Assembly (NCBI GenBank): GCA_026390015.1 | Contig: JAPLGS010000079.1 | Span: forward strand, 1 to 57,537 | Length of the DNA stretch: 57,537 nucleotides | Reading direction: 5' to 3' | Source of the DNA: Chloroflexota bacterium | GTDB lineage: Bacteria > Chloroflexota > Anaerolineae > Anaerolineales > Villigracilaceae | Shown here: piece after piece, positions 1 through 57,537 of the stretch | How the letters are laid out: every line of letters begins with the position of its first letter | How positions within the stretch are numbered: position 1 is the stretch's first letter | The notes under the pieces: generated by a model | Told to the model about the DNA's origin: nothing | The model's input: the letters and a program-made list of their open reading frames with translations, nothing else | Database searches by the model: none | Made by a program: the position numbers and the translations under genes

Positions 1-1800
1 GTTGACGACTTTCCACTGTTGCTCGAAGTCATGATGCGGCTGGGCCTTCCAGGTGTCATTGACCAGCATCTGCAGCGTCACGGATTGCAGCAAGGACTGA
101 GTTGGGGCTGGATAACCGCCATCTGGCTGGCGCACATTCTGACCGAGGGCGATCATCGCAAGTTGCCTGTGCGTGCTTGGGTACGTCAGGCTAGTGAAAC
201 GATAGAGCGGATCACTGGAATGAAAGTTGGAGAGTTAGATTTCACGGACGACCGATTGACGCTCCTGTTGGGACGCTTGAGCAAACCTGCTACCTGGCAA
301 GCTATTGAGACGGTACTGGGACGGAACATCTTGCGGGTGTATGAAATGAAACCCAAACAAGTACGTCTGGACCCGACAACGGTTTCTGGCTACCATGCGG
401 GTGGTGAAGACAGCCTGTTTGAGTTTGGGCACAGCAAAGATGACCCGAGCTTGCGTCAGGTGAAAGTGATGGTGGCGGCTTTGGATCCTCTGGGGTTGCC
501 GCTGGTCAGTCAGGTCGTAGCAGGAAGTACCGCCGATGACCCATTGTATAAACCGGCTGTAGATCGAGTACTTCAAATCATAGATGGTATTGGGCTGTTG
601 TTTGTGGGTGACAGTAAAATGAGTGCTTTGGACACCCGCGCTCATATTCACCGTCTGAACCAGCACTATCTCTGTCCACTGGCACTGACAGGAAAAACGG
701 CTGAAGAGATGATTGGGTGGGTTGAAGCAGCGAATCGTGGTGATTATGCATTGCAACCGGTCTTTTTGAAGAATGCTCAGGGGGAACTCAATCAATTGGC
801 AGTCGGATATGGTTTTGGACGCACGATCAGCGCCGAAATTATCGTGGATCCAAGCTATCCAGACCAGAAGGAAGCGCAAGAGTGGACGGAGCAAGTCTTC
901 ATTGTGCGCTCGGAAAGCTATCGGCAGGTCATGCAGAAGGGATTGGACGGACGCCTGCAGCGCGCCACAGAGAAACTGCTGGCTCTCACTCCGCCACCAG
1001 CGCGTGGCAAGCGTCAAATTCAAGATGAAGATGAGTTGACGAAGGCAGCGGATGCAATTTTGAAGATACACCAAGTCGAAGGTTTGTTGATTTACACCTT
1101 CGAACGCCAAGAAAAACACCAAACCAGGTACCTCGGACCGGGACGCGGCAACGCTGAGCGTCCTAGGCACGAGATTGTGACCGTGCGCTACCAAATCACT
1201 GCCGTCACCCGACAAACAGAAGCCATTACAGCCCTCCAGAAAACATTCGGCTGGCGAGCTTATGTCACAAATGCTTCCGTTGAACAACTGACGCTGGAAC
1301 AGGCTGTTTTGACATATCGGGATGAATGGTTGATCGAACATGGCTTTCATCGGTTAAAAGGCGCGCCCTTATCGCTTGATCCGCTATTCGTCAAACGCGA
1401 CGACCAGGTGGTTGGCTTGATCAACTTGTTAAGTTTGGCCGTGCGCTTTCTGACCTTGATCGAGTTTGTCGTCCGTCGTACGCTCAAGCAAAACCAGGAG
1501 AAGTTGACCGGGCTGATCGAAAACAATCCCAAAAAGGGAATCGACAACCCAACCACCGAGCGGCTGTTAAAAACATTCGATGATGTTACTCTGACCATTG
1601 TGCATTTGCCAGACCAAACCATTCGCCATATCACGCCCTTGTCAACTTTACAAACACGTATCCTAGAATTGCTTGGTCTATCCGCCGCCAAGTCAAATCC
1701 ATTTCAGCGAATGGTGAGTTGTGCGATGGTATTCGACAATTTAGCAGGCTCAACCAAGAGCGGACAAACATCACTAAATCCAAAAATTCATGTCGTATAA
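1..1800 (+). CDS. IS1634-like (IS4 superfamily) DDE transposase, 5' end cut by window edge
   Basis: The reading frame is open from base 1 and the first ATG-type starts are internal, so the true N-terminus lies outside the window. The product is a cut-and-paste DDE transposase. Candidate catalytic residues are an Asp in VRLDPTTV (near base 370), a second Asp in FVGDSKMSA (near 607) and a Glu in the motif DEWLIEHGFHRLKG (near 1336), spaced as in IS4/IS1634 elements. The C-terminal YRDEW..IE..F.RLK block is typical. The length of at least 599 residues fits the family. The gene stops 33 bases before an hsdM remnant, so the element probably inserted beside or into a restriction locus. The terminal inverted repeats cannot be checked because the left end is missing. 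Family assignment is from memory of the motif pattern. Confidence 0.85.
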   Translation, partial: VDDFPLLLEVMMRLGLPGVIDQHLQRHGLQQGLSWGWITAIWLAHILTEGDHRKLPVRAWVRQASETIERITGMKVGELDFTDDRLTLLLGRLSKPATWQAIETVLGRNILRVYEMKPKQVRLDPTTVSGYHAGGEDSLFEFGHSKDDPSLRQVKVMVAALDPLGLPLVSQVVAGSTADDPLYKPAVDRVLQIIDGIGLLFVGDSKMSALDTRAHIHRLNQHYLCPLALTGKTAEEMIGWVEAANRGDYALQPVFLKNAQGELNQLAVGYGFGRTISAEIIVDPSYPDQKEAQEWTEQVFIVRSESYRQVMQKGLDGRLQRATEKLLALTPPPARGKRQIQDEDELTKAADAILKIHQVEGLLIYTFERQEKHQTRYLGPGRGNAERPRHEIVTVRYQITAVTRQTEAITALQKTFGWRAYVTNASVEQLTLEQAVLTYRDEWLIEHGFHRLKGAPLSLDPLFVKRDDQVVGLINLLSLAVRFLTLIEFVVRRTLKQNQEKLTGLIENNPKKGIDNPTTERLLKTFDDVTLTIVHLPDQTIRHITPLSTLQTRILELLGLSAAKSNPFQRMVSCAMVFDNLAGSTKSGQTSLNPKIHVV

Positions 1801-1833
1801 TAAGCGGACTGGGGATAACCCCGCAAAAACCTC

Positions 1834-2124
1834 ATGAATCAAACAACCCTTTCCACCCTCGAAAGCCATCTCTGGGAAGACGCAAATATTTTGCGCGGCT
1901 CGCCTGTTGACCGTTCGGACTGGAAGAGCTACATCCTGCCGTTGATGTTCTTCAAGCGGATCTGCGATGTGTGGGATGAAGAGTTTGAAGAAGCTGTCAA
2001 AACATATAGGGAAGACTTTGCCGATGAGCACCGTTTCCAAGTTCCAGAGGGTAAATTGGGTACGCCCGTGATCAGTTTGTCACGGAAAGTCTTGTTCCTG
2101 CTGACGGGCGGGGTGGTCAAATAA
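1834..2124 (+). pseudogene. hsdM: Truncated type I restriction methyltransferase HsdM (N-terminal piece)
   Basis: The first about 73 residues match the N-terminal helical domain of HsdM. They contain the landmarks LESHLWEDANILRG, SDWKSYILPLMFFKRICDVW and DEEFEEAV. A full HsdM is about 500 residues. Here homology stops after VPEG, and the last 23 residues (from KLGTP) look unrelated, so the gene is broken by a deletion that joined it to other DNA. No methyltransferase motif (NPPF) is present, so it cannot be active. It lies directly downstream of a transposase, and a possible hsdS tail is found near 7256. Its stop codon overlaps the next ATG (TAATG). Confidence 0.75.
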
Positions 2125-2588
2125 TGGATACAAACTCCTTCTCCCTCAAACAATTTCGCGACCTGTTCGCCTCGCTGCCCCTGCCAGAGGCAAGATCCAT
2201 CTGCGGCGTGTATCGGGCGGCCTTCGTCGGACCAGGCTGGCTGCGGACCTCCGCTGGTCCGGCGTTGGCGTTATCTGGATTGGGTGGTTGGTGGGGCAAG
2301 GAGTTCAGCCCAGATGGTACTGCCGTCAACATTGTTTTGCGAGCTGGTAAATTCTCCACACGCTTTCCCATGAAACTAGTGACGGCCAAATCCCTCATCG
2401 ATGGCAGGGATGGACTCGCTATGCATTATCAGGCTGGCAACCCCTTCCCGTGGATGTACATTGTGGATGAGTTGCGCCGAATGGATGACAGCACCTTGCT
2501 CGGTATGACACTCGCCAATGTCAACGGGCTGCGCCGACTGGCATTCCCTTTCACCCTTCAATTTCAGGCAGGCGGCTATGGACTTTGA
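2124..2588 (+). CDS. Conserved hypothetical protein upstream of GMC oxidoreductase
   Basis: This 154-residue protein has no family I can name with certainty. Features seen: a segment SGLGGWWGKEF followed by a beta-rich stretch (FPMKLVTAKSLIDGRDGLAM, WMYIVDELRRMDDSTLLGMT). The last part is loosely similar to lipocalin-like GXWXG/DUF4334 proteins, in which a hydroxyl or carboxyl substrate may be bound. There is no signal peptide or membrane helix. Its 3' end overlaps the start of the GMC oxidoreductase by 11 bases, which indicates translational coupling, so it probably works with that enzyme on the same substrate. The start overlaps the hsdM remnant stop; since that junction is a rearrangement, the original promoter may be lost. 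Confidence 0.6.
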   Translation: MDTNSFSLKQFRDLFASLPLPEARSICGVYRAAFVGPGWLRTSAGPALALSGLGGWWGKEFSPDGTAVNIVLRAGKFSTRFPMKLVTAKSLIDGRDGLAMHYQAGNPFPWMYIVDELRRMDDSTLLGMTLANVNGLRRLAFPFTLQFQAGGYGL

Positions 2589-4131
2589 TGTGATCGTGGT
2601 CGGCTCTGGGTTTGGCGGCAGTGTCGCCGCCCTGCGCGCCAGCGAGAAAGATCTTCGCGTGGCTGTGCTGGAAATGGGGCGACGCGTCAGCCAAGCAGAT
2701 ATCGAAAAAGCCAACCGCTCCCCGCTCGACCTGTTCTGGATGCCCGGCCTCGGCCTGAAAGGTTTCTTCACGCAAACCTTTTTCAAGCACGTCACCATCG
2801 TCGGTGGCGTGGGTGTCGGTGGCGGAAGCCTGGTCTACGCAGCCGTTCTGCTCGAACCCAAAAAAGCCTTCTACGAGGATCCAGCCTGGGGTCCGCTCGG
2901 ACGCGAATTGGAATCCGAACTGCGTCCGCACTATCGCACCGCATCCCAAATGTTGGGGCGCGTCACTTGTCCCACTTTTCATCTTCAAGATGACTATCTC
3001 AAACAAACGGCCGAAGCGCTGGGCGTCGGTCACACCTACGGCCCGGTTCCGTTGGGAATTTATTTCGGGGACGAGAACACGCCCGATCCATTTTTCGGCG
3101 GGGCTGGCCCGACGCGAAACGGCTGCACCGAATGCGGCGCCTGTCTGGCGGGCTGCGCACCCGGTGCGAAGAACACGCTCGACAAAAATTATCTCTATCT
3201 CGCCGAGAAAAACGGCGTGCAGATTTTGCCAGAACGGAAGGCGACCTTGATCGAGCCGATCGAGGGGGGATACCGGGTCGAGATGGTCAACCCGTTGAGT
3301 GGGACACGCTATCCGCCTCTGACGACGGGCAGATTGATCCTGTCCGCTGGGGTGTTGGGCACGCTCGAGCTTTTATTCCGCTCCCGCGCGGCTGGAACGC
3401 TGCCCAACCTATCGCCCATGCTTGGCCAGTGTGTTCGCACCAACTCCGAAGCCATCGTCGCCTCGCTCTCCAAAGATAAAACCGCGGATATTTCTCACGG
3501 CCCCGCCATCTCTTCGGATTTCCATGCGAACGAACATACACACATCACGCAGAACCGACTGCCACCTAGTTACTGGTTCATGAAGCTTTACTCCGGCCCG
3601 CTGGTAGATGGGACACGGCCTCTGCTTCGCGCCTTAAATGTGATCGCCCATTTCCTGCGTCACCCGCTGGAAGCCACAACCTCCCTGCGCGTACGCAAGG
3701 ATTGGCACAAACGTATTACCCTACTCTCCGTCATGCAGAACCTCGACAACCAGATGGCATTCGGCTGGGGTGGTCTATTCGGGAAGGGCTTGCAATCGGT
3801 CTCGCCATCGAAACAGCGGGTACCCGCCTACATTCCCGAAGCCAACCAGGTGGCGCGCACCTACGCCAGGATCAGCGATGGCGTGCCGCACAACTCGGTG
3901 CTGGAAAGCATGTTCAACATGTCGGTCACCGCGCACATTTTGGGCGGCTGCCCGATCGGTGTGAATGCGCACAGCGGCGTAATAGACTCGCGCCATGAGG
4001 TCTTTGGCCATACCGGGTTGTACGTGATGGACGGTTCGGCCATCCCCTCCAACGTCGGCGTCAATCCCAGCCTGACCATCACCGCCCTGACCGAACGCGC
4101 CATGAGTTTGTTTCCTAAAAGTGTGGATTAG
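2578..4131 (+). CDS. GMC-family FAD oxidoreductase (cholesterol-oxidase-like)
   Basis: A flavoprotein of 517 residues when started at the ATG at 2578, which directly precedes the Rossmann motif (GSGFGG, residues 9-14). A further 20 codons upstream are open but lie within the preceding gene. A cysteine-rich segment CTECGACLAGC followed by GAKNTLDKNYL (about residues 183-205) is typical of the bacterial cholesterol-oxidase-like branch. The C-terminal GMC block has HILGGCPIG (about 450) and NPSLTITALTERA (about 495), which carry the conserved His and Asn of the active site. GMC enzymes oxidise alcohols, often sterols or other hydrophobic alcohols, with FAD. The substrate here is unknown. The partner is the overlapping upstream gene. 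Confidence 0.85.
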   Translation: MDFDVIVVGSGFGGSVAALRASEKDLRVAVLEMGRRVSQADIEKANRSPLDLFWMPGLGLKGFFTQTFFKHVTIVGGVGVGGGSLVYAAVLLEPKKAFYEDPAWGPLGRELESELRPHYRTASQMLGRVTCPTFHLQDDYLKQTAEALGVGHTYGPVPLGIYFGDENTPDPFFGGAGPTRNGCTECGACLAGCAPGAKNTLDKNYLYLAEKNGVQILPERKATLIEPIEGGYRVEMVNPLSGTRYPPLTTGRLILSAGVLGTLELLFRSRAAGTLPNLSPMLGQCVRTNSEAIVASLSKDKTADISHGPAISSDFHANEHTHITQNRLPPSYWFMKLYSGPLVDGTRPLLRALNVIAHFLRHPLEATTSLRVRKDWHKRITLLSVMQNLDNQMAFGWGGLFGKGLQSVSPSKQRVPAYIPEANQVARTYARISDGVPHNSVLESMFNMSVTAHILGGCPIGVNAHSGVIDSRHEVFGHTGLYVMDGSAIPSNVGVNPSLTITALTERAMSLFPKSVD

Positions 4132-4249
4132 TTTCTCCCTCACGTTTGCTACACAATAAAGCAAATTATTCAGCAGTGCGAAAAGTGAATTGCACCAAAG
4201 GAGCGCATCAGTAAAGCAATGAACCCGTATTCCCACAGGCAGGTCACAG

Positions 4250-4378
4250 GTAGTACTGGTCAAAGCCGATATTGAAGACCGCAAGATCACCATCGCAATT
4301 GATGGAGTTGAACACACCTGCCGTGATGCCAGCGGTAGCACGATCATTGTTGGTGAGGAAAACGAAGTGAAGAACTAA
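4250..4378 (+). pseudogene. Remnant of a small conserved ORF (micro-protein family, copy 1)
   Basis: An open frame without a start codon encodes a short strand-rich tail including DRKITIAIDGVEH and ending GSTIIVGEENEVKN before TAA. A second, frameshifted sequence at 6619-6727 encodes the similar pieces KITTIHIGGDVKNN and AGDDDEVKK before TAA. The shared pattern (K-I-T-x-I-x-I-x-G ... G-x-x-x-E-V-K) just before the stop suggests both derive from one small protein family. The remaining bases between the GMC and ene-reductase genes show no other coding signal. The function is unknown. Confidence 0.35.
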
Positions 4379-4417
4379 AGCTATTAATACACCACTTAAT
4401 TTAATCTGGAGATTACC

Positions 4418-5482
4418 ATGTCCCATCTTTTCGAAACTCTGACCATCAAAGACGTCACATTACGCAACCGCATTGGCGTTTCGCCGATGTGCATGTACAG
4501 TTATCAAGATGGATTTTCCAACAGCTGGCAGGTGATTCACCTGGGAGCGCGCGCAGCAGGCGGCGCAGGTCTGATCATTGCAGAAGCCACCGCCATTGAC
4601 CCAATTGGACGGATCACACCCTATGATGTTGGCGTTTGGTCGGACGAGCACATCGAGCCGCTCTCGCGTGTGACTCGCGCCATCAAAGAGAACGGGGCTG
4701 TGGCTGGAATTCAAATCGCGCATGCAGGCAGAAAGGCTGGCTCGAGACGCCCGTGGGATAGTGGAAAGCCGCGCCAATCCGACGAACTGCCTAGTTGGCA
4801 GGGAGTTGGTCCCAGCCCGATTGCGTTCAACGATGACTATGCCGTTCCGCATGAGCTGAGCGTGGATGAGATTCGTCAGACCCAAGATTCATTCCGCGCC
4901 GCCGCTGGGCGCGCGTTGTCCGCTGGTTTTGAATGGCTCGAAATCCACGCGGCACATGGCTATCTGCTTCACAGTTTTTATTCACCCATCTCCAATCAAC
5001 GCACAGATGAATATGGCGGCAGTTTTGAAAACCGCATTCGATTCCTGTTAGAGACCGTCCGTGCCGTTCGCGAGGTCTGGCTCGAACGGCTCCCGCTAAC
5101 CGTCCGCATCTCAGGCACGGATTGGGTGGATGGAGGTTGGAGCGTGGGGGATTCTGTCCAACTTGCGCGGCATCTCAAAGCGGAAGGCATTGACCTGATT
5201 GACTGTTCATCTGGCGGCGGAGTGGCGCAAGCCAAAGTCCCCGCTGGACCTGGTTATCAGGTTCCCATCTCCGAAGCAGTGCGGCACGGTGCAGATATCC
5301 CAACCGCAACGGTGGGGCTGGTCACCGCTCCAGAACAGGCAGACGAGATCATCCGCAACGGACGCGCCGACCTGGTTTTACTGGGGCGCGAAATGTTACG
5401 CGATCCGTATTGGGCGCTACATGCTGCTCAAGTTCTCAAACAGCCCGCACCTGTTCCACCTCAATACCTGCGTGCCTTCTAA
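4418..5482 (+). CDS. NADH:flavin oxidoreductase / old yellow enzyme (YqjM-type ene-reductase)
   Basis: A 354-residue TIM-barrel FMN enzyme of the thermophilic-like/YqjM class. Landmarks are the N-terminal SPMCMYSYQDG, HAGRKAG (about residues 101-107), the EIHAAHGYLLHSFYSP block (about 174-190) followed by DEYGGSFENR, and the C-terminal FMN-phosphate site with VGLV and LLGREMLRDPYW. The length is standard and the ATG at 4418 fits the usual SHLFETLTIKDVTLRNRI start. YqjM-like enzymes reduce activated C=C bonds of enones, using NAD(P)H. It stands in the same block as the GMC oxidoreductase, and both may act on steroid- or terpenoid-like compounds (inference). Confidence 0.9.
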   Translation: MSHLFETLTIKDVTLRNRIGVSPMCMYSYQDGFSNSWQVIHLGARAAGGAGLIIAEATAIDPIGRITPYDVGVWSDEHIEPLSRVTRAIKENGAVAGIQIAHAGRKAGSRRPWDSGKPRQSDELPSWQGVGPSPIAFNDDYAVPHELSVDEIRQTQDSFRAAAGRALSAGFEWLEIHAAHGYLLHSFYSPISNQRTDEYGGSFENRIRFLLETVRAVREVWLERLPLTVRISGTDWVDGGWSVGDSVQLARHLKAEGIDLIDCSSGGGVAQAKVPAGPGYQVPISEAVRHGADIPTATVGLVTAPEQADEIIRNGRADLVLLGREMLRDPYWALHAAQVLKQPAPVPPQYLRAF

Positions 5483-5553
5483 AAAGGTAAGCCATGAATA
5501 TATGTATGTTGGGCGGGTCGTAAAATAAAATATCAAACCGACAGGATTTTCCA

Positions 5554-6591
5554 ATGAACCATTTTCAAGACGCAAAGACCTCTCTTGAGCAAGTAGCTGC
5601 AACTTATGCGGAATCGATCATCAACTCCATCCAGCAGGAGTACCCGAATCAAATGCAGCACATGATGACGGGTCCCGAGGATCGTCCAACGCCGCGTGAA
5701 GCGCATCCAGCCTTCTATGGTTGTTTCGACTGGCATTCAAGTGTTGAGATGCATTGGGCCTTGATCCGCCTGCTGCGCCTGACACCTGATGCTTTCGATA
5801 AGACAAAAGCAATGGAAGTGCTCGGAGCGCATCTCACAGAACCAGCATTATTTCAGGAAGCCACGTATCTGCGTTCCCGTCCACACTTCGAGCGACCATA
5901 CGGTTGGGGCTGGGCGTTGACTTTTGTCCACGAGCTAACCCTTTGGGAAGATGAAGCAGCCGCAAAATGGCTTGCAACTGTGCGTCCGCTTGCCGATGTG
6001 ATCACAGAGTTGTTCATGGCATGGCTCCCAAAGGCAACGTACCCGATCCGCCTGGGGATGCACAGCAATAGCGCGTTTGGTCTGGCGCGCTCGGTGCCGT
6101 GGGCAATGTATTTATCAGCACAAGGCGATCCGCGTCTGTTGAATGCCATCACCCAGGCTACAACACAATGGTATGGCGAAGATCGGGACTATCCCGCTGG
6201 TTACGAACCAAGCGGCAGTGATTTCCTCTCGCCCGCACTCACGGAAGTGGATTTGATGAGTCTCGTTCTCAAACGCGAAGAATTTCTTGTATGGCTGGAT
6301 GCGTTCCTGCCCGGGCTTTCGTCTGGGAATCCCAAGTCACTTTTTCAACCCGCATTCGTATCCGATGCATCTGATGGTCAACTGGCGCATCTTCATGGAT
6401 TGAATCTATATCGGGCATTTGTTTGGGAACACTTGAACGCGATCCTGCCAGATGATGATCAACGCAGGCCGCATCTTGAAACTGGAATAGAAGCCCACGC
6501 CCGGGCAAGCATGGGAGCTGTGACTGGCTCCGATTACATGGTGGAACATTGGCTGACATGTTATGCCATGCTCTACTTGAGCAGGGGCTAA
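5554..6591 (+). CDS. DUF2891 domain-containing protein
   Basis: A 345-residue soluble protein that matches the DUF2891 family over its whole length. Typical features are HPAFYGCFDWHSSVEMHWALIRLLR (around residues 51-75; the family's H..F.GC.DWHSSVH-like block), RPYGWGWAL, and a C-terminal WLTCYAMLYL. The fold is expected to be an alpha/alpha toroid because of the repeated Trp/Leu helices. No enzymatic function has been established for the family that I know of. The gene is 70 bases after the ene-reductase and may be co-transcribed. A remnant micro-ORF follows it. Confidence 0.8.
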   Translation: MNHFQDAKTSLEQVAATYAESIINSIQQEYPNQMQHMMTGPEDRPTPREAHPAFYGCFDWHSSVEMHWALIRLLRLTPDAFDKTKAMEVLGAHLTEPALFQEATYLRSRPHFERPYGWGWALTFVHELTLWEDEAAAKWLATVRPLADVITELFMAWLPKATYPIRLGMHSNSAFGLARSVPWAMYLSAQGDPRLLNAITQATTQWYGEDRDYPAGYEPSGSDFLSPALTEVDLMSLVLKREEFLVWLDAFLPGLSSGNPKSLFQPAFVSDASDGQLAHLHGLNLYRAFVWEHLNAILPDDDQRRPHLETGIEAHARASMGAVTGSDYMVEHWLTCYAMLYLSRG

Positions 6592-6618
6592 CGGCGGCTG
6601 CTTCATAAGCCATGCTAG

Positions 6619-6727
6619 ATGATTCAAAATATCAAGTCCGCTGGGAAAATCACGACCATCCATATCGGCGGTGATGTCAAAAATAATAAAATTCATTGCT
6701 GGCGACGATGATGAAGTGAAGAAGTAA
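6619..6727 (+). pseudogene. Frameshifted remnant of a small conserved ORF (micro-protein family, copy 2)
   Basis: From an ATG at 6619 the frame reads MIQNIKSAGKITTIHIGGD and then VKNN. It then runs out of frame, while the +1 frame continues as AGDDDEVKK and ends at TAA (6725-6727). The combined product resembles the tail encoded at 4250-4378. The A-rich run around 6680-6690 is a likely site of the frameshift. Both copies flank an ene-reductase/DUF2891 block, so they may mark a duplication or an insertion boundary. A real programmed frameshift is possible but unsupported. Confidence 0.35.
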
Positions 6728-6764
6728 TAGCGATATAACCAAAGAAAATAACAAGTCGTTTGAT

Positions 6765-7259
6765 ATGGACAACATCCTCTCTCAACTCATTAAACTTCAA
6801 CAAAAACCATCTCACTTCGAGCCCGTTGAGCCATTATTTTGGAATGACCCGCATATATCCGCGCAAATGTTAAAGGTGCATCTTGATCCAAACGTTGACG
6901 CTGCCAGCCGCAAGCCTGAAACAATCGACCGTTCAGTACGATGGGTCATTGAAACACTCGCTTTGAAATCAAACAACGCAGTTCTGGATTTAGGCTGTGG
7001 GCCGGGTTTATACGCTTCTAGTTTTGCACGCGCTGGCTTGCAAGTCATCGAAAAACTATATGAAAAAGAGCGTAAGAAAATTGTGCCAGTTTACCCTGTC
7101 AACAAAAAGATAGGCAAAATTGAATTGCCCGAAGAAATCATTGCTGATCTAAAATTCTTTTTATTGGCTGGAAACAAGGCTGCCGCAGTCAAGCGTGTTG
7201 TGGAATTGACAGGCGCAACATTACGAATGTCAATAGACTTTGTGGATGGCTTGCAATGA
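6765..7259 (+). pseudogene. Chimeric ORF: methyltransferase N-terminus joined to an L7/L12-like domain
   Basis: Residues 1-94 are the start of a class I SAM-dependent methyltransferase, with motif I VLDLGCGPG at residues 73-81. Real enzymes of this group continue for another 150 or more residues. From residue 95 the sequence changes to a charged linker and a segment (PEEIIADLKFFLLAGNKAAA, then VKRVVELTGATL) that resembles the C-terminal fold of ribosomal protein L7/L12-like small proteins (KIEAIKRVRE.TG pattern). The junction is near base 7047. The frame is intact, so a fused product could be made, but the methyltransferase half lacks most of its SAM and catalytic site. The simplest reading is two gene fragments fused by deletion. 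Confidence 0.6.
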
Positions 7260-7348
7260 ATCTGTTTGCGGGCGTGGTGGCGCGGGTCGAGTCGCTGCGT
7301 GGGCGGATGGCGGAGTCCACGCGGCAGGTGGAGGCGTTTGATGGCTAA
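7256..7348 (+). pseudogene. Probable HsdS C-terminal remnant
   Basis: A 30-residue frame overlaps the previous stop (ATGA). It contains VARVESLRGRMAESTRQVEA, which resembles the C-terminal coiled coil of type I restriction specificity subunits. It ends a few residues later where HsdS would normally continue to its LL.QAF tail. The stretch is clearly richer in G+C than its neighbours, which suggests foreign origin. With the hsdM fragment at 1834 it could mark two edges of a destroyed type I restriction system. The short length keeps confidence low. Confidence 0.4.
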
Positions 7349-7493
7349 ACCGTCCCGAAGGTTTTCTTGAACGATCCACATCTATTGAACTGATGGTGTG
7401 CTGTCTTAATATTTCTTTCCATGCAATGAAGTTATCTGCCAATGGATTATGGCTGTATTCCTGTCCGCAACACATTCAAAAGGAGAATTTCTT

Positions 7494-8864
7494 ATGCGAG
7501 ATCGAATCCAGGAAGCCCTCAAACGCAGTAAAGCCGACTACACTGAAATACGTATCGAAGAGAAAGAAACCACGCGCGTGGTATTTCGCGGCAAGGAGTT
7601 GGAAACCGCCAACGCGAACATTGATAAGGGTGGCATCGTCCGCTGTCTCATCCGCGATAAAGGATGGGGTGTCACGACGTTTAACAACCTTGACGATCTG
7701 CTTACCAAAGTTGATCAAGCCTATCAATGCGCGCAGGTTGGCACTGTGCCTGAGCCGATCGAACTGGCTTTGGTGGAACCTGTTGAGCAAATTACAACTG
7801 CGGAGATGAAGCGCGACTTCCGCGACATCACACTGGCAGAGAAAAAAGCATTAGCCGAACGATACAATCAAGTATTACTGGGGCATAGCGACAAGATCAT
7901 TGATACCCAGTCAGTTTATTCGGATGTCTTTACCCATCTCGTCCTTGCCAATTCCGAAGGCACTTACATCGAGCAGGAGAAACCGTCCGTGATGGTCGCC
8001 GCCTTTGCAACCACCCGAGACGGTGACAATGTGCAGCAGGCATACGAGTCCCTGGCCGACACGCGAGGCTATGAGTATGTGCTCGATAAGGATGAACTTG
8101 TCCGCAAGGCGGCGCAGAAAGCCGTTGATCTGCTGGAAGCGAAACCTGTCAAAGCGGGACAATATACAGTTGTTGCCGACCAGATGTTGGCGGGCGTTTT
8201 CATTCACGAAGCCTTCGGTCATCTTTCCGAGGCGGACTTCGTTTATGAAAATCCCAAAGCGCGCGAAATGATGACGATGGGACGCCGCTTCGGCAGGGAC
8301 ATCTTGAATGTCTTCGATGACGGTTCAATCCCGGACCAGCGCGGCACAACTCTCTACGACGATGAAGGCACACCCGCGCGCCGCAACTGGCTCATTCGCG
8401 AGGGTGATTTGGTCGGGCGTTTGCACTCGCGTCAAACCGCCGCGAAGATGGGCGAATCCGCGTCGGGCAATGCGCGCGCGATGAACTATCGTTTTGCCCC
8501 CATCGTGCGCATGACCAACACCGCAATTGATAACGGTGCCACCTCCTTCGAGGATATGATCAAGGATATCGAACTCGGCATCTATGCCTGTGACGCATAC
8601 GGCGGACAAACGCAGCTCGAGAACTTCTCATTCAGTTCCGGTTACGCTTACATGATCCGCAACGGAAAGATCGCTGAGATGGTCAAGGATGTTATCTTGT
8701 CCGGTAATCTTTTCAGCACGCTTGAAAACATAGACGCCATCGGCAACGATTTCAAATGGTTGAACACTGGCGGCGGCTGCGGAAAAGGAAACCAATTTCC
8801 CCTGCCTGTTGGTATGGGCTCGCCGCATATCCGCATTCAGAATGTTGTCATCGGCGGGGAATAG
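7494..8864 (+). CDS. tldD: TldD-family metalloprotease subunit
   Basis: This 456-residue protein starts at the ATG at 7494, with AGGAG seven bases upstream; a longer frame from 7449 has no such site. The HExxxH zinc motif HEAFGH is at about residues 237-242, followed by LSEAD. Later blocks (YDDEGTPARRN, SGNARAMNYRFAPIVRMTN, GGGCGKGNQFPLPVGMG) are those of TldD. TldD and TldE form a heterodimeric zinc protease that opens unfolded peptides; in Escherichia coli it processes microcin B17 and degrades CcdA. The adjacent gene encodes the non-catalytic partner, nine bases away. No peptide natural-product genes are seen nearby, so a general proteolytic role is likely. Confidence 0.93.
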   Translation: MRDRIQEALKRSKADYTEIRIEEKETTRVVFRGKELETANANIDKGGIVRCLIRDKGWGVTTFNNLDDLLTKVDQAYQCAQVGTVPEPIELALVEPVEQITTAEMKRDFRDITLAEKKALAERYNQVLLGHSDKIIDTQSVYSDVFTHLVLANSEGTYIEQEKPSVMVAAFATTRDGDNVQQAYESLADTRGYEYVLDKDELVRKAAQKAVDLLEAKPVKAGQYTVVADQMLAGVFIHEAFGHLSEADFVYENPKAREMMTMGRRFGRDILNVFDDGSIPDQRGTTLYDDEGTPARRNWLIREGDLVGRLHSRQTAAKMGESASGNARAMNYRFAPIVRMTNTAIDNGATSFEDMIKDIELGIYACDAYGGQTQLENFSFSSGYAYMIRNGKIAEMVKDVILSGNLFSTLENIDAIGNDFKWLNTGGGCGKGNQFPLPVGMGSPHIRIQNVVIGGE

Positions 8865-8873
8865 GAGATTCAA

Positions 8874-10172
8874 ATGGATATTCTAAAGCTGCTCAAACAA
8901 CAGGCTGAACAAGTCGAAGTACTTAACCTGCAAGATGAAAAAACCACCGTCGAATATGAAGCAAATCAACTTAAGACTTGTACCGTCGCTGAGACCAAAG
9001 GCACAGCAGTGCGCGTCATCCGCAAAGGACAACTTGGATTCGCCGCTTCGACAGGTGACACCGTGATGGAGAAGCTTGCCGCCAACGCGCTTGAATCTGC
9101 ATCGTATGGCGATGCGGCTCCCTTCTCCTTTCCAGGTTCCCAGCCCGCGCCGAATGTCTGCACCTTCGATCAGACAATAGCAGACATGCCCATCGCGCGC
9201 TTAGTAGAGATCGGCAAAGAGATTCTTGATCTGATATTGCCCGTCGAACCGGAAGCGCGTTGCAACATCGCGCTGGAGCGCAGTATCGTTTCAGCTAGCA
9301 TCTGCAACGACAAAGGATTGGATGTCTCATTCAAGAATTCACCGCTCTCGCTTAGCGTGGAGATTAACCGCGTCGAAGGCGATGACGTGTTGATCTTGTA
9401 CGATCAGGTAGGCACAACCATCTGGGAAAAAGATTATCTCGAATTTGCGCGCCGACTTGTGGAAAAATTGATTAGAGCCCGCACCATCACCAGCATCAAA
9501 TCCGGCAAAATGCCTGTGCTGTTTGCGCCTTCCGGTACGTTGGCGTTTGGCTTGCCGCTCAGTGAAGGCTTGAACGGCAAGGCAGTCTATAAAGGCACAT
9601 CGCCAATAGCCGCGAAAATTGGCGAAAGACTTTTCGATGAGAAGATCACCGTGATGGACGATGGTACTATTGACGGCAAATTCGCGAGCGCGTGTTATGA
9701 CGATGAAGGCGTGCCGCGTCGCCGCAACATATTGGTTGAAAAAGGCGTGCTAAAAAGTTTCATCTATGATCTGAAAACCGCCGCGCAATCCGGCGTCGAA
9801 TCGACTGGCAATGCATCGCGCGGATTGTTCAACCCTCCCAGTCCATCCCTCACCAACTTCATCATTGAGCCCGGTGAGACCGCATTGAAAGATATGCTCG
9901 CCGGTATTGACGAAGGCATTCTGGTCGAAGACTTGCTCGGCTTGGGACAAGGCAATATCATTTCCGGCGCGTTCTCTAACCCACTGGCGCTGGCTTTCAA
10001 GATCGAAAAAGGCGAGATCGTCGGACGCGTCAAAGACCTGTCCATCGCAGGCAATATCTACGAACTGCTCAAGAACGTTGGCGCGGTTAGCAAGGAAGCG
10101 CATTGGGTTTACAGTACATTCTATGCACCTTACGTACTCATCCCCGAGATGAATGTCGCGGGAAGGAGTTAA
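8874..10172 (+). CDS. tldE: TldE/PmbA-type partner of TldD
   Basis: A 432-residue homologue of TldD without an HExxxH motif, as expected for the TldE (PmbA) subunit. Shared family features are the N-terminal segment KTTVEYEANQLKTC, YDDEGVPRRRN (about residue 277) and the C-terminal repeat of beta-strands ending with GRVKDLSIAGNIYELL. TldE completes the proteolytic chamber of the TldD/E heterodimer. The start at 8874 is preceded by AGGAG and follows tldD by nine bases, so the two are one operon. The downstream 148 bases contain no recognisable gene. Confidence 0.92.
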   Translation: MDILKLLKQQAEQVEVLNLQDEKTTVEYEANQLKTCTVAETKGTAVRVIRKGQLGFAASTGDTVMEKLAANALESASYGDAAPFSFPGSQPAPNVCTFDQTIADMPIARLVEIGKEILDLILPVEPEARCNIALERSIVSASICNDKGLDVSFKNSPLSLSVEINRVEGDDVLILYDQVGTTIWEKDYLEFARRLVEKLIRARTITSIKSGKMPVLFAPSGTLAFGLPLSEGLNGKAVYKGTSPIAAKIGERLFDEKITVMDDGTIDGKFASACYDDEGVPRRRNILVEKGVLKSFIYDLKTAAQSGVESTGNASRGLFNPPSPSLTNFIIEPGETALKDMLAGIDEGILVEDLLGLGQGNIISGAFSNPLALAFKIEKGEIVGRVKDLSIAGNIYELLKNVGAVSKEAHWVYSTFYAPYVLIPEMNVAGRS

Positions 10173-10320
10173 TTCAATTCATCCGAGTGCTTGATGCTGT
10201 TGCGCCAGACGCTCCTTGTCGTGCGATGGGTGCTTCGGAATCCATATGGCAGGAGAAGGGTTTGCTTGAGTCAGTGTTGAGCGAGAATACTTCCTGATAA
10301 CTTGAAAGTAAAATTCAGCC

Positions 10321-10908
10321 ATGCCTATCACCTACACCAATCGCAAAGGTTTTACCTATTTTCTCAACAGAGGCGTGACCAAAACAGGCAAGCCGCGCTA
10401 TTATTTTGCAAAAGAACAAAAAGATGAACCTGTGGAGGAAATTCCTGCTGGATATGAAATCGAAGAAAGCGTCAACGCGATTGTTTCATTGGTCAAGGCG
10501 CGTCCTCATTTGATCCGTCTCGAAGAATCTGCCAGTGTGGATGCCGCGTTAAAGCAGCACCCCAAAGCAAAGAATTATCGTGTGGCAATCAAAGCTGACC
10601 AGATCATGATCTATGAAGCCATTGGCGGCGGAATCGATAGCATGCGAATCATTCTGGGGCAGGCCGGGCTAAATATAGAAGGGATGAAGGAACACCTGCA
10701 AAGGGAGCTAGATCGCTACACTCAGTTCACGCCTGTCATGCGATTTGTTTTGGACGACCAGGAGACTCGCAAATATCATGCCGAACGCTGGTGCTACAGC
10801 GGCAGCATAGACGATTGGATCCACGTAGGTCATTCTGGAAAAATAGATAAGCTGGCAAAAAGGGTAATTCCAAAACTTGGCACGGATGATTTTTTTGAAC
10901 TCTATTAA
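10321..10908 (+). CDS. Conserved hypothetical protein, 195 residues
   Basis: I do not recognise the family. The N-terminus has TNRKGFTYFLNRGVTKTGKP followed by RYYFAKE, a compact basic beta segment. The middle has predicted alpha/beta content and the C-terminus has RWCYSGSIDDWIHVG. There is no signal peptide, membrane segment or metal motif. It is followed 17 bases later by a second unknown gene and then a third, which together look like a three-gene operon. The base use is like that of neighbouring genes, apart from A+T-rich ends. Confidence 0.6.
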   Translation: MPITYTNRKGFTYFLNRGVTKTGKPRYYFAKEQKDEPVEEIPAGYEIEESVNAIVSLVKARPHLIRLEESASVDAALKQHPKAKNYRVAIKADQIMIYEAIGGGIDSMRIILGQAGLNIEGMKEHLQRELDRYTQFTPVMRFVLDDQETRKYHAERWCYSGSIDDWIHVGHSGKIDKLAKRVIPKLGTDDFFELY

Positions 10909-10925
10909 ATATAAAGGATCAACCT

Positions 10926-11351
10926 ATGACACCAAAACAATGGATGTTCGACCCAAATTCAGGCGGCATCAAAATTCCGCCAACCGTGCAAGCGGATGTG
11001 GAGAAACGAATCCGCGCGATTGCAGAGAAGGAATTCAAAGGCAAATATACGCGTCTTGAGATTCGTTTCAAGAATCAATTCTGTTACATTGACGCGTATA
11101 CCGAGCCCGTTCTCACCGATGGCTGGCCTCCCGCAGATTGGGATGAAACTCGTGAAGAATATGCCGAGCGCATCCGCAATACTCCCAACCATCTTTGTCG
11201 CTTGCGTTATTTCGGCAATGACGAATGGGGATTTGCTTTTTATACATACAGCCATGAGAAATATGAATTGTCCGTGTATGATGATGGTCAATTCACAGGC
11301 AAGCCGGAACGCGCTTTTCTAATTTCAGCAAATATATATTTGAATGAATGA
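10926..11351 (+). CDS. Conserved hypothetical protein, 141 residues
   Basis: A soluble protein with an N-terminal helix (VQADVEKRIRAIAEKEFKGK) and then alternating strands rich in aromatic residues, such as YIDAYTEP, LCRLRYFGNDEWGFAFYTYS and YELSVYDDG. I recall similar proteins as scattered hypotheticals in genomes of diverse bacteria, but no function. An AAAGGATC-type ribosome site lies just upstream of ATG 10926. It is the middle gene of a tight three-gene set. Confidence 0.6.
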   Translation: MTPKQWMFDPNSGGIKIPPTVQADVEKRIRAIAEKEFKGKYTRLEIRFKNQFCYIDAYTEPVLTDGWPPADWDETREEYAERIRNTPNHLCRLRYFGNDEWGFAFYTYSHEKYELSVYDDGQFTGKPERAFLISANIYLNE

Positions 11352-11362
11352 GGTGAAACACA

Positions 11363-12010
11363 ATGCCAGGAAAACATAAAAAGAACAAAGGTCCCCGTCT
11401 GCCCAAAACGAATTTGCAAATTCCAATTTCTCGCATTCGCCCAATACAAATATTGGGTCCGCGCTATTATCTTAAACGAGCGCGCGAATATCCAATATTG
11501 GGTTGTTGGATCATTCAGGGTTGGCGGGAAGAAGGAATCACAAACGTTGTCGTTGCCCGCCAGCAGGACGCTGATAAAGTCATTTTTACTGCATGCCTCG
11601 TGGATCTCTATTGCCTCGGCATTAAAGACGCGTATGCTAATGCAGATTATCCATTGAAGAAATTTCAGAGTGGATTACCCAAAATGTGCAACGGCGAGTC
11701 TGAATCTTGTTCCATTGAACTTGCCCACGAGATCATTTACGGCGGAATGGAGTACGCGGCACGATATGGTTTCAACCCGCATACTGATTTCACCGCCCAA
11801 TTTTGTGACCAGGTGCTCGACCCGCCAGAGACTCATCCGCGCATAAATAATGTGGTTTTTGGCAAAGAAGATAAGCCGTTCTATATCTCTGGTCCCCATG
11901 ATGATGACCGTAAGATCCATTCTGTTATCAACACATTGATGCGCACTGCAGGCGAAGGGAATTTCCATTATCTTGCCGGGATCAGCACAACAGCACTCTT
12001 CGATGAATAA
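11363..12010 (+). CDS. Conserved hypothetical protein, 215 residues
   Basis: The N-terminus is strongly basic (GKHKKNKGPRLPK). A central globular part carries WIIQGWREEGITNVVVARQ, then C-rich segments CLVDLYCLGIKDA and CNGESESCSIELAHEIIYGG. Tail motifs include YGFNPHTDF and GPHDDD. The pattern is reminiscent of uncharacterised helper proteins seen beside SEC-C or methyltransferase genes, but I cannot assign a function. It starts 12 bases after the previous gene, so it is probably co-translated with it. Its 3' end overlaps a decayed primase-like sequence on the other strand. Confidence 0.6.
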   Translation: MPGKHKKNKGPRLPKTNLQIPISRIRPIQILGPRYYLKRAREYPILGCWIIQGWREEGITNVVVARQQDADKVIFTACLVDLYCLGIKDAYANADYPLKKFQSGLPKMCNGESESCSIELAHEIIYGGMEYAARYGFNPHTDFTAQFCDQVLDPPETHPRINNVVFGKEDKPFYISGPHDDDRKIHSVINTLMRTAGEGNFHYLAGISTTALFDE

Positions 12011-12039
12011 GATGATTTCGGAAAAGTCCATAAAGTCAC

Positions 12040-12210
12040 GGAATGTTCAGTGTTATCTGTGTAAATGCTGAAGGCAGTTTGGTTCTTCCCTTTGTGCAAG
12101 GGACAAGAGCCGCGCAGGGCATTGCCAGTGTGATGAAGCTTTGCTCTAGCCTGCCCCGCCAGATCAGCAAGATCAACCTGAGCAAATAGTTGATCCCAGG
12201 ACAATCGCAT
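12040..12210 (-). pseudogene. Remnant of a CHC2 zinc-finger (DNA primase-like) gene
   Basis: Read on the minus strand from ATG at 12210, the frame gives VDLADLAGQARAKL, ALRGSCPLHKGKNQTAFSIY and then loses similarity. The order resembles the N-terminal CHC2 zinc finger of phage or plasmid primases (L.G.CP.H....PS...), where a second Cys pair would follow. Those cysteines are missing, so the gene is broken. It begins one base after the stop of another remnant (12212-12309), as in a compact mobile-element operon. Confidence 0.45.
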
Positions 12211-12211
12211 C

Positions 12212-12309
12212 TTAATTACCAGTGGAGAGAACTTTCAGGAGATACTCATTGTTCCAGGCGGCTTGGAGTTGTTTGGCATTGAGACCGCCTTTGACAGTTT
12301 TCTTTTATG
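12212..12309 (-). pseudogene. C-terminal remnant of an unknown mobile-element gene
   Basis: The minus-strand frame reads KTVKGGLNAKQLQAAWNNEY and then LLKVLSTGN to a TAA at 12212-12214; upstream a TAG (12310-12312) closes the frame and no start is present. It is immediately followed by the primase-like remnant, so both probably came from one operon of a lost integrated element. I do not recognise the family. Confidence 0.3.
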
Positions 12310-12492
12310 CTATACTCCCAAACGGGCAGAGACAACTTCTAATAACCATCAACTATTTAGGAGGTTTACACTCTGGCTAGAAATATCCAGATATGGTCAA
12401 CTTATGGATCAAAAATCGTTTTATAGACCGGCCTGAGGTGTTTTGGAAATTATAAAGAATCCCCATTGTGAGGCATCTGCGTTTAGATCATC

Positions 12493-12810
12493 ATGCAAAA
12501 TATCCCGCGTTTATCCTCCATTGTTGACCACCTTCTTCAACAGCTAAATCCTGCAAACTCAGTATATATCGCAGTAGGAGAACTGACCCCGTATACTGAA
12601 GAACAACTCCATGCTCAGTGGTCAGTGCTAGTGGCTGATACCATTCTCGCGCAAGCAGCGCTTGTCATCCGCCTCGTCCCCGCTGAGCAACAGTGCATGG
12701 TATGTTTTCAAAAATATCACCCACTGAATAAGGAAACCTCCTGCCCGCAATGCGGAAGTGTGGGAGCAAAGATCATAGCGGGGGAGGAGTTCTATCTTGA
12801 TCCTAAGTAG
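12493..12810 (+). CDS. hypA: Divergent HypA-like nickel/zinc metallochaperone
   Basis: This 105-residue protein follows the HypA plan: an N-terminal alpha/beta domain (VYIAVGELTPYTEEQLHAQW, then LVIRLVPAE) and a zinc ribbon with C68-x2-C71 and C84-x2-C87, ending CPQCGSVGAKIIAGEEF. Genuine HypA begins MHE, and its His2 (with the N-terminus) binds nickel. Here the N-terminus is MQN, so that nickel site is missing. It may therefore act as a zinc protein or bind nickel differently. No hydrogenase genes are present in the window; the only nickel enzymes seen are CooS and AcsB. It precedes a lipoprotein gene by eight bases. Confidence 0.65.
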   Translation: MQNIPRLSSIVDHLLQQLNPANSVYIAVGELTPYTEEQLHAQWSVLVADTILAQAALVIRLVPAEQQCMVCFQKYHPLNKETSCPQCGSVGAKIIAGEEFYLDPK

Positions 12811-12818
12811 AGAAGAAA

Positions 12819-13865
12819 ATGAATAAACGATTTTATTTGTGGAGCGGATTTTTATTTACACTCCTCGCTTGTAACATGAACGGATTCGCATCAACCCCAA
12901 CTACAGACCTGCTTGCCACACTGGCAGCATCTACTCCACTGACAGGGAGTCCCGCCTCGCCGATAGAGTCACCTACCTCTGCTTTTAATTTATCCACATC
13001 CATTCCCTTAACCGTACCAACATCTTCTTCCACCATTCAGCCAAAGGGACAGATCGTTTTCACCTGTCAGATATTTAAAGTGCAGGCCAGTAATCAGATC
13101 TGCGTCATCAACGCAGATGGGACAGGCTTTCGCCGACTCACGAAAGACGACACCAAACAACATTATTATCCATCACCCGCGCCTGATGGAAAGAGCGTGG
13201 TGTATGCCGCTTTTCGTGACAAGAACATTTATGAAATTTATGAAATGCGCCTTGCCACCGGAAATGTCGTACAATTATCAGATCGGATTGGCAACCTCAA
13301 CGCGCCGGAGATCTCGCCAAACGGAAAATCCATTGTCTTCAAACATTCAAACGGATTTAATAATAAAAATCTTATCTGGATCATGGATCGCAATGGAGAA
13401 AATATTGCGAATATCCCAAGAGCTACAGGTTGGGACCCAACTTGGTCGCCGGATGGAAAATATGTATTGTTCGCATCTGACATGGATGGGGCCATTCAAT
13501 TATTTACGATTCGCGCCAACGGAAAGGAACTCAAAAAGATCAGCAACCTGCCAGCCATCCGCGGACGAAGCGATTGGTCGCCGGATGGAAAATATATCGT
13601 GACCTATTCCGGCGAAACATGGAAGCGCGAAGTCTATATCATGGACGCCGATGGCGCGAATGCTCACATGCTTTCTCCCGCCGGCGGAAATTCTCAAGGC
13701 GCATCTTTCTCGCCCGATGGTCAATGGCTGACATTCACATCCTATTATGATCACCCCGCTGACGAGAACGGATGTGAGATCTATATCATGCGTATTGATG
13801 GAACAGATCTGCGCCGTTTAACTAATAACGATTATTGTGATTACCAACCCCGCTGGGGACCGTAA
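12819..13865 (+). CDS. TolB-like beta-propeller lipoprotein
   Basis: A 348-residue exported protein. The N-terminal segment has a hydrophobic stretch ending in a lipobox LLAC (Cys18), so it is likely a lipid-anchored surface protein. A Ser/Thr/Pro-rich linker (about residues 22-70) is followed by five or six WD40-like PD40 repeats with the signatures PAPDGKSVVYA, SPNGKSIVF, SPDGKYVLF, SPDGKYIV and SPDGQWLTF. The repeats also carry the alternating I(C/M)(V/N)(I/D)..DG motif. TolB-type propellers bind partner proteins or sugars. The function here is unknown. In a monoderm-like Chloroflexota cell it would sit on the outer face of the membrane (inference). Confidence 0.8.
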   Translation: MNKRFYLWSGFLFTLLACNMNGFASTPTTDLLATLAASTPLTGSPASPIESPTSAFNLSTSIPLTVPTSSSTIQPKGQIVFTCQIFKVQASNQICVINADGTGFRRLTKDDTKQHYYPSPAPDGKSVVYAAFRDKNIYEIYEMRLATGNVVQLSDRIGNLNAPEISPNGKSIVFKHSNGFNNKNLIWIMDRNGENIANIPRATGWDPTWSPDGKYVLFASDMDGAIQLFTIRANGKELKKISNLPAIRGRSDWSPDGKYIVTYSGETWKREVYIMDADGANAHMLSPAGGNSQGASFSPDGQWLTFTSYYDHPADENGCEIYIMRIDGTDLRRLTNNDYCDYQPRWGP

Positions 13866-13953
13866 CTTATCACGGATCATTGAGCTTTGCCATATAAAAT
13901 AGAATATCACAGGAATTAATAAATATTCCTGAATTTAAAATTTGGAGTAAAAA

Positions 13954-14298
13954 ATGAGTTTTCTTTCCAAACTGTTTGGGACTTCCGTTCCCAAACTTAC
14001 CGCAACTGAAGTAAATGAAAAACTTAAATTTGGCAAACATCCCATGGTGATCGATGTCCGTCAACCAGATGAATTTCGCACGGGGCATATTGCCGGGGCA
14101 AAATTGATTCCGCTAAACGAAATTCACAAGCGGATGAAGGAATTGTCTAAAGGACGCGAGATCGTTTGCGTGTGTGCTTCGGGAAGTCGCAGCAGGTCTG
14201 CCGCGAAAGCTTTAGCAAAAGAAGGATTCACCGTTTTCGATATGCAAGGGGGCATGCTGGCTTGGCGGCGGGCGAAGTTGCCTGTTCAAAAAAGTTAA
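13954..14298 (+). CDS. Rhodanese-domain sulfurtransferase
   Basis: A 114-residue single rhodanese domain after a short N-terminal segment. The CH2A-type motif VIDVRQPDEFRTGHIAGA and the active-site loop C74-A-S-G-S-R-S are intact, so it should accept a sulfane sulfur as a persulfide. The closing motif GGMLAWRRAKLP is typical. It is the last rightward gene before the convergent recJ and a strong terminator. Rhodaneses take part in sulfur trafficking, and an sHdr cluster lies 7 kb away, but a general role is equally possible. Confidence 0.88.
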   Translation: MSFLSKLFGTSVPKLTATEVNEKLKFGKHPMVIDVRQPDEFRTGHIAGAKLIPLNEIHKRMKELSKGREIVCVCASGSRSRSAAKALAKEGFTVFDMQGGMLAWRRAKLPVQKS

Positions 14299-14301
14299 AA
14301 G

Positions 14302-14335
14302 AAAAATGGCACAACCGATCGGCTGTGCCATTTTG
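14302..14335. terminator. Bidirectional Rho-independent terminator
   Basis: AAAATGGCACA (14303-14313) pairs perfectly with TGTGCCATTTT (14324-14334), and the ten bases between them contain CCGATCGG. The stem is flanked by A and T runs on both sides, as expected for a terminator shared by the convergent rhodanese and recJ genes. Confidence 0.85.
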
Positions 14336-14347
14336 ATTCGCTTTAAA

Positions 14348-16066
14348 TTAATCCTTCGCTCCCGCTTCCTTCAGGTCTTTCAAATTTAATTGATAGTTTA
14401 TCTTCCCGTTATATTCGTTTGGCTCATAACTGAATAAAATATCAACACGCTGCGGCATTTTATTTTTCCAGTCGCCGAGTCTGAAACCGATCGCATCGTG
14501 AATATATCCTTCGGCATCTTCAAGCGATAATTTCAAATGCTTCGCGTCCGCGCCAACGGTGCGCGCGTTCTTTACTTTTACATTGCGCGCCACAAAGGCC
14601 GCGTTTGGGTTTCCATACCCTGTGGGCTCCAGATATTTCAAAGCTTTTTCAAACAACTCTGGGCGGAAATCTACAAGTGAAACCTCCGCATCAGCCGTGA
14701 CTGTGGGCCTGAGATCTACATTCGAAAGTTGTTGCGCGGCGATGTTTTTTAATCGCGATACCAACTCTGATAAATTCTCGTTTTTGACAGTGAAGCCCGC
14801 CGCCGCTGCGTGCCCACCATGACGGACTAGCAGATCAGCGCATTGATCGAGCGCATCGGTGATGTGAAATTCTGGAATAGAGCGGCATGATCCGCGCGTT
14901 TCCTCTTCCCCTTTGGATGCGACAATGGCCGGGCGGTAATAGGTCTCTGTCAGGCGGGAAGCCGCCAGACCGATCACGCCTGAGTTGAAATCTTCCTCCG
15001 CGGCAAAAAGCAAAAACGAGTCGGGGTCATCTTTCTTGGCGATTTCATCGGCGCGCGCTTGCATGTCTTTTGTAATATTTTGACGTTGGCGGTTTTGGAT
15101 ATTTAATTCCTGTGCAAGTTGACCCGCGCGTGAAGCGTCTTTTGTAATGAGCAGTTCATAAGCGGCGAGGGCTTCTTTTACTCTGCCGGCTGCATTCAAG
15201 CGCGGCCCCAGCGAAAAGCCGATATTGCCCGCGTTAACTTTTTCCAGTTTTATTTCGGATACAGCCGCGAGTGAGAATAATCCCTGCCGCGCAGTTTGCT
15301 TCATCTGCCTGAGACCTTTGCGGACGAGAATGCGATTTTCGCCAACGAGTGGAGCAAGGTCTGCGACCGTGCCGAGCGCAACCAGATCGAGCAGAGCATC
15401 CAGGCTGAAGGCTGAAGGCGAAAGGCTGGCGAGTGCTTCGGCAATTTTGTAGGCAATGCCCACGCCAGCCAGATCTTTGTCGGGATAAATATCGCCAGGT
15501 TGTTTGGGATTAATAACAGCGAATGCGGCGGGCAAGTCACCTTCAGCAGGGTGGTGGTGGTCGCTGATAATTAGATCCAGGCCGAGGCTGTTGGCGTAAA
15601 GCGTTTCGTTGGGTGATCGAATTCCGCAATCCACTGTGATGACCAGTTTGACGCCGCTTGCTTTGAGTTCATCTAACGCGTTGTTGTTGAGTCCGTAGCC
15701 TTCATCAAAACGATTGGGAATATATCCGCGTACATTCGCGTTCAAGTATTGAAACGCTTCGACGAGTAACGCAGTGGATGTGACTCCGTCTACATCATAA
15801 TCACCATAAATTGCGATGGGTTCTTGATGCTGAATGGCGTATTGGATTCGGTCAACTGCCGCGCGCATGCCGGTCATTTGGAATGGGTCGGTGTCGAAAT
15901 TGGGTTTGGCGTTGAGGTAGGCGCGCGCTTCGGCGTCTGTTGCATAGCCGCGGTTAAAGAGGATCTGCTTTAAAAGGAGAGGAAATGCTGAAAGTGCAGA
16001 ATCAGCTTCGGGCGAGATAAGAGGCGGGACGATCCAGCGTTTGGTTTGAGTCATGGTTTGTATCAT
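14348..16066 (-). CDS. recJ: Single-stranded-DNA-specific exonuclease RecJ
   Basis: A 572-residue DHH-family 5'-3' exonuclease when started at the ATG at 16066; a second ATG is at 16054 and an upstream one at 16138 has no family similarity. Motifs: GDYDVDGVTSTALLVEAF, VITVDCGI, IISDHHHP (DHH), LLDLVALGTVADLAPLVGENR, and the DHHA1 block with GHAAAAGFTV. The length is typical. In frame between AYKIAEAL and LLDLVALG lies SLSPSAFSLDA, encoded by a repetitive stretch (15401-15429) of AAGGCTG units. RecJ trims 5' ends in recombination and mismatch repair. It faces the rhodanese gene tail to tail. Confidence 0.94.
   Translation of the reverse strand: MIQTMTQTKRWIVPPLISPEADSALSAFPLLLKQILFNRGYATDAEARAYLNAKPNFDTDPFQMTGMRAAVDRIQYAIQHQEPIAIYGDYDVDGVTSTALLVEAFQYLNANVRGYIPNRFDEGYGLNNNALDELKASGVKLVITVDCGIRSPNETLYANSLGLDLIISDHHHPAEGDLPAAFAVINPKQPGDIYPDKDLAGVGIAYKIAEALASLSPSAFSLDALLDLVALGTVADLAPLVGENRILVRKGLRQMKQTARQGLFSLAAVSEIKLEKVNAGNIGFSLGPRLNAAGRVKEALAAYELLITKDASRAGQLAQELNIQNRQRQNITKDMQARADEIAKKDDPDSFLLFAAEEDFNSGVIGLAASRLTETYYRPAIVASKGEEETRGSCRSIPEFHITDALDQCADLLVRHGGHAAAAGFTVKNENLSELVSRLKNIAAQQLSNVDLRPTVTADAEVSLVDFRPELFEKALKYLEPTGYGNPNAAFVARNVKVKNARTVGADAKHLKLSLEDAEGYIHDAIGFRLGDWKNKMPQRVDILFSYEPNEYNGKINYQLNLKDLKEAGAKD
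15401..15429. repeat. AGGCTGAA-type simple repeat inside recJ
   Basis: The plus strand shows AGGCTGAAGGCTGAAGGCG followed by AAAGGCTGG, a near-tandem set of 8-base units. It encodes a loop of RecJ that is variable between species. Similar CAGCCTT-type runs occur between genes in other bacteria, so a repeat may have entered a tolerant loop. Confidence 0.5.
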
Positions 16067-16151
16067 CTTTAATAAATGTGATGGTGGAGTATAAGCGTGG
16101 ATGGTTTCATGGGGAAGGGTGCTGTATAATTCGGTCATTCAAGGAGTTGCG

Positions 16152-16667
16152 ATGAGACCACTTGCCCCAGATGAAAAGACCGCGATAGTAATGGTGTATA
16201 CCCAAAATACGCTGGCTCGCGGAGAGATAATCGCAAAAGAGAATGCGCGAGTCAGTACCTGGCTTAGGACGCAGGGCGTCCCAAATTACATCCACTTATT
16301 TAAGCCGCAGGTGGTCTCGTTTGGAGGCACGCCACCCAAACCGTTTTCTTTTTCAGAGATATTTATTCCTGCGGTGCAGGTGATCGGTTTTCATCTTGTG
16401 CCGCCCGCGCAGGATTCGTTGGATTATGATGCCGCCGAAACCAATCGTATGATGCAGCCATTGGAAGTGGTCCTTGGTTCCTTTTTGGTTAAGGGTCATC
16501 TTCGGGTATCAACGCAGGCCGAGCTGGCGACGAGCCTTGATGTACTGCGCGCGGCTTGGGTTTCGATTTATGATGCTGATATCAGCAATCCATATTTACA
16601 GCAATTCAGTTTGCATGTGCCGATGTTATTGGTGAATCCAAATCAGGTGAGCTTCGGTCTTGAGTGA
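16152..16667 (+). CDS. Conserved hypothetical protein, 171 residues
   Basis: The start at 16152 is preceded by AAGGAG, six bases away. The first half contains VYTQNTLARGEIIAKENARV followed by STWLRTQGVPNYIHLF. The second half contains STQAELATSLDVLRAAWVSI and YDADISNP. The protein is soluble, without cysteine clusters. I recall similar proteins from Chloroflexota as hypotheticals only. It is divergent from recJ and shares its upstream region (16067-16151). Confidence 0.65.
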   Translation: MRPLAPDEKTAIVMVYTQNTLARGEIIAKENARVSTWLRTQGVPNYIHLFKPQVVSFGGTPPKPFSFSEIFIPAVQVIGFHLVPPAQDSLDYDAAETNRMMQPLEVVLGSFLVKGHLRVSTQAELATSLDVLRAAWVSIYDADISNPYLQQFSLHVPMLLVNPNQVSFGLE

Positions 16668-16813
16668 TCAATTTTATAACCCCCGCTTTATTTTTTTCAG
16701 CCGTGACTCTTTTGATGCCGGGAGATAATTGGAGGATGAAAAAAAGGTACGCAGATATTTTCTCTTGGATGGGTACGCTATAAAAAATTTGTCGAAATAT
16801 TGAATCTCCATAT

Positions 16814-16841
16814 TTCAATTATCCCATTGCTATTTTAAGAT
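16814..16841 (+). promoter_or_regulatory. Possible sigma-70-like promoter of htpG
   Basis: TTCAAT (16814-16819) and TAAGAT (16836-16841) are separated by 16 bases and lie 35 bases before the htpG start. Both boxes differ from consensus. No CIRCE element is visible. Confidence 0.3.
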
Positions 16842-16875
16842 AGGAACCGCTTATTTTGACCTTGGAGGCATAATT

Positions 16876-18744
16876 ATGACTGACACAGATAATGCATTAC
16901 AACAGTTTACATTTAAAGCAGAGACGAAACAACTGCTCAATATTCTGATCCATTCCCTATACAAAGACCGCGAGGTGTTTTTACGGGAACTACTTTCGAA
17001 CGCATCTGATGCGCTCAATCGTTTGCGCTTTGAGATGGTCACCAATCAGAACGTACTGGATTCAACAGCCGAGTTGAGCATACACATAAAAACGGATAAA
17101 GATACCCGCATAATCACAATTCAAGATACCGGTATCGGCATGAACAGAGATGAAGTCATCGAGAATCTTGGTACGATCGCACAATCTGGTGCGCGAAAGT
17201 TTTTGGATGCAACCAAGGATCAGAAAGTTGACCTTACCCAGGTCATTGGTCAATTTGGTGTTGGATTCTATTCCGTGTTCATGGTGGCCGAGTGGGTGCG
17301 GGTCACGTCACATTCATTTGATCCGCAGGCTGAAGCGGTGAGTTGGTATGCCACAGGCGATGATAACTATCAGATCGGCAAAGCAGAAATGAGCGAGAGA
17401 GGAACTCGGGTCGAGATCAAACTCAAAGAAGACGCCGCTGAATTTGCCGAGGAATATCGTCTTAAGAATATCATCCACAAACATTCTGATTACATTGGCT
17501 TTCCGATCTACATGGGAGATGGCCAGGAGACGGTCAACAAGCAGACCTCGCTCTGGCGAACTTCCCGGCAGGTAGTGACCGATGAACAGTACAAGGAATT
17601 TTATCGCCAGACAACATTGGATTTTGAAGACCCGCTGAGCCATATTCACATTTCAACCGATGCGCCTGTGCAGTTGTACGCGCTCCTTTATATTTCCAGT
17701 AAAGCGGAGCGTGGTATGTTCTCTCTGCGAAAAGAAGATGGGTTGAAATTATATTCCCGCAATATTTTGATCGATGAATACAACAAGGATCTGCTGCCCG
17801 AATATCTGCGTTTCGTGCAAGGTGTGGTCGATTCGGAAGACCTGCCGCTTAATGTCTCGCGTGAAACTGTTCAGTCGAGTGGACTGATGCCGAAGCTGAA
17901 AAAGGTGCTGACAAACCAAGTCATTCGGGAGTTGGAATCGCTTGCAAAAAATAATGCCGAAAAATATCAAATCTTCTGGCAGGAATTTGGAGCTTATTTG
18001 AAGCAGGGCATTGCCTCCGCTCCAATGGAAACCGAAAATATAAATCCTCTCCTGAGATTTAAAACAAATCAACACCCCGAGGCCTGGTCTTCATTGGATG
18101 AATATATCTCGCGCATGCAGGAGGGTCAGAAGGAAATTTACTATATCGTTGGTGAAGATCCGAGATCTGTTTTGCGCAGTCCGCATCTGGATTACTTCCA
18201 TTCGCAAGGGACGGAGGTATTGCTGCTGACGGACCCAATGGATTCCTTTATGTTAATGGGGCTGCGTAAATTCAAGGATTTGGAATTGAAGAATGTTTCC
18301 CAGGCGGATGTGGATACGATGCAAAAGCCAAAGGAAGAGGCTGAGGCTGTGAAAATCCCTGATGCGGATTTCAATTCGCTGGTCGACCTGTTCAAACAAG
18401 TATTAGGAGAGCGGGTGACCGATGTCCGCGCCAGCAGCAGGCTCTATCAGTCTGTTGCCCGTCTTGCGGATGCGGATGGAACTGTTAATGCAGATTTGCA
18501 GCGTGTTTATCGATATCTTGGCAAGGAGTATGAAATTCCAAAAAAGATCCTGGAGCTGAATCCTGCGCATGCTGTATTGAAAAATCTGCTCAAACTGGAA
18601 GCGGGTACGGAGTTACAAAATATCATCATCGAGCAAATTTATGATAGCGCTTTGCTGGTGGAAGGTCTGCATCCCGATCCATCCAGCATGGCTTCACGTG
18701 TTCAGCAGATCATCGAGGCGGCGTTGGAAAAGCATTCAGGGTAG
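16876..18744 (+). CDS. htpG: Hsp90 chaperone HtpG
   Basis: A 622-residue Hsp90. N-terminal GHKL ATPase motifs: FLRELLSNASDALNRLRF (about residues 36-53), DTGIGMNRDEVIENLGTIA, and GQFGVGFYSVFMV (about 124-136). The middle domain has LYSRNILIDEYNKDLLPEYL and VDSEDLPLNVSRE, and the C-terminal dimerisation domain is complete. It helps fold client proteins in the cytoplasm. A GGAGG site precedes the ATG. The following 161 bases before the FKBP gene show no gene. Confidence 0.96.
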   Translation: MTDTDNALQQFTFKAETKQLLNILIHSLYKDREVFLRELLSNASDALNRLRFEMVTNQNVLDSTAELSIHIKTDKDTRIITIQDTGIGMNRDEVIENLGTIAQSGARKFLDATKDQKVDLTQVIGQFGVGFYSVFMVAEWVRVTSHSFDPQAEAVSWYATGDDNYQIGKAEMSERGTRVEIKLKEDAAEFAEEYRLKNIIHKHSDYIGFPIYMGDGQETVNKQTSLWRTSRQVVTDEQYKEFYRQTTLDFEDPLSHIHISTDAPVQLYALLYISSKAERGMFSLRKEDGLKLYSRNILIDEYNKDLLPEYLRFVQGVVDSEDLPLNVSRETVQSSGLMPKLKKVLTNQVIRELESLAKNNAEKYQIFWQEFGAYLKQGIASAPMETENINPLLRFKTNQHPEAWSSLDEYISRMQEGQKEIYYIVGEDPRSVLRSPHLDYFHSQGTEVLLLTDPMDSFMLMGLRKFKDLELKNVSQADVDTMQKPKEEAEAVKIPDADFNSLVDLFKQVLGERVTDVRASSRLYQSVARLADADGTVNADLQRVYRYLGKEYEIPKKILELNPAHAVLKNLLKLEAGTELQNIIIEQIYDSALLVEGLHPDPSSMASRVQQIIEAALEKHSG

Positions 18745-18905
18745 GATGTTGGCAAGCTGGTGCTCGCCGCGAATTTGCGTGAACCATTTCTAATGATGCG
18801 AGCCGTTCCGCCATTATTTCGTGAACAAAAACATGGAGAGATCATGTTATGGTTCTGTTTAATAAAGATTGCAGATGAAACAAATAGAAAAAATAAGGAG
18901 AAAAA

Positions 18906-19241
18906 ATGAAAACTAAAAGTGGATTGGAATACGTTGAAACTCAAGCGGGCACTGGCTCCCAAGCCAAAGCTGGAGATCTCGTGCGCGTGCATTACACAGG
19001 TAAATTCCTTGATGGCAAAGTGTTTGACAGTTCCGTCAGCCGCGGCGAACCGCTTGAGTTTTCACTCGGCAAGGGACGCGTCATCAAAGGCTGGGATGAA
19101 GGCATCGCCTTGATGAATGTCGGCGGCAAGGCCACGCTTACCATCCCGCCGCAACTGGCTTACGGTGAAAGCGGCGCGGGCGGTGTCATTCCGCCAAACG
19201 CAACCCTCATTTTTGACGTTGAATTGGTGGGTATCCAGTAA
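18906..19241 (+). CDS. FKBP-type peptidyl-prolyl cis-trans isomerase
   Basis: A single FKBP domain of 111 residues with the diagnostic segments VRVHYTGKFLDGKVFDSS, FSLGKGRVIKGWDEGIALM and PPQLAYGESGAGG followed by VIPPNATLIFDVELVGI. No signal peptide is present, so it works in the cytoplasm, catalysing proline isomerisation in folding. It stands after htpG and may share its role in folding, but the gap is 161 bases. It converges with the response regulator gene. Confidence 0.95.
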   Translation: MKTKSGLEYVETQAGTGSQAKAGDLVRVHYTGKFLDGKVFDSSVSRGEPLEFSLGKGRVIKGWDEGIALMNVGGKATLTIPPQLAYGESGAGGVIPPNATLIFDVELVGIQ

Positions 19242-19303
19242 GGTCATTGCGATCACCTCGACAGTTTCTGAAAAATTTACAGATTTTAATCAACGGAGAT
19301 ATA

Positions 19304-19966
19304 TCAGCCCTGCTTGATTTCGATCAAGCCCAATCTCAGCGCGGCAAGCACAGCCTGGGCGCGGTTGGGTTGTTTCATCTTTTCGAGGATATTTTTTGCA
19401 TGGCTTCTGATCGTTTCTTCGCTGACACTTAATTGCGCGGCGATCTGACGGTAGGTATTTGGCGTCGCCATCCACTCAATCACTTCCAATTCACGCGGAG
19501 TTAATGAAACCGAAGGAGTTCGCTGAGGTTTCATTGACCCGACAATTTTTTTCATCACATCTGGATGAAGATATGCTTCGCCATGCGCTACCGCATGAAT
19601 TGCCCGCACAAGTTCCGATGGTTCGATGTTTTTCAAGACATAACCTTCAATACCCGCCGACACCAGGTCAAAGACACGATCATCCACTTCAGTACCAGTC
19701 AGCATCATAACTTTGATTTGTGGATTCGATTTCCGCAGCGCGAGCGCCATCTCCTGCCCATCCATTTCTGGCATGATGAGATCGACGAGCACAATATCTG
19801 GATTTAGACTCTTCGCGGCTTCCAGTCCGAGGCGGCCATTTTCCGCTTCGCCTACAACCTCAAGGTCTGGTTCCAGACGAAGGACCATTGCCAGCCCTTT
19901 GCGGACTACGGCATGGTCATCGACGATGAGGATCCGAATCGATTCAGGCATGCTGATGACGCTCAT
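19304..19966 (-). CDS. NarL/FixJ-family response regulator
   Basis: A 220-residue regulator with an N-terminal receiver domain (ILIVDDH at residues 12-18, phospho-acceptor Asp62 in VLVDLIMPEMDG, switch Thr in MMLTGTE, Lys in GYVLKN) and a C-terminal LuxR helix-turn-helix (LTPRELEVIEWMA, then VSEETIRSHAKNIL). The start at 19966 overlaps the kinase gene by 23 bases; an internal ATG at 19951 would also work. It pairs with the sensor kinase. It lies next to the sulfur cluster and is transcribed away from it, so it may control tusA/shdr expression (inference). Confidence 0.92.
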   Translation of the reverse strand: MSVISMPESIRILIVDDHAVVRKGLAMVLRLEPDLEVVGEAENGRLGLEAAKSLNPDIVLVDLIMPEMDGQEMALALRKSNPQIKVMMLTGTEVDDRVFDLVSAGIEGYVLKNIEPSELVRAIHAVAHGEAYLHPDVMKKIVGSMKPQRTPSVSLTPRELEVIEWMATPNTYRQIAAQLSVSEETIRSHAKNILEKMKQPNRAQAVLAALRLGLIEIKQG

Positions 19967-21611
19967 GAATTGGAAGATGGATCATAATGCGCGCACCTGC
20001 TTCTGGCCGACTGATGATCTCGCAATCGCCGCCCACGGCACGCGCACGTTCCTGAATGCCATGCAATCCAAAATGTTCACGGTTAACACTGCGTGACAAT
20101 GCAGTGGTTGGTTCAAATCCCCTGCCTTCATCGGAAATATTCAAGAGCACCTGATCTTCAGTTACGTTCAAAGAAAGCCTCGCCAAATTTACGCCTGAAT
20201 GACGCGCGGAATTTGCCAGCGCTTCCTGCGCCATGCGATAGATGGTTCTTCGCAACCCGGAGGGCAGCGAATTAAAGTCACCGTTATTGTTGAAGATAAT
20301 GCTAAACGAGCGCGGACGACAGCAGCTGTTAATGTAGTTCGTCAGGTCGGCCATGAACAACTCGATCGTAAGCGCGGAAGGCCACAGGTCAAAGATGGAG
20401 CGGCGCACTTCGTCATGCGCTCCACTGGCCAGAGAGCGTAATTCAATGAGCTCATTTTTTACATCCACGGCCTGCTGCGGCAGCATGGTAATGCACGCGT
20501 CCAGCGAGTAGACAATGCCGAAGAGCGATTGCGCGACGGTGTCGTGAATGTCACGCGCAATGCGGTTGCGTTCGGTTTCGACGGCCAGGCTTCGGGCGCG
20601 GTCAATGCACAGGATGGTGGTGCCAAGCGCTAGTGCGGCTTGATTCGCAACCGTCATCAGGGTACTCTCACGTTCATTGGTAAGTCCAGATTCTTCGACG
20701 AGTAAAATGCCAACGGGGTGTTCCCTCAAATAAAGCGGAAGCACAAACCATTTATTTTGATTGAGCCAGTTGTTGAGTTCAGAGTTTTGAACGAGGGTCT
20801 CGCCGTTCGTTGAAAAGGTGCTGCGGTTGAGCAAGGCTTTGAAGACTTCGCCATTTTCAGATCTCAAAGGAAGCGCTTTAATGCGGGGAAAAGATTCTTG
20901 AGCGGGATATACCAGCCAGCCGCCAAGTTCTTCGCGCGCGGGGTCAACCAAGGCAACGACTGCTTTTGAAAAACCGAGGTCGGTTGTGACCGCGCCAAGT
21001 ACACGTTCTTGAACCGAAAGCAGATCGGGCGCAGATTGTAACAATACTGTGAGATCATGAATGATCTCCAGTTGACGGTGCGCGGCAGACAGTTCCTCGG
21101 TCGTTCGATTAATGGATTTAATCAGGGTGGATGGATAAGCAAACAAAATGGGAATCAGCCAGAGCCCCGCGGTTTGTGTCGCCAGCACGATGTTATCTGA
21201 TGGTGTTTGAGAGTTGAATGTATTTGCAAAAAAATAAATCGGGGTAAATACCAATGACATGGCAAGCGCCCCGCGTACTTGAAAGAAAAACGCGCCTGCC
21301 AATAATGGACTGAGAATATAAAGATAATATGGGCTGTGTGAACCGCCGCTGACTGTGAGGATAAATCCCGAGAAGAACAGGTCAGCGCTGAGAAAAATGG
21401 GATGTTCAATGACGATCTTATTCAGTTGACGATTGAAAATCGAAACGATACTGTTGACCAAAAGCGCCAGGGCCAGGATCATTAAAGGCGATAATAATGT
21501 ATGCGGCTCATTAAGCGTAATCAGCACCGGAGCCAGTGATACCCAGCGAAAAATAACCAAAAATATAAAGACACGGTTTTTCTGAAAAATCGATTCGACT
21601 CTTTTAATCAT
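19944..21611 (-). CDS. NarX-like sensor histidine kinase with membrane N-terminus and GAF domain
   Basis: A 555-residue kinase. The first about 160 residues contain roughly five or six hydrophobic helices (for example VFIFLVIFRWVSLAPVLITL and LLSPLMILALALLVNSIVSI). Residues about 190-330 form a GAF-like domain. The HisKA_3 dimerisation motif ETERNRIARDIHDTVAQS (phospho-His near residue 352) is followed by an HATPase_c domain with NSARHSGVNLARL and ISDEGRGFEP. No periplasmic sensor loop is evident, so the signal may be intramembrane or cytoplasmic, such as redox state. It is co-transcribed with the regulator and divergent from tusA. Confidence 0.92.
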   Translation of the reverse strand: MIKRVESIFQKNRVFIFLVIFRWVSLAPVLITLNEPHTLLSPLMILALALLVNSIVSIFNRQLNKIVIEHPIFLSADLFFSGFILTVSGGSHSPYYLYILSPLLAGAFFFQVRGALAMSLVFTPIYFFANTFNSQTPSDNIVLATQTAGLWLIPILFAYPSTLIKSINRTTEELSAAHRQLEIIHDLTVLLQSAPDLLSVQERVLGAVTTDLGFSKAVVALVDPAREELGGWLVYPAQESFPRIKALPLRSENGEVFKALLNRSTFSTNGETLVQNSELNNWLNQNKWFVLPLYLREHPVGILLVEESGLTNERESTLMTVANQAALALGTTILCIDRARSLAVETERNRIARDIHDTVAQSLFGIVYSLDACITMLPQQAVDVKNELIELRSLASGAHDEVRRSIFDLWPSALTIELFMADLTNYINSCCRPRSFSIIFNNNGDFNSLPSGLRRTIYRMAQEALANSARHSGVNLARLSLNVTEDQVLLNISDEGRGFEPTTALSRSVNREHFGLHGIQERARAVGGDCEIISRPEAGARIMIHLPIHERHQHA

Positions 21612-21649
21612 AAAGTTGTAAAATCAATTATATCCGAATTGACAACCTC

Positions 21650-21690
21650 CTCACCCGCGCGGGTGAGACAAAATCCCGTCTGCGCGGGAT
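21650..21690. promoter_or_regulatory. Palindromic region between sensor kinase and tusA
   Basis: CTCACCCGCGCGGGTGAG (21650-21667) is a perfect 18-base palindrome. It is followed by ATCCCG-N6-CGGGAT (21673-21690). The pair lies 52 bases before tusA and 39 bases before the divergent kinase gene. It could be an operator for the NarL-type regulator or a dispersed repeat; a second copy is not seen in the window. Confidence 0.4.
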
Positions 21691-21741
21691 GGCGAAACAA
21701 GAGTCAATTCATTATTATTGGTAGATTCAAAGGAGGCCGTG

Positions 21742-21981
21742 ATGACAGATGTAATTAAAGAAGATCAAGTGTTGGATTGCTCTGGAATGCTTTGCCCCAT
21801 GCCTGTGGTAAAAACCTTCAAGGCAATGAAGGAACTTCAATCTGGACAGATATTAAAGATGGTGGCCACTGACCCTGGTGCGCCGCCTGATATGGAAGCA
21901 TGGAGTCGCCAAACGGGTAATGAATTACTTCGCTCCATGACAGAGGGTGGAAAATTCATCTTCTATATTAAGAAGAAATAA
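21742..21981 (+). CDS. tusA: TusA-family sulfur carrier protein
   Basis: A 79-residue TusA/SirA-fold protein started at the ATG at 21742, with AAGGAGG ten bases upstream. The motif DCSGMLCPMPVVKTFKAMKE contains the active Cys18 of the CPxP signature. TusA carries sulfane sulfur as a persulfide. In sulfur oxidisers TusA, DsrE and rhodanese relay sulfur to Dsr or sHdr systems. It is the first gene of the long rightward sulfur cluster and lies 38 bases before the DsrE2-like gene. The start at 21718 gives eight extra residues without a ribosome site. Confidence 0.92.
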   Translation: MTDVIKEDQVLDCSGMLCPMPVVKTFKAMKELQSGQILKMVATDPGAPPDMEAWSRQTGNELLRSMTEGGKFIFYIKKK

Positions 21982-22019
21982 ATTCCATTCTATTAAAAAT
22001 ATTAATATGGAGAAACCAC

Positions 22020-22544
22020 ATGTCAAAATCTGATCCGAACGCCCCGAAAAGACTTGCACTTATCGCCAGCAAGGGAACGCTTGATTGGGCCTATCCTCCG
22101 TTCATTCTCGCCAGCGCCGCTGGTGCGATGGGTTGGGAGGTGGGCATTTTCTTTACCTTTTACGGACTGACTCTGCTGAAACCAGAACTGACAGCCGCAG
22201 TTTCGCCTTTGGGCAACCCCGCCATGCCGATGAAAATGCCCTTTGGCCCTGAAGGATTCCAAAATATCAACTGGGTCATGCCAAATATACTCATGGCAAA
22301 CGTGCCTGGTTTTGAGAGCGTGGCAACAGGCTTGATGAAGCAAACTTTCCATAACAAAGGCGTTGCCACTGTTGAAGAATTGCGCCAATCCTGCGTGGAT
22401 ATGGATGTGCGCATGATCGGCTGTCAGATGACAATGGATGTCTTCGGCTTCAAGCGTGAAGAATTTATCAAAGAATGCGAGATCGGCGGCGCGGCTATGT
22501 TCCTTGAATACGCCGCTGACTCGGATGTGCAGTTGTTTGTTTAG
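22020..22544 (+). CDS. dsrE2: DsrE/DsrF-like sulfurtransferase (DsrE2 type)
   Basis: A 174-residue DsrE/DsrF/DrsH-like protein. The segment LALIASKGTLDWAYPPFILA followed by SAAGAMGWEVGIFFTFYGL is characteristic of the DsrE2 group, with a hydrophobic N-terminal half that may associate with the membrane. The conserved cysteines are in LRQSCVDMDVRMIGCQMTMD (about residues 127-140), the second being the usual persulfide Cys. Its place between tusA and dsrE supports sulfur relay. GGAG is found before ATG 22020. Confidence 0.85.
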   Translation: MSKSDPNAPKRLALIASKGTLDWAYPPFILASAAGAMGWEVGIFFTFYGLTLLKPELTAAVSPLGNPAMPMKMPFGPEGFQNINWVMPNILMANVPGFESVATGLMKQTFHNKGVATVEELRQSCVDMDVRMIGCQMTMDVFGFKREEFIKECEIGGAAMFLEYAADSDVQLFV

Positions 22545-22548
22545 ATAG

Positions 22549-22618
22549 ACAAATAAACACATCGACAAGCATACAAGTAAGCAGAGTAACTTTGTTTATT
22601 TGTATGCGTGTTTATCTG
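22549..22618. repeat. Imperfect palindromic intergenic repeat
   Basis: ATAAACACAT...GCATACAAGTAA is imperfectly repeated in inverted order as TTTGTTTATTTGTATGCGTG further on, allowing a long bent hairpin in the 102-base gap between the two DsrE-like genes. The TATTTGTATG... style resembles the gaps at 52650 and 33417. Confidence 0.5.
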
Positions 22619-22646
22619 CGTACTTAATTCATATTGGAGGGCAGTT

Positions 22647-23045
22647 ATGTTGTGGAAGACGAACGACCCGGAAATTAAAAAGATATTATATGTCCAAACT
22701 CATGGGGAAAAAGACCCTGAACGCACCGCAACTCCATTCTTCCTCGCCACAGCTGGCGCAGCAATGGACAACGAAGTTTGCATCTACTTTACGATGAACG
22801 GTCCGCAATGCCTTGAAAAAGGCAATGGCGATAAGATCGTCATTCCACGCAAGGGCGGCAATGGGAAGGAACTCAAGTATTTCATTGATCAAGCACTAGA
22901 CCTCGGCGTGCGTCTGCTTGTCTGCCAGCCTTCACTCGACCTGCACGGCTACACCATGGACGATATGATCGAAGGTGTTGAAATGATCGGCGGCGCGGCA
23001 TTCAACGACATGGCGTGTGACGCTGACGCGGTAATCGCTTTTTAA
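22647..23045 (+). CDS. dsrE: DsrE-family sulfurtransferase
   Basis: A 132-residue DsrE-fold protein, started at the ATG at 22647 with GGAGG eight bases before it. It contains ILYVQTHGEKDPERTATPFF, the cysteine segment VRLLVCQPSLDLHGYTMDD (Cys about residue 93), and the C-terminal GGAAFNDMACDADAVIAF. The conserved Cys should accept sulfur from TusA. DsrE proteins accompany sHdr systems as sulfur donors. The next gene is shdrC1, 59 bases on. Confidence 0.85.
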   Translation: MLWKTNDPEIKKILYVQTHGEKDPERTATPFFLATAGAAMDNEVCIYFTMNGPQCLEKGNGDKIVIPRKGGNGKELKYFIDQALDLGVRLLVCQPSLDLHGYTMDDMIEGVEMIGGAAFNDMACDADAVIAF

Positions 23046-23104
23046 AACTATTGGAATTCGCAAATTCGGATCATTCGCGTTAAAAAGATTTTTGAGGAGT
23101 CAGA

Positions 23105-23812
23105 ATGCCTACTACTCTCGAAAACTGGAATCCAGGCAAGGCTGAAAATCGTCATCCGCATGTGGCTTATGAAGAAAAAGAGCGCCTCTTCCTTGAAGTC
23201 AAAAACGATATGCGCTATAGTGACTTCCTTTATGGATGTTATGAGTGCGGCATCTGCGTTGCCACTTGTCCCTCTGCGCGATTCTATGATTTCAGTCCGC
23301 GCGTAATCGCGCAATCTATGGCGCGTGAAGATGTCGAACGCGTCTACGATATTATTACGGAAGATATTTGGAATTGCGCGCAATGCTTTTCATGCGTGCG
23401 TTGTCCACGCCAAAATAATCCTGGGGGATTGGTCACGATCTTACGCGAAGTCTCACTCAAAAATGGATTGCAGGAAACAAAAGATGCTTTGCAAGGGTAT
23501 AGCCGCGTGATCTATAAAGTCATGCTCAAGGGCAATCAAGTCTCGCCTGATATGCTTCAGCCTGATTTCTTCCCCGATTGGGGGCCATGGGTCACGGAAT
23601 TCAGCGCGAACATGCAGGTCTGGCGCAAAGCCATTCCGATGGATTCCATCCGTGGAGTCACCGATGCGGCCTGGCGCACTGACCGCAAGACTTTGCTCGA
23701 ACTCTACACCATCTGGTTCGAGTCAGGCAACATGGAGATCATCAAAGAACTTGATGAAAGTTTATACGACTTGTTAACTGAAGTCATGCAGGAAGAATTG
23801 GAAGAGGGATGA
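23105..23812 (+). CDS. shdrC1: Heterodisulfide-reductase-like subunit C (sHdrC1)
   Basis: A 235-residue iron-sulfur protein with two 4Fe-4S motifs, CYECGICVATCP (about residues 45-56) and CAQCFSCVRCP (about 91-101), as in HdrC. It lacks membrane helices. The C-terminal part (about residues 150-235) is unique and acidic. HdrC links HdrB to HdrA in electron transfer. Its position directly before shdrB1 and shdrA, and after tusA/dsrE, identifies it as the C1 subunit of the sulfur-oxidising Hdr-like complex, rather than part of a methanogen-type HdrABC or MvhADG complex. Confidence 0.86.
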   Translation: MPTTLENWNPGKAENRHPHVAYEEKERLFLEVKNDMRYSDFLYGCYECGICVATCPSARFYDFSPRVIAQSMAREDVERVYDIITEDIWNCAQCFSCVRCPRQNNPGGLVTILREVSLKNGLQETKDALQGYSRVIYKVMLKGNQVSPDMLQPDFFPDWGPWVTEFSANMQVWRKAIPMDSIRGVTDAAWRTDRKTLLELYTIWFESGNMEIIKELDESLYDLLTEVMQEELEEG

Positions 23813-23817
23813 TTCTT

Positions 23818-23906
23818 CGTCATTGCGAGAGCGATAGCCCGAAGCAATCTTCCTCACTGATATGGAGATTGCTTCGCCGGGAAAAACATCCTCCTCGCAA
23901 TGACAT
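23818..23906. repeat. Palindromic repeat family A, copy 1
   Basis: The outer arms GTCATTGCGAG and CTCGCAATGACAT bracket inner arms GAAGCAATCTTCC and GGAGATTGCTTCG. It can fold into one long interrupted hairpin in the gap between shdrC1 and shdrB1. Confidence 0.88.
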
Positions 23907-23949
23907 AGTAAATTATTGGTTTTATCAAACCTGAAAAAGGAGACTCGCC

Positions 23950-25170
23950 ATGACCGAAACCTTAACCACCGTTGAACAGATCCTCGAAAGAAAATCTCAC
24001 GCTGTCATACGTGACTCGTCCGTTGCGCCGACTCACGACATGCATGAACTTTTGTTTGAACTTGAAGCCAAGAGTGAGATTATTGTTCAAAGAGTTCCTG
24101 AGCCGTACGTTGAAATGACCACCAAGTATGGCCGCAAGAAAAAAATCCCCATCGAACACACCTGGCACCACAAATCATGCGGCCACTGCGGACATATTCC
24201 CGGTTATGCATCCTCCATCCTCTGGCTTCACCGCCAATTTGGTTTGGACTACATCGACCCCACAGACCAAACCTCCTGCACGGGTTGGAATTACTACGCC
24301 TCCGCCGCATCCAACGCGGCGGGACAAGCTTCAGTGATGGCGCGAAATTTTGCAGCAGCCTATGAAACAGGTTACTTCCCCTTGATCCACTGCGGTACAA
24401 GTTATGGCCATTACAAAGAAATTCGTGAACAACTTGTACATCATAAAGAATTGCGTGACGAAGTCCGCCGCATTCTGGGCAAGATGGGCAAGCCGCTCGT
24501 CATCCCTGAGGAGATCGTCCATTACAGTGAGTGGGTGCATGTGATGCGGAATCGAATCGCCGAACGACAAACTCTCGACATGAGCATGATCACCGCCACT
24601 GTGCATCCCGCCTGTCATTATTATAAGATCGTCGCTGAAGATGCGATCTACGATCCTGATATCTACGGCGGACAGCGCACAGCGGTTGTGACTGCCATGC
24701 TCGAATCCATCGGCGTGAATGTCGCGGATTATTCCACCTGGTTCGATTGCTGCGGATTCGGCTTCCGTCATGTTTTGGTGCAGCGTGACTTCACTCGTTC
24801 ATTTTCTGTTTTACGCAAAATTGAAACCATGAAGAACGAAGTCAACCCCGACTTAACCGTTACACATGATACTGGCTGTGTCACATCGTTGGATAAGAGT
24901 CAATTCGCTGCCAAAGCGCATGACCGAAAAGTTGGCATCCCGATCCTTTCCGACGCGCAAGTCGCCGCGCTGGCAATGGGCGCGCATCCTTTCCGCGTTA
25001 TCCAATTTCACTGGCATTCCACAGACTGGCGCCCCTTCCTCGATAAACTCGGCGTCAACTGGCAAAAATATTGGGACGAGTTCCAGGGCGATCTCGACCA
25101 AATTCGCGCGGGTACGAAATCTGGAATCACCTGGGAAGACGCGGATGCGCCTGTCAATTTGACGGCATAA
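23950..25170 (+). CDS. shdrB1: Heterodisulfide-reductase-like subunit B (sHdrB1)
   Basis: A 406-residue HdrB-type protein. The first cysteine-rich region has SCGHCGH (about residue 77) and SCTGW (about 109), the second HPACHYYK (about 219), DCCGFGFRH (about 266) and DTGCVTS (about 306). HdrB normally has two CCG motifs that build non-cubane [4Fe-4S] clusters; here the first is changed to CTG, so only the second is classic. This fits recollection that sHdrB1 differs from methanogen HdrB. It should form the site of disulfide or persulfide chemistry with LbpA. The gap before the gene holds a family A repeat. Confidence 0.86.
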   Translation: MTETLTTVEQILERKSHAVIRDSSVAPTHDMHELLFELEAKSEIIVQRVPEPYVEMTTKYGRKKKIPIEHTWHHKSCGHCGHIPGYASSILWLHRQFGLDYIDPTDQTSCTGWNYYASAASNAAGQASVMARNFAAAYETGYFPLIHCGTSYGHYKEIREQLVHHKELRDEVRRILGKMGKPLVIPEEIVHYSEWVHVMRNRIAERQTLDMSMITATVHPACHYYKIVAEDAIYDPDIYGGQRTAVVTAMLESIGVNVADYSTWFDCCGFGFRHVLVQRDFTRSFSVLRKIETMKNEVNPDLTVTHDTGCVTSLDKSQFAAKAHDRKVGIPILSDAQVAALAMGAHPFRVIQFHWHSTDWRPFLDKLGVNWQKYWDEFQGDLDQIRAGTKSGITWEDADAPVNLTA

Positions 25171-25173
25171 TCT

Positions 25174-25310
25174 GCTGGTCGAGTAGCCCTGAGCGGTTTT
25201 TTGCGAAGGGCGTACCGAGACCAGCACTGAACGGTAGACAAAAAAATTATTTCAAGGCACGGGTGGTCTCGATTCGCCGCAAAGAACAAGAGCGCGGCTA
25301 CTCGACCACC
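25174..25310. repeat. Palindromic repeat family B, double copy in inverted order
   Basis: The left unit GCTGGTCGAGTAGCC...CGTACCGAGACCAGC is mirrored on the right by GGTGGTCTCGATTCGCC...GGCTACTCGACCACC. The two units face each other across about 37 bases, so the whole gap between shdrB1 and shdrA can form a large cruciform or hairpin. The left terminus also matches copies at 28546 and 36660. Confidence 0.85.
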
Positions 25311-25331
25311 AGAGATAACTTCGGAGGAAGC

Positions 25332-26387
25332 ATGACATCTGGAAAAGTACTTATCATCGGCGGTGGACCCTCGGGACTTGAATCCGCGCGCTGCGTGGCT
25401 GAACTCGGCGGGGAAGTTGTGCTCATCGAAAAACGCGAACGACTCGGCGGCACGCCTGATCGCGAGTCTTATGCCAAGTTGACTCATCATTGGCGTGACG
25501 CGTCTGAAGCGATGGCTGAAATGGCCGAGTCTGTCACCGGTAATAAAAAAATTGAAGTGAAGTACAGCGCCGAAGTGAAGTCGATCTCTGGAGAAGCTGG
25601 CAGTTTCCAGGTTCAGATCGAAGCGGGCGGCATAGCCGAGTCAATTGAAGCGGGCGCGGTCATTGTCGCCACGGGTTTCCAGCATTTTGATCCGGGCCGC
25701 GCGACGCAATATTACAATTACTATTCTTTTCCCGATGTCATCACGTTGACCGATCTCGAAAAGATGTTGAAGGAAAATAAAGTTGTGCGCCCGTCGAACG
25801 GTGAAACGCCAAAGAAGATCGCGTTCATTCAATGTGTGGGTTCGCGTGACCGCCAAATTGGAAATGAATATTGTTCAAAAGTTTGCTGCGGTATTGCCGG
25901 CAAACAAGCCATCGAACTGCGCGAACAAATTCCCGATTCAAAAGTGATGATCTTTTACATTGACATGCGCATGTATGGCTATTGGGAAAACGAGATCTAC
26001 TGGCCCGCGCAGGAAAAATATAAAGTTAATTTCGTGAAAGGCGTCATCAGCGAAGTACTCAAGAAGGGCGACAAACTTTTGATCCGCGGCGAAGACACCA
26101 CCATGAGCCGCCCGATGGAAGTGACCATGGATCTGGTCGTGCTTTCGGTCGGTATGGAGCCGAGCGCAGGCACACGCGCAGTGGCGCAACTCATGGGCAT
26201 CCAACAAAATAAATATGGCTTCATCGAATCGGGCGGCGCTGGCGGTCTCGACCCCGTAGCCACCTCGCGCCCGGGCATCTTTGTCGCGGGCGCCGCATCG
26301 GGTCCATCCGACCTCGACGACTCCATCGCACAGGCAGGTCTCGCCGCCGCGCGCTCGCTCGCATCCATCCGCAAAGTAATGGCGTAA
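25332..26387 (+). CDS. shdrA: Heterodisulfide-reductase-like subunit A (sHdrA), FAD and Fe-S
   Basis: A 351-residue flavoprotein started at 25332, where GGAGGAAGC precedes the ATG; the longer frame from 25071 reads through the preceding gene and a repeat. FAD-binding GGGPSGLESARC is at about residues 10-21, with a second glycine segment VIVATGF. The HdrA cluster motif C168...YCSKVCCG (about residue 180) binds one [4Fe-4S]. The C-terminal VSVG...DSIAQAGLAAARSL block fits. It lacks the N- and C-terminal ferredoxin domains of long HdrA, as expected for sHdrA. Its stop overlaps the next ATG (TAATG). Confidence 0.88.
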   Translation: MTSGKVLIIGGGPSGLESARCVAELGGEVVLIEKRERLGGTPDRESYAKLTHHWRDASEAMAEMAESVTGNKKIEVKYSAEVKSISGEAGSFQVQIEAGGIAESIEAGAVIVATGFQHFDPGRATQYYNYYSFPDVITLTDLEKMLKENKVVRPSNGETPKKIAFIQCVGSRDRQIGNEYCSKVCCGIAGKQAIELREQIPDSKVMIFYIDMRMYGYWENEIYWPAQEKYKVNFVKGVISEVLKKGDKLLIRGEDTTMSRPMEVTMDLVVLSVGMEPSAGTRAVAQLMGIQQNKYGFIESGGAGGLDPVATSRPGIFVAGAASGPSDLDDSIAQAGLAAARSLASIRKVMA

Positions 26388-27166
26388 TGCAACCACAACA
26401 ACCAAGTCACATCGTCAAACAAAAGACAGGCCCGGATGATCCTGTTTTGCAGGAGACCTTGGTGGATGCGCTCGCGCAAGTCTCACCGGCGGATGTGATT
26501 TCCATTGCTGACGAATTATCCGCCCGACACAAACGCATCTTTCTTAATCTGAAAACTGACTCAGTCTCGTTGACATCTTCCTTCGCCGACATCGCGGCTG
26601 CGGTCACGCACACAAAAGCGAACGCGCGCACGTTGACAAATTATTTTGCGGAAAGCGACCTTGCGGGCAAACTAATTACCGAATTACTAATTACCGAATT
26701 GCCTGTACCTGTCCGCGTGGCGATCTTCGTTGAAAAAGTAAACGCGCTCGATACACGTCTCGCCCTCGAACTCGCAAGTGGACTTTTACATTACACATCT
26801 CCCAACGATAACTGGCTGTGGACTCGCTGGCTATGGGATCCAACGACAGGCACAGGCATTCTGCCATTGTTAGCGGGCAGCACACATAACCTGCGCGCAG
26901 AAAATTTTGCCGATGGATACGCGCGCGTGGGTTTGGTCACTGCCATGAGTATGAAATTTGGCGAAGGCACAGGCTTGTGGACCGACGAGTTGATGAGTAA
27001 CAAGAAACGCGCGCAATTCGCCAACAGCGCTTTTTTAGCCTGCGCGTATAACGTTTATCTTTACGGCACAACAAGCTGGAGATTAAGCCGCGAGTTTAAT
27101 AATTTGTTACCTTCCCTGCCAAATATGGCAAGGAAGTTGCTGGGATTACCGAAAGTAAAAAACTAA
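26387..27166 (+). CDS. sHdr-cluster-associated hypothetical protein (Hyp)
   Basis: A 259-residue protein that overlaps shdrA by one base (TAATG), so it is translated with it. It is mostly helical, without cysteine motifs or a signal sequence; tokens include ELLITELPVPVRVAIFVEKV and GEGTGLWTDELMSNKKRAQF. From memory, known shdr clusters carry an uncharacterised Hyp gene between shdrA and the second Hdr pair, and this position matches. A duplicated ATTACCGAATT near 26680 encodes the short ITELL-ITEL repeat. It could be an assembly or scaffold factor (inference). Confidence 0.6.
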   Translation: MQPQQPSHIVKQKTGPDDPVLQETLVDALAQVSPADVISIADELSARHKRIFLNLKTDSVSLTSSFADIAAAVTHTKANARTLTNYFAESDLAGKLITELLITELPVPVRVAIFVEKVNALDTRLALELASGLLHYTSPNDNWLWTRWLWDPTTGTGILPLLAGSTHNLRAENFADGYARVGLVTAMSMKFGEGTGLWTDELMSNKKRAQFANSAFLACAYNVYLYGTTSWRLSREFNNLLPSLPNMARKLLGLPKVKN

Positions 27167-27167
27167 C

Positions 27168-27236
27168 ATGTCATTGCGAGCCGCACTTTGGCGAAGCAAT
27201 CTCCTCGCTAAGACGGGGATTGCTTCGCAATGACAT
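27168..27236. repeat. Palindromic repeat family A, copy 2
   Basis: ATGTCATTGCGAG opens and CGCAATGACATC closes, with GAAGCAATCTCC and GGGGATTGCTTCG inside. This is the shortest copy: the right inner and outer arms are fused. Confidence 0.88.
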
Positions 27237-27255
27237 CAACAAGGAGACCATTTCT

Positions 27256-28539
27256 ATGGCCGCTAAGTTTGAAAAAGTTAAATCAGTAGAAAAAGAACAT
27301 GCCATTGTAGACGGCGTGGATATTTCTGGTGATTGGAATCGCATGTTCGAACAGCGTGTGATCACAGAATACACCCCCGAACTCATTGAAAAAGTTGCGG
27401 ATATTCCAGGCGCAGAATCATTTGCAAATTGTTATCAATGCGCAAAATGCATTCCCGTTTGCCCTGTGGATATTGTCGGCAATTACGGTCCGCGCAAACT
27501 TTATCGCTACGCCCAAACTGGCATGGACTTGACCGAAGCGCCCGAATTGTGGCTTTGCACCACCTGCAAGAATTGTCTGCGCGTCTGCCCCAAAGAAGTG
27601 GATATGATCAAGATCATGCCTGCCGCGCGCGAGCAGGCGATTCTCGCTGGTAAATTTGTCCCAGCCGAATTGCAACAAGCGTTTGAAAATACCGCCAAGA
27701 CGGGCAATCCGCTTGGACAACCGCAGCGCAAACGTGACGCATGGATCCAAAACGCGGGCGTGACAATTCCGATCATCAAAGATCTGGCTCGCCCAGTGGA
27801 TGTGCTCTGGTATGTCGGCTCGTATCCATCCTATCATCCGCGCGGCATTGACGCGGCTTCAGCGGCGGCGCGTATCTTCTCCGCGCTGGGAATTGACTTT
27901 GCGATTCTAGGAAGAGAAGAAAAAGATGACGCCGATTCACAGCGACTTGCTGGCGAAAAAGGTTTGTTCGAAATGATGGCGGAGAGCAATATTGCCACAT
28001 TCAATAATTATGAGTGGAAGGAAATGGTCGTCACAGGTCCGCATGAACTTAATGCCTTCAAGAATGAATATCCCAAATACGGTTTCAACCGACCTGTATC
28101 ACATTACACCACTTTTCTTGCCCGTTACCTAGATCAACTCAAGCCGTTGCTTAAACATGAAGTCAATGTAAAAATTACTTATCACGACCCGTGCTATCTC
28201 GGACGTCACAACGGCGAATACGAAGCCCCGCGTAAATTACTTGAAGCTATTCCTGGCGTGGAACTGGTTGAGATGCAGCGCAACCGCGAAAACGGCTATT
28301 GCTGCGGCGGCGGTGGCGGCGGCATGTGGATGGACTCGTTCACTGCCAAACATACAAAGATGCGCCTCTCCGAAAAGCGCGCCATGGAAGCCGCGTCCAC
28401 GGGCGCGAATGTGCTGGCTGTCGCTTGTCCGTTTGAAGTCTCGCGCTTTGAGGATGCGGTCAAGTCCACGGGCAATGAACATGTGACGGTGAATGATATT
28501 TTGGAATTGTTGGATCGATCCATGCGCGGAGAGCAGTAA
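27256..28539 (+). CDS. Ferredoxin-CCG fusion, sHdrC2/B3-like subunit
   Basis: A 427-residue protein started at the ATG at 27256 (AGGAG upstream). Residues about 58-69 (CYQCAKCIPVCP) and 101-112 (CTTCKNCLRVCP) bind two [4Fe-4S] clusters as in HdrC. The rest is an HdrB/GlpC-like CCG domain: the first CCG unit is degenerate (no Cys near DVLWYVGSYPS) and the second is intact (HDPCYLG about 311, YCCGGG about 348, ACPFE about 391). It combines C and B functions in one chain and sits between the sHdr core and etfBA, as expected for the subunit called HdrB3 or C2B2 in type II-like clusters (assignment from memory). Confidence 0.8.
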   Translation: MAAKFEKVKSVEKEHAIVDGVDISGDWNRMFEQRVITEYTPELIEKVADIPGAESFANCYQCAKCIPVCPVDIVGNYGPRKLYRYAQTGMDLTEAPELWLCTTCKNCLRVCPKEVDMIKIMPAAREQAILAGKFVPAELQQAFENTAKTGNPLGQPQRKRDAWIQNAGVTIPIIKDLARPVDVLWYVGSYPSYHPRGIDAASAAARIFSALGIDFAILGREEKDDADSQRLAGEKGLFEMMAESNIATFNNYEWKEMVVTGPHELNAFKNEYPKYGFNRPVSHYTTFLARYLDQLKPLLKHEVNVKITYHDPCYLGRHNGEYEAPRKLLEAIPGVELVEMQRNRENGYCCGGGGGGMWMDSFTAKHTKMRLSEKRAMEAASTGANVLAVACPFEVSRFEDAVKSTGNEHVTVNDILELLDRSMRGEQ

Positions 28540-28545
28540 CACTCC

Positions 28546-28593
28546 GCTGGTTGAGTAGAGCTGAGTGATAGCGAAGCCCGCATCGAAACCAGC
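28546..28593. repeat. Palindromic repeat family B, single copy
   Basis: GCTGGTTGAGTAGAGCTGAG...GCATCGAAACCAGC matches the left unit at 25174. A fragment GGTGGTCGAGTAT lies at about 28617, so a partner unit has decayed. It sits between the B3-like gene and etfB. Confidence 0.75.
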
Positions 28594-28651
28594 AATGAAA
28601 GGTAAATATGAAATTGGTGGTCGAGTATAAAATTAGATAGGAGATTTCTGA

Positions 28652-29407
28652 ATGAACATCGTAGTAGCAATAAAACACATCCCCAGCATCGCGGATGATT
28701 TGCCCGTCAAAGGCAACAACGTGGACTTTGACTCGGTGGATTTCGTGCTCAATGAATTCGATGAGCAGTCTATTGAGCAGGCAGTGCTGGTGAAGGAAGC
28801 AACGGGGGGAACGGTAACCGTCGTCGGCGTGGATATGATCGGGGAATTGGATGGTGTCTTACATCTCGCGCTGGCAAAAGGCGCGGATAAGGCAGTTAAG
28901 ATAACAGGGGATGATCCAGCCGCAGATTCACATCAACAAGCCAAATGGCTGGCTGAAGCGATCAAGGGCATGTCGCCGAATATCGTCTTCGCGGGCGTGC
29001 AAGCATCAAATGATCTCGACGGCCAGATCGGCCCGATGATCGCCGCACATCTCGACATGCCCTACATCGGCGGAGTCAGTTCGGTGGAAGTTGCGGGAGA
29101 TACAGCGACAGTCAACAAAGAATTCGCGGGCGGCTTTGGCGCAAAGTATGCAGTCAGTTTGCCAATGGTGGTCGGCGTACAAGCATCCACTAAACCGCCG
29201 CGTTATGCGCCCATTAGCAAAGTGAGACAAGTTGCGCAGACAGCAACAATTGAAAAAGTTGCGCCATCTGGCGAATCTAGCGCACGGCTAACAATGAAGA
29301 AAATGGCGCCGCCCGTTGTGACAGGTCACGCTGAAATGTTCACAGGTTCGTCAAAGGAAGTCGCCGCGAAGATCGTAGATTTGTTGAAGAGTAAGGGACT
29401 GGCGTAA
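28652..29407 (+). CDS. etfB: Electron transfer flavoprotein subunit beta
   Basis: A 251-residue EtfB, with the typical N-terminus NIVVAIKHIPS, NEFDEQSIEQAVLVKE and the nucleotide-binding part ANNDLDGQ-like (QASNDLDGQIGPMIAAHL), ending with KPPRYAPISKVRQ. EtfAB carries two electrons as a flavoprotein (FAD in A, AMP or FAD in B). Placed after the sHdr subunits and before a membrane Fe-S oxidoreductase, it should shuttle electrons from the sHdr complex to that protein. There is no FixC or FixX gene, so it is not a nitrogen-fixation type set. Confidence 0.93.
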   Translation: MNIVVAIKHIPSIADDLPVKGNNVDFDSVDFVLNEFDEQSIEQAVLVKEATGGTVTVVGVDMIGELDGVLHLALAKGADKAVKITGDDPAADSHQQAKWLAEAIKGMSPNIVFAGVQASNDLDGQIGPMIAAHLDMPYIGGVSSVEVAGDTATVNKEFAGGFGAKYAVSLPMVVGVQASTKPPRYAPISKVRQVAQTATIEKVAPSGESSARLTMKKMAPPVVTGHAEMFTGSSKEVAAKIVDLLKSKGLA

Positions 29408-29409
29408 TC

Positions 29410-29497
29410 ATGTCGTTGCGAGGAGGGCGCTCTTCCCGACGAAGCAACTTCCTGATTAATGGGAAATTGCTTCGCAAAGAACGCTCGCAACGACATA
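29410..29497. repeat. Palindromic repeat family A, copy 3 (paired base changes)
   Basis: The left arm ATGTCGTTGCGAG and right arm CTCGCAACGACAT are perfect complements. Both differ from the other copies at one paired position (A-T changed to G-C), so pairing is retained. The inner arms are GAAGCAACTTCC and GGGAAATTGCTTCG. Confidence 0.88.
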
Positions 29498-29513
29498 TAA
29501 ACAGGAGATACAC

Positions 29514-30461
29514 ATGAGCAATGATATTTTTGTAATCACCGAACACATGGATGGAAAATTTTCCGATGTGTCTTTTGAAATGGTTGGAAAAGCCAAAGAG
29601 TTGGCGAACGCCTGGGGCGGGCAATCAGTTTCAATCGTAGTTGGCAGCGGAATTTCATCCGATGGTTTTGCGTCTGATTCAACAATTCAAGTTGATGACG
29701 AAACGCTGAATCGATTTAATCCCGAAGCATACGGAAAAGTCATCGAAGCATTGGTCAAAGAAAAATCGCCGCGACTGGTGATGTTTGGCTGGTCTGCGAC
29801 AGGCATGGATTTAGCCGCGTGGCTTTCGGCGCGATTGGGAAAACCATGCGTTGCGTATGTGAAAGGTATCAACATTGAAGGTGGCGCGTTGATCGTGAAC
29901 AGCCAAATTTATGGCGGCAAGATGATGGCGGATGTTTCACCCGAAGGGGACATGGCAATTGTGGCGGTGCTGGCAGGCTCATTCCCTGTTGAAGCGGGAC
30001 AAGGCTCAACTGCTGCGACGCAAATCGCTTCGCCTGTTTTACTCGATGGATTAAAAATAAAATTCGTGGAGGCCATTAAACCTGCCGCGGGTGATGTGGA
30101 TATTACTGCGCAAACTAAACTTGTTTCAATTGGGCGCGGCATTGGCAGTAAAGATAACGTGGAGCTCGCTGAAGAGTTGGCTAAAAAAATTGGCGCCACA
30201 GTATCTTCATCCCGCCCTGTTGTAGACGCGGGCTGGCTGCCGCGCACAAGGCAAGTGGGCAAATCTGGTTTGAAGGTCAAGCCGAAGTTGTATCTCATGC
30301 TCGGCATCTCTGGCGCACCTGAACACCTCGAAGGGATGAAAGGCGCGGAGCTGATCATCGCGATCAACACCGATAAGAAAGCGCCGATCTTCAACGTGGC
30401 GCATTACGGCTCCACTGCGGATCTGTTTGAAGTGGCTGAGGCGATGCTGGAATTATTGTAA
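29514..30461 (+). CDS. etfA: Electron transfer flavoprotein subunit alpha
   Basis: A 315-residue EtfA. The C-terminal FAD signature is LYLMLGISGAPEHLEGMKG with INTDKKAPIFNVAHYG, and an upstream segment RPVVDAGWLPRTRQVGKSGL is also diagnostic. It pairs with EtfB from the preceding gene. No ferredoxin domain is fused, so it is not a bifurcating CarD/E-like EtfA. Both neighbours (EtfB and the EtfD-like protein) support an electron-carrier role between sHdr and the quinone pool. Confidence 0.93.
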   Translation: MSNDIFVITEHMDGKFSDVSFEMVGKAKELANAWGGQSVSIVVGSGISSDGFASDSTIQVDDETLNRFNPEAYGKVIEALVKEKSPRLVMFGWSATGMDLAAWLSARLGKPCVAYVKGINIEGGALIVNSQIYGGKMMADVSPEGDMAIVAVLAGSFPVEAGQGSTAATQIASPVLLDGLKIKFVEAIKPAAGDVDITAQTKLVSIGRGIGSKDNVELAEELAKKIGATVSSSRPVVDAGWLPRTRQVGKSGLKVKPKLYLMLGISGAPEHLEGMKGAELIIAINTDKKAPIFNVAHYGSTADLFEVAEAMLELL

Positions 30462-30465
30462 TTCC

Positions 30466-30564
30466 GTCATTGCGAGCCGCGCTCTTGCTCTTGGCGGCGA
30501 AGCAATCTCCAATTCTATAACGGAGATTGCTTCGGGCGGGAGAGCGCCGCCCTCGCAATGACAT
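30466..30564. repeat. Palindromic repeat family A, copy 4
   Basis: GTCATTGCGAGCCGCGCTC...GAAGCAATCTCC and GGAGATTGCTTCG...GCCGCCCTCGCAATGACAT form a nearly complete hairpin of about 99 bases between etfA and the EtfD-like gene. Confidence 0.88.
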
Positions 30565-30585
30565 AATTCTTTTTGGGAGGATGCT

Positions 30586-32691
30586 TTGCTCACTACGATT
30601 GAACGAATAGTGTTTGTTGTGTTGGCACTTACTTCGGTGGGATTCACAATTCATGGAATCAAAACAATTGTGGATTCAGTCCGCAAAGGCCGCAGCGCGC
30701 CTGAGGTAAAGAATATTCCCGCGAGCTTGGTCAAAGCGGGCATCGCGGTTTTATTTCAGCGCACCATCTTTCGCACCCGCAAAATTTTAAGTACTATTCA
30801 TCTCGGGTTATTCTTCGGGCTCATCACTTATGCGTTTGTAAATCTTGTTGATATTCTCGAAGGTTTCATCCCGGGTTTTGACCTGGTGTATGGCGGAAAA
30901 CATCCCGCGTTCCCATTTTTGAATTCAGGCATTATCAACACATTCAATCTTATCGCTGATGTAATGAGCGGCGCGCTTCTTTTTAGCGTTACCGTTTTTC
31001 TTGTGCGCCGTTTTATTGTCAAAGACAAACAGCTTACATATCGTGAAAATATTCTTCTGAATCCAAAGGTCAAGGCTGGCGGACAAAACAAAGACTCGCT
31101 CATTGTTGGCACATTTGTGATCTTGCATGTCGCCGCTCGTCTCATGGGTCAGGCCTTTCGCCTCACAGATGGCGCAGATGCATTCACGCCGATCGCAAGT
31201 TTTCTTAACGGTATTTTTGGCGCATCGCAAACTGGCGTTCATGTTGCGTGGTGGGTCAGCTTGTGTTGGGTGCTTTACATTCTGCCTTACATCACGCGCA
31301 GCAAACACACGCATTTCACAGTCGGCCCCGTCAATCTTGGGCTGGCAAAACAAAATCCGCGCGGACAACTAGACCCCGCTGTTCCCGCTGGCGTAAGGGC
31401 GACTCGCACGTCGCCTATACCCGAACCTGGCGCAAAATTTTTACATGATCTTTCGTGGAAACGCATTCTGGATTCTTATGCCTGCGTGCAATGCAATCGC
31501 TGTCAGGAGGTCTGCCCTGCTAACTTTTATGGACGCCCGCTCTCGCCTTCGGCATTGGAAGTGAACAAGCGTTATCTCATTAAAGAAGCGACCTTCGGTT
31601 CACATCCCGAGCGACTCCTGCTCCCGCTTACTGAAACCGTCATCTCCGCTGAGGCAGTTTGGGCTTGCACAACATGTCATGCTTGTGTCAGCATCTGCCC
31701 CGTTGGCAATGAACCCATGGCAGACATCATTGATATTCGCCGCCGCTTAATAATCGACGGCGCAGAAATTGACAGCGGCGTACAAAACGCTTTACAATCT
31801 CTCGCAACAAATGGAAATTGGATGAACAAGGGCAAGCGTCTGCGCGGACGCTGGGCGAAGGAATTGGAATTCCCCGTCAAGAATGCCAGCGAAGAACAAG
31901 TGGATTATCTTTGGTTTGTAGGCGACACGGCTTCGTTCGATGAACGCGTTGTACCAAATACAAAAATTGTCGCACGAATTTTCAACGAAGCAGGCTTGGA
32001 TTTTGGGATCATGTATCAGAACGAATCCAATGCGGGTAATGATGTGCGCCGCGTTGGGGAGGAAGGCTTGTTTGAGCAGTTGGTCGAGCAAAACATGGGA
32101 GCCTTTGGCAAGGCGCAGTTCAAGAAAATTGTGACCACTGATCCGCATTCGTTCAACACACTCAAGAACGAGTATCCGCAATTTGGCGGCAAATTTGATG
32201 TAACGCATTACACATCGGTGCTGGTCAAATTATTTGATGAAGGCAAGTTGACCGTAAAAAATAAATTATCAAATTATCAAGTGACATTTCACGACCCATG
32301 CTATCTTGGCCGTTACAACGGCGAATTCACTGCTCCGCGCAAATTGCTTGAAATGGTTGGCGTGAAATTCAACGAAATGCCGCGCAATTGCGAGACCTCA
32401 TTCTGCTGCGGCGCGGGCGGCGGGCAAATTTGGAATGGCAAAGTCGCGCCTGGTGAACGCCCCGCTGAGAATCGAATCAAGGAAGCGTTGACTACTTTCG
32501 ATAAAAACCCAAGCGACAAGAAACTTTTGTTTATCGTCACTTGTCCGAAAGACATGATCATGTATTCGGATGCGGTCAAGACAACGGGCAAGGAAGGTAA
32601 AATCGAAGTCCGCGATTTGATTCAGTTGATCGCGGAAGCGGTCGGGCTGGAAATGCCTCTCGAAGCGGAAGCAGTCGCCAGCGCGGCATGA
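30586..32691 (+). CDS. EtfD-like membrane Fe-S oxidoreductase (ETF:menaquinone oxidoreductase)
   Basis: A 701-residue protein with a TTG start (30586) six bases after GGGAGG; the nearby ATG is out of frame. Residues 1 to about 250 hold around six hydrophobic helices of NarI-like type. Residues about 300-311 (CVQCNRCQEVCP) and 360-371 (CTTCHACVSICP) are [4Fe-4S] motifs, and the CCG domain has HDPCYLG and FCCGAGGG (about 605). This architecture is that of EtfD/EMO proteins, which oxidise ETF and reduce menaquinone. A palindrome-coded insert (VRATRTSP, 31393-31420) lies in the linker before the ferredoxin part. It completes the electron path from sHdr. Confidence 0.85.
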   Translation: MLTTIERIVFVVLALTSVGFTIHGIKTIVDSVRKGRSAPEVKNIPASLVKAGIAVLFQRTIFRTRKILSTIHLGLFFGLITYAFVNLVDILEGFIPGFDLVYGGKHPAFPFLNSGIINTFNLIADVMSGALLFSVTVFLVRRFIVKDKQLTYRENILLNPKVKAGGQNKDSLIVGTFVILHVAARLMGQAFRLTDGADAFTPIASFLNGIFGASQTGVHVAWWVSLCWVLYILPYITRSKHTHFTVGPVNLGLAKQNPRGQLDPAVPAGVRATRTSPIPEPGAKFLHDLSWKRILDSYACVQCNRCQEVCPANFYGRPLSPSALEVNKRYLIKEATFGSHPERLLLPLTETVISAEAVWACTTCHACVSICPVGNEPMADIIDIRRRLIIDGAEIDSGVQNALQSLATNGNWMNKGKRLRGRWAKELEFPVKNASEEQVDYLWFVGDTASFDERVVPNTKIVARIFNEAGLDFGIMYQNESNAGNDVRRVGEEGLFEQLVEQNMGAFGKAQFKKIVTTDPHSFNTLKNEYPQFGGKFDVTHYTSVLVKLFDEGKLTVKNKLSNYQVTFHDPCYLGRYNGEFTAPRKLLEMVGVKFNEMPRNCETSFCCGAGGGQIWNGKVAPGERPAENRIKEALTTFDKNPSDKKLLFIVTCPKDMIMYSDAVKTTGKEGKIEVRDLIQLIAEAVGLEMPLEAEAVASAA
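31393..31420. repeat. In-frame palindrome inside the EtfD-like gene (family C)
   Basis: GGCGAC (31398-31403) and GTCGCC (31410-31415) form a stem with a six-base loop, flanked by GTA and TAC that also mirror each other. It is read as an in-frame linker (AGVRATRTSPIPEP) between the membrane and ferredoxin parts. It resembles dispersed GGGGCGAC...GTCGCCCC repeats known from other genomes. Confidence 0.6.
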
Positions 32692-32695
32692 ATCG

Positions 32696-33001
32696 ATGTT
32701 CAAATGTCCATATTGCGAGTTTAGCGGTAGACGTTCGGAAGTCCACAATCATCTGGCGGAGAATCATCCAGATACTTTGGGTAAGAGAATTGATGAGCTT
32801 ACGGGTCATACGTTTTTCATCGTGACTTGCCCAATTTGTAAAGATAGTTATGAACAGGTCACAAAAAAGGCTTTGCGTGACCCGGGTTTTGTACAGAATA
32901 TGAATATGAAATCCGTTTGGTTATTTTTGATTTACTTCTGTATCACCTGCAAGGTGAACACGGAGAAGGAGAATAGTTATGGCAACAGTTCGTGGATGTA
33001 A
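32696..33001 (+). CDS. Small zinc-finger-like protein, 101 residues
   Basis: The N-terminus reads as a C2H2-type finger: C4-x2-C7 and H17/H19/H24, then a second CPIC pair (C45, C48). A hydrophobic stretch WLFLIYFCITC follows at about residues 74-84, and the tail overlaps the lbpA1 start by 23 bases. The start is four bases after the EtfD-like stop and no clear ribosome site is visible. It could be a real small metal protein of the sHdr cluster. The lack of a known family and the overlap keep it uncertain. Confidence 0.45.
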   Translation: MFKCPYCEFSGRRSEVHNHLAENHPDTLGKRIDELTGHTFFIVTCPICKDSYEQVTKKALRDPGFVQNMNMKSVWLFLIYFCITCKVNTEKENSYGNSSWM

Positions 33002-33416
33002 TATTCCTGAAGACCGCTACTACTGGGTGGAGAAACACGCGTGGGTGCGGCTCGAAGCGGATGGCACGGTGACGATCGGGATCACCGATGTGGCGCAACA
33101 CATGGCGAGAGGGATTCTGACCGCCACGCCGAAAGATGTTGGGCGTACTGTGCAAAAAGGTAAAGGCGCGGGTACGTTGGAAAGCGGCAAGTGGGTGGGG
33201 CCTGTCACTTCGCCGATCACGGGTGAGATCGTTGAAGTGAACGAGGCGGTGAAAGCCAAGCCCGCGTTGCTCAATGAAGACCCATATGGCGCGGGTTGGT
33301 TCGTACGCGTCAAAGTGAATGATTGGGCTGGCGAAAGCGCGTCGCTGCTGACGGGTGAGGCGGCAGTGGCTGCGTATCAAAAGTTTATGGAAGAGCAGGG
33401 ACTCAACTTCGAGTAA
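32979..33416 (+). CDS. lbpA1: Lipoate-binding protein LbpA, copy 1
   Basis: A 145-residue GcvH-fold protein. The lipoyl-lysine segment is TLESGKWVGPVTSPITGEI with Lys71; the motif ES(G/A)KWVGP replaces the ESVKAASD motif of glycine-cleavage GcvH, which is the mark of LbpA. No gcvT or gcvP is nearby. In sHdr organisms LbpA carries sulfur as a lipoyl-bound intermediate for the sHdr complex. GGAG precedes ATG 32979. A tandem-repeat gap and a second LbpA gene follow. Confidence 0.9.
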   Translation: MATVRGCNIPEDRYYWVEKHAWVRLEADGTVTIGITDVAQHMARGILTATPKDVGRTVQKGKGAGTLESGKWVGPVTSPITGEIVEVNEAVKAKPALLNEDPYGAGWFVRVKVNDWAGESASLLTGEAAVAAYQKFMEEQGLNFE

Positions 33417-33496
33417 TCAGTGAACAGCGAGCAGTGAACAGTAATTAGTGAACAGTGAACAGTTTGCCAACTACTGATAACTGATAACTGGCAACT
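33417..33496. repeat. AGTGAACAG tandem repeat and palindrome between lbpA genes
   Basis: About four near-tandem units of AGTGAACAG are followed by GTTTGCCA...TGGCAAC and a doubled TGATAACTGATAAC. The region runs right up to the lbpA2 ATG and replaces its ribosome-binding site. Confidence 0.7.
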
Positions 33497-33943
33497 ATGA
33501 TCTACTACGCCTGTGACATCCCCGAAGACTTGACCTACGACATTGAGCATGATGTGTGGATTCGTTTTGAGGGTGATATCGCAACTCTCGGCCTGACCGA
33601 TGTTGCGCAAACGCGCTGCGGAAAATTTGCAGCGATCAGTTTTCGCGATATTGGAAAAAAGGTTGCGCAAGGCAAGACATTGGCAACTATAGAAAGTGCC
33701 AAATGGGTTGGTCCATTCCCAGCTCCATTTTCGTGTGAGATACTGGAAGTGAATGAAGCAGGTTTTGCAAAAGATATTTTGCTGGCAAATAAAGATCCGT
33801 ATGGAATTGGCTGGCTGGTGAAGGTACAACCAACGAATCTGGAAAATGAACGTGGTCATTTGGTCACAGGCCAGGAAGCGGCTGAGAAGTACAAAGTGAG
33901 AATACAGGAATTGAAAGTTAATTGTTTGAGATGTATCGACTAA
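33497..33943 (+). CDS. lbpA2: Lipoate-binding protein LbpA, copy 2
   Basis: A 148-residue GcvH-fold protein with lipoyl Lys69 in TIESAKWVGPFPAPFSCEI. It differs from LbpA1 in ESAKW instead of ESGKW, and it has a cysteine (Cys41) in QTRCGKF and another in FSCEI (Cys80). The two LbpA forms may serve different steps or partners of the sHdr cycle (inference). No Shine-Dalgarno site is seen because of the repeat, so translation may be weak or coupled. Synthesis of the lipoyl group is expected from the ligase downstream. Confidence 0.88.
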   Translation: MIYYACDIPEDLTYDIEHDVWIRFEGDIATLGLTDVAQTRCGKFAAISFRDIGKKVAQGKTLATIESAKWVGPFPAPFSCEILEVNEAGFAKDILLANKDPYGIGWLVKVQPTNLENERGHLVTGQEAAEKYKVRIQELKVNCLRCID

Positions 33944-33987
33944 CTTTACAGGCAAGCCCACAATAGTCAAAAGGAGATATTTTAGAA

Positions 33988-34890
33988 ATGAAAAAGATCT
34001 TCAAATGGATCGGTATCGTGCTGGGTTCACTGGTTGGTTTAATTCTTATTATCGGTCTTGTTTTGATCCTGATCGGTAACGCGCGTCTCAATAAAACCTA
34101 TGATTTCCCGCCTTCCAATATCGCCATCCCCACAAATGAAGCGAGCATTGCAGATGGAAAACATCGAGCTGTAACGCTTTGTGAGGGCTGCCACGGCAAG
34201 GATCTGGGCGGAATTGAGAAATGGTTTAACGCAGGTCCGCTTGGAATGGTCGATTCAGCCAACCTGACAGCGGGTGAAGGCGGCGTCGGGCAGGAATTCA
34301 CATCCGATGAAGACTATGTGCGAGCCATTCGCCATGGTATTGACCCTGAAGGGAAACCCATTTTTATGCCTGCGGTCAACTCCACCTCTCATCTAAGCGA
34401 TGAAGACCTGGGTGCATTGATCGCTTATCTAAAAACGATCCCGCCAGTGGATCGAAAGACCAGCGGACATCATTTCACACCGCTGGCAAAGATCTTGTTC
34501 GTAGCGGGTGTGCTCCCAGCCATGCCGGCTGAAGTTGTGAGTCACGAAACACACGTCACCGCCCCGGAGCGTGGTGTAAGCGTGGAATATGGTGAATATA
34601 TGGTAAACACCAACGACTGTCGAATCTGTCACGGAAAAGAACTGGGCGGCGCTCCTTTCCCTGATCCAACCATCAAGATCATTACGCCCAATATCACACC
34701 TGGCGGCGAGGTTGGCTTTTGGTCGGAAGAGGAATTCATTGGCACGATCCACTCTGGTATTACACCAAGCGGACATCAACTCAATGAGCATATGCCCTGG
34801 GAGACCTATAAATTATTTACCGATGATGAGTTGAAAGCGATCTATATGTATTTGCATTCAATACCAAAACAGGCGCAATACACCCCATAA
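33988..34890 (+). CDS. Membrane-anchored diheme cytochrome c
   Basis: A 300-residue protein with an N-terminal hydrophobic anchor (about residues 6-30, WIGIVLGSLVGLILIIGLVL) and two cytochrome c domains. Heme motifs: C65-E-G-C68-H69 and C211-R-I-C214-H215. Met residues near FMPAV and EHMPWE are candidate axial ligands. It faces outside the membrane and carries electrons. A link to thiosulfate dehydrogenase (TsdA) is possible because of the two-heme plan, but the typical TsdA Cys ligand is not evident. It could also accept electrons from the quinol side. The RBS is AAAGGAG. Confidence 0.78.
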   Translation: MKKIFKWIGIVLGSLVGLILIIGLVLILIGNARLNKTYDFPPSNIAIPTNEASIADGKHRAVTLCEGCHGKDLGGIEKWFNAGPLGMVDSANLTAGEGGVGQEFTSDEDYVRAIRHGIDPEGKPIFMPAVNSTSHLSDEDLGALIAYLKTIPPVDRKTSGHHFTPLAKILFVAGVLPAMPAEVVSHETHVTAPERGVSVEYGEYMVNTNDCRICHGKELGGAPFPDPTIKIITPNITPGGEVGFWSEEEFIGTIHSGITPSGHQLNEHMPWETYKLFTDDELKAIYMYLHSIPKQAQYTP

Positions 34891-34908
34891 AAGAAACTGG
34901 AGAATCCC

Positions 34909-35994
34909 ATGTCCAAAAAAATCCGCTTGCTGTATATGGAAGGAGTATCCCCACTCCGCTCGCAGACCGTTTATCACGCGGTCGCGTATGCGATGAAGGA
35001 AGACACGCCGAACACGATCATCATGGTCTCACCCAATGCGCCGTATGTGTGCATTGGCTATCATCAGGATATGCAAAAAGAAGTTGATATGGAATATGTG
35101 CAAGCCAATGGATTAACCGTGCTTCGGCGCGAGGTCGGCGGCGGCGCGGTATTTCTGGATAACGGTCAATTGTTCACGCAGTGGATTTTCCACAAGAGCG
35201 ATCTGCCATCATCACTCGAAGAACGCTTTAAATTTTATATTGACCCGCTTATCGCAACCTATCAGGCGCTGGGAATCAACGCAAACCATCGTCCAATCAA
35301 TGATGTACATGTCAACGGGAAAAAGATCGGCGGCACGGGCGCGGCTCAAATGGGAATCGCTGAAGTCGTTGTCGGTAGTTTAATGTACACCTTTGACAAA
35401 AAGACCATGTCGAAAGTGCTCAAAGTCCCTTCGGAGAAAATGCGCGACAAGATTTTCGAGTCGCTTGAAGCATATATGACCACGATGACTGAGGAACTCG
35501 GCGCATCGCCTGACCGTACCATGGTCAAGGATCTATATATGAAGAAAGTTTCCGAAGCGTTGGGCGCAGAAGTCTACGAAGGTGAATGGACAGCGGATGA
35601 GGAAGCGATGGCGCAGGAGATCGACGCGCGCTTCATGTCTGATGAGTGGCTGTATCAAAAGGGACGCCTGCAGCAGCAGGGCGTGAAAATTCATCAGGAT
35701 GTACATGTGGTCGAAGCGGCATTCAAATCACAGGGCGGATTGATCCGTATCATCGCCCGCCTGCGCGAAGGCCGCATTGATGATGTCGCTATTTCAGGTG
35801 ACTTCACTTTGCTGCCATCGTTCGCATTGGGTGCGCTGGAACAATCCATTCGCGGTTTGAGTGCCACGCCAGAAACATTGAAATCAAAAATCGAAGAAGC
35901 ATATTATCGCCTGAGCATCCAATCGCCTGGCGTCTCGCCCGCCGATTTCACAACCGCGATCATGAACGCGGTTAACCCTCCACAGCCCGCATAA
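34909..35994 (+). CDS. slpl(AB): Lipoate-protein ligase for LbpA (sLpl(AB)-like)
   Basis: A 361-residue LplA-type ligase. Catalytic motifs are RREVGGGAVFLDNGQL (about residues 73-88) and NGKKIGGTGAAQ (Lys about 136). The C-terminal third (after residue 240) is an LplB-like accessory domain that holds the lipoate pocket. It should attach lipoate or octanoate to the LbpA lysines. From memory, sHdr clusters carry a dedicated sLpl(AB) together with radical-SAM LipS1/LipS2; those partners are not in this window. It sits 18 bases after the cytochrome gene. Confidence 0.87.
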   Translation: MSKKIRLLYMEGVSPLRSQTVYHAVAYAMKEDTPNTIIMVSPNAPYVCIGYHQDMQKEVDMEYVQANGLTVLRREVGGGAVFLDNGQLFTQWIFHKSDLPSSLEERFKFYIDPLIATYQALGINANHRPINDVHVNGKKIGGTGAAQMGIAEVVVGSLMYTFDKKTMSKVLKVPSEKMRDKIFESLEAYMTTMTEELGASPDRTMVKDLYMKKVSEALGAEVYEGEWTADEEAMAQEIDARFMSDEWLYQKGRLQQQGVKIHQDVHVVEAAFKSQGGLIRIIARLREGRIDDVAISGDFTLLPSFALGALEQSIRGLSATPETLKSKIEEAYYRLSIQSPGVSPADFTTAIMNAVNPPQPA

Positions 35995-36011
35995 ACAATT
36001 ACTAATTATCA

Positions 36012-37682
36012 ATGACAAATTATGGATTTCTGATTGACCAAAGTAAATGTATCGGATGTCACGCGTGCAGCACCGCGTGCAAGTCCGAGAATCAAGTACC
36101 GCTTGGCGTGAATCGCACGTGGGTCAAGTATGTTGAAACGGGTGCGTATCCCGATGTGCGCCGCCGCTTTCAGGTTACGCGCTGTAATCATTGCGCCAAT
36201 CCGCCGTGTGTGCGCATCTGCCCCGTCACCGCCATGTATCAGCGTAATGACGGCATCGTCGAATTTGATCCGAGCATTTGCATCGGATGTAAATCCTGCA
36301 TGCAAGCCTGTCCCTACGACTCGATCTATCTTGACCCCGAAACCAACACCGCCGCGAAATGCACTTTCTGCGCGCATCGTTTGGATGTGGGACTCGAACC
36401 CGCCTGCGTTGTGGTTTGCCCCGAACATGCGATCCTGGCTGGCGACTTGAATGACTCCGCTTCAGAAATAAGCCGAAAGCTGTCCACTGCGCAAGCGACA
36501 GTTCGCAAGCCTGAGCAGGGTACAGGCCCCAAACTCTTCTATATCAACGGCAACGATTGGTCACTGCATCCATCTGCTTCACCCGCAGGCGAAACTTATG
36601 TCTGGGCAGATAAAATCACCGAGCAGAATACATCACCGTATGAATTGCCCGTATTCCCCGCTGGTCGAGTAGCCGAAGGCGTATCGAGACCCAACCAAAG
36701 AGCATCGAAATCAGGGGCGCCGCTACGCATTCCGCAAGAACAGGGACGCCCGCTTAACGGTCCCATTCAAATTGGCGGGCGTGTGGCCGAGCAAATGGTG
36801 CAGACCGCATACAATGCACAACATAAAATTCAGTGGCATTGGGAATTACCATCCTATCTCGTCACAAAAAATATCGCGGGCGGATTATTCATGTTAATGA
36901 GCCTCGGTGTGATGTTTAATCTCTTCACCTTTGATACGCCAGCTTTTCTCGCCGCAGGCATCACCGCCCTGGTATTTATGCTTCTCACGGTGATCTTGCT
37001 TATCAAAGATCTCTCGCAGCCAAAACGATTCTTGAATATCTTATTGCGCCCGCAGTGGAAATCATGGGTGGCACGCGGCGCATTCATCCTTGTTGGATTC
37101 ACCGCTGTTGCCGGACTCTGGTGGCTGATCGAAGGCGCGGCGTACATGAATTGGCTTTCAAACGATGTCGCCTTTACACTCCGCCCCATCGCGGCATGGC
37201 TCACATTTCCACTCGCGTTGTTGGCCGTCATCTACACTGCCTCCCTGCTTGGTCAAGCCGAGGGACGCGACATGTGGCAGAGCAATCTGCTTCCGTTCCA
37301 ACTCTTCGCGCAATCCATGATGGTCGCGAGCGGAGTGTTGCTGATCGTGAATCTGTTCGTCTCTTTCCCCGCTGATTTGCACTCGCTTCTTATGGCATTC
37401 TTCCCTGCCAGCATCGCGCTCAACTTGCTCTTCACACTTGCAGGGAAATTCAATTCCTTTGCGTCCGAAGTTGCCATGCTTGGCTATCGAGAGATGACTC
37501 TGGGAAAATTCCGCAACCACTACTGGTGGGGCGGCATTACGCTGGGGCATCTCATTCCGCTGGCGTTGTTATTCGCATTCAGTACATTTGCATTGCCAGT
37601 TGCTGTTGTATGTGCCGTCGTTGGCTTGTTCTTTTATGAATATGCTTTCGTGATGGCTCCGCAGCATATACCGAATTCGTAA
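36012..37682 (+). CDS. Fused SoeB-SoeC-like iron-sulfur and membrane subunit
   Basis: A 556-residue protein. Residues 1 to about 150 hold four ferredoxin motifs: C13/C16/C19/C23, CNHCANPPCVRICP (about 57), CIGCKSCMQACP (about 90) and CTFCAHRLDVGLEPACVVVCP (about 117). The C-terminal half (from about 283) has about eight hydrophobic helices of the NrfD/DmsC type. In sulfite dehydrogenase SoeABC these are two proteins, SoeB and SoeC; here they are one chain. The linker (about 217-227, AGRVAEGVSRP) comes from a family B repeat. There is no twin-arginine signal, so the Fe-S part is cytoplasmic. It moves electrons from SoeA to quinone. Confidence 0.8.
   Translation: MTNYGFLIDQSKCIGCHACSTACKSENQVPLGVNRTWVKYVETGAYPDVRRRFQVTRCNHCANPPCVRICPVTAMYQRNDGIVEFDPSICIGCKSCMQACPYDSIYLDPETNTAAKCTFCAHRLDVGLEPACVVVCPEHAILAGDLNDSASEISRKLSTAQATVRKPEQGTGPKLFYINGNDWSLHPSASPAGETYVWADKITEQNTSPYELPVFPAGRVAEGVSRPNQRASKSGAPLRIPQEQGRPLNGPIQIGGRVAEQMVQTAYNAQHKIQWHWELPSYLVTKNIAGGLFMLMSLGVMFNLFTFDTPAFLAAGITALVFMLLTVILLIKDLSQPKRFLNILLRPQWKSWVARGAFILVGFTAVAGLWWLIEGAAYMNWLSNDVAFTLRPIAAWLTFPLALLAVIYTASLLGQAEGRDMWQSNLLPFQLFAQSMMVASGVLLIVNLFVSFPADLHSLLMAFFPASIALNLLFTLAGKFNSFASEVAMLGYREMTLGKFRNHYWWGGITLGHLIPLALLFAFSTFALPVAVVCAVVGLFFYEYAFVMAPQHIPNS
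36660..36692. repeat. Family B repeat inside the SoeB-SoeC fusion gene, in frame
   Basis: GCTGGTCGAGTAGCC-GAAGG-CGTATCGAGACC matches the left unit of the double copy at 25174-25310 closely. It is read in frame and supplies part of the linker of the SoeBC-like protein. Confidence 0.85.
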
Positions 37683-37687
37683 TTATG

Positions 37688-37792
37688 ATGTCATTGTGAG
37701 GAGTTGTGAAGCGGCGACGAAGCAATCTCAAGTAATTTGTGTACTTTTGATAATAGGAGATTGCTTCGCCAAAGTGCGGCTCGCAATGACAT
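37688..37792. repeat. Palindromic repeat family A, copy 5
   Basis: ATGTCATTGTGAG...GAAGCAATCTC and GGAGATTGCTTCG...CTCGCAATGACAT bracket a 25-base loop. It sits between the SoeBC-like gene and soeA. Confidence 0.87.
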
Positions 37793-37806
37793 AACAAAGA
37801 GAATCC

Positions 37807-40752
37807 ATGAAAAAAACAAAATCCGTTCCTCAAACATCCGCAGGCATTGCCGTTCCACAATTCACCGCGTCTGACCGTAAACCTGTCAAACTAACTGAAG
37901 TGGTCCACTCAGACGGACGCATCAGCCAATATCCGCCTCCCGAAGTATGGGATGACTGGGTTGAATGGGATGGCAAAGAATGGCCTAAACGTGTTGCACG
38001 CCAATACACGCTCGTGCCGACTGTCTGCTTCAACTGCGAATCTGCGTGTGGACTTCTCGCATACATCGACAAAGATACTTTTGAGATTCGCAAATTCGAA
38101 GGCAACCCTGTTCATCCTGGCAGCCGTGGACGGAACTGCGCGAAAGGTCCTGCTACGCATAATCAAGTCTACGACCCTGAGCGGATTCTTTATCCGCTAA
38201 AGAGAATTGGCAAACGCGGCGAAGGAAAATGGGAACGTATTTCATGGGAGCAGGCCTTATCTGAGATCGCGGAAAAAATGCGGGCGAGCCGCGAGAAACG
38301 ACGTGATGGAATTGTCTATCACGTTGGCAGACCTGGCGAAGACGGATACACCAACCGCGTCATTCAAGCCTGGGGCGTGGATGGTCACAATAGTCACACC
38401 AACATTTGCTCATCCTCTGCGCGCGCAGGATATAACTTTTGGGCGGGGCAAGACCGCCCGAGTCCCGATTATGCCAACGCGCGCGTCATCCTTTTAATTT
38501 CAAGTCATCTTGAAACGGGGCATTATTTTAATCCGCACGCGCAGCGCATCATCGAAGCCAAAAGCGATGGCGCGAAACTGATCACCTTTGACCCGCGTCT
38601 CTCGAATACTGCCAGCATGAGCGATGTCTGGCTGCCAACATGGCCAGGCAGTGAGAATACAATTCTTCTGGCAATTGCAAATCATTTAATTCAAACAAAT
38701 AAATATGACAAGGAATTTGTCCGCAGGTGGACGAATTGGAAAGAGTTTCTCAAGCATGTTAAAGCGTCAACATCCGCTGAATGGGATTCGATCCGCGGCT
38801 TAATTCCTGATTCCGAATCCCTGATCACCTATGATATTTTCGACCTGGTTCTCAAGACACTCTATGCTGAATATACCTTTGAACGCGCCGCGCAAGAATC
38901 AGATGTGCCGATCGAACGCATTCAAGAGACCGCGAAATACATTGCGAATTGCGGCGGTAAACTCGCCACGCATGTATGGCGCAGCGCCAGTGTTGGCAAC
39001 CTCGGCGGGTGGCAGGTGGCACGCTGTATCTTTTTCCTCAACGTGCTGACTGGCAGTGTTGGCACGCCTGGCGGCACGTCGCTCACCAACTGGAATAAAT
39101 TTGTGCCCAAGCCGTTCAAGTCTGCGCCCGCGTTCAATGCGTGGAATGAATTGCATTATCCAAATGAATGGCCGCTCGCGCATTATGAAATGTCCTTCCT
39201 ACTTCCGCACATGCTCGAAGAAGGCCGCGGCGATATTGATGTTTACTTCACGCGCGTCTACAATCCGATGTGGGTCAACCCCGACGGTTTCATGTGGCTC
39301 AAAGCGCTCAAGGATGAATCCAAAATAAAATGTTATGTCGCGCTCACACCTACCTGGAATGAAACCGCGTGGTTCGCTGATTATGTTTTACCAACAGGTC
39401 ACGGCCCCGAGCGCCATGATCTGATGAGTCAGGAAACTCACTCGGGACAATGGATCGCATTCCGCCAACCTGTGCGGCGCGTGGCGATGGAACGCGCGGG
39501 CATCAAAGTTGATTTCACCTATCAAGCCAACCCAGGTGAAGTTTGGGAGGAAAACGAATTTTGGATTCAACTCTCCGCCCGATTCGACCCTGATGGCAGT
39601 TTGGGCATTCGACAATATTTTGAGTCGCCTTATCGCCCCAAAGAGATCATCACTGTTGACGAATACTATCAATGGATATTTGAAAACTCCGTGCCTGGCC
39701 TGCCCGAAGCCGCGGCAAAAGAAGGACTCGCTCCTCTGGCATACATGCGCAAATATGGTGTGTTCGAATTGAAGAAGGAAAATTACATCCCCTATGAAAA
39801 GGTGCTGGGTAAATTTGTGAATGGTAATTTGATGGATGGTGACTTGCCTATTACCAATTGCACGCTTGATAATAATGACCGTGTCCTAAATGACAACCAA
39901 ATTATTGGCGTAAATATTGATGATGAAGCAAAAGTTGGGTTTGATACACCCAGCCGTAAACTGGAATTCTTCAGCGACACGTTATCAAATTGGGGCTGGC
40001 CTGAAAAAGAAAATGTCATTCCGTGGTCGGTCAAGAGTCATGTTGATCCTGCCAATATTAATCTCGAAAAAGGCGAGATGATATTACTGCCGAATTTCAG
40101 ATTGCCGACATTGATTCACACGCGCAGCGCAAATGCAAAATGGTTGTATGAGATCAGTCACAAGAATCCGATCTGGATGAATCCCGATGACGCGAAACGT
40201 ATCGGCATGGATACTGGCGACCTCGCGCGCGTAGACACTGAGATCGGCTATTTCATTGACAGTGTATGGATCACCGAGGGCATCAAACCTGGTGTGATCG
40301 CGATCAGTCATCACTTGGGACGTTGGCGCTTGCAGGAAGAATCAGGAGTCAGCCGCGGCTCGTCGAATCTGGTTGATTTGAAAGATGACGGCCAAGGCGG
40401 ATTTCTTCTGCGAGTCATTCACGGCGCGACCGCATGGAAATCCTCCGACCCGGATACCAGCCGCATCTGGTGGAGCGATGTAGGTGTGACGCAAAACCTC
40501 ACACACGCTGTTCACCCCGATCCTGTTAGCGGCGTACACTGCTGGCTGCAAAAAGCAAATGTCCGCAAAGCAAATGTGGATGAAAAGGCTGGCGATGTTT
40601 TTGTGGATACAAATAAATCGATGGAAAAATATCGCGAGTGGTTAAAACTGGCACGCCCCGCCGAGCAAGTCAGCCCGGATGGGAATCGCCGACCGTATTG
40701 GCTGGCGCGTCCTCTCAAGCCTGTCAAAGAGGCATATAAGTTAAAGAAATAA
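37807..40752 (+). CDS. soeA: SoeA-like cytoplasmic molybdopterin oxidoreductase (sulfite dehydrogenase catalytic subunit)
   Basis: A 981-residue molybdo-bis(pyranopterin) enzyme of the DMSO-reductase family. A [4Fe-4S] motif CFNCESAC (about residues 76-83) with NCAKGP (about 111) is at the N-terminus. The Mo-binding region contains NICSSSARAGY, whose Cys (about 202) is a candidate Mo ligand. No twin-arginine signal is seen, so it is cytoplasmic, unlike PsrA or PhsA. The gene follows the SoeBC-like fusion and is the last of the sulfur cluster. It would oxidise sulfite to sulfate, or reduce a sulfur compound in reverse; the direction cannot be read from sequence. Confidence 0.8.
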   Translation: MKKTKSVPQTSAGIAVPQFTASDRKPVKLTEVVHSDGRISQYPPPEVWDDWVEWDGKEWPKRVARQYTLVPTVCFNCESACGLLAYIDKDTFEIRKFEGNPVHPGSRGRNCAKGPATHNQVYDPERILYPLKRIGKRGEGKWERISWEQALSEIAEKMRASREKRRDGIVYHVGRPGEDGYTNRVIQAWGVDGHNSHTNICSSSARAGYNFWAGQDRPSPDYANARVILLISSHLETGHYFNPHAQRIIEAKSDGAKLITFDPRLSNTASMSDVWLPTWPGSENTILLAIANHLIQTNKYDKEFVRRWTNWKEFLKHVKASTSAEWDSIRGLIPDSESLITYDIFDLVLKTLYAEYTFERAAQESDVPIERIQETAKYIANCGGKLATHVWRSASVGNLGGWQVARCIFFLNVLTGSVGTPGGTSLTNWNKFVPKPFKSAPAFNAWNELHYPNEWPLAHYEMSFLLPHMLEEGRGDIDVYFTRVYNPMWVNPDGFMWLKALKDESKIKCYVALTPTWNETAWFADYVLPTGHGPERHDLMSQETHSGQWIAFRQPVRRVAMERAGIKVDFTYQANPGEVWEENEFWIQLSARFDPDGSLGIRQYFESPYRPKEIITVDEYYQWIFENSVPGLPEAAAKEGLAPLAYMRKYGVFELKKENYIPYEKVLGKFVNGNLMDGDLPITNCTLDNNDRVLNDNQIIGVNIDDEAKVGFDTPSRKLEFFSDTLSNWGWPEKENVIPWSVKSHVDPANINLEKGEMILLPNFRLPTLIHTRSANAKWLYEISHKNPIWMNPDDAKRIGMDTGDLARVDTEIGYFIDSVWITEGIKPGVIAISHHLGRWRLQEESGVSRGSSNLVDLKDDGQGGFLLRVIHGATAWKSSDPDTSRIWWSDVGVTQNLTHAVHPDPVSGVHCWLQKANVRKANVDEKAGDVFVDTNKSMEKYREWLKLARPAEQVSPDGNRRPYWLARPLKPVKEAYKLKK

Positions 40753-40851
40753 TCAGGGTGTTTCGCACTCATCCGAATCAAAACAAATATTTTCGAAACG
40801 GAATCAATTTCCAGTGAGTCCGAAGCGCTATCTATCGAAAGAGAATCTAAA

Positions 40852-41934
40852 ATGGCAGTTAATTCCACAACAGTAAAAAGATCTACGAAGGCAAAGAAAT
40901 CCGCAAAACAGGAAGAACCCGAAGAGCCTGTTTGGACATATCGAGGGTATAAACTCAAGACCAGCGAATTCGTTACCGCGATGGTGCATCTCTTCCGCGC
41001 TGAGATTCAACGCGCGAATGTCTGGCGTCAAAGATTAGACACCACCACGAATTGGGCGGTTGTTGCAACAGGCGCGACCTTGTCTATTGCGTTCAGCCAG
41101 CAAAATGTTCATCACGCCATCATCCTTTTGAACACATTGTTAGTGATGTGGTTTTTATTTATTGAGGCGCGGCGCTATCGATATTATGAACTGTGGAGTT
41201 ATCGAGTGCGATTAATGGAAACGGATTTTTTCGCGGCCATGCTCGTGCCTCCTTTTCATCCATCCCCTGATTGGGCAGAGAATCTTGCGGAAAATTTGTT
41301 GACGCCAAGTTTTCCAATTTCAATGTGGGAAGCGTTTGGCCGCCGACTGCGCCGCAATTACTATTGGATGTTTTTTATCCTCGGCGCGGCGTGGTCTGCC
41401 AAGATATGGCTTTTCCCCGCCGCGCCCGCCAACCTGGCTGAATTCGTCAGCCGTAGTGCGGTGGGACCCATCTCGGGTCAGATAATGCTCGCGCTTGGTT
41501 TTGCCTTCTATGTTTTTCTTACCATTGTCGCGCTCGGCACCATCACCATGACACGCGCCACAGGCGAAGTACTTCCGCGCTTTGGGGATGAATCAGCAAC
41601 TGCCGCGCCATCGGAGCAGGGAAAGCACAGAGGCGTGCGCGCATTACTTGCGCCGCGTCAACGCCGCCGACAATTGCTCGCGCTCATTATCACAGACAAA
41701 GCTGAAGGCGTTTCCAATCGTATTTTGACGGATCTCAAACGCGGTGTGACTGCCATGCAAGGCAAAGGTATGTATACGGGCAAAGATCGCACTATATTGA
41801 TGTGCGCGTTGACGATCACCGAAGTGCATAATCTCAAATCTGCGGTTGCGAAGGAAGATCCAAAAGCCGTGGTCATTGTTTCACCCGCACAGGAAATTCT
41901 TGGCGGCGGGTTTGCTCCGCTTGAAGGGAAATAA
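40852..41934 (+). CDS. DUF2270-DUF2179 fusion membrane protein
   Basis: A 360-residue protein. After a Lys/Glu-rich start, residues about 45-200 match DUF2270 (VTAMVHLFRAEIQRANVWRQ, then LDTTTNWAV) and include four or so hydrophobic helices, with a further helix at about 205-235. The C-terminal region (LLALIITDKAEGVSNRILTD and the GVTAMQGKGMYTGKDRTILM core) matches the DUF2179 (YitT C-terminal) fold, a small regulatory ligand-binding domain. DUF2270 proteins are uncharacterised. The gene lies 99 bases after soeA, and may or may not belong to the same unit. Confidence 0.75.
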   Translation: MAVNSTTVKRSTKAKKSAKQEEPEEPVWTYRGYKLKTSEFVTAMVHLFRAEIQRANVWRQRLDTTTNWAVVATGATLSIAFSQQNVHHAIILLNTLLVMWFLFIEARRYRYYELWSYRVRLMETDFFAAMLVPPFHPSPDWAENLAENLLTPSFPISMWEAFGRRLRRNYYWMFFILGAAWSAKIWLFPAAPANLAEFVSRSAVGPISGQIMLALGFAFYVFLTIVALGTITMTRATGEVLPRFGDESATAAPSEQGKHRGVRALLAPRQRRRQLLALIITDKAEGVSNRILTDLKRGVTAMQGKGMYTGKDRTILMCALTITEVHNLKSAVAKEDPKAVVIVSPAQEILGGGFAPLEGK

Positions 41935-42044
41935 TCGACTGTTTGCGAAAATCTATTCTGCCACAGAGGTCACTGAGAAAAAATGAGGTTTAAGAGTCTT
42001 AGCTCAAAGGTCTCTGTGCGCTTATTACCCTGTGGGCTGTGGCT

Positions 42045-42081
42045 ACTTATGCAAGAGGCCTAATAAACTGCTTGCATAAGT
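42045..42081. repeat. Perfect 11-base inverted repeat
   Basis: ACTTATGCAAG (42045-42055) and CTTGCATAAGT (42071-42081) are exact reverse complements, with 15 bases between them. No T-run follows, so it looks like a repeat or binding site rather than a terminator. Confidence 0.6.
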
Positions 42082-42327
42082 CTTAAGGTTTACCGCACAG
42101 ACGCGGAGAACGTAGAGACGTTCTTAAACTCGGCGAACTGTGCGGGTTGATTTATTTCATAATGAATTTTTTCGCAACCTCGACGAATTGATTATGTCAA
42201 CAGGTTGTCATGTTGACGCAATCAGTTTTCCACTGCAAAACTCATATCCCTTTTGAGAGGATGTGAGCGTGGGTCACGATCGATCAGTGTCATGCGAGAC
42301 AGGTCATGTTTTATTGTGTATTAAGAA

Positions 42328-42357
42328 AAACGCCCTGTCTCATAGACAAGGGCGTTT
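42328..42357. terminator. Bidirectional terminator after cooC and DUF2270 gene
   Basis: AAACGCCCTGTCT (42328-42340) pairs with AGACAAGGGCGTTT (42344-42357) with one bulge and a three-base loop. It is followed by a T-rich run in both directions. It lies between the end of the DUF2270 gene and the end of cooC (minus strand). Confidence 0.8.
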
Positions 42358-42433
42358 CATTATTTTTCTTTAGCTTATTAATTCTTTGGCTCTGGTAGAA
42401 ATAGTAAAAAATTCAAATCTGCGGGGATGAATT

Positions 42434-43225
42434 TTAATTGAGTATCTGCCCCATCATTTTTTCAACAGCCCGGTAGACTGGCGAATCATCTCCAAGATCG
42501 ACGAGCGGTTTGCCTGAAAATTCAAAGGTGGTCAAATCCATATTGGCTGGGATGACTCCAAGTAAAGGCACATTTATCTTTTCAATTTCTGCTTTTAGCG
42601 GCGCGGGTAATTCGTCACTTTGAACGCGGTTCACGATCAGATGACTTTTTTCGATTCGGATATTCAAGTCTTTGGTCATATCAGCTATCCGTTGCGCAGC
42701 GACCAGGCCGCGTTGAGTCGGGTCGCTGACGATGAGCAGATGCTGTACGTCGCGTGTGGTATGGCGCGAGAGATGCTCCATGCCGGCTTCATTATCGATG
42801 ACCACATACGCATAATGTTTGCTCATTGAATCGATCACTTCGCGCAGGTTATGGTTGACCGCGCAATAGCAGCCTTGTCCCTCTCCGCGCCCCATGGCGA
42901 TCAGATCAAAACGTGAACCTTCCGCCAGCGAAGAACGGATGTGGTAATCAAGATACTCGCGCTTGCTCACTCCGCCTGGCATGACTCCCATGGCCGCCCC
43001 GCCCTCAGTCAGCGATGACTTTACCTGCGCCAGCATATCCTCGCGGATGTCGCCAACTGTCCATTCGAGATCGAGGCCGAGTACCATATTCAAATTGGAG
43101 GATGGGTCGGCGTCAATAGCCAGAATACTACCCGTTTGATTTTGAGCAAGATACTTGATGACCATTCCAGCGATGGTGGTCTTGCCCACGCCGCCTTTGC
43201 CTGCTAGTGCGATTGTTGTTGTCAT
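42434..43225 (-). CDS. cooC: CooC-type nickel-insertion ATPase (AcsF/CooC family), copy 1
   Basis: A 263-residue MinD-like ATPase. The deviant Walker A GKGGVGKTT is at about residues 9-17, the switch motif is DADPSSNL (about 39-46) and the metal site is GCYCAVN (CxC about 137-139), which in CooC binds Ni or Zn between two monomers. It supplies nickel to CODH or ACS using ATP. Its ATG overlaps the toxin stop (ATGA). It is the last gene of the leftward operon DUF3786-cooC-antitoxin-toxin-cooC. Confidence 0.88.
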   Translation of the reverse strand: MTTTIALAGKGGVGKTTIAGMVIKYLAQNQTGSILAIDADPSSNLNMVLGLDLEWTVGDIREDMLAQVKSSLTEGGAAMGVMPGGVSKREYLDYHIRSSLAEGSRFDLIAMGRGEGQGCYCAVNHNLREVIDSMSKHYAYVVIDNEAGMEHLSRHTTRDVQHLLIVSDPTQRGLVAAQRIADMTKDLNIRIEKSHLIVNRVQSDELPAPLKAEIEKINVPLLGVIPANMDLTTFEFSGKPLVDLGDDSPVYRAVEKMMGQILN

Positions 43226-43458
43226 TTTCGACCTCGATAAATTTCACGGCGATGACCGATTTGATGCACTTCAATAATTTGTTTATCAACTAAAATCTGA
43301 TACAAGATCCGATAATCCCCAATCCGAAATTTATAAAAGTCGGAAAAATCGCCTTTCAGCGCATGATGAGGCAGGCTGTCATAATTTTCAACGAACCATT
43401 GCAGGCGATCAACGATGCGCTTTGCTAACGGTTTATCAAGAGTGGATAAGTCGCGCAC
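43222..43458 (-). CDS. RelE/ParE-family toxin
   Basis: A 78-residue protein of the RelE/ParE superfamily: DLSTLDKPLAKRIVDRLQW, FYKFRIGDYRILYQI and IEVHQIGHRREIYRGRK contain the usual Arg/Tyr-type positions of the C-terminal basic tail. The GTG start at 43458 is assumed; upstream codons in frame read IYRVKFIDSA, which belong to the usual N-terminus, so the real start may be a non-standard codon. RelE toxins cut mRNA on ribosomes and ParE poisons gyrase; the choice cannot be made here. It overlaps cooC by four bases. Confidence 0.8.
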   Translation of the reverse strand: MRDLSTLDKPLAKRIVDRLQWFVENYDSLPHHALKGDFSDFYKFRIGDYRILYQILVDKQIIEVHQIGHRREIYRGRK

Positions 43459-43489
43459 TGCCGAGTCAATAAACTTGACACGATATATA

Positions 43490-43708
43490 TCACTCCAGCC
43501 CCAAATCTTTGATCACATCAGTCAAATCCCTGCCGTGTTCGCCGCGCGTAACCATAATCCTTTGCTTTGCCAGCCGCTTCTTCACAGATTCACGTAATTC
43601 CAACCCTTCATCAGGGTCGCCGAAGAGTTCGATAAGTTTTTGTTCAAGAGTTTCATCGATCAACATACGAAGTTCTTCTTTTGTCATTTGAGATACCAGT
43701 TCAGTCAT
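43490..43708 (-). CDS. Antitoxin of the RelE/ParE pair
   Basis: A 72-residue acidic protein: MTKEELRMLIDETLEQKLIE and RMLIDETLEQ helices, then GDPDEGLELRESVKKRLAKQ and a C-terminal toxin-binding tail. It lies immediately upstream of the toxin on the same strand, with a gap of about 31 bases to the assumed GTG start (less if the toxin start is upstream). The type resembles antitoxins found with RelE in Chloroflexota and Cyanobacteria. It should bind and neutralise the toxin and may autoregulate this unit. Confidence 0.75.
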   Translation of the reverse strand: MTELVSQMTKEELRMLIDETLEQKLIELFGDPDEGLELRESVKKRLAKQRIMVTRGEHGRDLTDVIKDLGLE

Positions 43709-43780
43709 AATTCACCTCATACTAATATTTTACCTGCTTTTTTTGACCACCAATCCCGTTGTCTTTGCCTGCAACGGCAA

Positions 43781-44572
43781 TCATTCGATTGTATAGTCGT
43801 TCGTTAACTTATCGATTTTTTGGAGGATCTGCCCAGTTACAGCTTTCAGACTTTCAACATGATCATAAACAGGGATTCCTAATCTATCAGCCTCTTGTAC
43901 CTTCAAATCCACTGGCAGGCATCCAAGCAATGGCATGTCCGGTGATTCTGTCTCAAGAAATTTTGCTTCTTCATCATTACGAACTTTGTTTCCCACAAGA
44001 TACAAACGCATCAAACCAATATCATTTGCCAGTTTTTTGATCTGTGCCGCCGTGCCGAGACTTCTACGCGTTGGCTCGACGACAACCAGCATCGCATCCA
44101 CAAAGTCAACCGTTGCGCGGCCGAGATGTTCAACGCCTGCGTACATATCAAGCAGTAAGATTTCGTCTTTGCGAAATAATAAATGTGTAAATAGAGTTTT
44201 TAGCATGGCCGCTTCGGGACAAATACAGCCAGAGCCGCCCAACTCCACCGACCCCATTTCAAGCAGACGTACGCCGCGATGGAGAACACTGAAACGTTCG
44301 GGGATGTCATCTACACGCGGGTTGATCGTAAAGAATCCGCCGACGGTTCCAGGTTTTGCACCAGTGCGTTCTTCGATGAGTGCATCCATTTCAGCGATGG
44401 GATGGAGTTGCGCGCGCAAGTCTGCGGGGAATCCCAATGCGCCTGCCAAGCATGGGCTTGGGTCTGCATCCACAGCCAATACCTGACGTCCCTTGTCTGC
44501 GTAGGCCTGGGCAATTAATGCTGTCAGAGTAGTTTTGCCAACTCCGCCTTTACCTGTGATAGCAAGTTTCAT
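43781..44572 (-). CDS. cooC: CooC-type nickel-insertion ATPase, copy 2
   Basis: A second CooC homologue of 263 residues with GKGGVGKTT (about residues 7-15), DADPSPCL and a metal-binding loop GSGCICPEA (CxC). It is more divergent from copy 1 than expected for a recent duplication. With two nickel enzymes encoded next door (CooS and AcsB), each paralogue may serve one of them (inference). The start overlaps the DUF3786 stop by four bases, so translation is coupled. The following intergenic space to the antitoxin is 72 bases. Confidence 0.87.
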   Translation of the reverse strand: MKLAITGKGGVGKTTLTALIAQAYADKGRQVLAVDADPSPCLAGALGFPADLRAQLHPIAEMDALIEERTGAKPGTVGGFFTINPRVDDIPERFSVLHRGVRLLEMGSVELGGSGCICPEAAMLKTLFTHLLFRKDEILLLDMYAGVEHLGRATVDFVDAMLVVVEPTRRSLGTAAQIKKLANDIGLMRLYLVGNKVRNDEEAKFLETESPDMPLLGCLPVDLKVQEADRLGIPVYDHVESLKAVTGQILQKIDKLTNDYTIE

Positions 44573-45303
44573 AATTCACCATTAGTTTTGACTCCAACAT
44601 TGTCAGATGTTGGAGTTGAATGATTGCGGTTATCTTCAAAGTTTGAAGACTTTGGACTCCGTAACTTACCAGCCAATATACTTCCTGCAATTGCGCATCC
44701 ATCAATTGGCAGATAATGTATCGCAGATGAATCAAATAGAATTTTACAAGATGACGGGAAGTCCTCATCACCAAGCCAGTAGGTCACAAGCATTGGAAGG
44801 TTTGGCAAAGCCTGCATCACAAATGAAGCGCTGCCAATTTCCACGGGCGTTCCGCCAACGTTCACACAAGCGGAACTAAACGCGGGCAGATCGAATCCAA
44901 ATGTTTTCATAATTTCATCACCGCTGTAACCTTGATAAGCGGCATTGTACATACGTCCACCGGGTAGGTCTGCGAAAGAAACCCATTTACCGGTACCGGC
45001 TGTGCCATCTGCGGAAATTAGATAATATAATAAAAGCGCTTGAAGGATGGGAGATAATTCGACATTAGTATCGCTGAACCCTGTCAGATTGGGCCATGTG
45101 AGCGTGACTGCTTTTTCAAAAAATGAAAAATGAAACTCGCCGCAGTCGGGAGCAAGCGTCAGATAGGATATACCGCTTCGCGCGGCGATCAGGCCTGGGT
45201 CACGGAATTGAAGTGTTGACCGCAACTCATGCATTCGTCCAGCTAATTGCGAGGAGGAATTTTCCAGGCGGGATGGTCTCCATCCAGGTCCAAAGTTAGT
45301 CAT
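44569..45303 (-). CDS. DUF3786 domain-containing protein
   Basis: A 244-residue protein with the DUF3786 pattern: Y/F-rich strands LTLAPDCGEFHFSFFEKAV, the conserved SPILQALLLYYLISADG and GKWVSFADLPGG, then a helical part with YSGDEIMKTFG. DUF3786 proteins are associated with corrinoid and Wood-Ljungdahl genes in anaerobes and may take part in cobalamin or nickel cofactor handling; no role has been proved to my knowledge. It is the first gene of the leftward operon and is divergent from the cooS operon. Confidence 0.8.
   Translation of the reverse strand: MTNFGPGWRPSRLENSSSQLAGRMHELRSTLQFRDPGLIAARSGISYLTLAPDCGEFHFSFFEKAVTLTWPNLTGFSDTNVELSPILQALLLYYLISADGTAGTGKWVSFADLPGGRMYNAAYQGYSGDEIMKTFGFDLPAFSSACVNVGGTPVEIGSASFVMQALPNLPMLVTYWLGDEDFPSSCKILFDSSAIHYLPIDGCAIAGSILAGKLRSPKSSNFEDNRNHSTPTSDNVGVKTNGEL
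44591..44616. promoter_or_regulatory. Hairpin at the end of the DUF3786 gene
   Basis: ACTCCAACAT (44591-44600) pairs perfectly with ATGTTGGAGT (44607-44616) over a six-base loop. It lies in coding sequence about 20-45 bases before the cooC copy 2 start (minus strand), so it could tune translation coupling. Confidence 0.5.
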
Positions 45304-45372
45304 TTTTCATTCTCAGGCAGATTATACCTTTCCATTTTTTGAATTCTTCAAAATTTACCCTTGTTAGGTACA

Positions 45373-45396
45373 TTTGTCAGCTTTTCTTATGACAAA
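45373..45396. promoter_or_regulatory. Inverted repeat in the divergent promoter region (operator candidate)
   Basis: TTTGTCA-N10-TGACAAA (45373-45396) is a perfect 7-base dyad in the 208-base space between the DUF3786 gene and the HMA-like gene. The spacing suits a dimeric regulator such as a CRP/FNR-type protein, but the half-site is not the FNR consensus TTGAT. A TAGAAT box occurs about 30 bases later. Confidence 0.4.
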
Positions 45397-45511
45397 ATTC
45401 ACAACTTCAAGACCAGCCCGAATGCTAGAATAATGCTACATTAGGAAGAGTCTATATTTTAGCGTTGTCTTCCTTCAGAGTCACATCCATCTTTTTAAAA
45501 GAGGTGCATTC

Positions 45512-45898
45512 ATGGAGACTAAAACGTTCGAAGCTCCTGTGCTTTTCGGAGATCATCACGTTTCCGAGGTAAGGAGAATATTGCTTGAGTTGACGGGGGT
45601 CAGTGAAGTGTATGCCAGCAGCGCTTTTCAGATCATCGAAGTTAAATACGACCCCGCAAAGATTAAAGTTGAACAGATCAGCATATGCCTTGAAGAGGCG
45701 GGGTATCTTGGCGAGATGCCGATGCTGATCGAGACAGGCATTGCGGTTGAAAAGATTGGCGGGGATCATTTCTTCCGTCATACCGCTGTGTACGAAACCA
45801 TCAAAGGGACGGTTTCCTTCGCCCAGCGAGTGGACTATAACGGACGTCCGCTCTGGCCGTGCCCGGGATTGGGTGCTGTCAAAATGAATGATGAGTAA
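45512..45898 (+). CDS. HMA-like small protein preceding cooS
   Basis: A 128-residue protein. The N-terminal half has the betaalphabetabetaalphabeta plan of an HMA domain: VLFGDHHVSEVRRILLELTG, ASSAFQIIEVKYDPAKI and EQISICLEEAGYLGEMP. It lacks the metal-binding CxxC of HMA proteins. The C-terminal half has HTAVYETIKGTVSFAQRVDY and GRPLWPCPGLGAVKMNDE. GAGGTG is found before ATG 45512, and cooS follows 13 bases after its stop. It may be a CODH assembly or metal-transfer factor (inference). I do not recognise a characterised relative. Confidence 0.6.
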   Translation: METKTFEAPVLFGDHHVSEVRRILLELTGVSEVYASSAFQIIEVKYDPAKIKVEQISICLEEAGYLGEMPMLIETGIAVEKIGGDHFFRHTAVYETIKGTVSFAQRVDYNGRPLWPCPGLGAVKMNDE

Positions 45899-45911
45899 CT
45901 GGAGGTGAATC

Positions 45912-47927
45912 ATGCCAAAGAAACGTGAGATCAAAGAATATTCGACTGACCCCGCCGCGCAGCAAATGTTGATCCGCGCGGAGGAGCTGGGTATCGGAAC
46001 CGCTTTTACACGCGCAGATAATATGGTGGCGTGCAATATCGGCGGCGCAGGGATGTGTTGCAAGCAATGCGGAATGGGCCCATGCCGATTAACAAAGAGC
46101 GGTGATGTGGGTGTATGCGGCGCAACAATTGACACGATCCAGGCGCGCAACTTAACACGCGCCATCGCAGCGGGCTCCGCCGCGCACAGCGACCACGGCC
46201 GTGATATGGCTTTCTTGTTGAAAGCCACAGCCATGGGTGAGGCTCAGGGGTACAGCATCCGTGACGTGGCGAAACTGCGAATGGTGGCTGGTTATTACAA
46301 CATCAAGGTGGATGGACGCAAACCTGAAGATGTCGCGAACGAATTAGCTGATCTATACATCTCTCAATTTGGTCAGCAGCGCGGCGAGATTGTCCCCGCC
46401 ATCCGCGCTCCCAAGAAGAGACAGCAGATCTGGCGCGAGCAAAACGTCTGGCCGCGCGGCGTGGATCGCGAAGTGGTCGAGGCGTTGCATCGCACACACA
46501 TCGGCGATGACCAGGATCCCGCTCACATTTTGAATCACGCCATCCGCACCGCAATATCAGATGGCTGGGGCGGCTCAATGATCGCCACCGATATTTCAGA
46601 TATTTTATTCGGCACACCCGCGCCGATTTTGGGGCAGGCTAATCTCGGTGTTATTAAAGAAGATATGGTCAACATCGTGGTGCATGGACACGAACCGTCT
46701 ATGAGCGAAATGTTGGTCGCCGCGTCACAGGACCCTGAGATCATCGCGTATGCCAAAGCGGCTGGCGCGAACGGGATTCAACTTTCTGGCATTTGTTGCA
46801 CCGCGAACGAAATCCTGATGAGACAAGGCATCCCTGCGGCGGGAAATTTCCTGCACCAGGAACTCGCTATTTTGACAGGCGCGGTCGAGGCGATGGTCGT
46901 GGATGTGCAGTGCATCATGCAGGCGCTGGTTGGTTTGGCGCAAAATTTCCATACAGCGATCATTACCACTTCACCAAAGGTCAAGATCAAAGGCGCGACT
47001 CATATCGAATTTGACGAACATCATGCTCTCACAATCGCAAAGCAAATCTTGAGAGTTGCAATTGATAATTTCAAGAATCGCGACAACAACAAGACGCGCA
47101 TTCCACAGATCAAAGAAGATCTAATTCCCGGCTTCTCACATGAATACATCAACTACATGTTGGGAGGTTCCTATCGCGCATCCTTCCGCCCGTTGAATGA
47201 CGCCATCATGACGGGGCGTATTCGCGGTGTGGCGGCCATTGTCGGATGTAATAATCCGCGCTCGTCACAGGATTATTTGCATAATGTGGTCGTGAAAGAG
47301 CTGCTCAAGCAAGATGTGCTTGTTGTGCAAACCGGCTGCGGCGCGATCTCGTCAGCCAAGCTGGGACTGATGTTGGGCGAAGCAGGCTTGAGCGAAGTCG
47401 GAAACGGTTTGCGCGAAATCTGCGAAACGGTTGGAATTCCTCCCGTCCTCCACATGGGTTCGTGCGTAGATAATACCCGCATCCTGACCGTGTTGAGTCA
47501 AATGGTTGAAGACGGCGGACTCGGCGATGATATTGATCAAGTTCCCGCAGTGGGACTCGCTCCCGAATGGATGAGCGAAAAAGCGCTTGCCATCGCAGCC
47601 TATGTTGTGGCTTCGGGCGGATATGTCATCTTCGGCGGTTCATCGCCTGTGAGCGGCATGGAGCGAGTCAACGATAGCTCTGATGTGCTTCATTACCTCA
47701 GCGAAGGTTGGGAAAAATTGTATGGCGGCAAATTGGAATTTATCCCCGACCCCGCAGAGATGATCCGCAAGACGCTGGAACATATTGACAAGAAACGCGC
47801 CGCGCTTGGCTTGCCTGAATACGATCCGAACAAATTTGGAAAATCAGGCGATGCGAAGATGAATGAACTCGAAGCACTGCCGCTGGCGCAAAGGCGCGAA
47901 GCGATTTATGGATTGGCGGCGGATTAA
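45912..47927 (+). CDS. cooS: Anaerobic carbon monoxide dehydrogenase catalytic subunit
   Basis: A 671-residue Ni-Fe-S CODH. N-terminal cluster cysteines C41, C49, C50, C53, C58 and C69 match those of the D and B clusters (segment CNIGGAGMCCKQCGMGPCR). C-cluster ligands are visible as HGHEP (His), GICCTANE, DVQCIMQ, GCNNPRS, QTGCGAIS and HMGSCVDNTR, so the enzyme should be active. It interconverts CO and CO2 and provides CO to AcsB. The Ni site fits the CooC genes nearby. Operon: HMA-like gene, cooS, acsB. Confidence 0.96.
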   Translation: MPKKREIKEYSTDPAAQQMLIRAEELGIGTAFTRADNMVACNIGGAGMCCKQCGMGPCRLTKSGDVGVCGATIDTIQARNLTRAIAAGSAAHSDHGRDMAFLLKATAMGEAQGYSIRDVAKLRMVAGYYNIKVDGRKPEDVANELADLYISQFGQQRGEIVPAIRAPKKRQQIWREQNVWPRGVDREVVEALHRTHIGDDQDPAHILNHAIRTAISDGWGGSMIATDISDILFGTPAPILGQANLGVIKEDMVNIVVHGHEPSMSEMLVAASQDPEIIAYAKAAGANGIQLSGICCTANEILMRQGIPAAGNFLHQELAILTGAVEAMVVDVQCIMQALVGLAQNFHTAIITTSPKVKIKGATHIEFDEHHALTIAKQILRVAIDNFKNRDNNKTRIPQIKEDLIPGFSHEYINYMLGGSYRASFRPLNDAIMTGRIRGVAAIVGCNNPRSSQDYLHNVVVKELLKQDVLVVQTGCGAISSAKLGLMLGEAGLSEVGNGLREICETVGIPPVLHMGSCVDNTRILTVLSQMVEDGGLGDDIDQVPAVGLAPEWMSEKALAIAAYVVASGGYVIFGGSSPVSGMERVNDSSDVLHYLSEGWEKLYGGKLEFIPDPAEMIRKTLEHIDKKRAALGLPEYDPNKFGKSGDAKMNELEALPLAQRREAIYGLAAD

Positions 47928-47937
47928 AAACGTAAAT

Positions 47938-47968
47938 AGTAAATGGTAATTACTACTTACCATTTACT
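47938..47968. repeat. Perfect 12-base hairpin between cooS and acsB
   Basis: AGTAAATGGTAA (47938-47949) and TTACCATTTACT (47957-47968) are exact complements with a seven-base loop, eleven bases after the cooS stop. No T run follows, so read-through into acsB is expected; it may stabilise or process the message. Confidence 0.8.
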
Positions 47969-47985
47969 GTTTCATGGAGGCACAC

Positions 47986-50256
47986 ATGTCACGATATATC
48001 GCAACCAGAGCAATCCGCGGCGCTAATGCACTCGTCACCGAAGCCGACGTCATGCTCAATAAGGCGCTGGCAGAAAAAGGCGCAGACACGCCCGTTTCAT
48101 TTCCGAACACAGCATATTTTTTACCGACCATTCTCGGTATGACAGGCAAGTCCATTGAAAAAATTGGAGACTTGAAATCAGTGATGGACTACACACGCGG
48201 ATTGCTTCATCCAGTCCCCGCTGGCAGACATTGGACTCCCTATCTGGGCGAGACCTTGGATTCAGGAATGGCGACTTTGCTCGCGGCTGAAACAATTGAA
48301 GCTCTGCGCTTCGTTTATGGACTTCAGCCTGAGCCGATGCCTGAAAGCTTTACTCTCGCTGGAGGCACGAACTACGGCGGCGCCAATGGACATGGTCACT
48401 TGAATGGTCCCATTGACGATATTCAACTGCGCTCGTGGGGTATTCAATTGGTGGATGGACGCATGCCTGGCTTTGCCGCCATTGTCGGATGTGCAAAATC
48501 AAATGCAGTCGCGGTCAAGATCGTGCGTGAGTTACAACGTCGCAATATTCTAACTTTCCTTTCAGGCAATGTGAATGGACGCAGCATCATTCATCAATTG
48601 CAGGAAGAAGGCGTGGAACTTGGCTACAATACTTTTACTGTTCCATTTGGTACAGACACCATTTCCGCAATTTATGCATTGGGATTTGCAACTCGGTCCG
48701 CACTGACTTTCGGTGGAATGAAACCTGGCATGTCGCGTGAAATTTTGTTGTATAACAAGGAGCGTGTCTTTGCCTTCGTGCTTGCGCTCGGTGAGGTGGA
48801 CGATTTGAAATACGCGGCCGCGGCCGGCGCGATCAACTTCGGATTCCCCGTCATTGCAGATACAGTTATTCCTGAAATTTTACCGACCGGCGTAACAACT
48901 TATGAGCACGTTGTCTCGATGCCGTTTGACGCAATTGACGGCAAAGATGATCTGGAAAAAGCCGAAAGACTCGTCCAGAAATGTATCGAGATTCGTGGCG
49001 TCAAAGTAAAAGTTTCAAATGTGGATGTTCCCGTTTCGTACGGCTCAGCCTTTGAAGGTGAAGTCGTCCGCAAGACTGATCTGCGCGTTGAATTTGGCGG
49101 CAAGCACTCGCGCGCTTATGAATTTCTGCACATGGCAAAACTGGATGAAGTCACCGATGGCAAGATCGAAGTCATCGGGCCCGACTTCTCGCAAATCCCC
49201 GCGCAAGGTTCAATGGATCTGGGTATTGTCATCAAAGTTGCAGGCAGACAAATGCAGCAGGATTTCGAACCTGTGCTTGAACGGCAAGTCCATTACTTCG
49301 TCAACGGCGCGAGCGGAATTCAACACGTTGGCCAACGTGATATCGCGTGGATCCGCATTTCGAATGCCGCGGCAGATAAAGGCTTCAGCCTCGAATCATT
49401 TGGCAAAATTTTGCACGCAAGATTCCATGAAGACTTCGGCGCGATCGTGGACAAAGTACAAGTCACGATCATCACCGAACCAACCTTGCATACTGAATGG
49501 TTGGAAAAGGCGCGCGCCGCATATGACTTCCGCAATAAACGGCTCGCCGATCTGACGGACGATAAAGTGGACGAATTTTATTCCTGCACATTATGTCAAT
49601 CGTTCGCGCCGAATCATGTCTGCGTGGTCTCGCCCGAACGGCTCGGTTTGTGCGGCGCGTACAACTGGCTGGATTGCAAAGCTTCGTTTAGCATAAATCC
49701 CACTGGACCGAATCAACCGATCAAACTTGGAAAATTAGTAGACTTCAAGAAAGGCTACTGGCAAGGCACGAACGAATACGCGGCGATGGGTTCGCATGGT
49801 GTGGTGCAGGAAGTCTCGATGTACTCCATCATGGAGAATCCGATGACGGCTTGCGGATGTTTCGAATGCATCGTGATGCTCATCCCCGAAGCCAATGGTG
49901 TGATGATCGTTAGCCGTGAAGACACAGCCATGACTCCCGCAGGCATGACCTTCTCAACTCTCGCAGGTATCGCGGGCGGCGGATTGCAAACCCCGGGGGT
50001 GATGGGCGTCGGAAAATTTTATTTGATCAGCCCCAAGTTCATTTCATCGGACGGCGGTTTCAAGCGAATCGTTTGGATGTCGTCTGTGCTGAAGACCAGC
50101 ATGGCGGATGAATTCAAAGCCGTCTGCGCCCGTGAAGGTGACCCTGAATTCATGGACAAGATCGCCGACGCGAGTAACGCGACAACCGTTGACGAGTTGA
50201 TGGCCTGGCTCGAAGCGCACAATCATCCCGCCATGGCGATGGAGCCAATGTTCTAA
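47986..50256 (+). CDS. acsB: Acetyl-CoA synthase (CODH/ACS complex subunit beta)
   Basis: A 756-residue bacterial-type ACS started at the ATG at 47986 (GGAGG seven bases upstream). The A-cluster ligands are visible in CTLCQSFAPNHVCVV (about residues 533-547), PERLGLCGAYNW and ACGCFECIVM (about 622), matching the pattern C-x2-C-x8-C-x9-C and CGC. It condenses CO, CoA and a methyl group from CFeSP to acetyl-CoA. It lies directly after cooS, separated only by a hairpin. The length and all cysteines suggest an active enzyme. Confidence 0.95.
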   Translation: MSRYIATRAIRGANALVTEADVMLNKALAEKGADTPVSFPNTAYFLPTILGMTGKSIEKIGDLKSVMDYTRGLLHPVPAGRHWTPYLGETLDSGMATLLAAETIEALRFVYGLQPEPMPESFTLAGGTNYGGANGHGHLNGPIDDIQLRSWGIQLVDGRMPGFAAIVGCAKSNAVAVKIVRELQRRNILTFLSGNVNGRSIIHQLQEEGVELGYNTFTVPFGTDTISAIYALGFATRSALTFGGMKPGMSREILLYNKERVFAFVLALGEVDDLKYAAAAGAINFGFPVIADTVIPEILPTGVTTYEHVVSMPFDAIDGKDDLEKAERLVQKCIEIRGVKVKVSNVDVPVSYGSAFEGEVVRKTDLRVEFGGKHSRAYEFLHMAKLDEVTDGKIEVIGPDFSQIPAQGSMDLGIVIKVAGRQMQQDFEPVLERQVHYFVNGASGIQHVGQRDIAWIRISNAAADKGFSLESFGKILHARFHEDFGAIVDKVQVTIITEPTLHTEWLEKARAAYDFRNKRLADLTDDKVDEFYSCTLCQSFAPNHVCVVSPERLGLCGAYNWLDCKASFSINPTGPNQPIKLGKLVDFKKGYWQGTNEYAAMGSHGVVQEVSMYSIMENPMTACGCFECIVMLIPEANGVMIVSREDTAMTPAGMTFSTLAGIAGGGLQTPGVMGVGKFYLISPKFISSDGGFKRIVWMSSVLKTSMADEFKAVCAREGDPEFMDKIADASNATTVDELMAWLEAHNHPAMAMEPMF

Positions 50257-50260
50257 TATC

Positions 50261-50292
50261 GTTGGCACGTTGGAATATTTCAATGTGCCAAC
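50261..50292. repeat. Near-perfect 32-base palindrome after acsB
   Basis: GTTGGCAC and GTGCCAAC are perfect outer arms, and TTGGAA...TTCAA continues the stem over about 16 bases. It begins four bases after the acsB stop codon and lacks a T run. Confidence 0.75.
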
Positions 50293-50388
50293 TTCTCAAT
50301 TTAATAACAAGGATTGAATCTAAACTCTTCCGTCACCTTATGACCGTCGGAGTCTAAACCTGCAGAACGAAACGACAATGAAATAGCC

Positions 50389-51306
50389 ATGAATAACTCA
50401 ATGCTTGAAGTAAAAGATTTTCGCAAAACCTACGGCAGTTACGTTGCTGTGGATGGTATCAGTTTCGATGTAAAGCAAGGCGAAATATTCGGCTTACTCG
50501 GTCCGAATGGCGCTGGAAAAACCAGCACATTGGAATGTCTTGAAGGTCTGCGCATTCCAAACGGTGGCTCGTTGCGTGTGGCAGGTATAGACCCAGTCAG
50601 CGAATCCCGCAAACTACGAGACCTGATCGGCGTACAACTGCAATCGGCGGGATTACCGGAAAGCATCACTCCAGATGAAGCCATGAAATTCTTCTGCGCC
50701 TATCACAATGTGGCGCCACGCATTGACTTGCTGGAACGATTGGGTCTTCTCGAGAAAAAGAATACACAGTTCTATGAACTCTCTGCCGGACAGCAACGAC
50801 GGCTGGTGTTAGCTTTGGCGGTTGCGCACAACCCCCAGGTGCTATTTTTGGATGAACCAACAGCCGGCTTGGATGTGGCTACCCGCGTCGAATTGCATAG
50901 CATGATGCGAGAGCAGCAAACTGCCGGCACCACCATCATCCTTGCAACACATGATATGGCTGAAGCAGAACAGATGTCAGATCGGGTAGCAATTCTGCTG
51001 AAGAGTAAGCTCGTCAATATCGGCACGCCCATGGAGATCACGGCGACCGGCGCAGGCCTGACCAAAATTTCCGTGCGTACCCAAACATCCAGCTTATCTG
51101 CTGCGGAGATCACGTTCCCGGCTGTCAACCAGTACAAGCTAAAAGATGAATACAACATCTACTTCAGTACTGATATCGGTGAGACAGTGTCTGCTATTAT
51201 CACCCATATCGATGCCAAGGGAGATACGCTAATCGACTTGCGCGTGGAGCGGCCGTCACTGGAAGATCGCTTCCTTGAAATCACCAGTTCAGGAATTGCC
51301 CAATGA
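50389..51306 (+). CDS. ABC transporter ATP-binding protein
   Basis: A 305-residue ABC-2 type ATPase. Walker A GPNGAGKT (about residues 39-46), Q-loop in GVQLQSAG, signature LSAGQQRR (about 130), Walker B VLFLDEPTAGLD (about 150) and the switch His in LATHDMAEAEQM are all present. The last about 80 residues form a variable C-terminal domain. It overlaps the permease gene by four bases. Such pairs export drugs, lipids or antibiotics. It lies inside the acs operon region between acsB and acsD, so it may have been inserted there or transport something related. Confidence 0.92.
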   Translation: MNNSMLEVKDFRKTYGSYVAVDGISFDVKQGEIFGLLGPNGAGKTSTLECLEGLRIPNGGSLRVAGIDPVSESRKLRDLIGVQLQSAGLPESITPDEAMKFFCAYHNVAPRIDLLERLGLLEKKNTQFYELSAGQQRRLVLALAVAHNPQVLFLDEPTAGLDVATRVELHSMMREQQTAGTTIILATHDMAEAEQMSDRVAILLKSKLVNIGTPMEITATGAGLTKISVRTQTSSLSAAEITFPAVNQYKLKDEYNIYFSTDIGETVSAIITHIDAKGDTLIDLRVERPSLEDRFLEITSSGIAQ

Positions 51307-52115
51307 ACGCTTTCATCCACCACTTCACTTTTGAATTTCGAACAGGCATCCGCAATAAACAGTTGCTTTTGATGAACTATTTATTTCCTATGGGTTTTTA
51401 CCTGATGATGGGATTTATCATGGCTGAGATCAACCCGCCTTTCCGGGAGGTGATCATACCGGCGATGGTTGTATTTACTATCCTGGCAGCAACGTTGTTG
51501 GGGATACCCGATCCGCTGGTCAACGCCCGCGAAAACGGTGTTTTCCGCAGTTACAAGATCAACGGCATTCCATCCATCTCGATCCTGGTCATTCCGGCTT
51601 TGACGACCATTTTGCATCTGGTAATCATGACAGTGATCATCACAGTCACCGCGCCGTTGCTGTTTCACGCGCCATCGCCGGTAAACTGGCTCAATTATGG
51701 TTTGATCTTTGTCAGCATGGCAATTGCTTGCGCGGGTTTAAGTGTCCTGATCGGAGTGGTCTCTCCCAGTTCACGTATGACCGTATTATGGTCACAGCTT
51801 ATTTTTGTCCCCTCCATGTTGTTGGGCGGCATGATGGTTCCATACAGCATGTTGCCTGATGTTGCCGGGAAATTCGCGCAACTTCTACCTGCCACCCAGG
51901 CAATGAACGCCTTCAATGGTTTGGCGATGGGAAAAGATGCCGCCTTTTCCCCCTGGGGTTCGGTAAGCATGTTACTCGCCAGTGGCATTTTGGCGTTTGG
52001 ACTGGCAGTCTATCTCTTTAGTTGGGATAGTCGCAACACGATACGGCGCGGGCATCCCTTGCTGGCATTGCTGGTTTTATTGCCGTATATTATTGGAATA
52101 TTCTTGCTAGCGTAA
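51303..52115 (+). CDS. ABC-2 type permease
   Basis: A 270-residue integral membrane protein with about six hydrophobic segments, such as LLMNYLFPMGFYLMMGFIMA, VIIPAMVVFTILAATLLGI, MTVIITVTAPLLF and LIFVPSMLLGGMMVPYSMLP. The segment with GGMMVPYSMLPDVA is a known ABC-2 motif. It forms the channel of the exporter with the preceding ATPase, with which it overlaps by four bases. The substrate is unknown. Confidence 0.9.
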   Translation: MNAFIHHFTFEFRTGIRNKQLLLMNYLFPMGFYLMMGFIMAEINPPFREVIIPAMVVFTILAATLLGIPDPLVNARENGVFRSYKINGIPSISILVIPALTTILHLVIMTVIITVTAPLLFHAPSPVNWLNYGLIFVSMAIACAGLSVLIGVVSPSSRMTVLWSQLIFVPSMLLGGMMVPYSMLPDVAGKFAQLLPATQAMNAFNGLAMGKDAAFSPWGSVSMLLASGILAFGLAVYLFSWDSRNTIRRGHPLLALLVLLPYIIGIFLLA

Positions 52116-52148
52116 CCAACAGAGAAAAACTCTGCCCACTAAAAACTT

Positions 52149-52649
52149 ATGATTATTCCCTTCCTCGTCCGCGACCTAATGACCGTTGGAGTGCCAACCT
52201 GCAAATGGGATGTTCCCATCGTTGACATTGCGCGATTTCTGTTGGAGAAGAATGTGGAAGCGATGTGTGTGCTCGATGCGGAAGGTCACGGCATTGGCGT
52301 AGTCAGCGCGGATGAATTAGTCTGGGCGTACGCGCGCGAAGGATATGAAACACTGACCGCTGAAGACATCATGAGCGAAGGCGTCCCCGAATTACCCGCT
52401 GATATTTCCCTTACTGTAGCCGCGCAAATGATGAAAGATAAGGGAATCAGAATCGCATACATGTTACACAACTCTGCAGGTATTATTTATCCTGCGGCTT
52501 TTATTTCATATCGACACATTTTGCGGCACATGGCGGCGAAGGATGAAAAGGATTTAAAAGATCTCGGTCTCACGGCAGAAAGAAAAACACCGATCGAACA
52601 GTTTATTGAAAGAAGAGATGAGGCTCGTCGTAAGGCGGGCTTAATGTAA
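52149..52649 (+). CDS. CBS-domain protein
   Basis: A 166-residue protein with two CBS motifs: the first at about residues 8-65 (RDLMTVGVPTCKWDVPIVDI ... LDAEGHGIGVVSADEL) and the second at about 74-130 (AEDIMSEGVPELPADISLTV, then AAQMMKDKGIRIAYM). CBS pairs bind adenosine nucleotides and act as energy or redox sensors. The tail (about 140-166) is charged and helical. It stands between the exporter and acsD, so it may sense nucleotide state for this operon (inference). Confidence 0.85.
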   Translation: MIIPFLVRDLMTVGVPTCKWDVPIVDIARFLLEKNVEAMCVLDAEGHGIGVVSADELVWAYAREGYETLTAEDIMSEGVPELPADISLTVAAQMMKDKGIRIAYMLHNSAGIIYPAAFISYRHILRHMAAKDEKDLKDLGLTAERKTPIEQFIERRDEARRKAGLM

Positions 52650-52735
52650 ACAAGTAGACACGTAAGCTGGTAAACACGTCTGTAATGACTTGTGTACTTG
52701 TTTACCTGTGTACCTGTATACAACACCCAAGGAGA
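52650..52735. repeat. Imperfect palindromic repeat between CBS gene and acsD
   Basis: AACAAGTAGACACGTAAG is mirrored by CTTGTGTACTTGTTT, and GGTAAAC pairs with GTTTACC. The gap has the same TTTACCTGTGTACCTGTAT-like character as the one at 22549. It lies directly before the acsD ribosome site. Confidence 0.55.
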
Positions 52736-52740
52736 CACAC

Positions 52741-53685
52741 ATGCCCATCGAAATTCCAAAAGACAAATGGCCTGGCAGTATCAAGACCGTCACCATCGGC
52801 GCGACGAGCACAGAAGGTGGCACGCGCGCAAAGTCCATCAGCGTTGGCGGACAAGCATCCATGCCCTATTTGCATTATGAAGCGCCCATGCCAAACAAAC
52901 CTGTCATTGCGATCGAGATCAAATCACGCAAGCCGGATGACTGGTCACCGTTGCTGGTAGAAGCCTGGGGCGAGGCGATGGCGGAACCCGCTCAATGGGC
53001 GAAAAAGGCAGAAGAAGCAGGAGCAGACATCATCGTCGTCGCTTTGACGTTGGCCGATTCACCCGAAGACGCGGTGCGAGTCGTCAAATCCGTTTTAAGC
53101 GCGACTGGACTCCCGCTCATCGTCTGGGGGCCGGGTCAGGTGGAAAAAGATAATGAATTGCTGGTGCCTGTTTCAGAGGCCACCAATGGCGAGAAGATCG
53201 TGCTTGGCATTTGCGAAGACAAAAACTATCGCACGATTGTTGCGACTGCGATGGCGAATGGACATCTCGTGCAGGCTCGCACACCAATGGATGTGAACCT
53301 GTCGAAGCAATTGAACATTCTCATCAGCGATATGGGCATGCCCAAAGACCGCATCCTGATGGACCCGACAACCGGCGCGCTCGGTTATGGAATTGAGTAT
53401 GGCTATTCTGTGATGGAGCGTTTGCGATTAGCCGCGTTGCAAGGCGACGCGATGACACAACTGCCGATGATCGTCACTCCGGGTTATGAAGCGTGGAAGA
53501 CAAAAGAATCAAAAATTGGCGAAGGCGTGCCGGAAGGTTGGGGCGATTGGAAAGCACGCGCTATTAACTGGGAAACACTCACCGCGATCGCGTTGGTTGA
53601 ATCAGGCGCGGATATTGTCGTGTTGCGGCATCCTGAATCGGTGAAGCGGGTCAAAGCCGCGATTGAAGAACTCGTCACTATCTAA
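52741..53685 (+). CDS. acsD: CFeSP small subunit (CODH/ACS subunit delta)
   Basis: A 314-residue TIM-barrel protein of the AcsD/CdhD family, started at the ATG at 52741 with AAGGAGAC six bases upstream. The sequence opens with IEIPKDKWPGSIKTVTIGAT and contains EAGADIIVVALTLADSPEDA and DPTTGALGYGIEYGYSVMER. It forms the corrinoid iron-sulfur protein with AcsC and accepts the methyl group from AcsE. The frame is open further upstream but no site is present there. Confidence 0.93.
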   Translation: MPIEIPKDKWPGSIKTVTIGATSTEGGTRAKSISVGGQASMPYLHYEAPMPNKPVIAIEIKSRKPDDWSPLLVEAWGEAMAEPAQWAKKAEEAGADIIVVALTLADSPEDAVRVVKSVLSATGLPLIVWGPGQVEKDNELLVPVSEATNGEKIVLGICEDKNYRTIVATAMANGHLVQARTPMDVNLSKQLNILISDMGMPKDRILMDPTTGALGYGIEYGYSVMERLRLAALQGDAMTQLPMIVTPGYEAWKTKESKIGEGVPEGWGDWKARAINWETLTAIALVESGADIVVLRHPESVKRVKAAIEELVTI

Positions 53686-53699
53686 AAAATTACACGCTC

Positions 53700-53729
53700 A
53701 CAGGTTGGAACGTTCGAACTTGCAAACCT
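53700..53729. repeat. Inverted repeat between acsD and acsC
   Basis: CAGGTTGGAACGTTC...GCAAACCTG form an interrupted stem, then GACAACGTGACAACGTAAGG is a short tandem leading into the acsC ribosome site. It shares the GTTGG motif with 50261. Confidence 0.5.
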
Positions 53730-53756
53730 GACAACGTGACAACGTAAGGAGAATAT

Positions 53757-55070
53757 ATGGCACTCGCTGGAATCCAAATCTACAAACTACTTCCACAAAC
53801 CAACTGCAAAGAATGTGGTTTTCCCACCTGCCTGGCCTTTGCGATGAAACTCGCCGCCAAGCAGGTTGAACTCTCGGCCTGCCCTTATGTCAGCGATGCA
53901 TCCAAAAAGCAGCTGGCAGAGTCCGCCGCACCGCCGATCCGCCTCATTACACTTAAGGCCGGCAGCGATGTCAAAGCGGGCAATGAAGTGGTGATGTTCC
54001 GTCATGAAAAATCTTTTTACAACAAGACTGGTTTGTTCATTCGAGTCAAAGCGTCGGACCCGGAACTTGCCAAAAAAGTTACGGCAGCTGACGCATATAA
54101 AGTTAATTATGTGGGTATGGATTTTTCAATTGACGGTTTCGCCATCGAAGCGGATGGAGACCTAACAGCCGCCGTCAAAACAATTCGGACTGTGAGCAAA
54201 CGTCCGCTTATATTGATGACGAAAGATGCGGCGTTGCTTGACTCAAGCCTCAGCCTGCTCGCCGGCGAATCAGCATTGATCTACACTGCAGACGCATCTA
54301 ATTATGAACCTTTAGCGGATCTTGCGAAAAAGTACAAAGCCGCGCTCGTCGTCAAAGCGGATTCACTCGACGCGCTCGCAGACTTAACTAAAAATATTCA
54401 AGCCAAAGGCCTCGAAGATATGGTGCTTGACCTCGGCGGCAGGAATATGGGCGAATGGCTGGCGCGCTCCACACAAGTTCGCAAGCTCGCGATCAAATCC
54501 AATTTGCGCGCGCTTGGTTATCCTGTCATTGCATTCCCTTGCGACGCGAAAGATGAAGGCGTTGCCGCCGCACAGGCAATTGCAAAATACGCAGGCTTTG
54601 TTGTGTTGAGCGAATTCAAACCTGAATTGCTTTATCCATTGCTCGTCTTGCGCGAAAATATTTACACTGATCCACAGAAACCAATTCAGGTTCAACCGGG
54701 TATTTACGAGATCAACTCGCCGAAGCCCGAAAGCCCGGTGCTGGTCACAACCAATTTCAGCATCACTTACTTCTCTGTTGCAAATGAAGTGGAAGGAAGT
54801 GGATTGCCCGCCTGGCTGGTTGTCACGGATGCAGAAGGCATGTCTGTATTAACCGCTTGGGCCGCGGGCAAGTTTGACGCGGAACGAATCGCGAAGGCAA
54901 TCCAAACTTTTGATGTAGCCAGCAAAGTCAGCAAAAAGCGGATCGTCCTGCCAGGTCACGTTGCAGTTCTTTCCGGCGAACTCGAAGAAGAACTCCCCGA
55001 TTGGGAAATCCGCGTTGGACCGCGCGAGGCAGTCGATCTGCCTGCGTTTATGAAGCAAGCCCTTAATTAA
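53757..55070 (+). CDS. acsC: CFeSP large subunit (CODH/ACS subunit gamma)
   Basis: A 437-residue protein. The N-terminal [4Fe-4S] motif is C17-x2-C20-x4-C25-x16-C42 (NCKECGFPTCLAF), the signature of AcsC/CdhE. The rest is a TIM barrel and a C-terminal cobamide-binding part with YFSVANEVEGSGLPAWLVVT. Electrons for reductive activation of Co enter through the cluster. It pairs with AcsD upstream. The start at 53757 is preceded by AAGGAG. The following gap holds the longest family A repeat. Confidence 0.94.
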   Translation: MALAGIQIYKLLPQTNCKECGFPTCLAFAMKLAAKQVELSACPYVSDASKKQLAESAAPPIRLITLKAGSDVKAGNEVVMFRHEKSFYNKTGLFIRVKASDPELAKKVTAADAYKVNYVGMDFSIDGFAIEADGDLTAAVKTIRTVSKRPLILMTKDAALLDSSLSLLAGESALIYTADASNYEPLADLAKKYKAALVVKADSLDALADLTKNIQAKGLEDMVLDLGGRNMGEWLARSTQVRKLAIKSNLRALGYPVIAFPCDAKDEGVAAAQAIAKYAGFVVLSEFKPELLYPLLVLRENIYTDPQKPIQVQPGIYEINSPKPESPVLVTTNFSITYFSVANEVEGSGLPAWLVVTDAEGMSVLTAWAAGKFDAERIAKAIQTFDVASKVSKKRIVLPGHVAVLSGELEEELPDWEIRVGPREAVDLPAFMKQALN

Positions 55071-55072
55071 CA

Positions 55073-55211
55073 TGTCATTGCGAGGGTGTTTGAGTAGGCG
55101 GTGCTCGTCCGCTGTATCGAAACCACCCGAAGCAATCTCCCGTTACAGGACGGTCCCACTGACAGGAGATTGCTTCGTCGCAAAGAGCAGGAGCGCTCCT
55201 CGCAATGACAT
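55073..55211. repeat. Palindromic repeat family A, copy 6, with nested family B piece
   Basis: ATGTCATTGCGAGG...GAAGCAATCTCC and GGAGATTGCTTCG...CTCGCAATGACAT frame the element. Between the left arms lies TTTGAGTAGGCGG...TATCGAAACC, which resembles family B. At about 139 bases this is the largest copy and suggests one element inserted into another. Confidence 0.85.
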
Positions 55212-55221
55212 ATGAAATATT

Positions 55222-57141
55222 ATGCAACACACCGTTTCCTTCACCCACAACGATAAGCAAACCCCAGTAGAAGTTTCTACAGGAGTTCTGCTTTCCGATG
55301 CCGCGCAATTGGCCGGCTTGGATATCGGTCTCCCATGCGGCGGGCAGGGACGTTGCGGGCGTTGCGCGGTTCAGGTGACAGATGGAAACGTCCGTCGCAG
55401 AAGCACGCTGCGGCTTTCTCCCGGGGATGTAGAGCAGGGTTTTGGACTTGCCTGTCAAACTGTGGTCGAAGGCGATGTTTCGATCTATATTCCACCGCAG
55501 GAAAAAATTGAGCGGCGGCTGACAACTGACCGCGTCGTTGCTGAAGTCACTGTCCCGGAAGGTTATGAATATCCTTCCGATCAAACAGTTCGACGAATTC
55601 ATTTGGAGTTGACCCCGCCCAGTATGGATGACCAGACTGATGATTGGTCGCGCTTGCAAACCGCGTTGCGACTACAAGCGAATATCAAAAAAGTAAATGT
55701 CTCACTTAACCTGCTTCAAACAATTGGTGATGTCTTACGCATTGGTGAATGGAACGTCACCGCTGTACTTGAATATCCGCTTGAAGATTTGGAACAACCA
55801 GTGCGTTTGATCTCGCTGCAGCCGCATCATGTTGACGAATATTCGCCGCTCTGGGGCTGCGCGATCGACATCGGCACAACGACGGTTTCAGTCTGGCTGG
55901 TAGATCTGGTGAGCGGACAAGTGAGAGCGCAGGTCGCAGAATACAACGGACAGATCGCGCGCGGCGAGGATGTTATTTCACGTATTATGTATGCAAACAA
56001 AAATGGCGGCGGGCAGGAACTTCGTCAACGCGTGTTGGATACGATCAATGAATTGTTGGAGACAGCCTGCAAGCGAGTCAAAGCTAAACCTGAGGATGTG
56101 GTCAAAGCCACGATCGCAGGCAACAGTACGATGATCCATTTGCTGCTCGGTATTCCCGCATCCAATATTCGACTTTCGCCTTTCATCACTGCAGTCAATC
56201 ATCCGCCGTTGATGAGCGCGGGCGACGTGGGAATAAAAATACATCCGCAAGCCAGCGTAGACTGTCTGCCCGGCGTGGCAAGTTATGTGGGAGCAGATAT
56301 CACCGCCGGCGTATTGTCATCAGGTTTAGATGTAGCTGAAGATGTAACTCTCTTTCTGGATGTGGGCACAAACGGCGAGACGGTGCTTGGCAACCGCGAT
56401 TGGCTCGTCACCTGCGCCTGTTCTGCCGGCCCAGCTTTTGAGGGCGCTGGAGTTGTCAACGGCATGCGGGCAACAATTGGCGCGATCGAAGAAGTATGGA
56501 TCAACAGCGACACGTATGAGCCCACCTATCGTGTCATCGGCGGAGGCAAGCCGAAAGGCATCTGCGGCTCGGGATTGATCTCACTGCTGTCGGAGGCTTT
56601 TATAACGGGGATCATTGATAAGGCTGGGAATGTTAATTTAATGAGGAGCAGCTCCAGGGCCCGCGAGGGAGCGCACGGCGGGGAGTATGTGGTGGCTTGG
56701 GGCACAGAATCCGAATCGGGTGAAGACATCGTACTATCCCGCGTGGATGTTGATAACTTGCTGCGCGCAAAAGCCGCCATCTACGCAGGCTTTACAGTAT
56801 TGGCCGATACGGTCGGCATTCCATTGGAGAGCGTTTCAAAAGTGTTGATCGGCGGCTCGTTCGGAAAATATATCAATGTGGAAAAGGCCGTGCAGATCGG
56901 ATTGTTGCCCGACATGCCGTGGGAGCAATTTGATTTTCTAGGCAATACGTCGGTGCGCGGCGCATATTACGCGCTGCTCGACTGGCGAAAACGTGAACAG
57001 ATCACGGAGATCGCAAAACGCATGACTTACATTGAGTTATCAGCAGACAACAGTTTTTATGAAGCGTTTACTTCGGCATTATTTCTACCGCACACGGATA
57101 TGAGCAAATTTCCGAGCGTGGCTTCTGCATTGGAACGTTAA
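55222..57141 (+). CDS. acsV: Reductive activator of corrinoid proteins (RACo/AcsV-like)
   Basis: A 639-residue protein with an N-terminal [2Fe-2S] ferredoxin domain (C39, C45, C48 and C78; segment LPCGGQGRCGRCAVQV) and a C-terminal ASKHA-type ATPase domain (CAIDIGTTTVSVWLVDL, near residue 213, and TLFLDVGTNGETVLGNRDW). The DUF4445 pattern is complete up to LLPDMPWEQF. Such proteins reduce inactive Co(II) in CFeSP back to Co(I) using ATP. It sits between acsC and acsE. The start at 55222 follows the family A repeat by ten bases, with no clear ribosome site. Confidence 0.92.
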   Translation: MQHTVSFTHNDKQTPVEVSTGVLLSDAAQLAGLDIGLPCGGQGRCGRCAVQVTDGNVRRRSTLRLSPGDVEQGFGLACQTVVEGDVSIYIPPQEKIERRLTTDRVVAEVTVPEGYEYPSDQTVRRIHLELTPPSMDDQTDDWSRLQTALRLQANIKKVNVSLNLLQTIGDVLRIGEWNVTAVLEYPLEDLEQPVRLISLQPHHVDEYSPLWGCAIDIGTTTVSVWLVDLVSGQVRAQVAEYNGQIARGEDVISRIMYANKNGGGQELRQRVLDTINELLETACKRVKAKPEDVVKATIAGNSTMIHLLLGIPASNIRLSPFITAVNHPPLMSAGDVGIKIHPQASVDCLPGVASYVGADITAGVLSSGLDVAEDVTLFLDVGTNGETVLGNRDWLVTCACSAGPAFEGAGVVNGMRATIGAIEEVWINSDTYEPTYRVIGGGKPKGICGSGLISLLSEAFITGIIDKAGNVNLMRSSSRAREGAHGGEYVVAWGTESESGEDIVLSRVDVDNLLRAKAAIYAGFTVLADTVGIPLESVSKVLIGGSFGKYINVEKAVQIGLLPDMPWEQFDFLGNTSVRGAYYALLDWRKREQITEIAKRMTYIELSADNSFYEAFTSALFLPHTDMSKFPSVASALER

Positions 57142-57177
57142 ATTATTCGAATATATAAACTTGAAAACGGAGGCGTT

Positions 57178-57537
57178 ATGTACATCATAGGCGAAAATAT
57201 TCACATCATCTCTGAAAAAGTGAAAGAGGCACTAGCCGCAAGAGACCGCGAGTTTTTTATGGATCTTGCAGTGAAGCAGGTGGAAGCAGGCGCGAAGGCG
57301 GTCGATATTAATCTCGGCCCGCGCAAAAAAGATTTTGCAGAAGTCTGGCCGTGGATCATCGAGACCGTTGAAACTGTAGTGGATGTGCCGCTCTCGATCG
57401 ACACAACCAACATTGACGGAATGGAAGCCGCGCTCAAAACCATCAAGAAGGCTCAGCCGATCTTGAATTCAACATCTGCTGACCCAGACCGTTTGGAGAA
57501 AGTGCCGGCGCTGGCGAAAAAGTATGGTGCCAAGGTC
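57178..57537 (+). CDS. acsE: Methyltetrahydrofolate:corrinoid methyltransferase, 3' end cut by window
   Basis: The first 120 residues of an AcsE/MeTr-type pterin-binding TIM barrel. They show IIGENIHIISEKVKEALAAR, AVDINLGPRKKDF and PLSIDTTNIDGMEAAL, which match the pterin-binding strands of the methyltransferase. The full protein is about 262 residues, so more than half is outside the window. It transfers the methyl group from methyl-tetrahydrofolate to CFeSP. GGAGG precedes the ATG. It closes the carbonyl branch gene set visible here. Confidence 0.93.
   Translation, partial: MYIIGENIHIISEKVKEALAARDREFFMDLAVKQVEAGAKAVDINLGPRKKDFAEVWPWIIETVETVVDVPLSIDTTNIDGMEAALKTIKKAQPILNSTSADPDRLEKVPALAKKYGAKV

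Follow-up and report, generated by a model that had tools for sequence, protein, structure and literature searches.

The window, i.e. the whole 57,537-nt contig that was analysed, carries on its forward strand (positions 21742–40752) a run of sulfur-related genes that all point in one direction. Every gene named in an earlier note on this DNA has an open frame at its reported position, and the list stood with respect to position, strand and Pfam domains, but it had omitted a cytochrome c gene and a small zinc-finger-like ORF (33988–34890 and 32696–33001, respectively). The genes, including the neighbour that follows soeA, are:

21742..21981, +, tusA, sulfur carrier with a CPMP motif (Pfam TusA 4.9e-23)
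22020..22544, +, dsrE2-like sulfurtransferase (Pfam DrsE_2 4.3e-47; NCBIfam SulfCarrDsrE2 206 bits, slightly below the cut-off of 210)
22608..23045, +, dsrE-like sulfurtransferase (Pfam DsrE 4.2e-17); comparison with relatives suggests that the real start is probably slightly downstream of 22608
23105..23812, +, sHdrC1, two 4Fe-4S-type Cys motifs (Fer4_8 1.5e-07; top NCBIfam model HdrC 74.6 bits, cut-off 350)
23950..25170, +, sHdrB1, proposed catalytic CCG-type subunit (CCG 5.8e-08; HdrB model 122 bits, cut-off 450; alignment)
25332..26387, +, sHdrA, FAD protein (Pyr_redox_2; PDB 6tjr_A; tree)
26387..27166, +, sHdrH ("hyp" in the earlier note), all-helical (55-row alignment; AF2 model)
27256..28539, +, sHdrB3, fused C2-B2 type (CCG 7.6e-19, Fer4_8 1.1e-09; two 4Fe-4S motifs)
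28652..29407, +, etfB (ETF 3.8e-25)
29514..30461, +, etfA (ETF_alpha 8.1e-31; PDB 6fah_A 4e-47)
30586..32691, +, EtfD-like membrane Fe-S/CCG protein (CCG 2.1e-15, Fer4_9 3.2e-10; four hydrophobic segments)
32696..33001, +, small zinc-finger-like ORF (zf-Di19 1.5e-06; frame broken in the second half; conserved in relatives)
32979..33416, +, lbpA1-type lipoyl protein without the C-terminal cysteine (GCV_H 3.5e-37)
33497..33943, +, lbpA2, lipoyl protein with N-terminal Cys and C-terminal CxxC (GCV_H 4.6e-31)
33988..34890, +, di-haem cytochrome c, membrane-anchored (Cytochrome_CBB3 1.7e-14; CxxCH at 65 and 211)
34909..35994, +, Lpl(AB)-type lipoate:protein ligase (LplA-B_cat 1.3e-37; LplB model over 272–355, 1.6e-15, 57.1 bits, cut-off 65)
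36012..37682, +, SoeBC-like fusion of ferredoxin and NrfD (Fer4_11 3.1e-25, NrfD 1.6e-13)
37807..40752, +, SoeA-like molybdopterin subunit (Molybdopterin 2.2e-25; 58% identity to Thermomicrobium roseum, 56% to R. jostii RHA1)
40852..41934, +, DUF2270 membrane protein (DUF2270 3.6e-64)

The suggested Chloroflexota origin agrees with the closest named database records, which are "Chloroflexi" and "Anaerolineales" MAGs. The only TusA match in the whole genome is the tusA of the cluster, which has no gene for a sulfur-delivering enzyme. The genome encodes three COX1 proteins; searches of it gave no match for RuBisCO and none for SoxY, for which the positive control gave none either. The cytochrome c gene found no counterpart in comparisons of 25 and 80 loci of relatives, sets in which 15 pairs are redundant and some loci stop short of its place. 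The DUF2270 gene lies just 3' of soeA in all five stretches of relatives that were inspected, and whether its product belongs to the sulfur system is uncertain.

The core genes have the make-up that defines a type II sHdr locus in the literature, namely shdrC1B1AHB3 and etfAB within one cluster (PMC11582611), in an Anaerolineales genome. The sHdr-LbpA-EtfAB cluster proposed before is borne out, as type II, by the Pfam domains and by gene order in relatives. Its "ferredoxin-CCG subunit" proved to be the fused C2-B2 protein typical of type II systems, a 427-aa sHdrB3 with two 4Fe-4S motifs and a CCG domain. The order C1-B1-A-H-B3-etfB-etfA goes beyond chance, since most relatives whose sequence spans the region share it, even where sHdrB1 identity is as low as 64%; the exceptions are five loci with C1 elsewhere in the cluster (L045, L046, L054, L133 and L139) and the Bacteroidota loci, where B3 and etfB are separated by lipoate genes. 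No Pfam or NCBIfam family matches sHdrH at 0.001, and a Foldseek search of the PDB with its AF2 model (pLDDT 90.0) returned nothing at E ≤ 0.001; the best VIA-align rows, all under the trust level of the tool, are 8-oxoguanine DNA glycosylases (3fhf: Z 7.0, rmsd 4.8, 181 residues; 3knt: Z 6.3).

The best PDB match of sHdrA is 6tjr_A (2.4e-90), which we take to be the sHdrA of Hyphomicrobium denitrificans, and the alignment is collinear over nearly the full length (residues 6–345). HdrA structures score 1.4e-64 at best, mostly over the C-terminal part, and the HdrA family models score far under their cut-offs. The branching of sHdrA, named earlier as a check on the whole idea, was found to lie outside the methanogen HdrA group, in a tree that contained no acetogen HdrA and in which 6tjr groups on the sHdrA side (support 92/78) on a long branch. 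A methanogen HdrAB identity was rejected on the PDB match, the sub-cut-off HdrA models and the tree.

LbpA proteins are reported to have a strictly conserved lipoyl lysine and conserved N- and C-terminal cysteines (PMC6067878). Both lipoyl proteins here contain the lysine, in the motif ESGKW in LbpA1 and ESAKW in LbpA2. LbpA2 has both cysteines, and its C-terminal CxxC occurs in 46/47 non-redundant relatives. LbpA1 keeps the N-terminal Cys and lacks the C-terminal one, which is also absent from 17 of the 50 non-redundant LbpA1 rows of relatives; it is named from its place and similarity, and at most we infer an LbpA-like function for it. The dedicated lipoate ligase claimed for the cluster is indeed there, as an Lpl(AB)-type enzyme with matches to LplA-B_cat and to the LplB model. 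LipA is encoded elsewhere in the genome (95% complete), and a LipS1 search of it at 1e-10 found nothing; sHdr bacteria of this kind are a known minority, 74.3% having LipS1/S2 (PMC10332631). The earlier description of the gene set as "self-contained" was too strong with regard to both lipoate synthesis, for which LipS1 is unmatched, and sulfur delivery, for which the cluster encodes no enzyme.

The protein encoded next to etfAB combines 4Fe-4S and CCG domains with four segments that a simple hydropathy scan marks as hydrophobic, and we propose it as a putative link between EtfAB and quinone, presumably of the kind called EtfD/EMO-type. As had been noted, genes for a probable SoeA and a SoeBC-like fusion adjoin the sHdr cluster; the molybdopterin subunit shows no export signal, and the SoeB-like ferredoxin and SoeC-like membrane parts are fused. 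In a sample of 400 genomes of the phylum, SoeA is matched in 22/26 genomes with an sHdrB1 match versus 40/374 others (nominal Fisher p 3.8e-16).

From the observed gene content, order, family membership and co-occurrence we infer the reactions, their direction and the electron route as follows. TusA, DsrE2 and DsrE would hand sulfane sulfur to lipoylated LbpA, the lipoate of which would be attached by the ligase of the cluster and probably come from the LipA encoded elsewhere. The sHdrC1-B1-A-H-B3 complex would oxidise the LbpA-bound sulfur to sulfite, with electrons passing through its Fe-S/FAD chain to EtfAB, then to the EtfD-like membrane protein and quinone. The SoeA/SoeBC-like enzyme would convert sulfite to sulfate, also feeding quinone, and the small zinc-finger-like protein may be a further component of the system. 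On sequence and genomic context, we put the probability that this locus encodes type II sHdr-LbpA oxidation of sulfane sulfur to sulfate, feeding quinone in an Anaerolineales bacterium with respiratory oxidases, at about 0.85. Weighing against this reading are the missing C-terminal cysteine of LbpA1, the negative SoxY and RuBisCO searches, the distance of SoeA from characterised chains and the absence of sulfur genes around the T. roseum SoeA homologue.

It is unlikely, with respect to the last step only, that the molybdoenzyme pair is a polysulfide, thiosulfate or tetrathionate reductase which adjoins the sHdr genes by chance. The top family models are indeed those of the thiosulfate reductase PhsA and of TtrB, but at 207.5 bits (cut-off 694) and 192.9 bits (cut-off 416) they remain far under the curated cut-offs. 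The top PDB match of SoeA, 2vpw, is named thiosulfate reductase and covers residues 65–329 only, SoeA being distant from characterised chains. Psr, Phs and Ttr reductases are exported, whereas SoeA has neither a twin-arginine start nor a hydrophobic segment. Two of three inspected SoeA relatives adjoin sulfur-transfer or sulfite-export genes: those of R. jostii RHA1 (SoeA/BC next to DsrE-like, TusA and MBL-fold hydrolase genes) and Halomicrococcus (SoeA/BC next to rhodanese and TauE). The third, the T. roseum homologue on a 918-kb plasmid, has no sulfur gene nearby.

For the T. roseum cluster, which is of this kind and is strongly induced in stationary phase, Islam et al. (PMC6776052) proposed oxidation of thiols to disulfides by the Hdr complex, and such a role during starvation, with the thiol joined to a carrier such as TusA, could be considered here in place of sulfane sulfur oxidation to sulfite. 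We judge this quite improbable, as SoeA/SoeBC directly after the cluster and the co-occurrence of SoeA with sHdr in the phylum sample fit sulfite as the product. That the Hdr-Etf set is instead the electron-bifurcating module of the Wood-Ljungdahl (CODH/ACS) genes downstream, and not a sulfur oxidiser, is hardly credible: cooS, acsB, cdhD, acsC, acsV and an acsE-like gene do begin ~5 kb downstream of SoeA, and the top PDB match of EtfA (6fah_A) is the Etf of caffeyl-CoA reductase, with others close behind, but five of five relatives show no CODH/ACS match in the 7.5 to 18 kb beyond the cluster (acsB is on another contig in G080, G018 and G096, and absent from G120 and G337), acsB is above the cut-off in 5/26 sHdr genomes (that of the window, G018, G080, G055 and G096; G391 is weak) versus 1/8 without sHdr, sHdrA groups with 6tjr and not with HdrA, and none of TusA, DsrE, LbpA and the ligase is known to take part in that pathway. 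As a conserved link, this partnership was rejected on the flanks of relatives and the acsB distribution.

The zinc-finger-like gene, located between etfD and lbpA1, encodes a protein of ~90 residues; in this assembly it is in two pieces in two frames, and relatives carry intact copies. It is matched in 25/400 sampled genomes of the phylum, 24 of which also match sHdrB1, and the remaining carrier has no sHdrB1 match because a contig end cuts its cluster. Among the matches listed in the open-access literature we found no description linking this protein to sHdr or LbpA. Its AF2 model (pLDDT 92.0) has no PDB match at E ≤ 0.001 (best VIA Z 4.1); for this protein and for sHdrH, the lack of structural matches to predicted models is not proof of new folds. 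We see even odds that this protein is a genuine, unrecognised type II sHdr component in Chloroflexota and Actinomycetota (e.g. one that depends on zinc and acts as partner or sensor of LbpA or of the EtfAB-membrane link) and, jointly, that in one Anaerolineales family LbpA1 and LbpA2 have split roles, with LbpA1 having lost the C-terminal cysteine.

The locus resembles the 19-gene T. roseum cluster (trd_0160-0142), which comprises hdrABC, etfAB, tusA, dsrE1, dsrE2 and three lbpA genes, compared with two here, and which was up 45-fold on average in starvation (Islam et al. 2019, PMC6776052). Thermomicrobium loci other than that of T. roseum itself show the same order as here, including the zinc-finger-like gene, but have a third lbpA between dsrE and hdrC1, and their LbpA1 retains the C-terminal Cys; in two of them (G174 and L103) the SoeA/SoeBC pair directly precedes tusA, whereas here it follows the ligase. 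C1-B1-A-H-B3 and etfAB together, with two or three lbpA genes, are also found in the systems described as type II, Group III or Sulfobacillus Hdr cluster II (PMC11582611, PMC6067878, PMC4378227). In the Sulfobacillus cluster the neighbour of etfAB is a long HdrC that has CCG domains and six transmembrane helices (PMC4378227), and Actinobacteria and Firmicutes are the reported sources of the Group III arrangement (Cao et al. 2018, PMC6067878). Unlike those systems, the present locus has SoeBC-SoeA after it, the zinc-finger-like gene and, in this genome, the cytochrome c. The type I system of H. denitrificans shares with it sHdrA (PDB 6tjr), LbpA, the Lpl(AB)-type ligase and sulfur carriers; however, in type I C2 and B2 are two genes and the definition does not include etfAB (PMC11582611), in contrast to the fused sHdrB3 and etfAB here, and lipS1-lipT-lipS2-slpl(AB) adjoins the H. 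denitrificans cluster (PMC10332631), whereas no LipS1 match exists here. A plasmid search for a type I reference found one cyanobacterial match and, in three Acidithiobacillus plasmids, an HdrB-like gene standing alone.

The earlier note had supposed that a Chloroflexota version would widen the known range of such clusters, but novelty for the phylum is not supported: the T. roseum cluster was reported in 2019 from an organism then called Chloroflexi (PMC6776052), and sHdrB1 is matched in 26 of the 400 sampled genomes, that of the window included. NCBI now places T. roseum in Thermomicrobiota, and its relatives were counted within the same phylum in our sample. One sHdrB1 match, G336 with 29–30% identity, appears to be a paralogue. 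Hdr-like, lipoate-binding and carrier genes with an annotation called uncertain were described in Chloroflexaceae MAGs (PMC13384644), and the matching Sulfobacillus cluster was reported in 2014 (Justice et al., PMC4378227). For the class Anaerolineae we found no report of sHdr sulfur oxidation in the open-access literature, and this wider range inside the phylum may be unreported so far. sHdr-type genes are a recurring, patchy trait of Chloroflexota, of which this locus gives a clear example from Anaerolineales, together with an enzyme of sulfite-oxidising type. A small protein that tracks sHdr over 400 genomes and an LbpA variant without one conserved cysteine open both the chemistry of LbpA and the composition of type II systems to direct tests.

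All the genes of the sulfur-oxidation cluster that the earlier note had proposed lie on the forward strand at 21742-40752; the note read the gene set correctly and chose well in naming the pathway. Together with two genes that it did not list, those for the zinc-finger-like ORF and the cytochrome c, the order is:

From 21742, forward strand: first half of the sHdr cluster, with tusA, dsrE2, dsrE, sHdrC1, sHdrB1, sHdrA, sHdrH, sHdrB3 (a fused C2-B2), etfB and etfA
To 40752, forward strand: second half, with genes for an EtfD-like protein, a zinc-finger-like ORF, lbpA1, lbpA2, a di-haem cytochrome c, a lipoate ligase, a SoeBC-like fusion and SoeA

Intergenic gaps in the cluster do not exceed 161 bases, and its G+C content (0.50) is the same as in both flanks, so the composition does not point to a foreign insert. 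Contig C90, which makes up the window, belongs to a genome of 4.3 Mb (completeness 95.2%, contamination 3.9%), in which searches returned three COX1 matches and no RuBisCO match; a SoxY search found nothing, but it found nothing in control genomes either, and the absence of SoxY is thus not established. The same genome encodes CODH/ACS (Wood-Ljungdahl) genes downstream of the cluster (45912-57537). The acsB gene is also found in the sHdr genomes G018, G080, G055 and G096 of our 400-genome phylum sample, but the adjacency is not kept in the five relatives compared, and we rejected the CODH/ACS genes as conserved neighbours of sHdr.

This arrangement agrees with the published definition of type II, shdrC1B1AHB3 and etfAB in one cluster (PMC11582611). 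NCBIfam models of HdrA, HdrB and HdrC score far under their cut-offs. Residues 6-345 of sHdrA align with PDB 6tjr_A (2.4e-90), which bears only the name "fumarate reductase/succinate dehydrogenase flavoprotein domain protein" in the PDB and which we take to be sHdrA of H. denitrificans; methanogen HdrA chains score lower, mainly across the C-terminal two thirds. In a tree of 40 rows, none of them an acetogen HdrA, the window's sHdrA falls in the sHdrA group, outside the separate group of three methanogen HdrA (99/97), and 6tjr joins the sHdrA side on a long branch at 92/78, just below the tool's star. Its midpoint root runs through very divergent paralogues; the tree agrees with the sHdr reading but is not strong on its own. 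The sHdrH protein (26387-27166) gave a confident all-helical model; the top structural matches were to 8-oxoguanine DNA glycosylases (Z 7.0 and 6.3), which is a weak lead.

The suggestion that such a cluster is new to the Chloroflexota does not hold. Cao et al. (2018) defined a Group III arrangement, which includes EtfBA, for Actinobacteria and Firmicutes (PMC6067878), Justice et al. (2014) described a Sulfobacillus Hdr cluster II that has etfAB together with a long membrane HdrC (PMC4378227) and that we read as type II, Islam et al. (2019) reported a cluster of this kind in T. roseum (PMC6776052), and Hdr-like genes have been listed in Chloroflexaceae MAGs, with an annotation that the authors termed uncertain (PMC13384644). 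The window's cluster therefore belongs to a known kind. In a search for the C1B1A-hyp-C2B2 pattern, 334 of 406 sHdr sequences came from 329 Proteobacteria MAGs (PMC12345210), and the available parts of that paper do not name Chloroflexota for sHdr.

A scan of named genomes confirmed at least 557 relatives. The best 80 of these, a set biased towards close kin, include not only Chloroflexota and Thermomicrobium but also, by their titles, Actinomycetota, Bacteroidota, Calditrichota, KSB1 and Rokubacteria, the closest being "Chloroflexi bacterium" and "Anaerolineales bacterium" MAGs; one of the latter (L086, DeMMO6_15) and the same-genus genome G018 share a single contig and have an identical sHdrB1. 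The order tusA-dsrE2-dsrE-C1-B1-A-H-B3-etfB-etfA-etfD-zinc finger-lbpA1-lbpA2-ligase is found again in same-family relatives, several of which have soeBC-soeA after the ligase; some loci carry insertions and others are cut by contig ends. Within the phylum sample, sHdrB1 matches at 1e-20 or better occur in 26 of 400 genomes, the window's own counted; one of them, G336, matches at 29-30% identity only and probably represents a paralogue. The cluster, as judged by sHdrB1, is present in 3 of 11 sampled genomes of the window's genus, and since two of the eight without it are single-contig assemblies, this patchiness does not come from incomplete assembly alone. In two close relatives (L093 and L095) the zinc-finger-like gene is missing and etfD is 48% identical to the window's, against 78-85% for etfAB, which may reflect an exchange of etfD. 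An Acidithiobacillus ferrooxidans plasmid (L154, 787-4490) carries an HdrB-like gene, 52% identical to sHdrB1, near genes for GcvH-like and hemerythrin-domain proteins, and the other sHdr genes are absent from the 16.4 kb read.

The small ORF between etfD and lbpA1 (32696-33001) matches zf-Di19 (1.5e-06, 28.8 bits, cut-off 27.5), as do all 24 relatives scanned (at 0.1 or better). Across 24 rows, fifteen positions do not vary at all, including Cys4, His17, His19, His24, Cys45, Cys48 and His84, and Cys7 is nearly so; we infer that the protein binds zinc. Its profile matches 25 of the 400 phylum genomes, of which 24 also match sHdrB1 (Fisher p 3.6e-35, nominal, G336 counted positive). In the remaining carrier, G064, the cluster begins at the contig start, from the end of sHdrH onwards, so that sHdrB1 has been cut off; conversely, G336 aside, G231 is the only sHdrB1-matching genome without the small gene. 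Among 58 non-redundant loci spanning etfD to the downstream lbpA, with groups assigned by hand from titles and the Chloroflexota class including Thermomicrobium and same-phylum genomes, it is present in 40 (32/42 Chloroflexota, 1/1 HR28, 5/5 Actinomycetota and 2/2 unlabelled) and in none of the six Bacteroidota, one Calditrichota and one KSB1 loci, where gene order differs. The window's copy is split over two frames, owing either to an assembly error or to a recent break. A gene of ~170-190 aa stands beside the zinc-finger-like gene in L047 (12190-12756) and replaces it between etfD and lbpA1 in L109, L110, L111, L112 and L115; the L047 copy has a weak MarR-like match, below cut-off, and the gene is possibly a regulator.

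Relatives of SoeA are found on a T. roseum plasmid (58% identity), in Rhodococcus jostii RHA1 (56%) and in Halomicrococcus (50%), each of which adjoins a BC-type protein (36-45% identity). The RHA1 pair lies after DsrE-like and TusA genes, with MBL-fold hydrolases around them, and the Halomicrococcus pair after rhodanese and TauE; in T. roseum the neighbours are uninformative on sulfur. SoeA occurs in 22 of the 26 genomes with an sHdrB1 match (all except G028, G135, G179 and G336) versus 40 of 374 others (Fisher p 3.8e-16, nominal because related genomes are not independent). The SoeA/SoeBC-like pair is best read as a putative sulfite oxidase.

Lipoate assembly has been treated elsewhere (PMC10332631). 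LipA scores above cut-off in 25 of 25 genomes; LipS1 at 1e-10 was found in eight of 25, weakly in one (G179), and not in the window's genome. The latter has two further Lpl/LipB-type proteins and, on another contig, one GCV_H protein besides the two LbpA, presumably GcvH. A membrane-anchored di-haem cytochrome c (33988-34890) lies between lbpA2 and the ligase, and none of the loci of relatives used for comparison matches it. In G080, whose sHdrB1 is the most similar among the 400 genomes (95%), a different block replaces cytochrome c and ligase, given below with the gene order that replaces them in locus L030 from a close relative:

G080, between lbpA2 and soeBC: third lipoyl protein, LplA-like ligase, two proteins of the radical-SAM family (assigned as LipS2 and LipS1 from the neighbouring genes), another ligase
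L030, 13019-18029: lbpA3-lplX-lipS2-lipS1-slpl

Such a block lies on another contig in G028 and G061, and parts of similar blocks occur in Bacteroidota, Calditrichota and KSB1 loci. LbpA proteins are described as having two strictly conserved cysteines, some archaeal ones excepted (PMC6067878). None of the 14 LbpA3 rows has the C-terminal cysteine, and 13 of them also lack the one at the N-terminus; LbpA2 has a C-terminal CxxC in 46 of 47. For LbpA1, an automatic count found a cysteine within the last 22 residues in 33 of 50 non-redundant rows of relatives, although two of the 33, L136 and L146, do not end cleanly; the C-terminal cysteine is absent in the window and in the other 17, of which 16 are titled Chloroflexi/Chloroflexota, Anaerolineae, Anaerolineales or Anaerolinea and one is the same-family G337. 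Three features of this cluster remain of interest: the zinc-finger-like gene linked to it, the variant form of LbpA1, and lipoate blocks that are exchanged from one close relative to the next.
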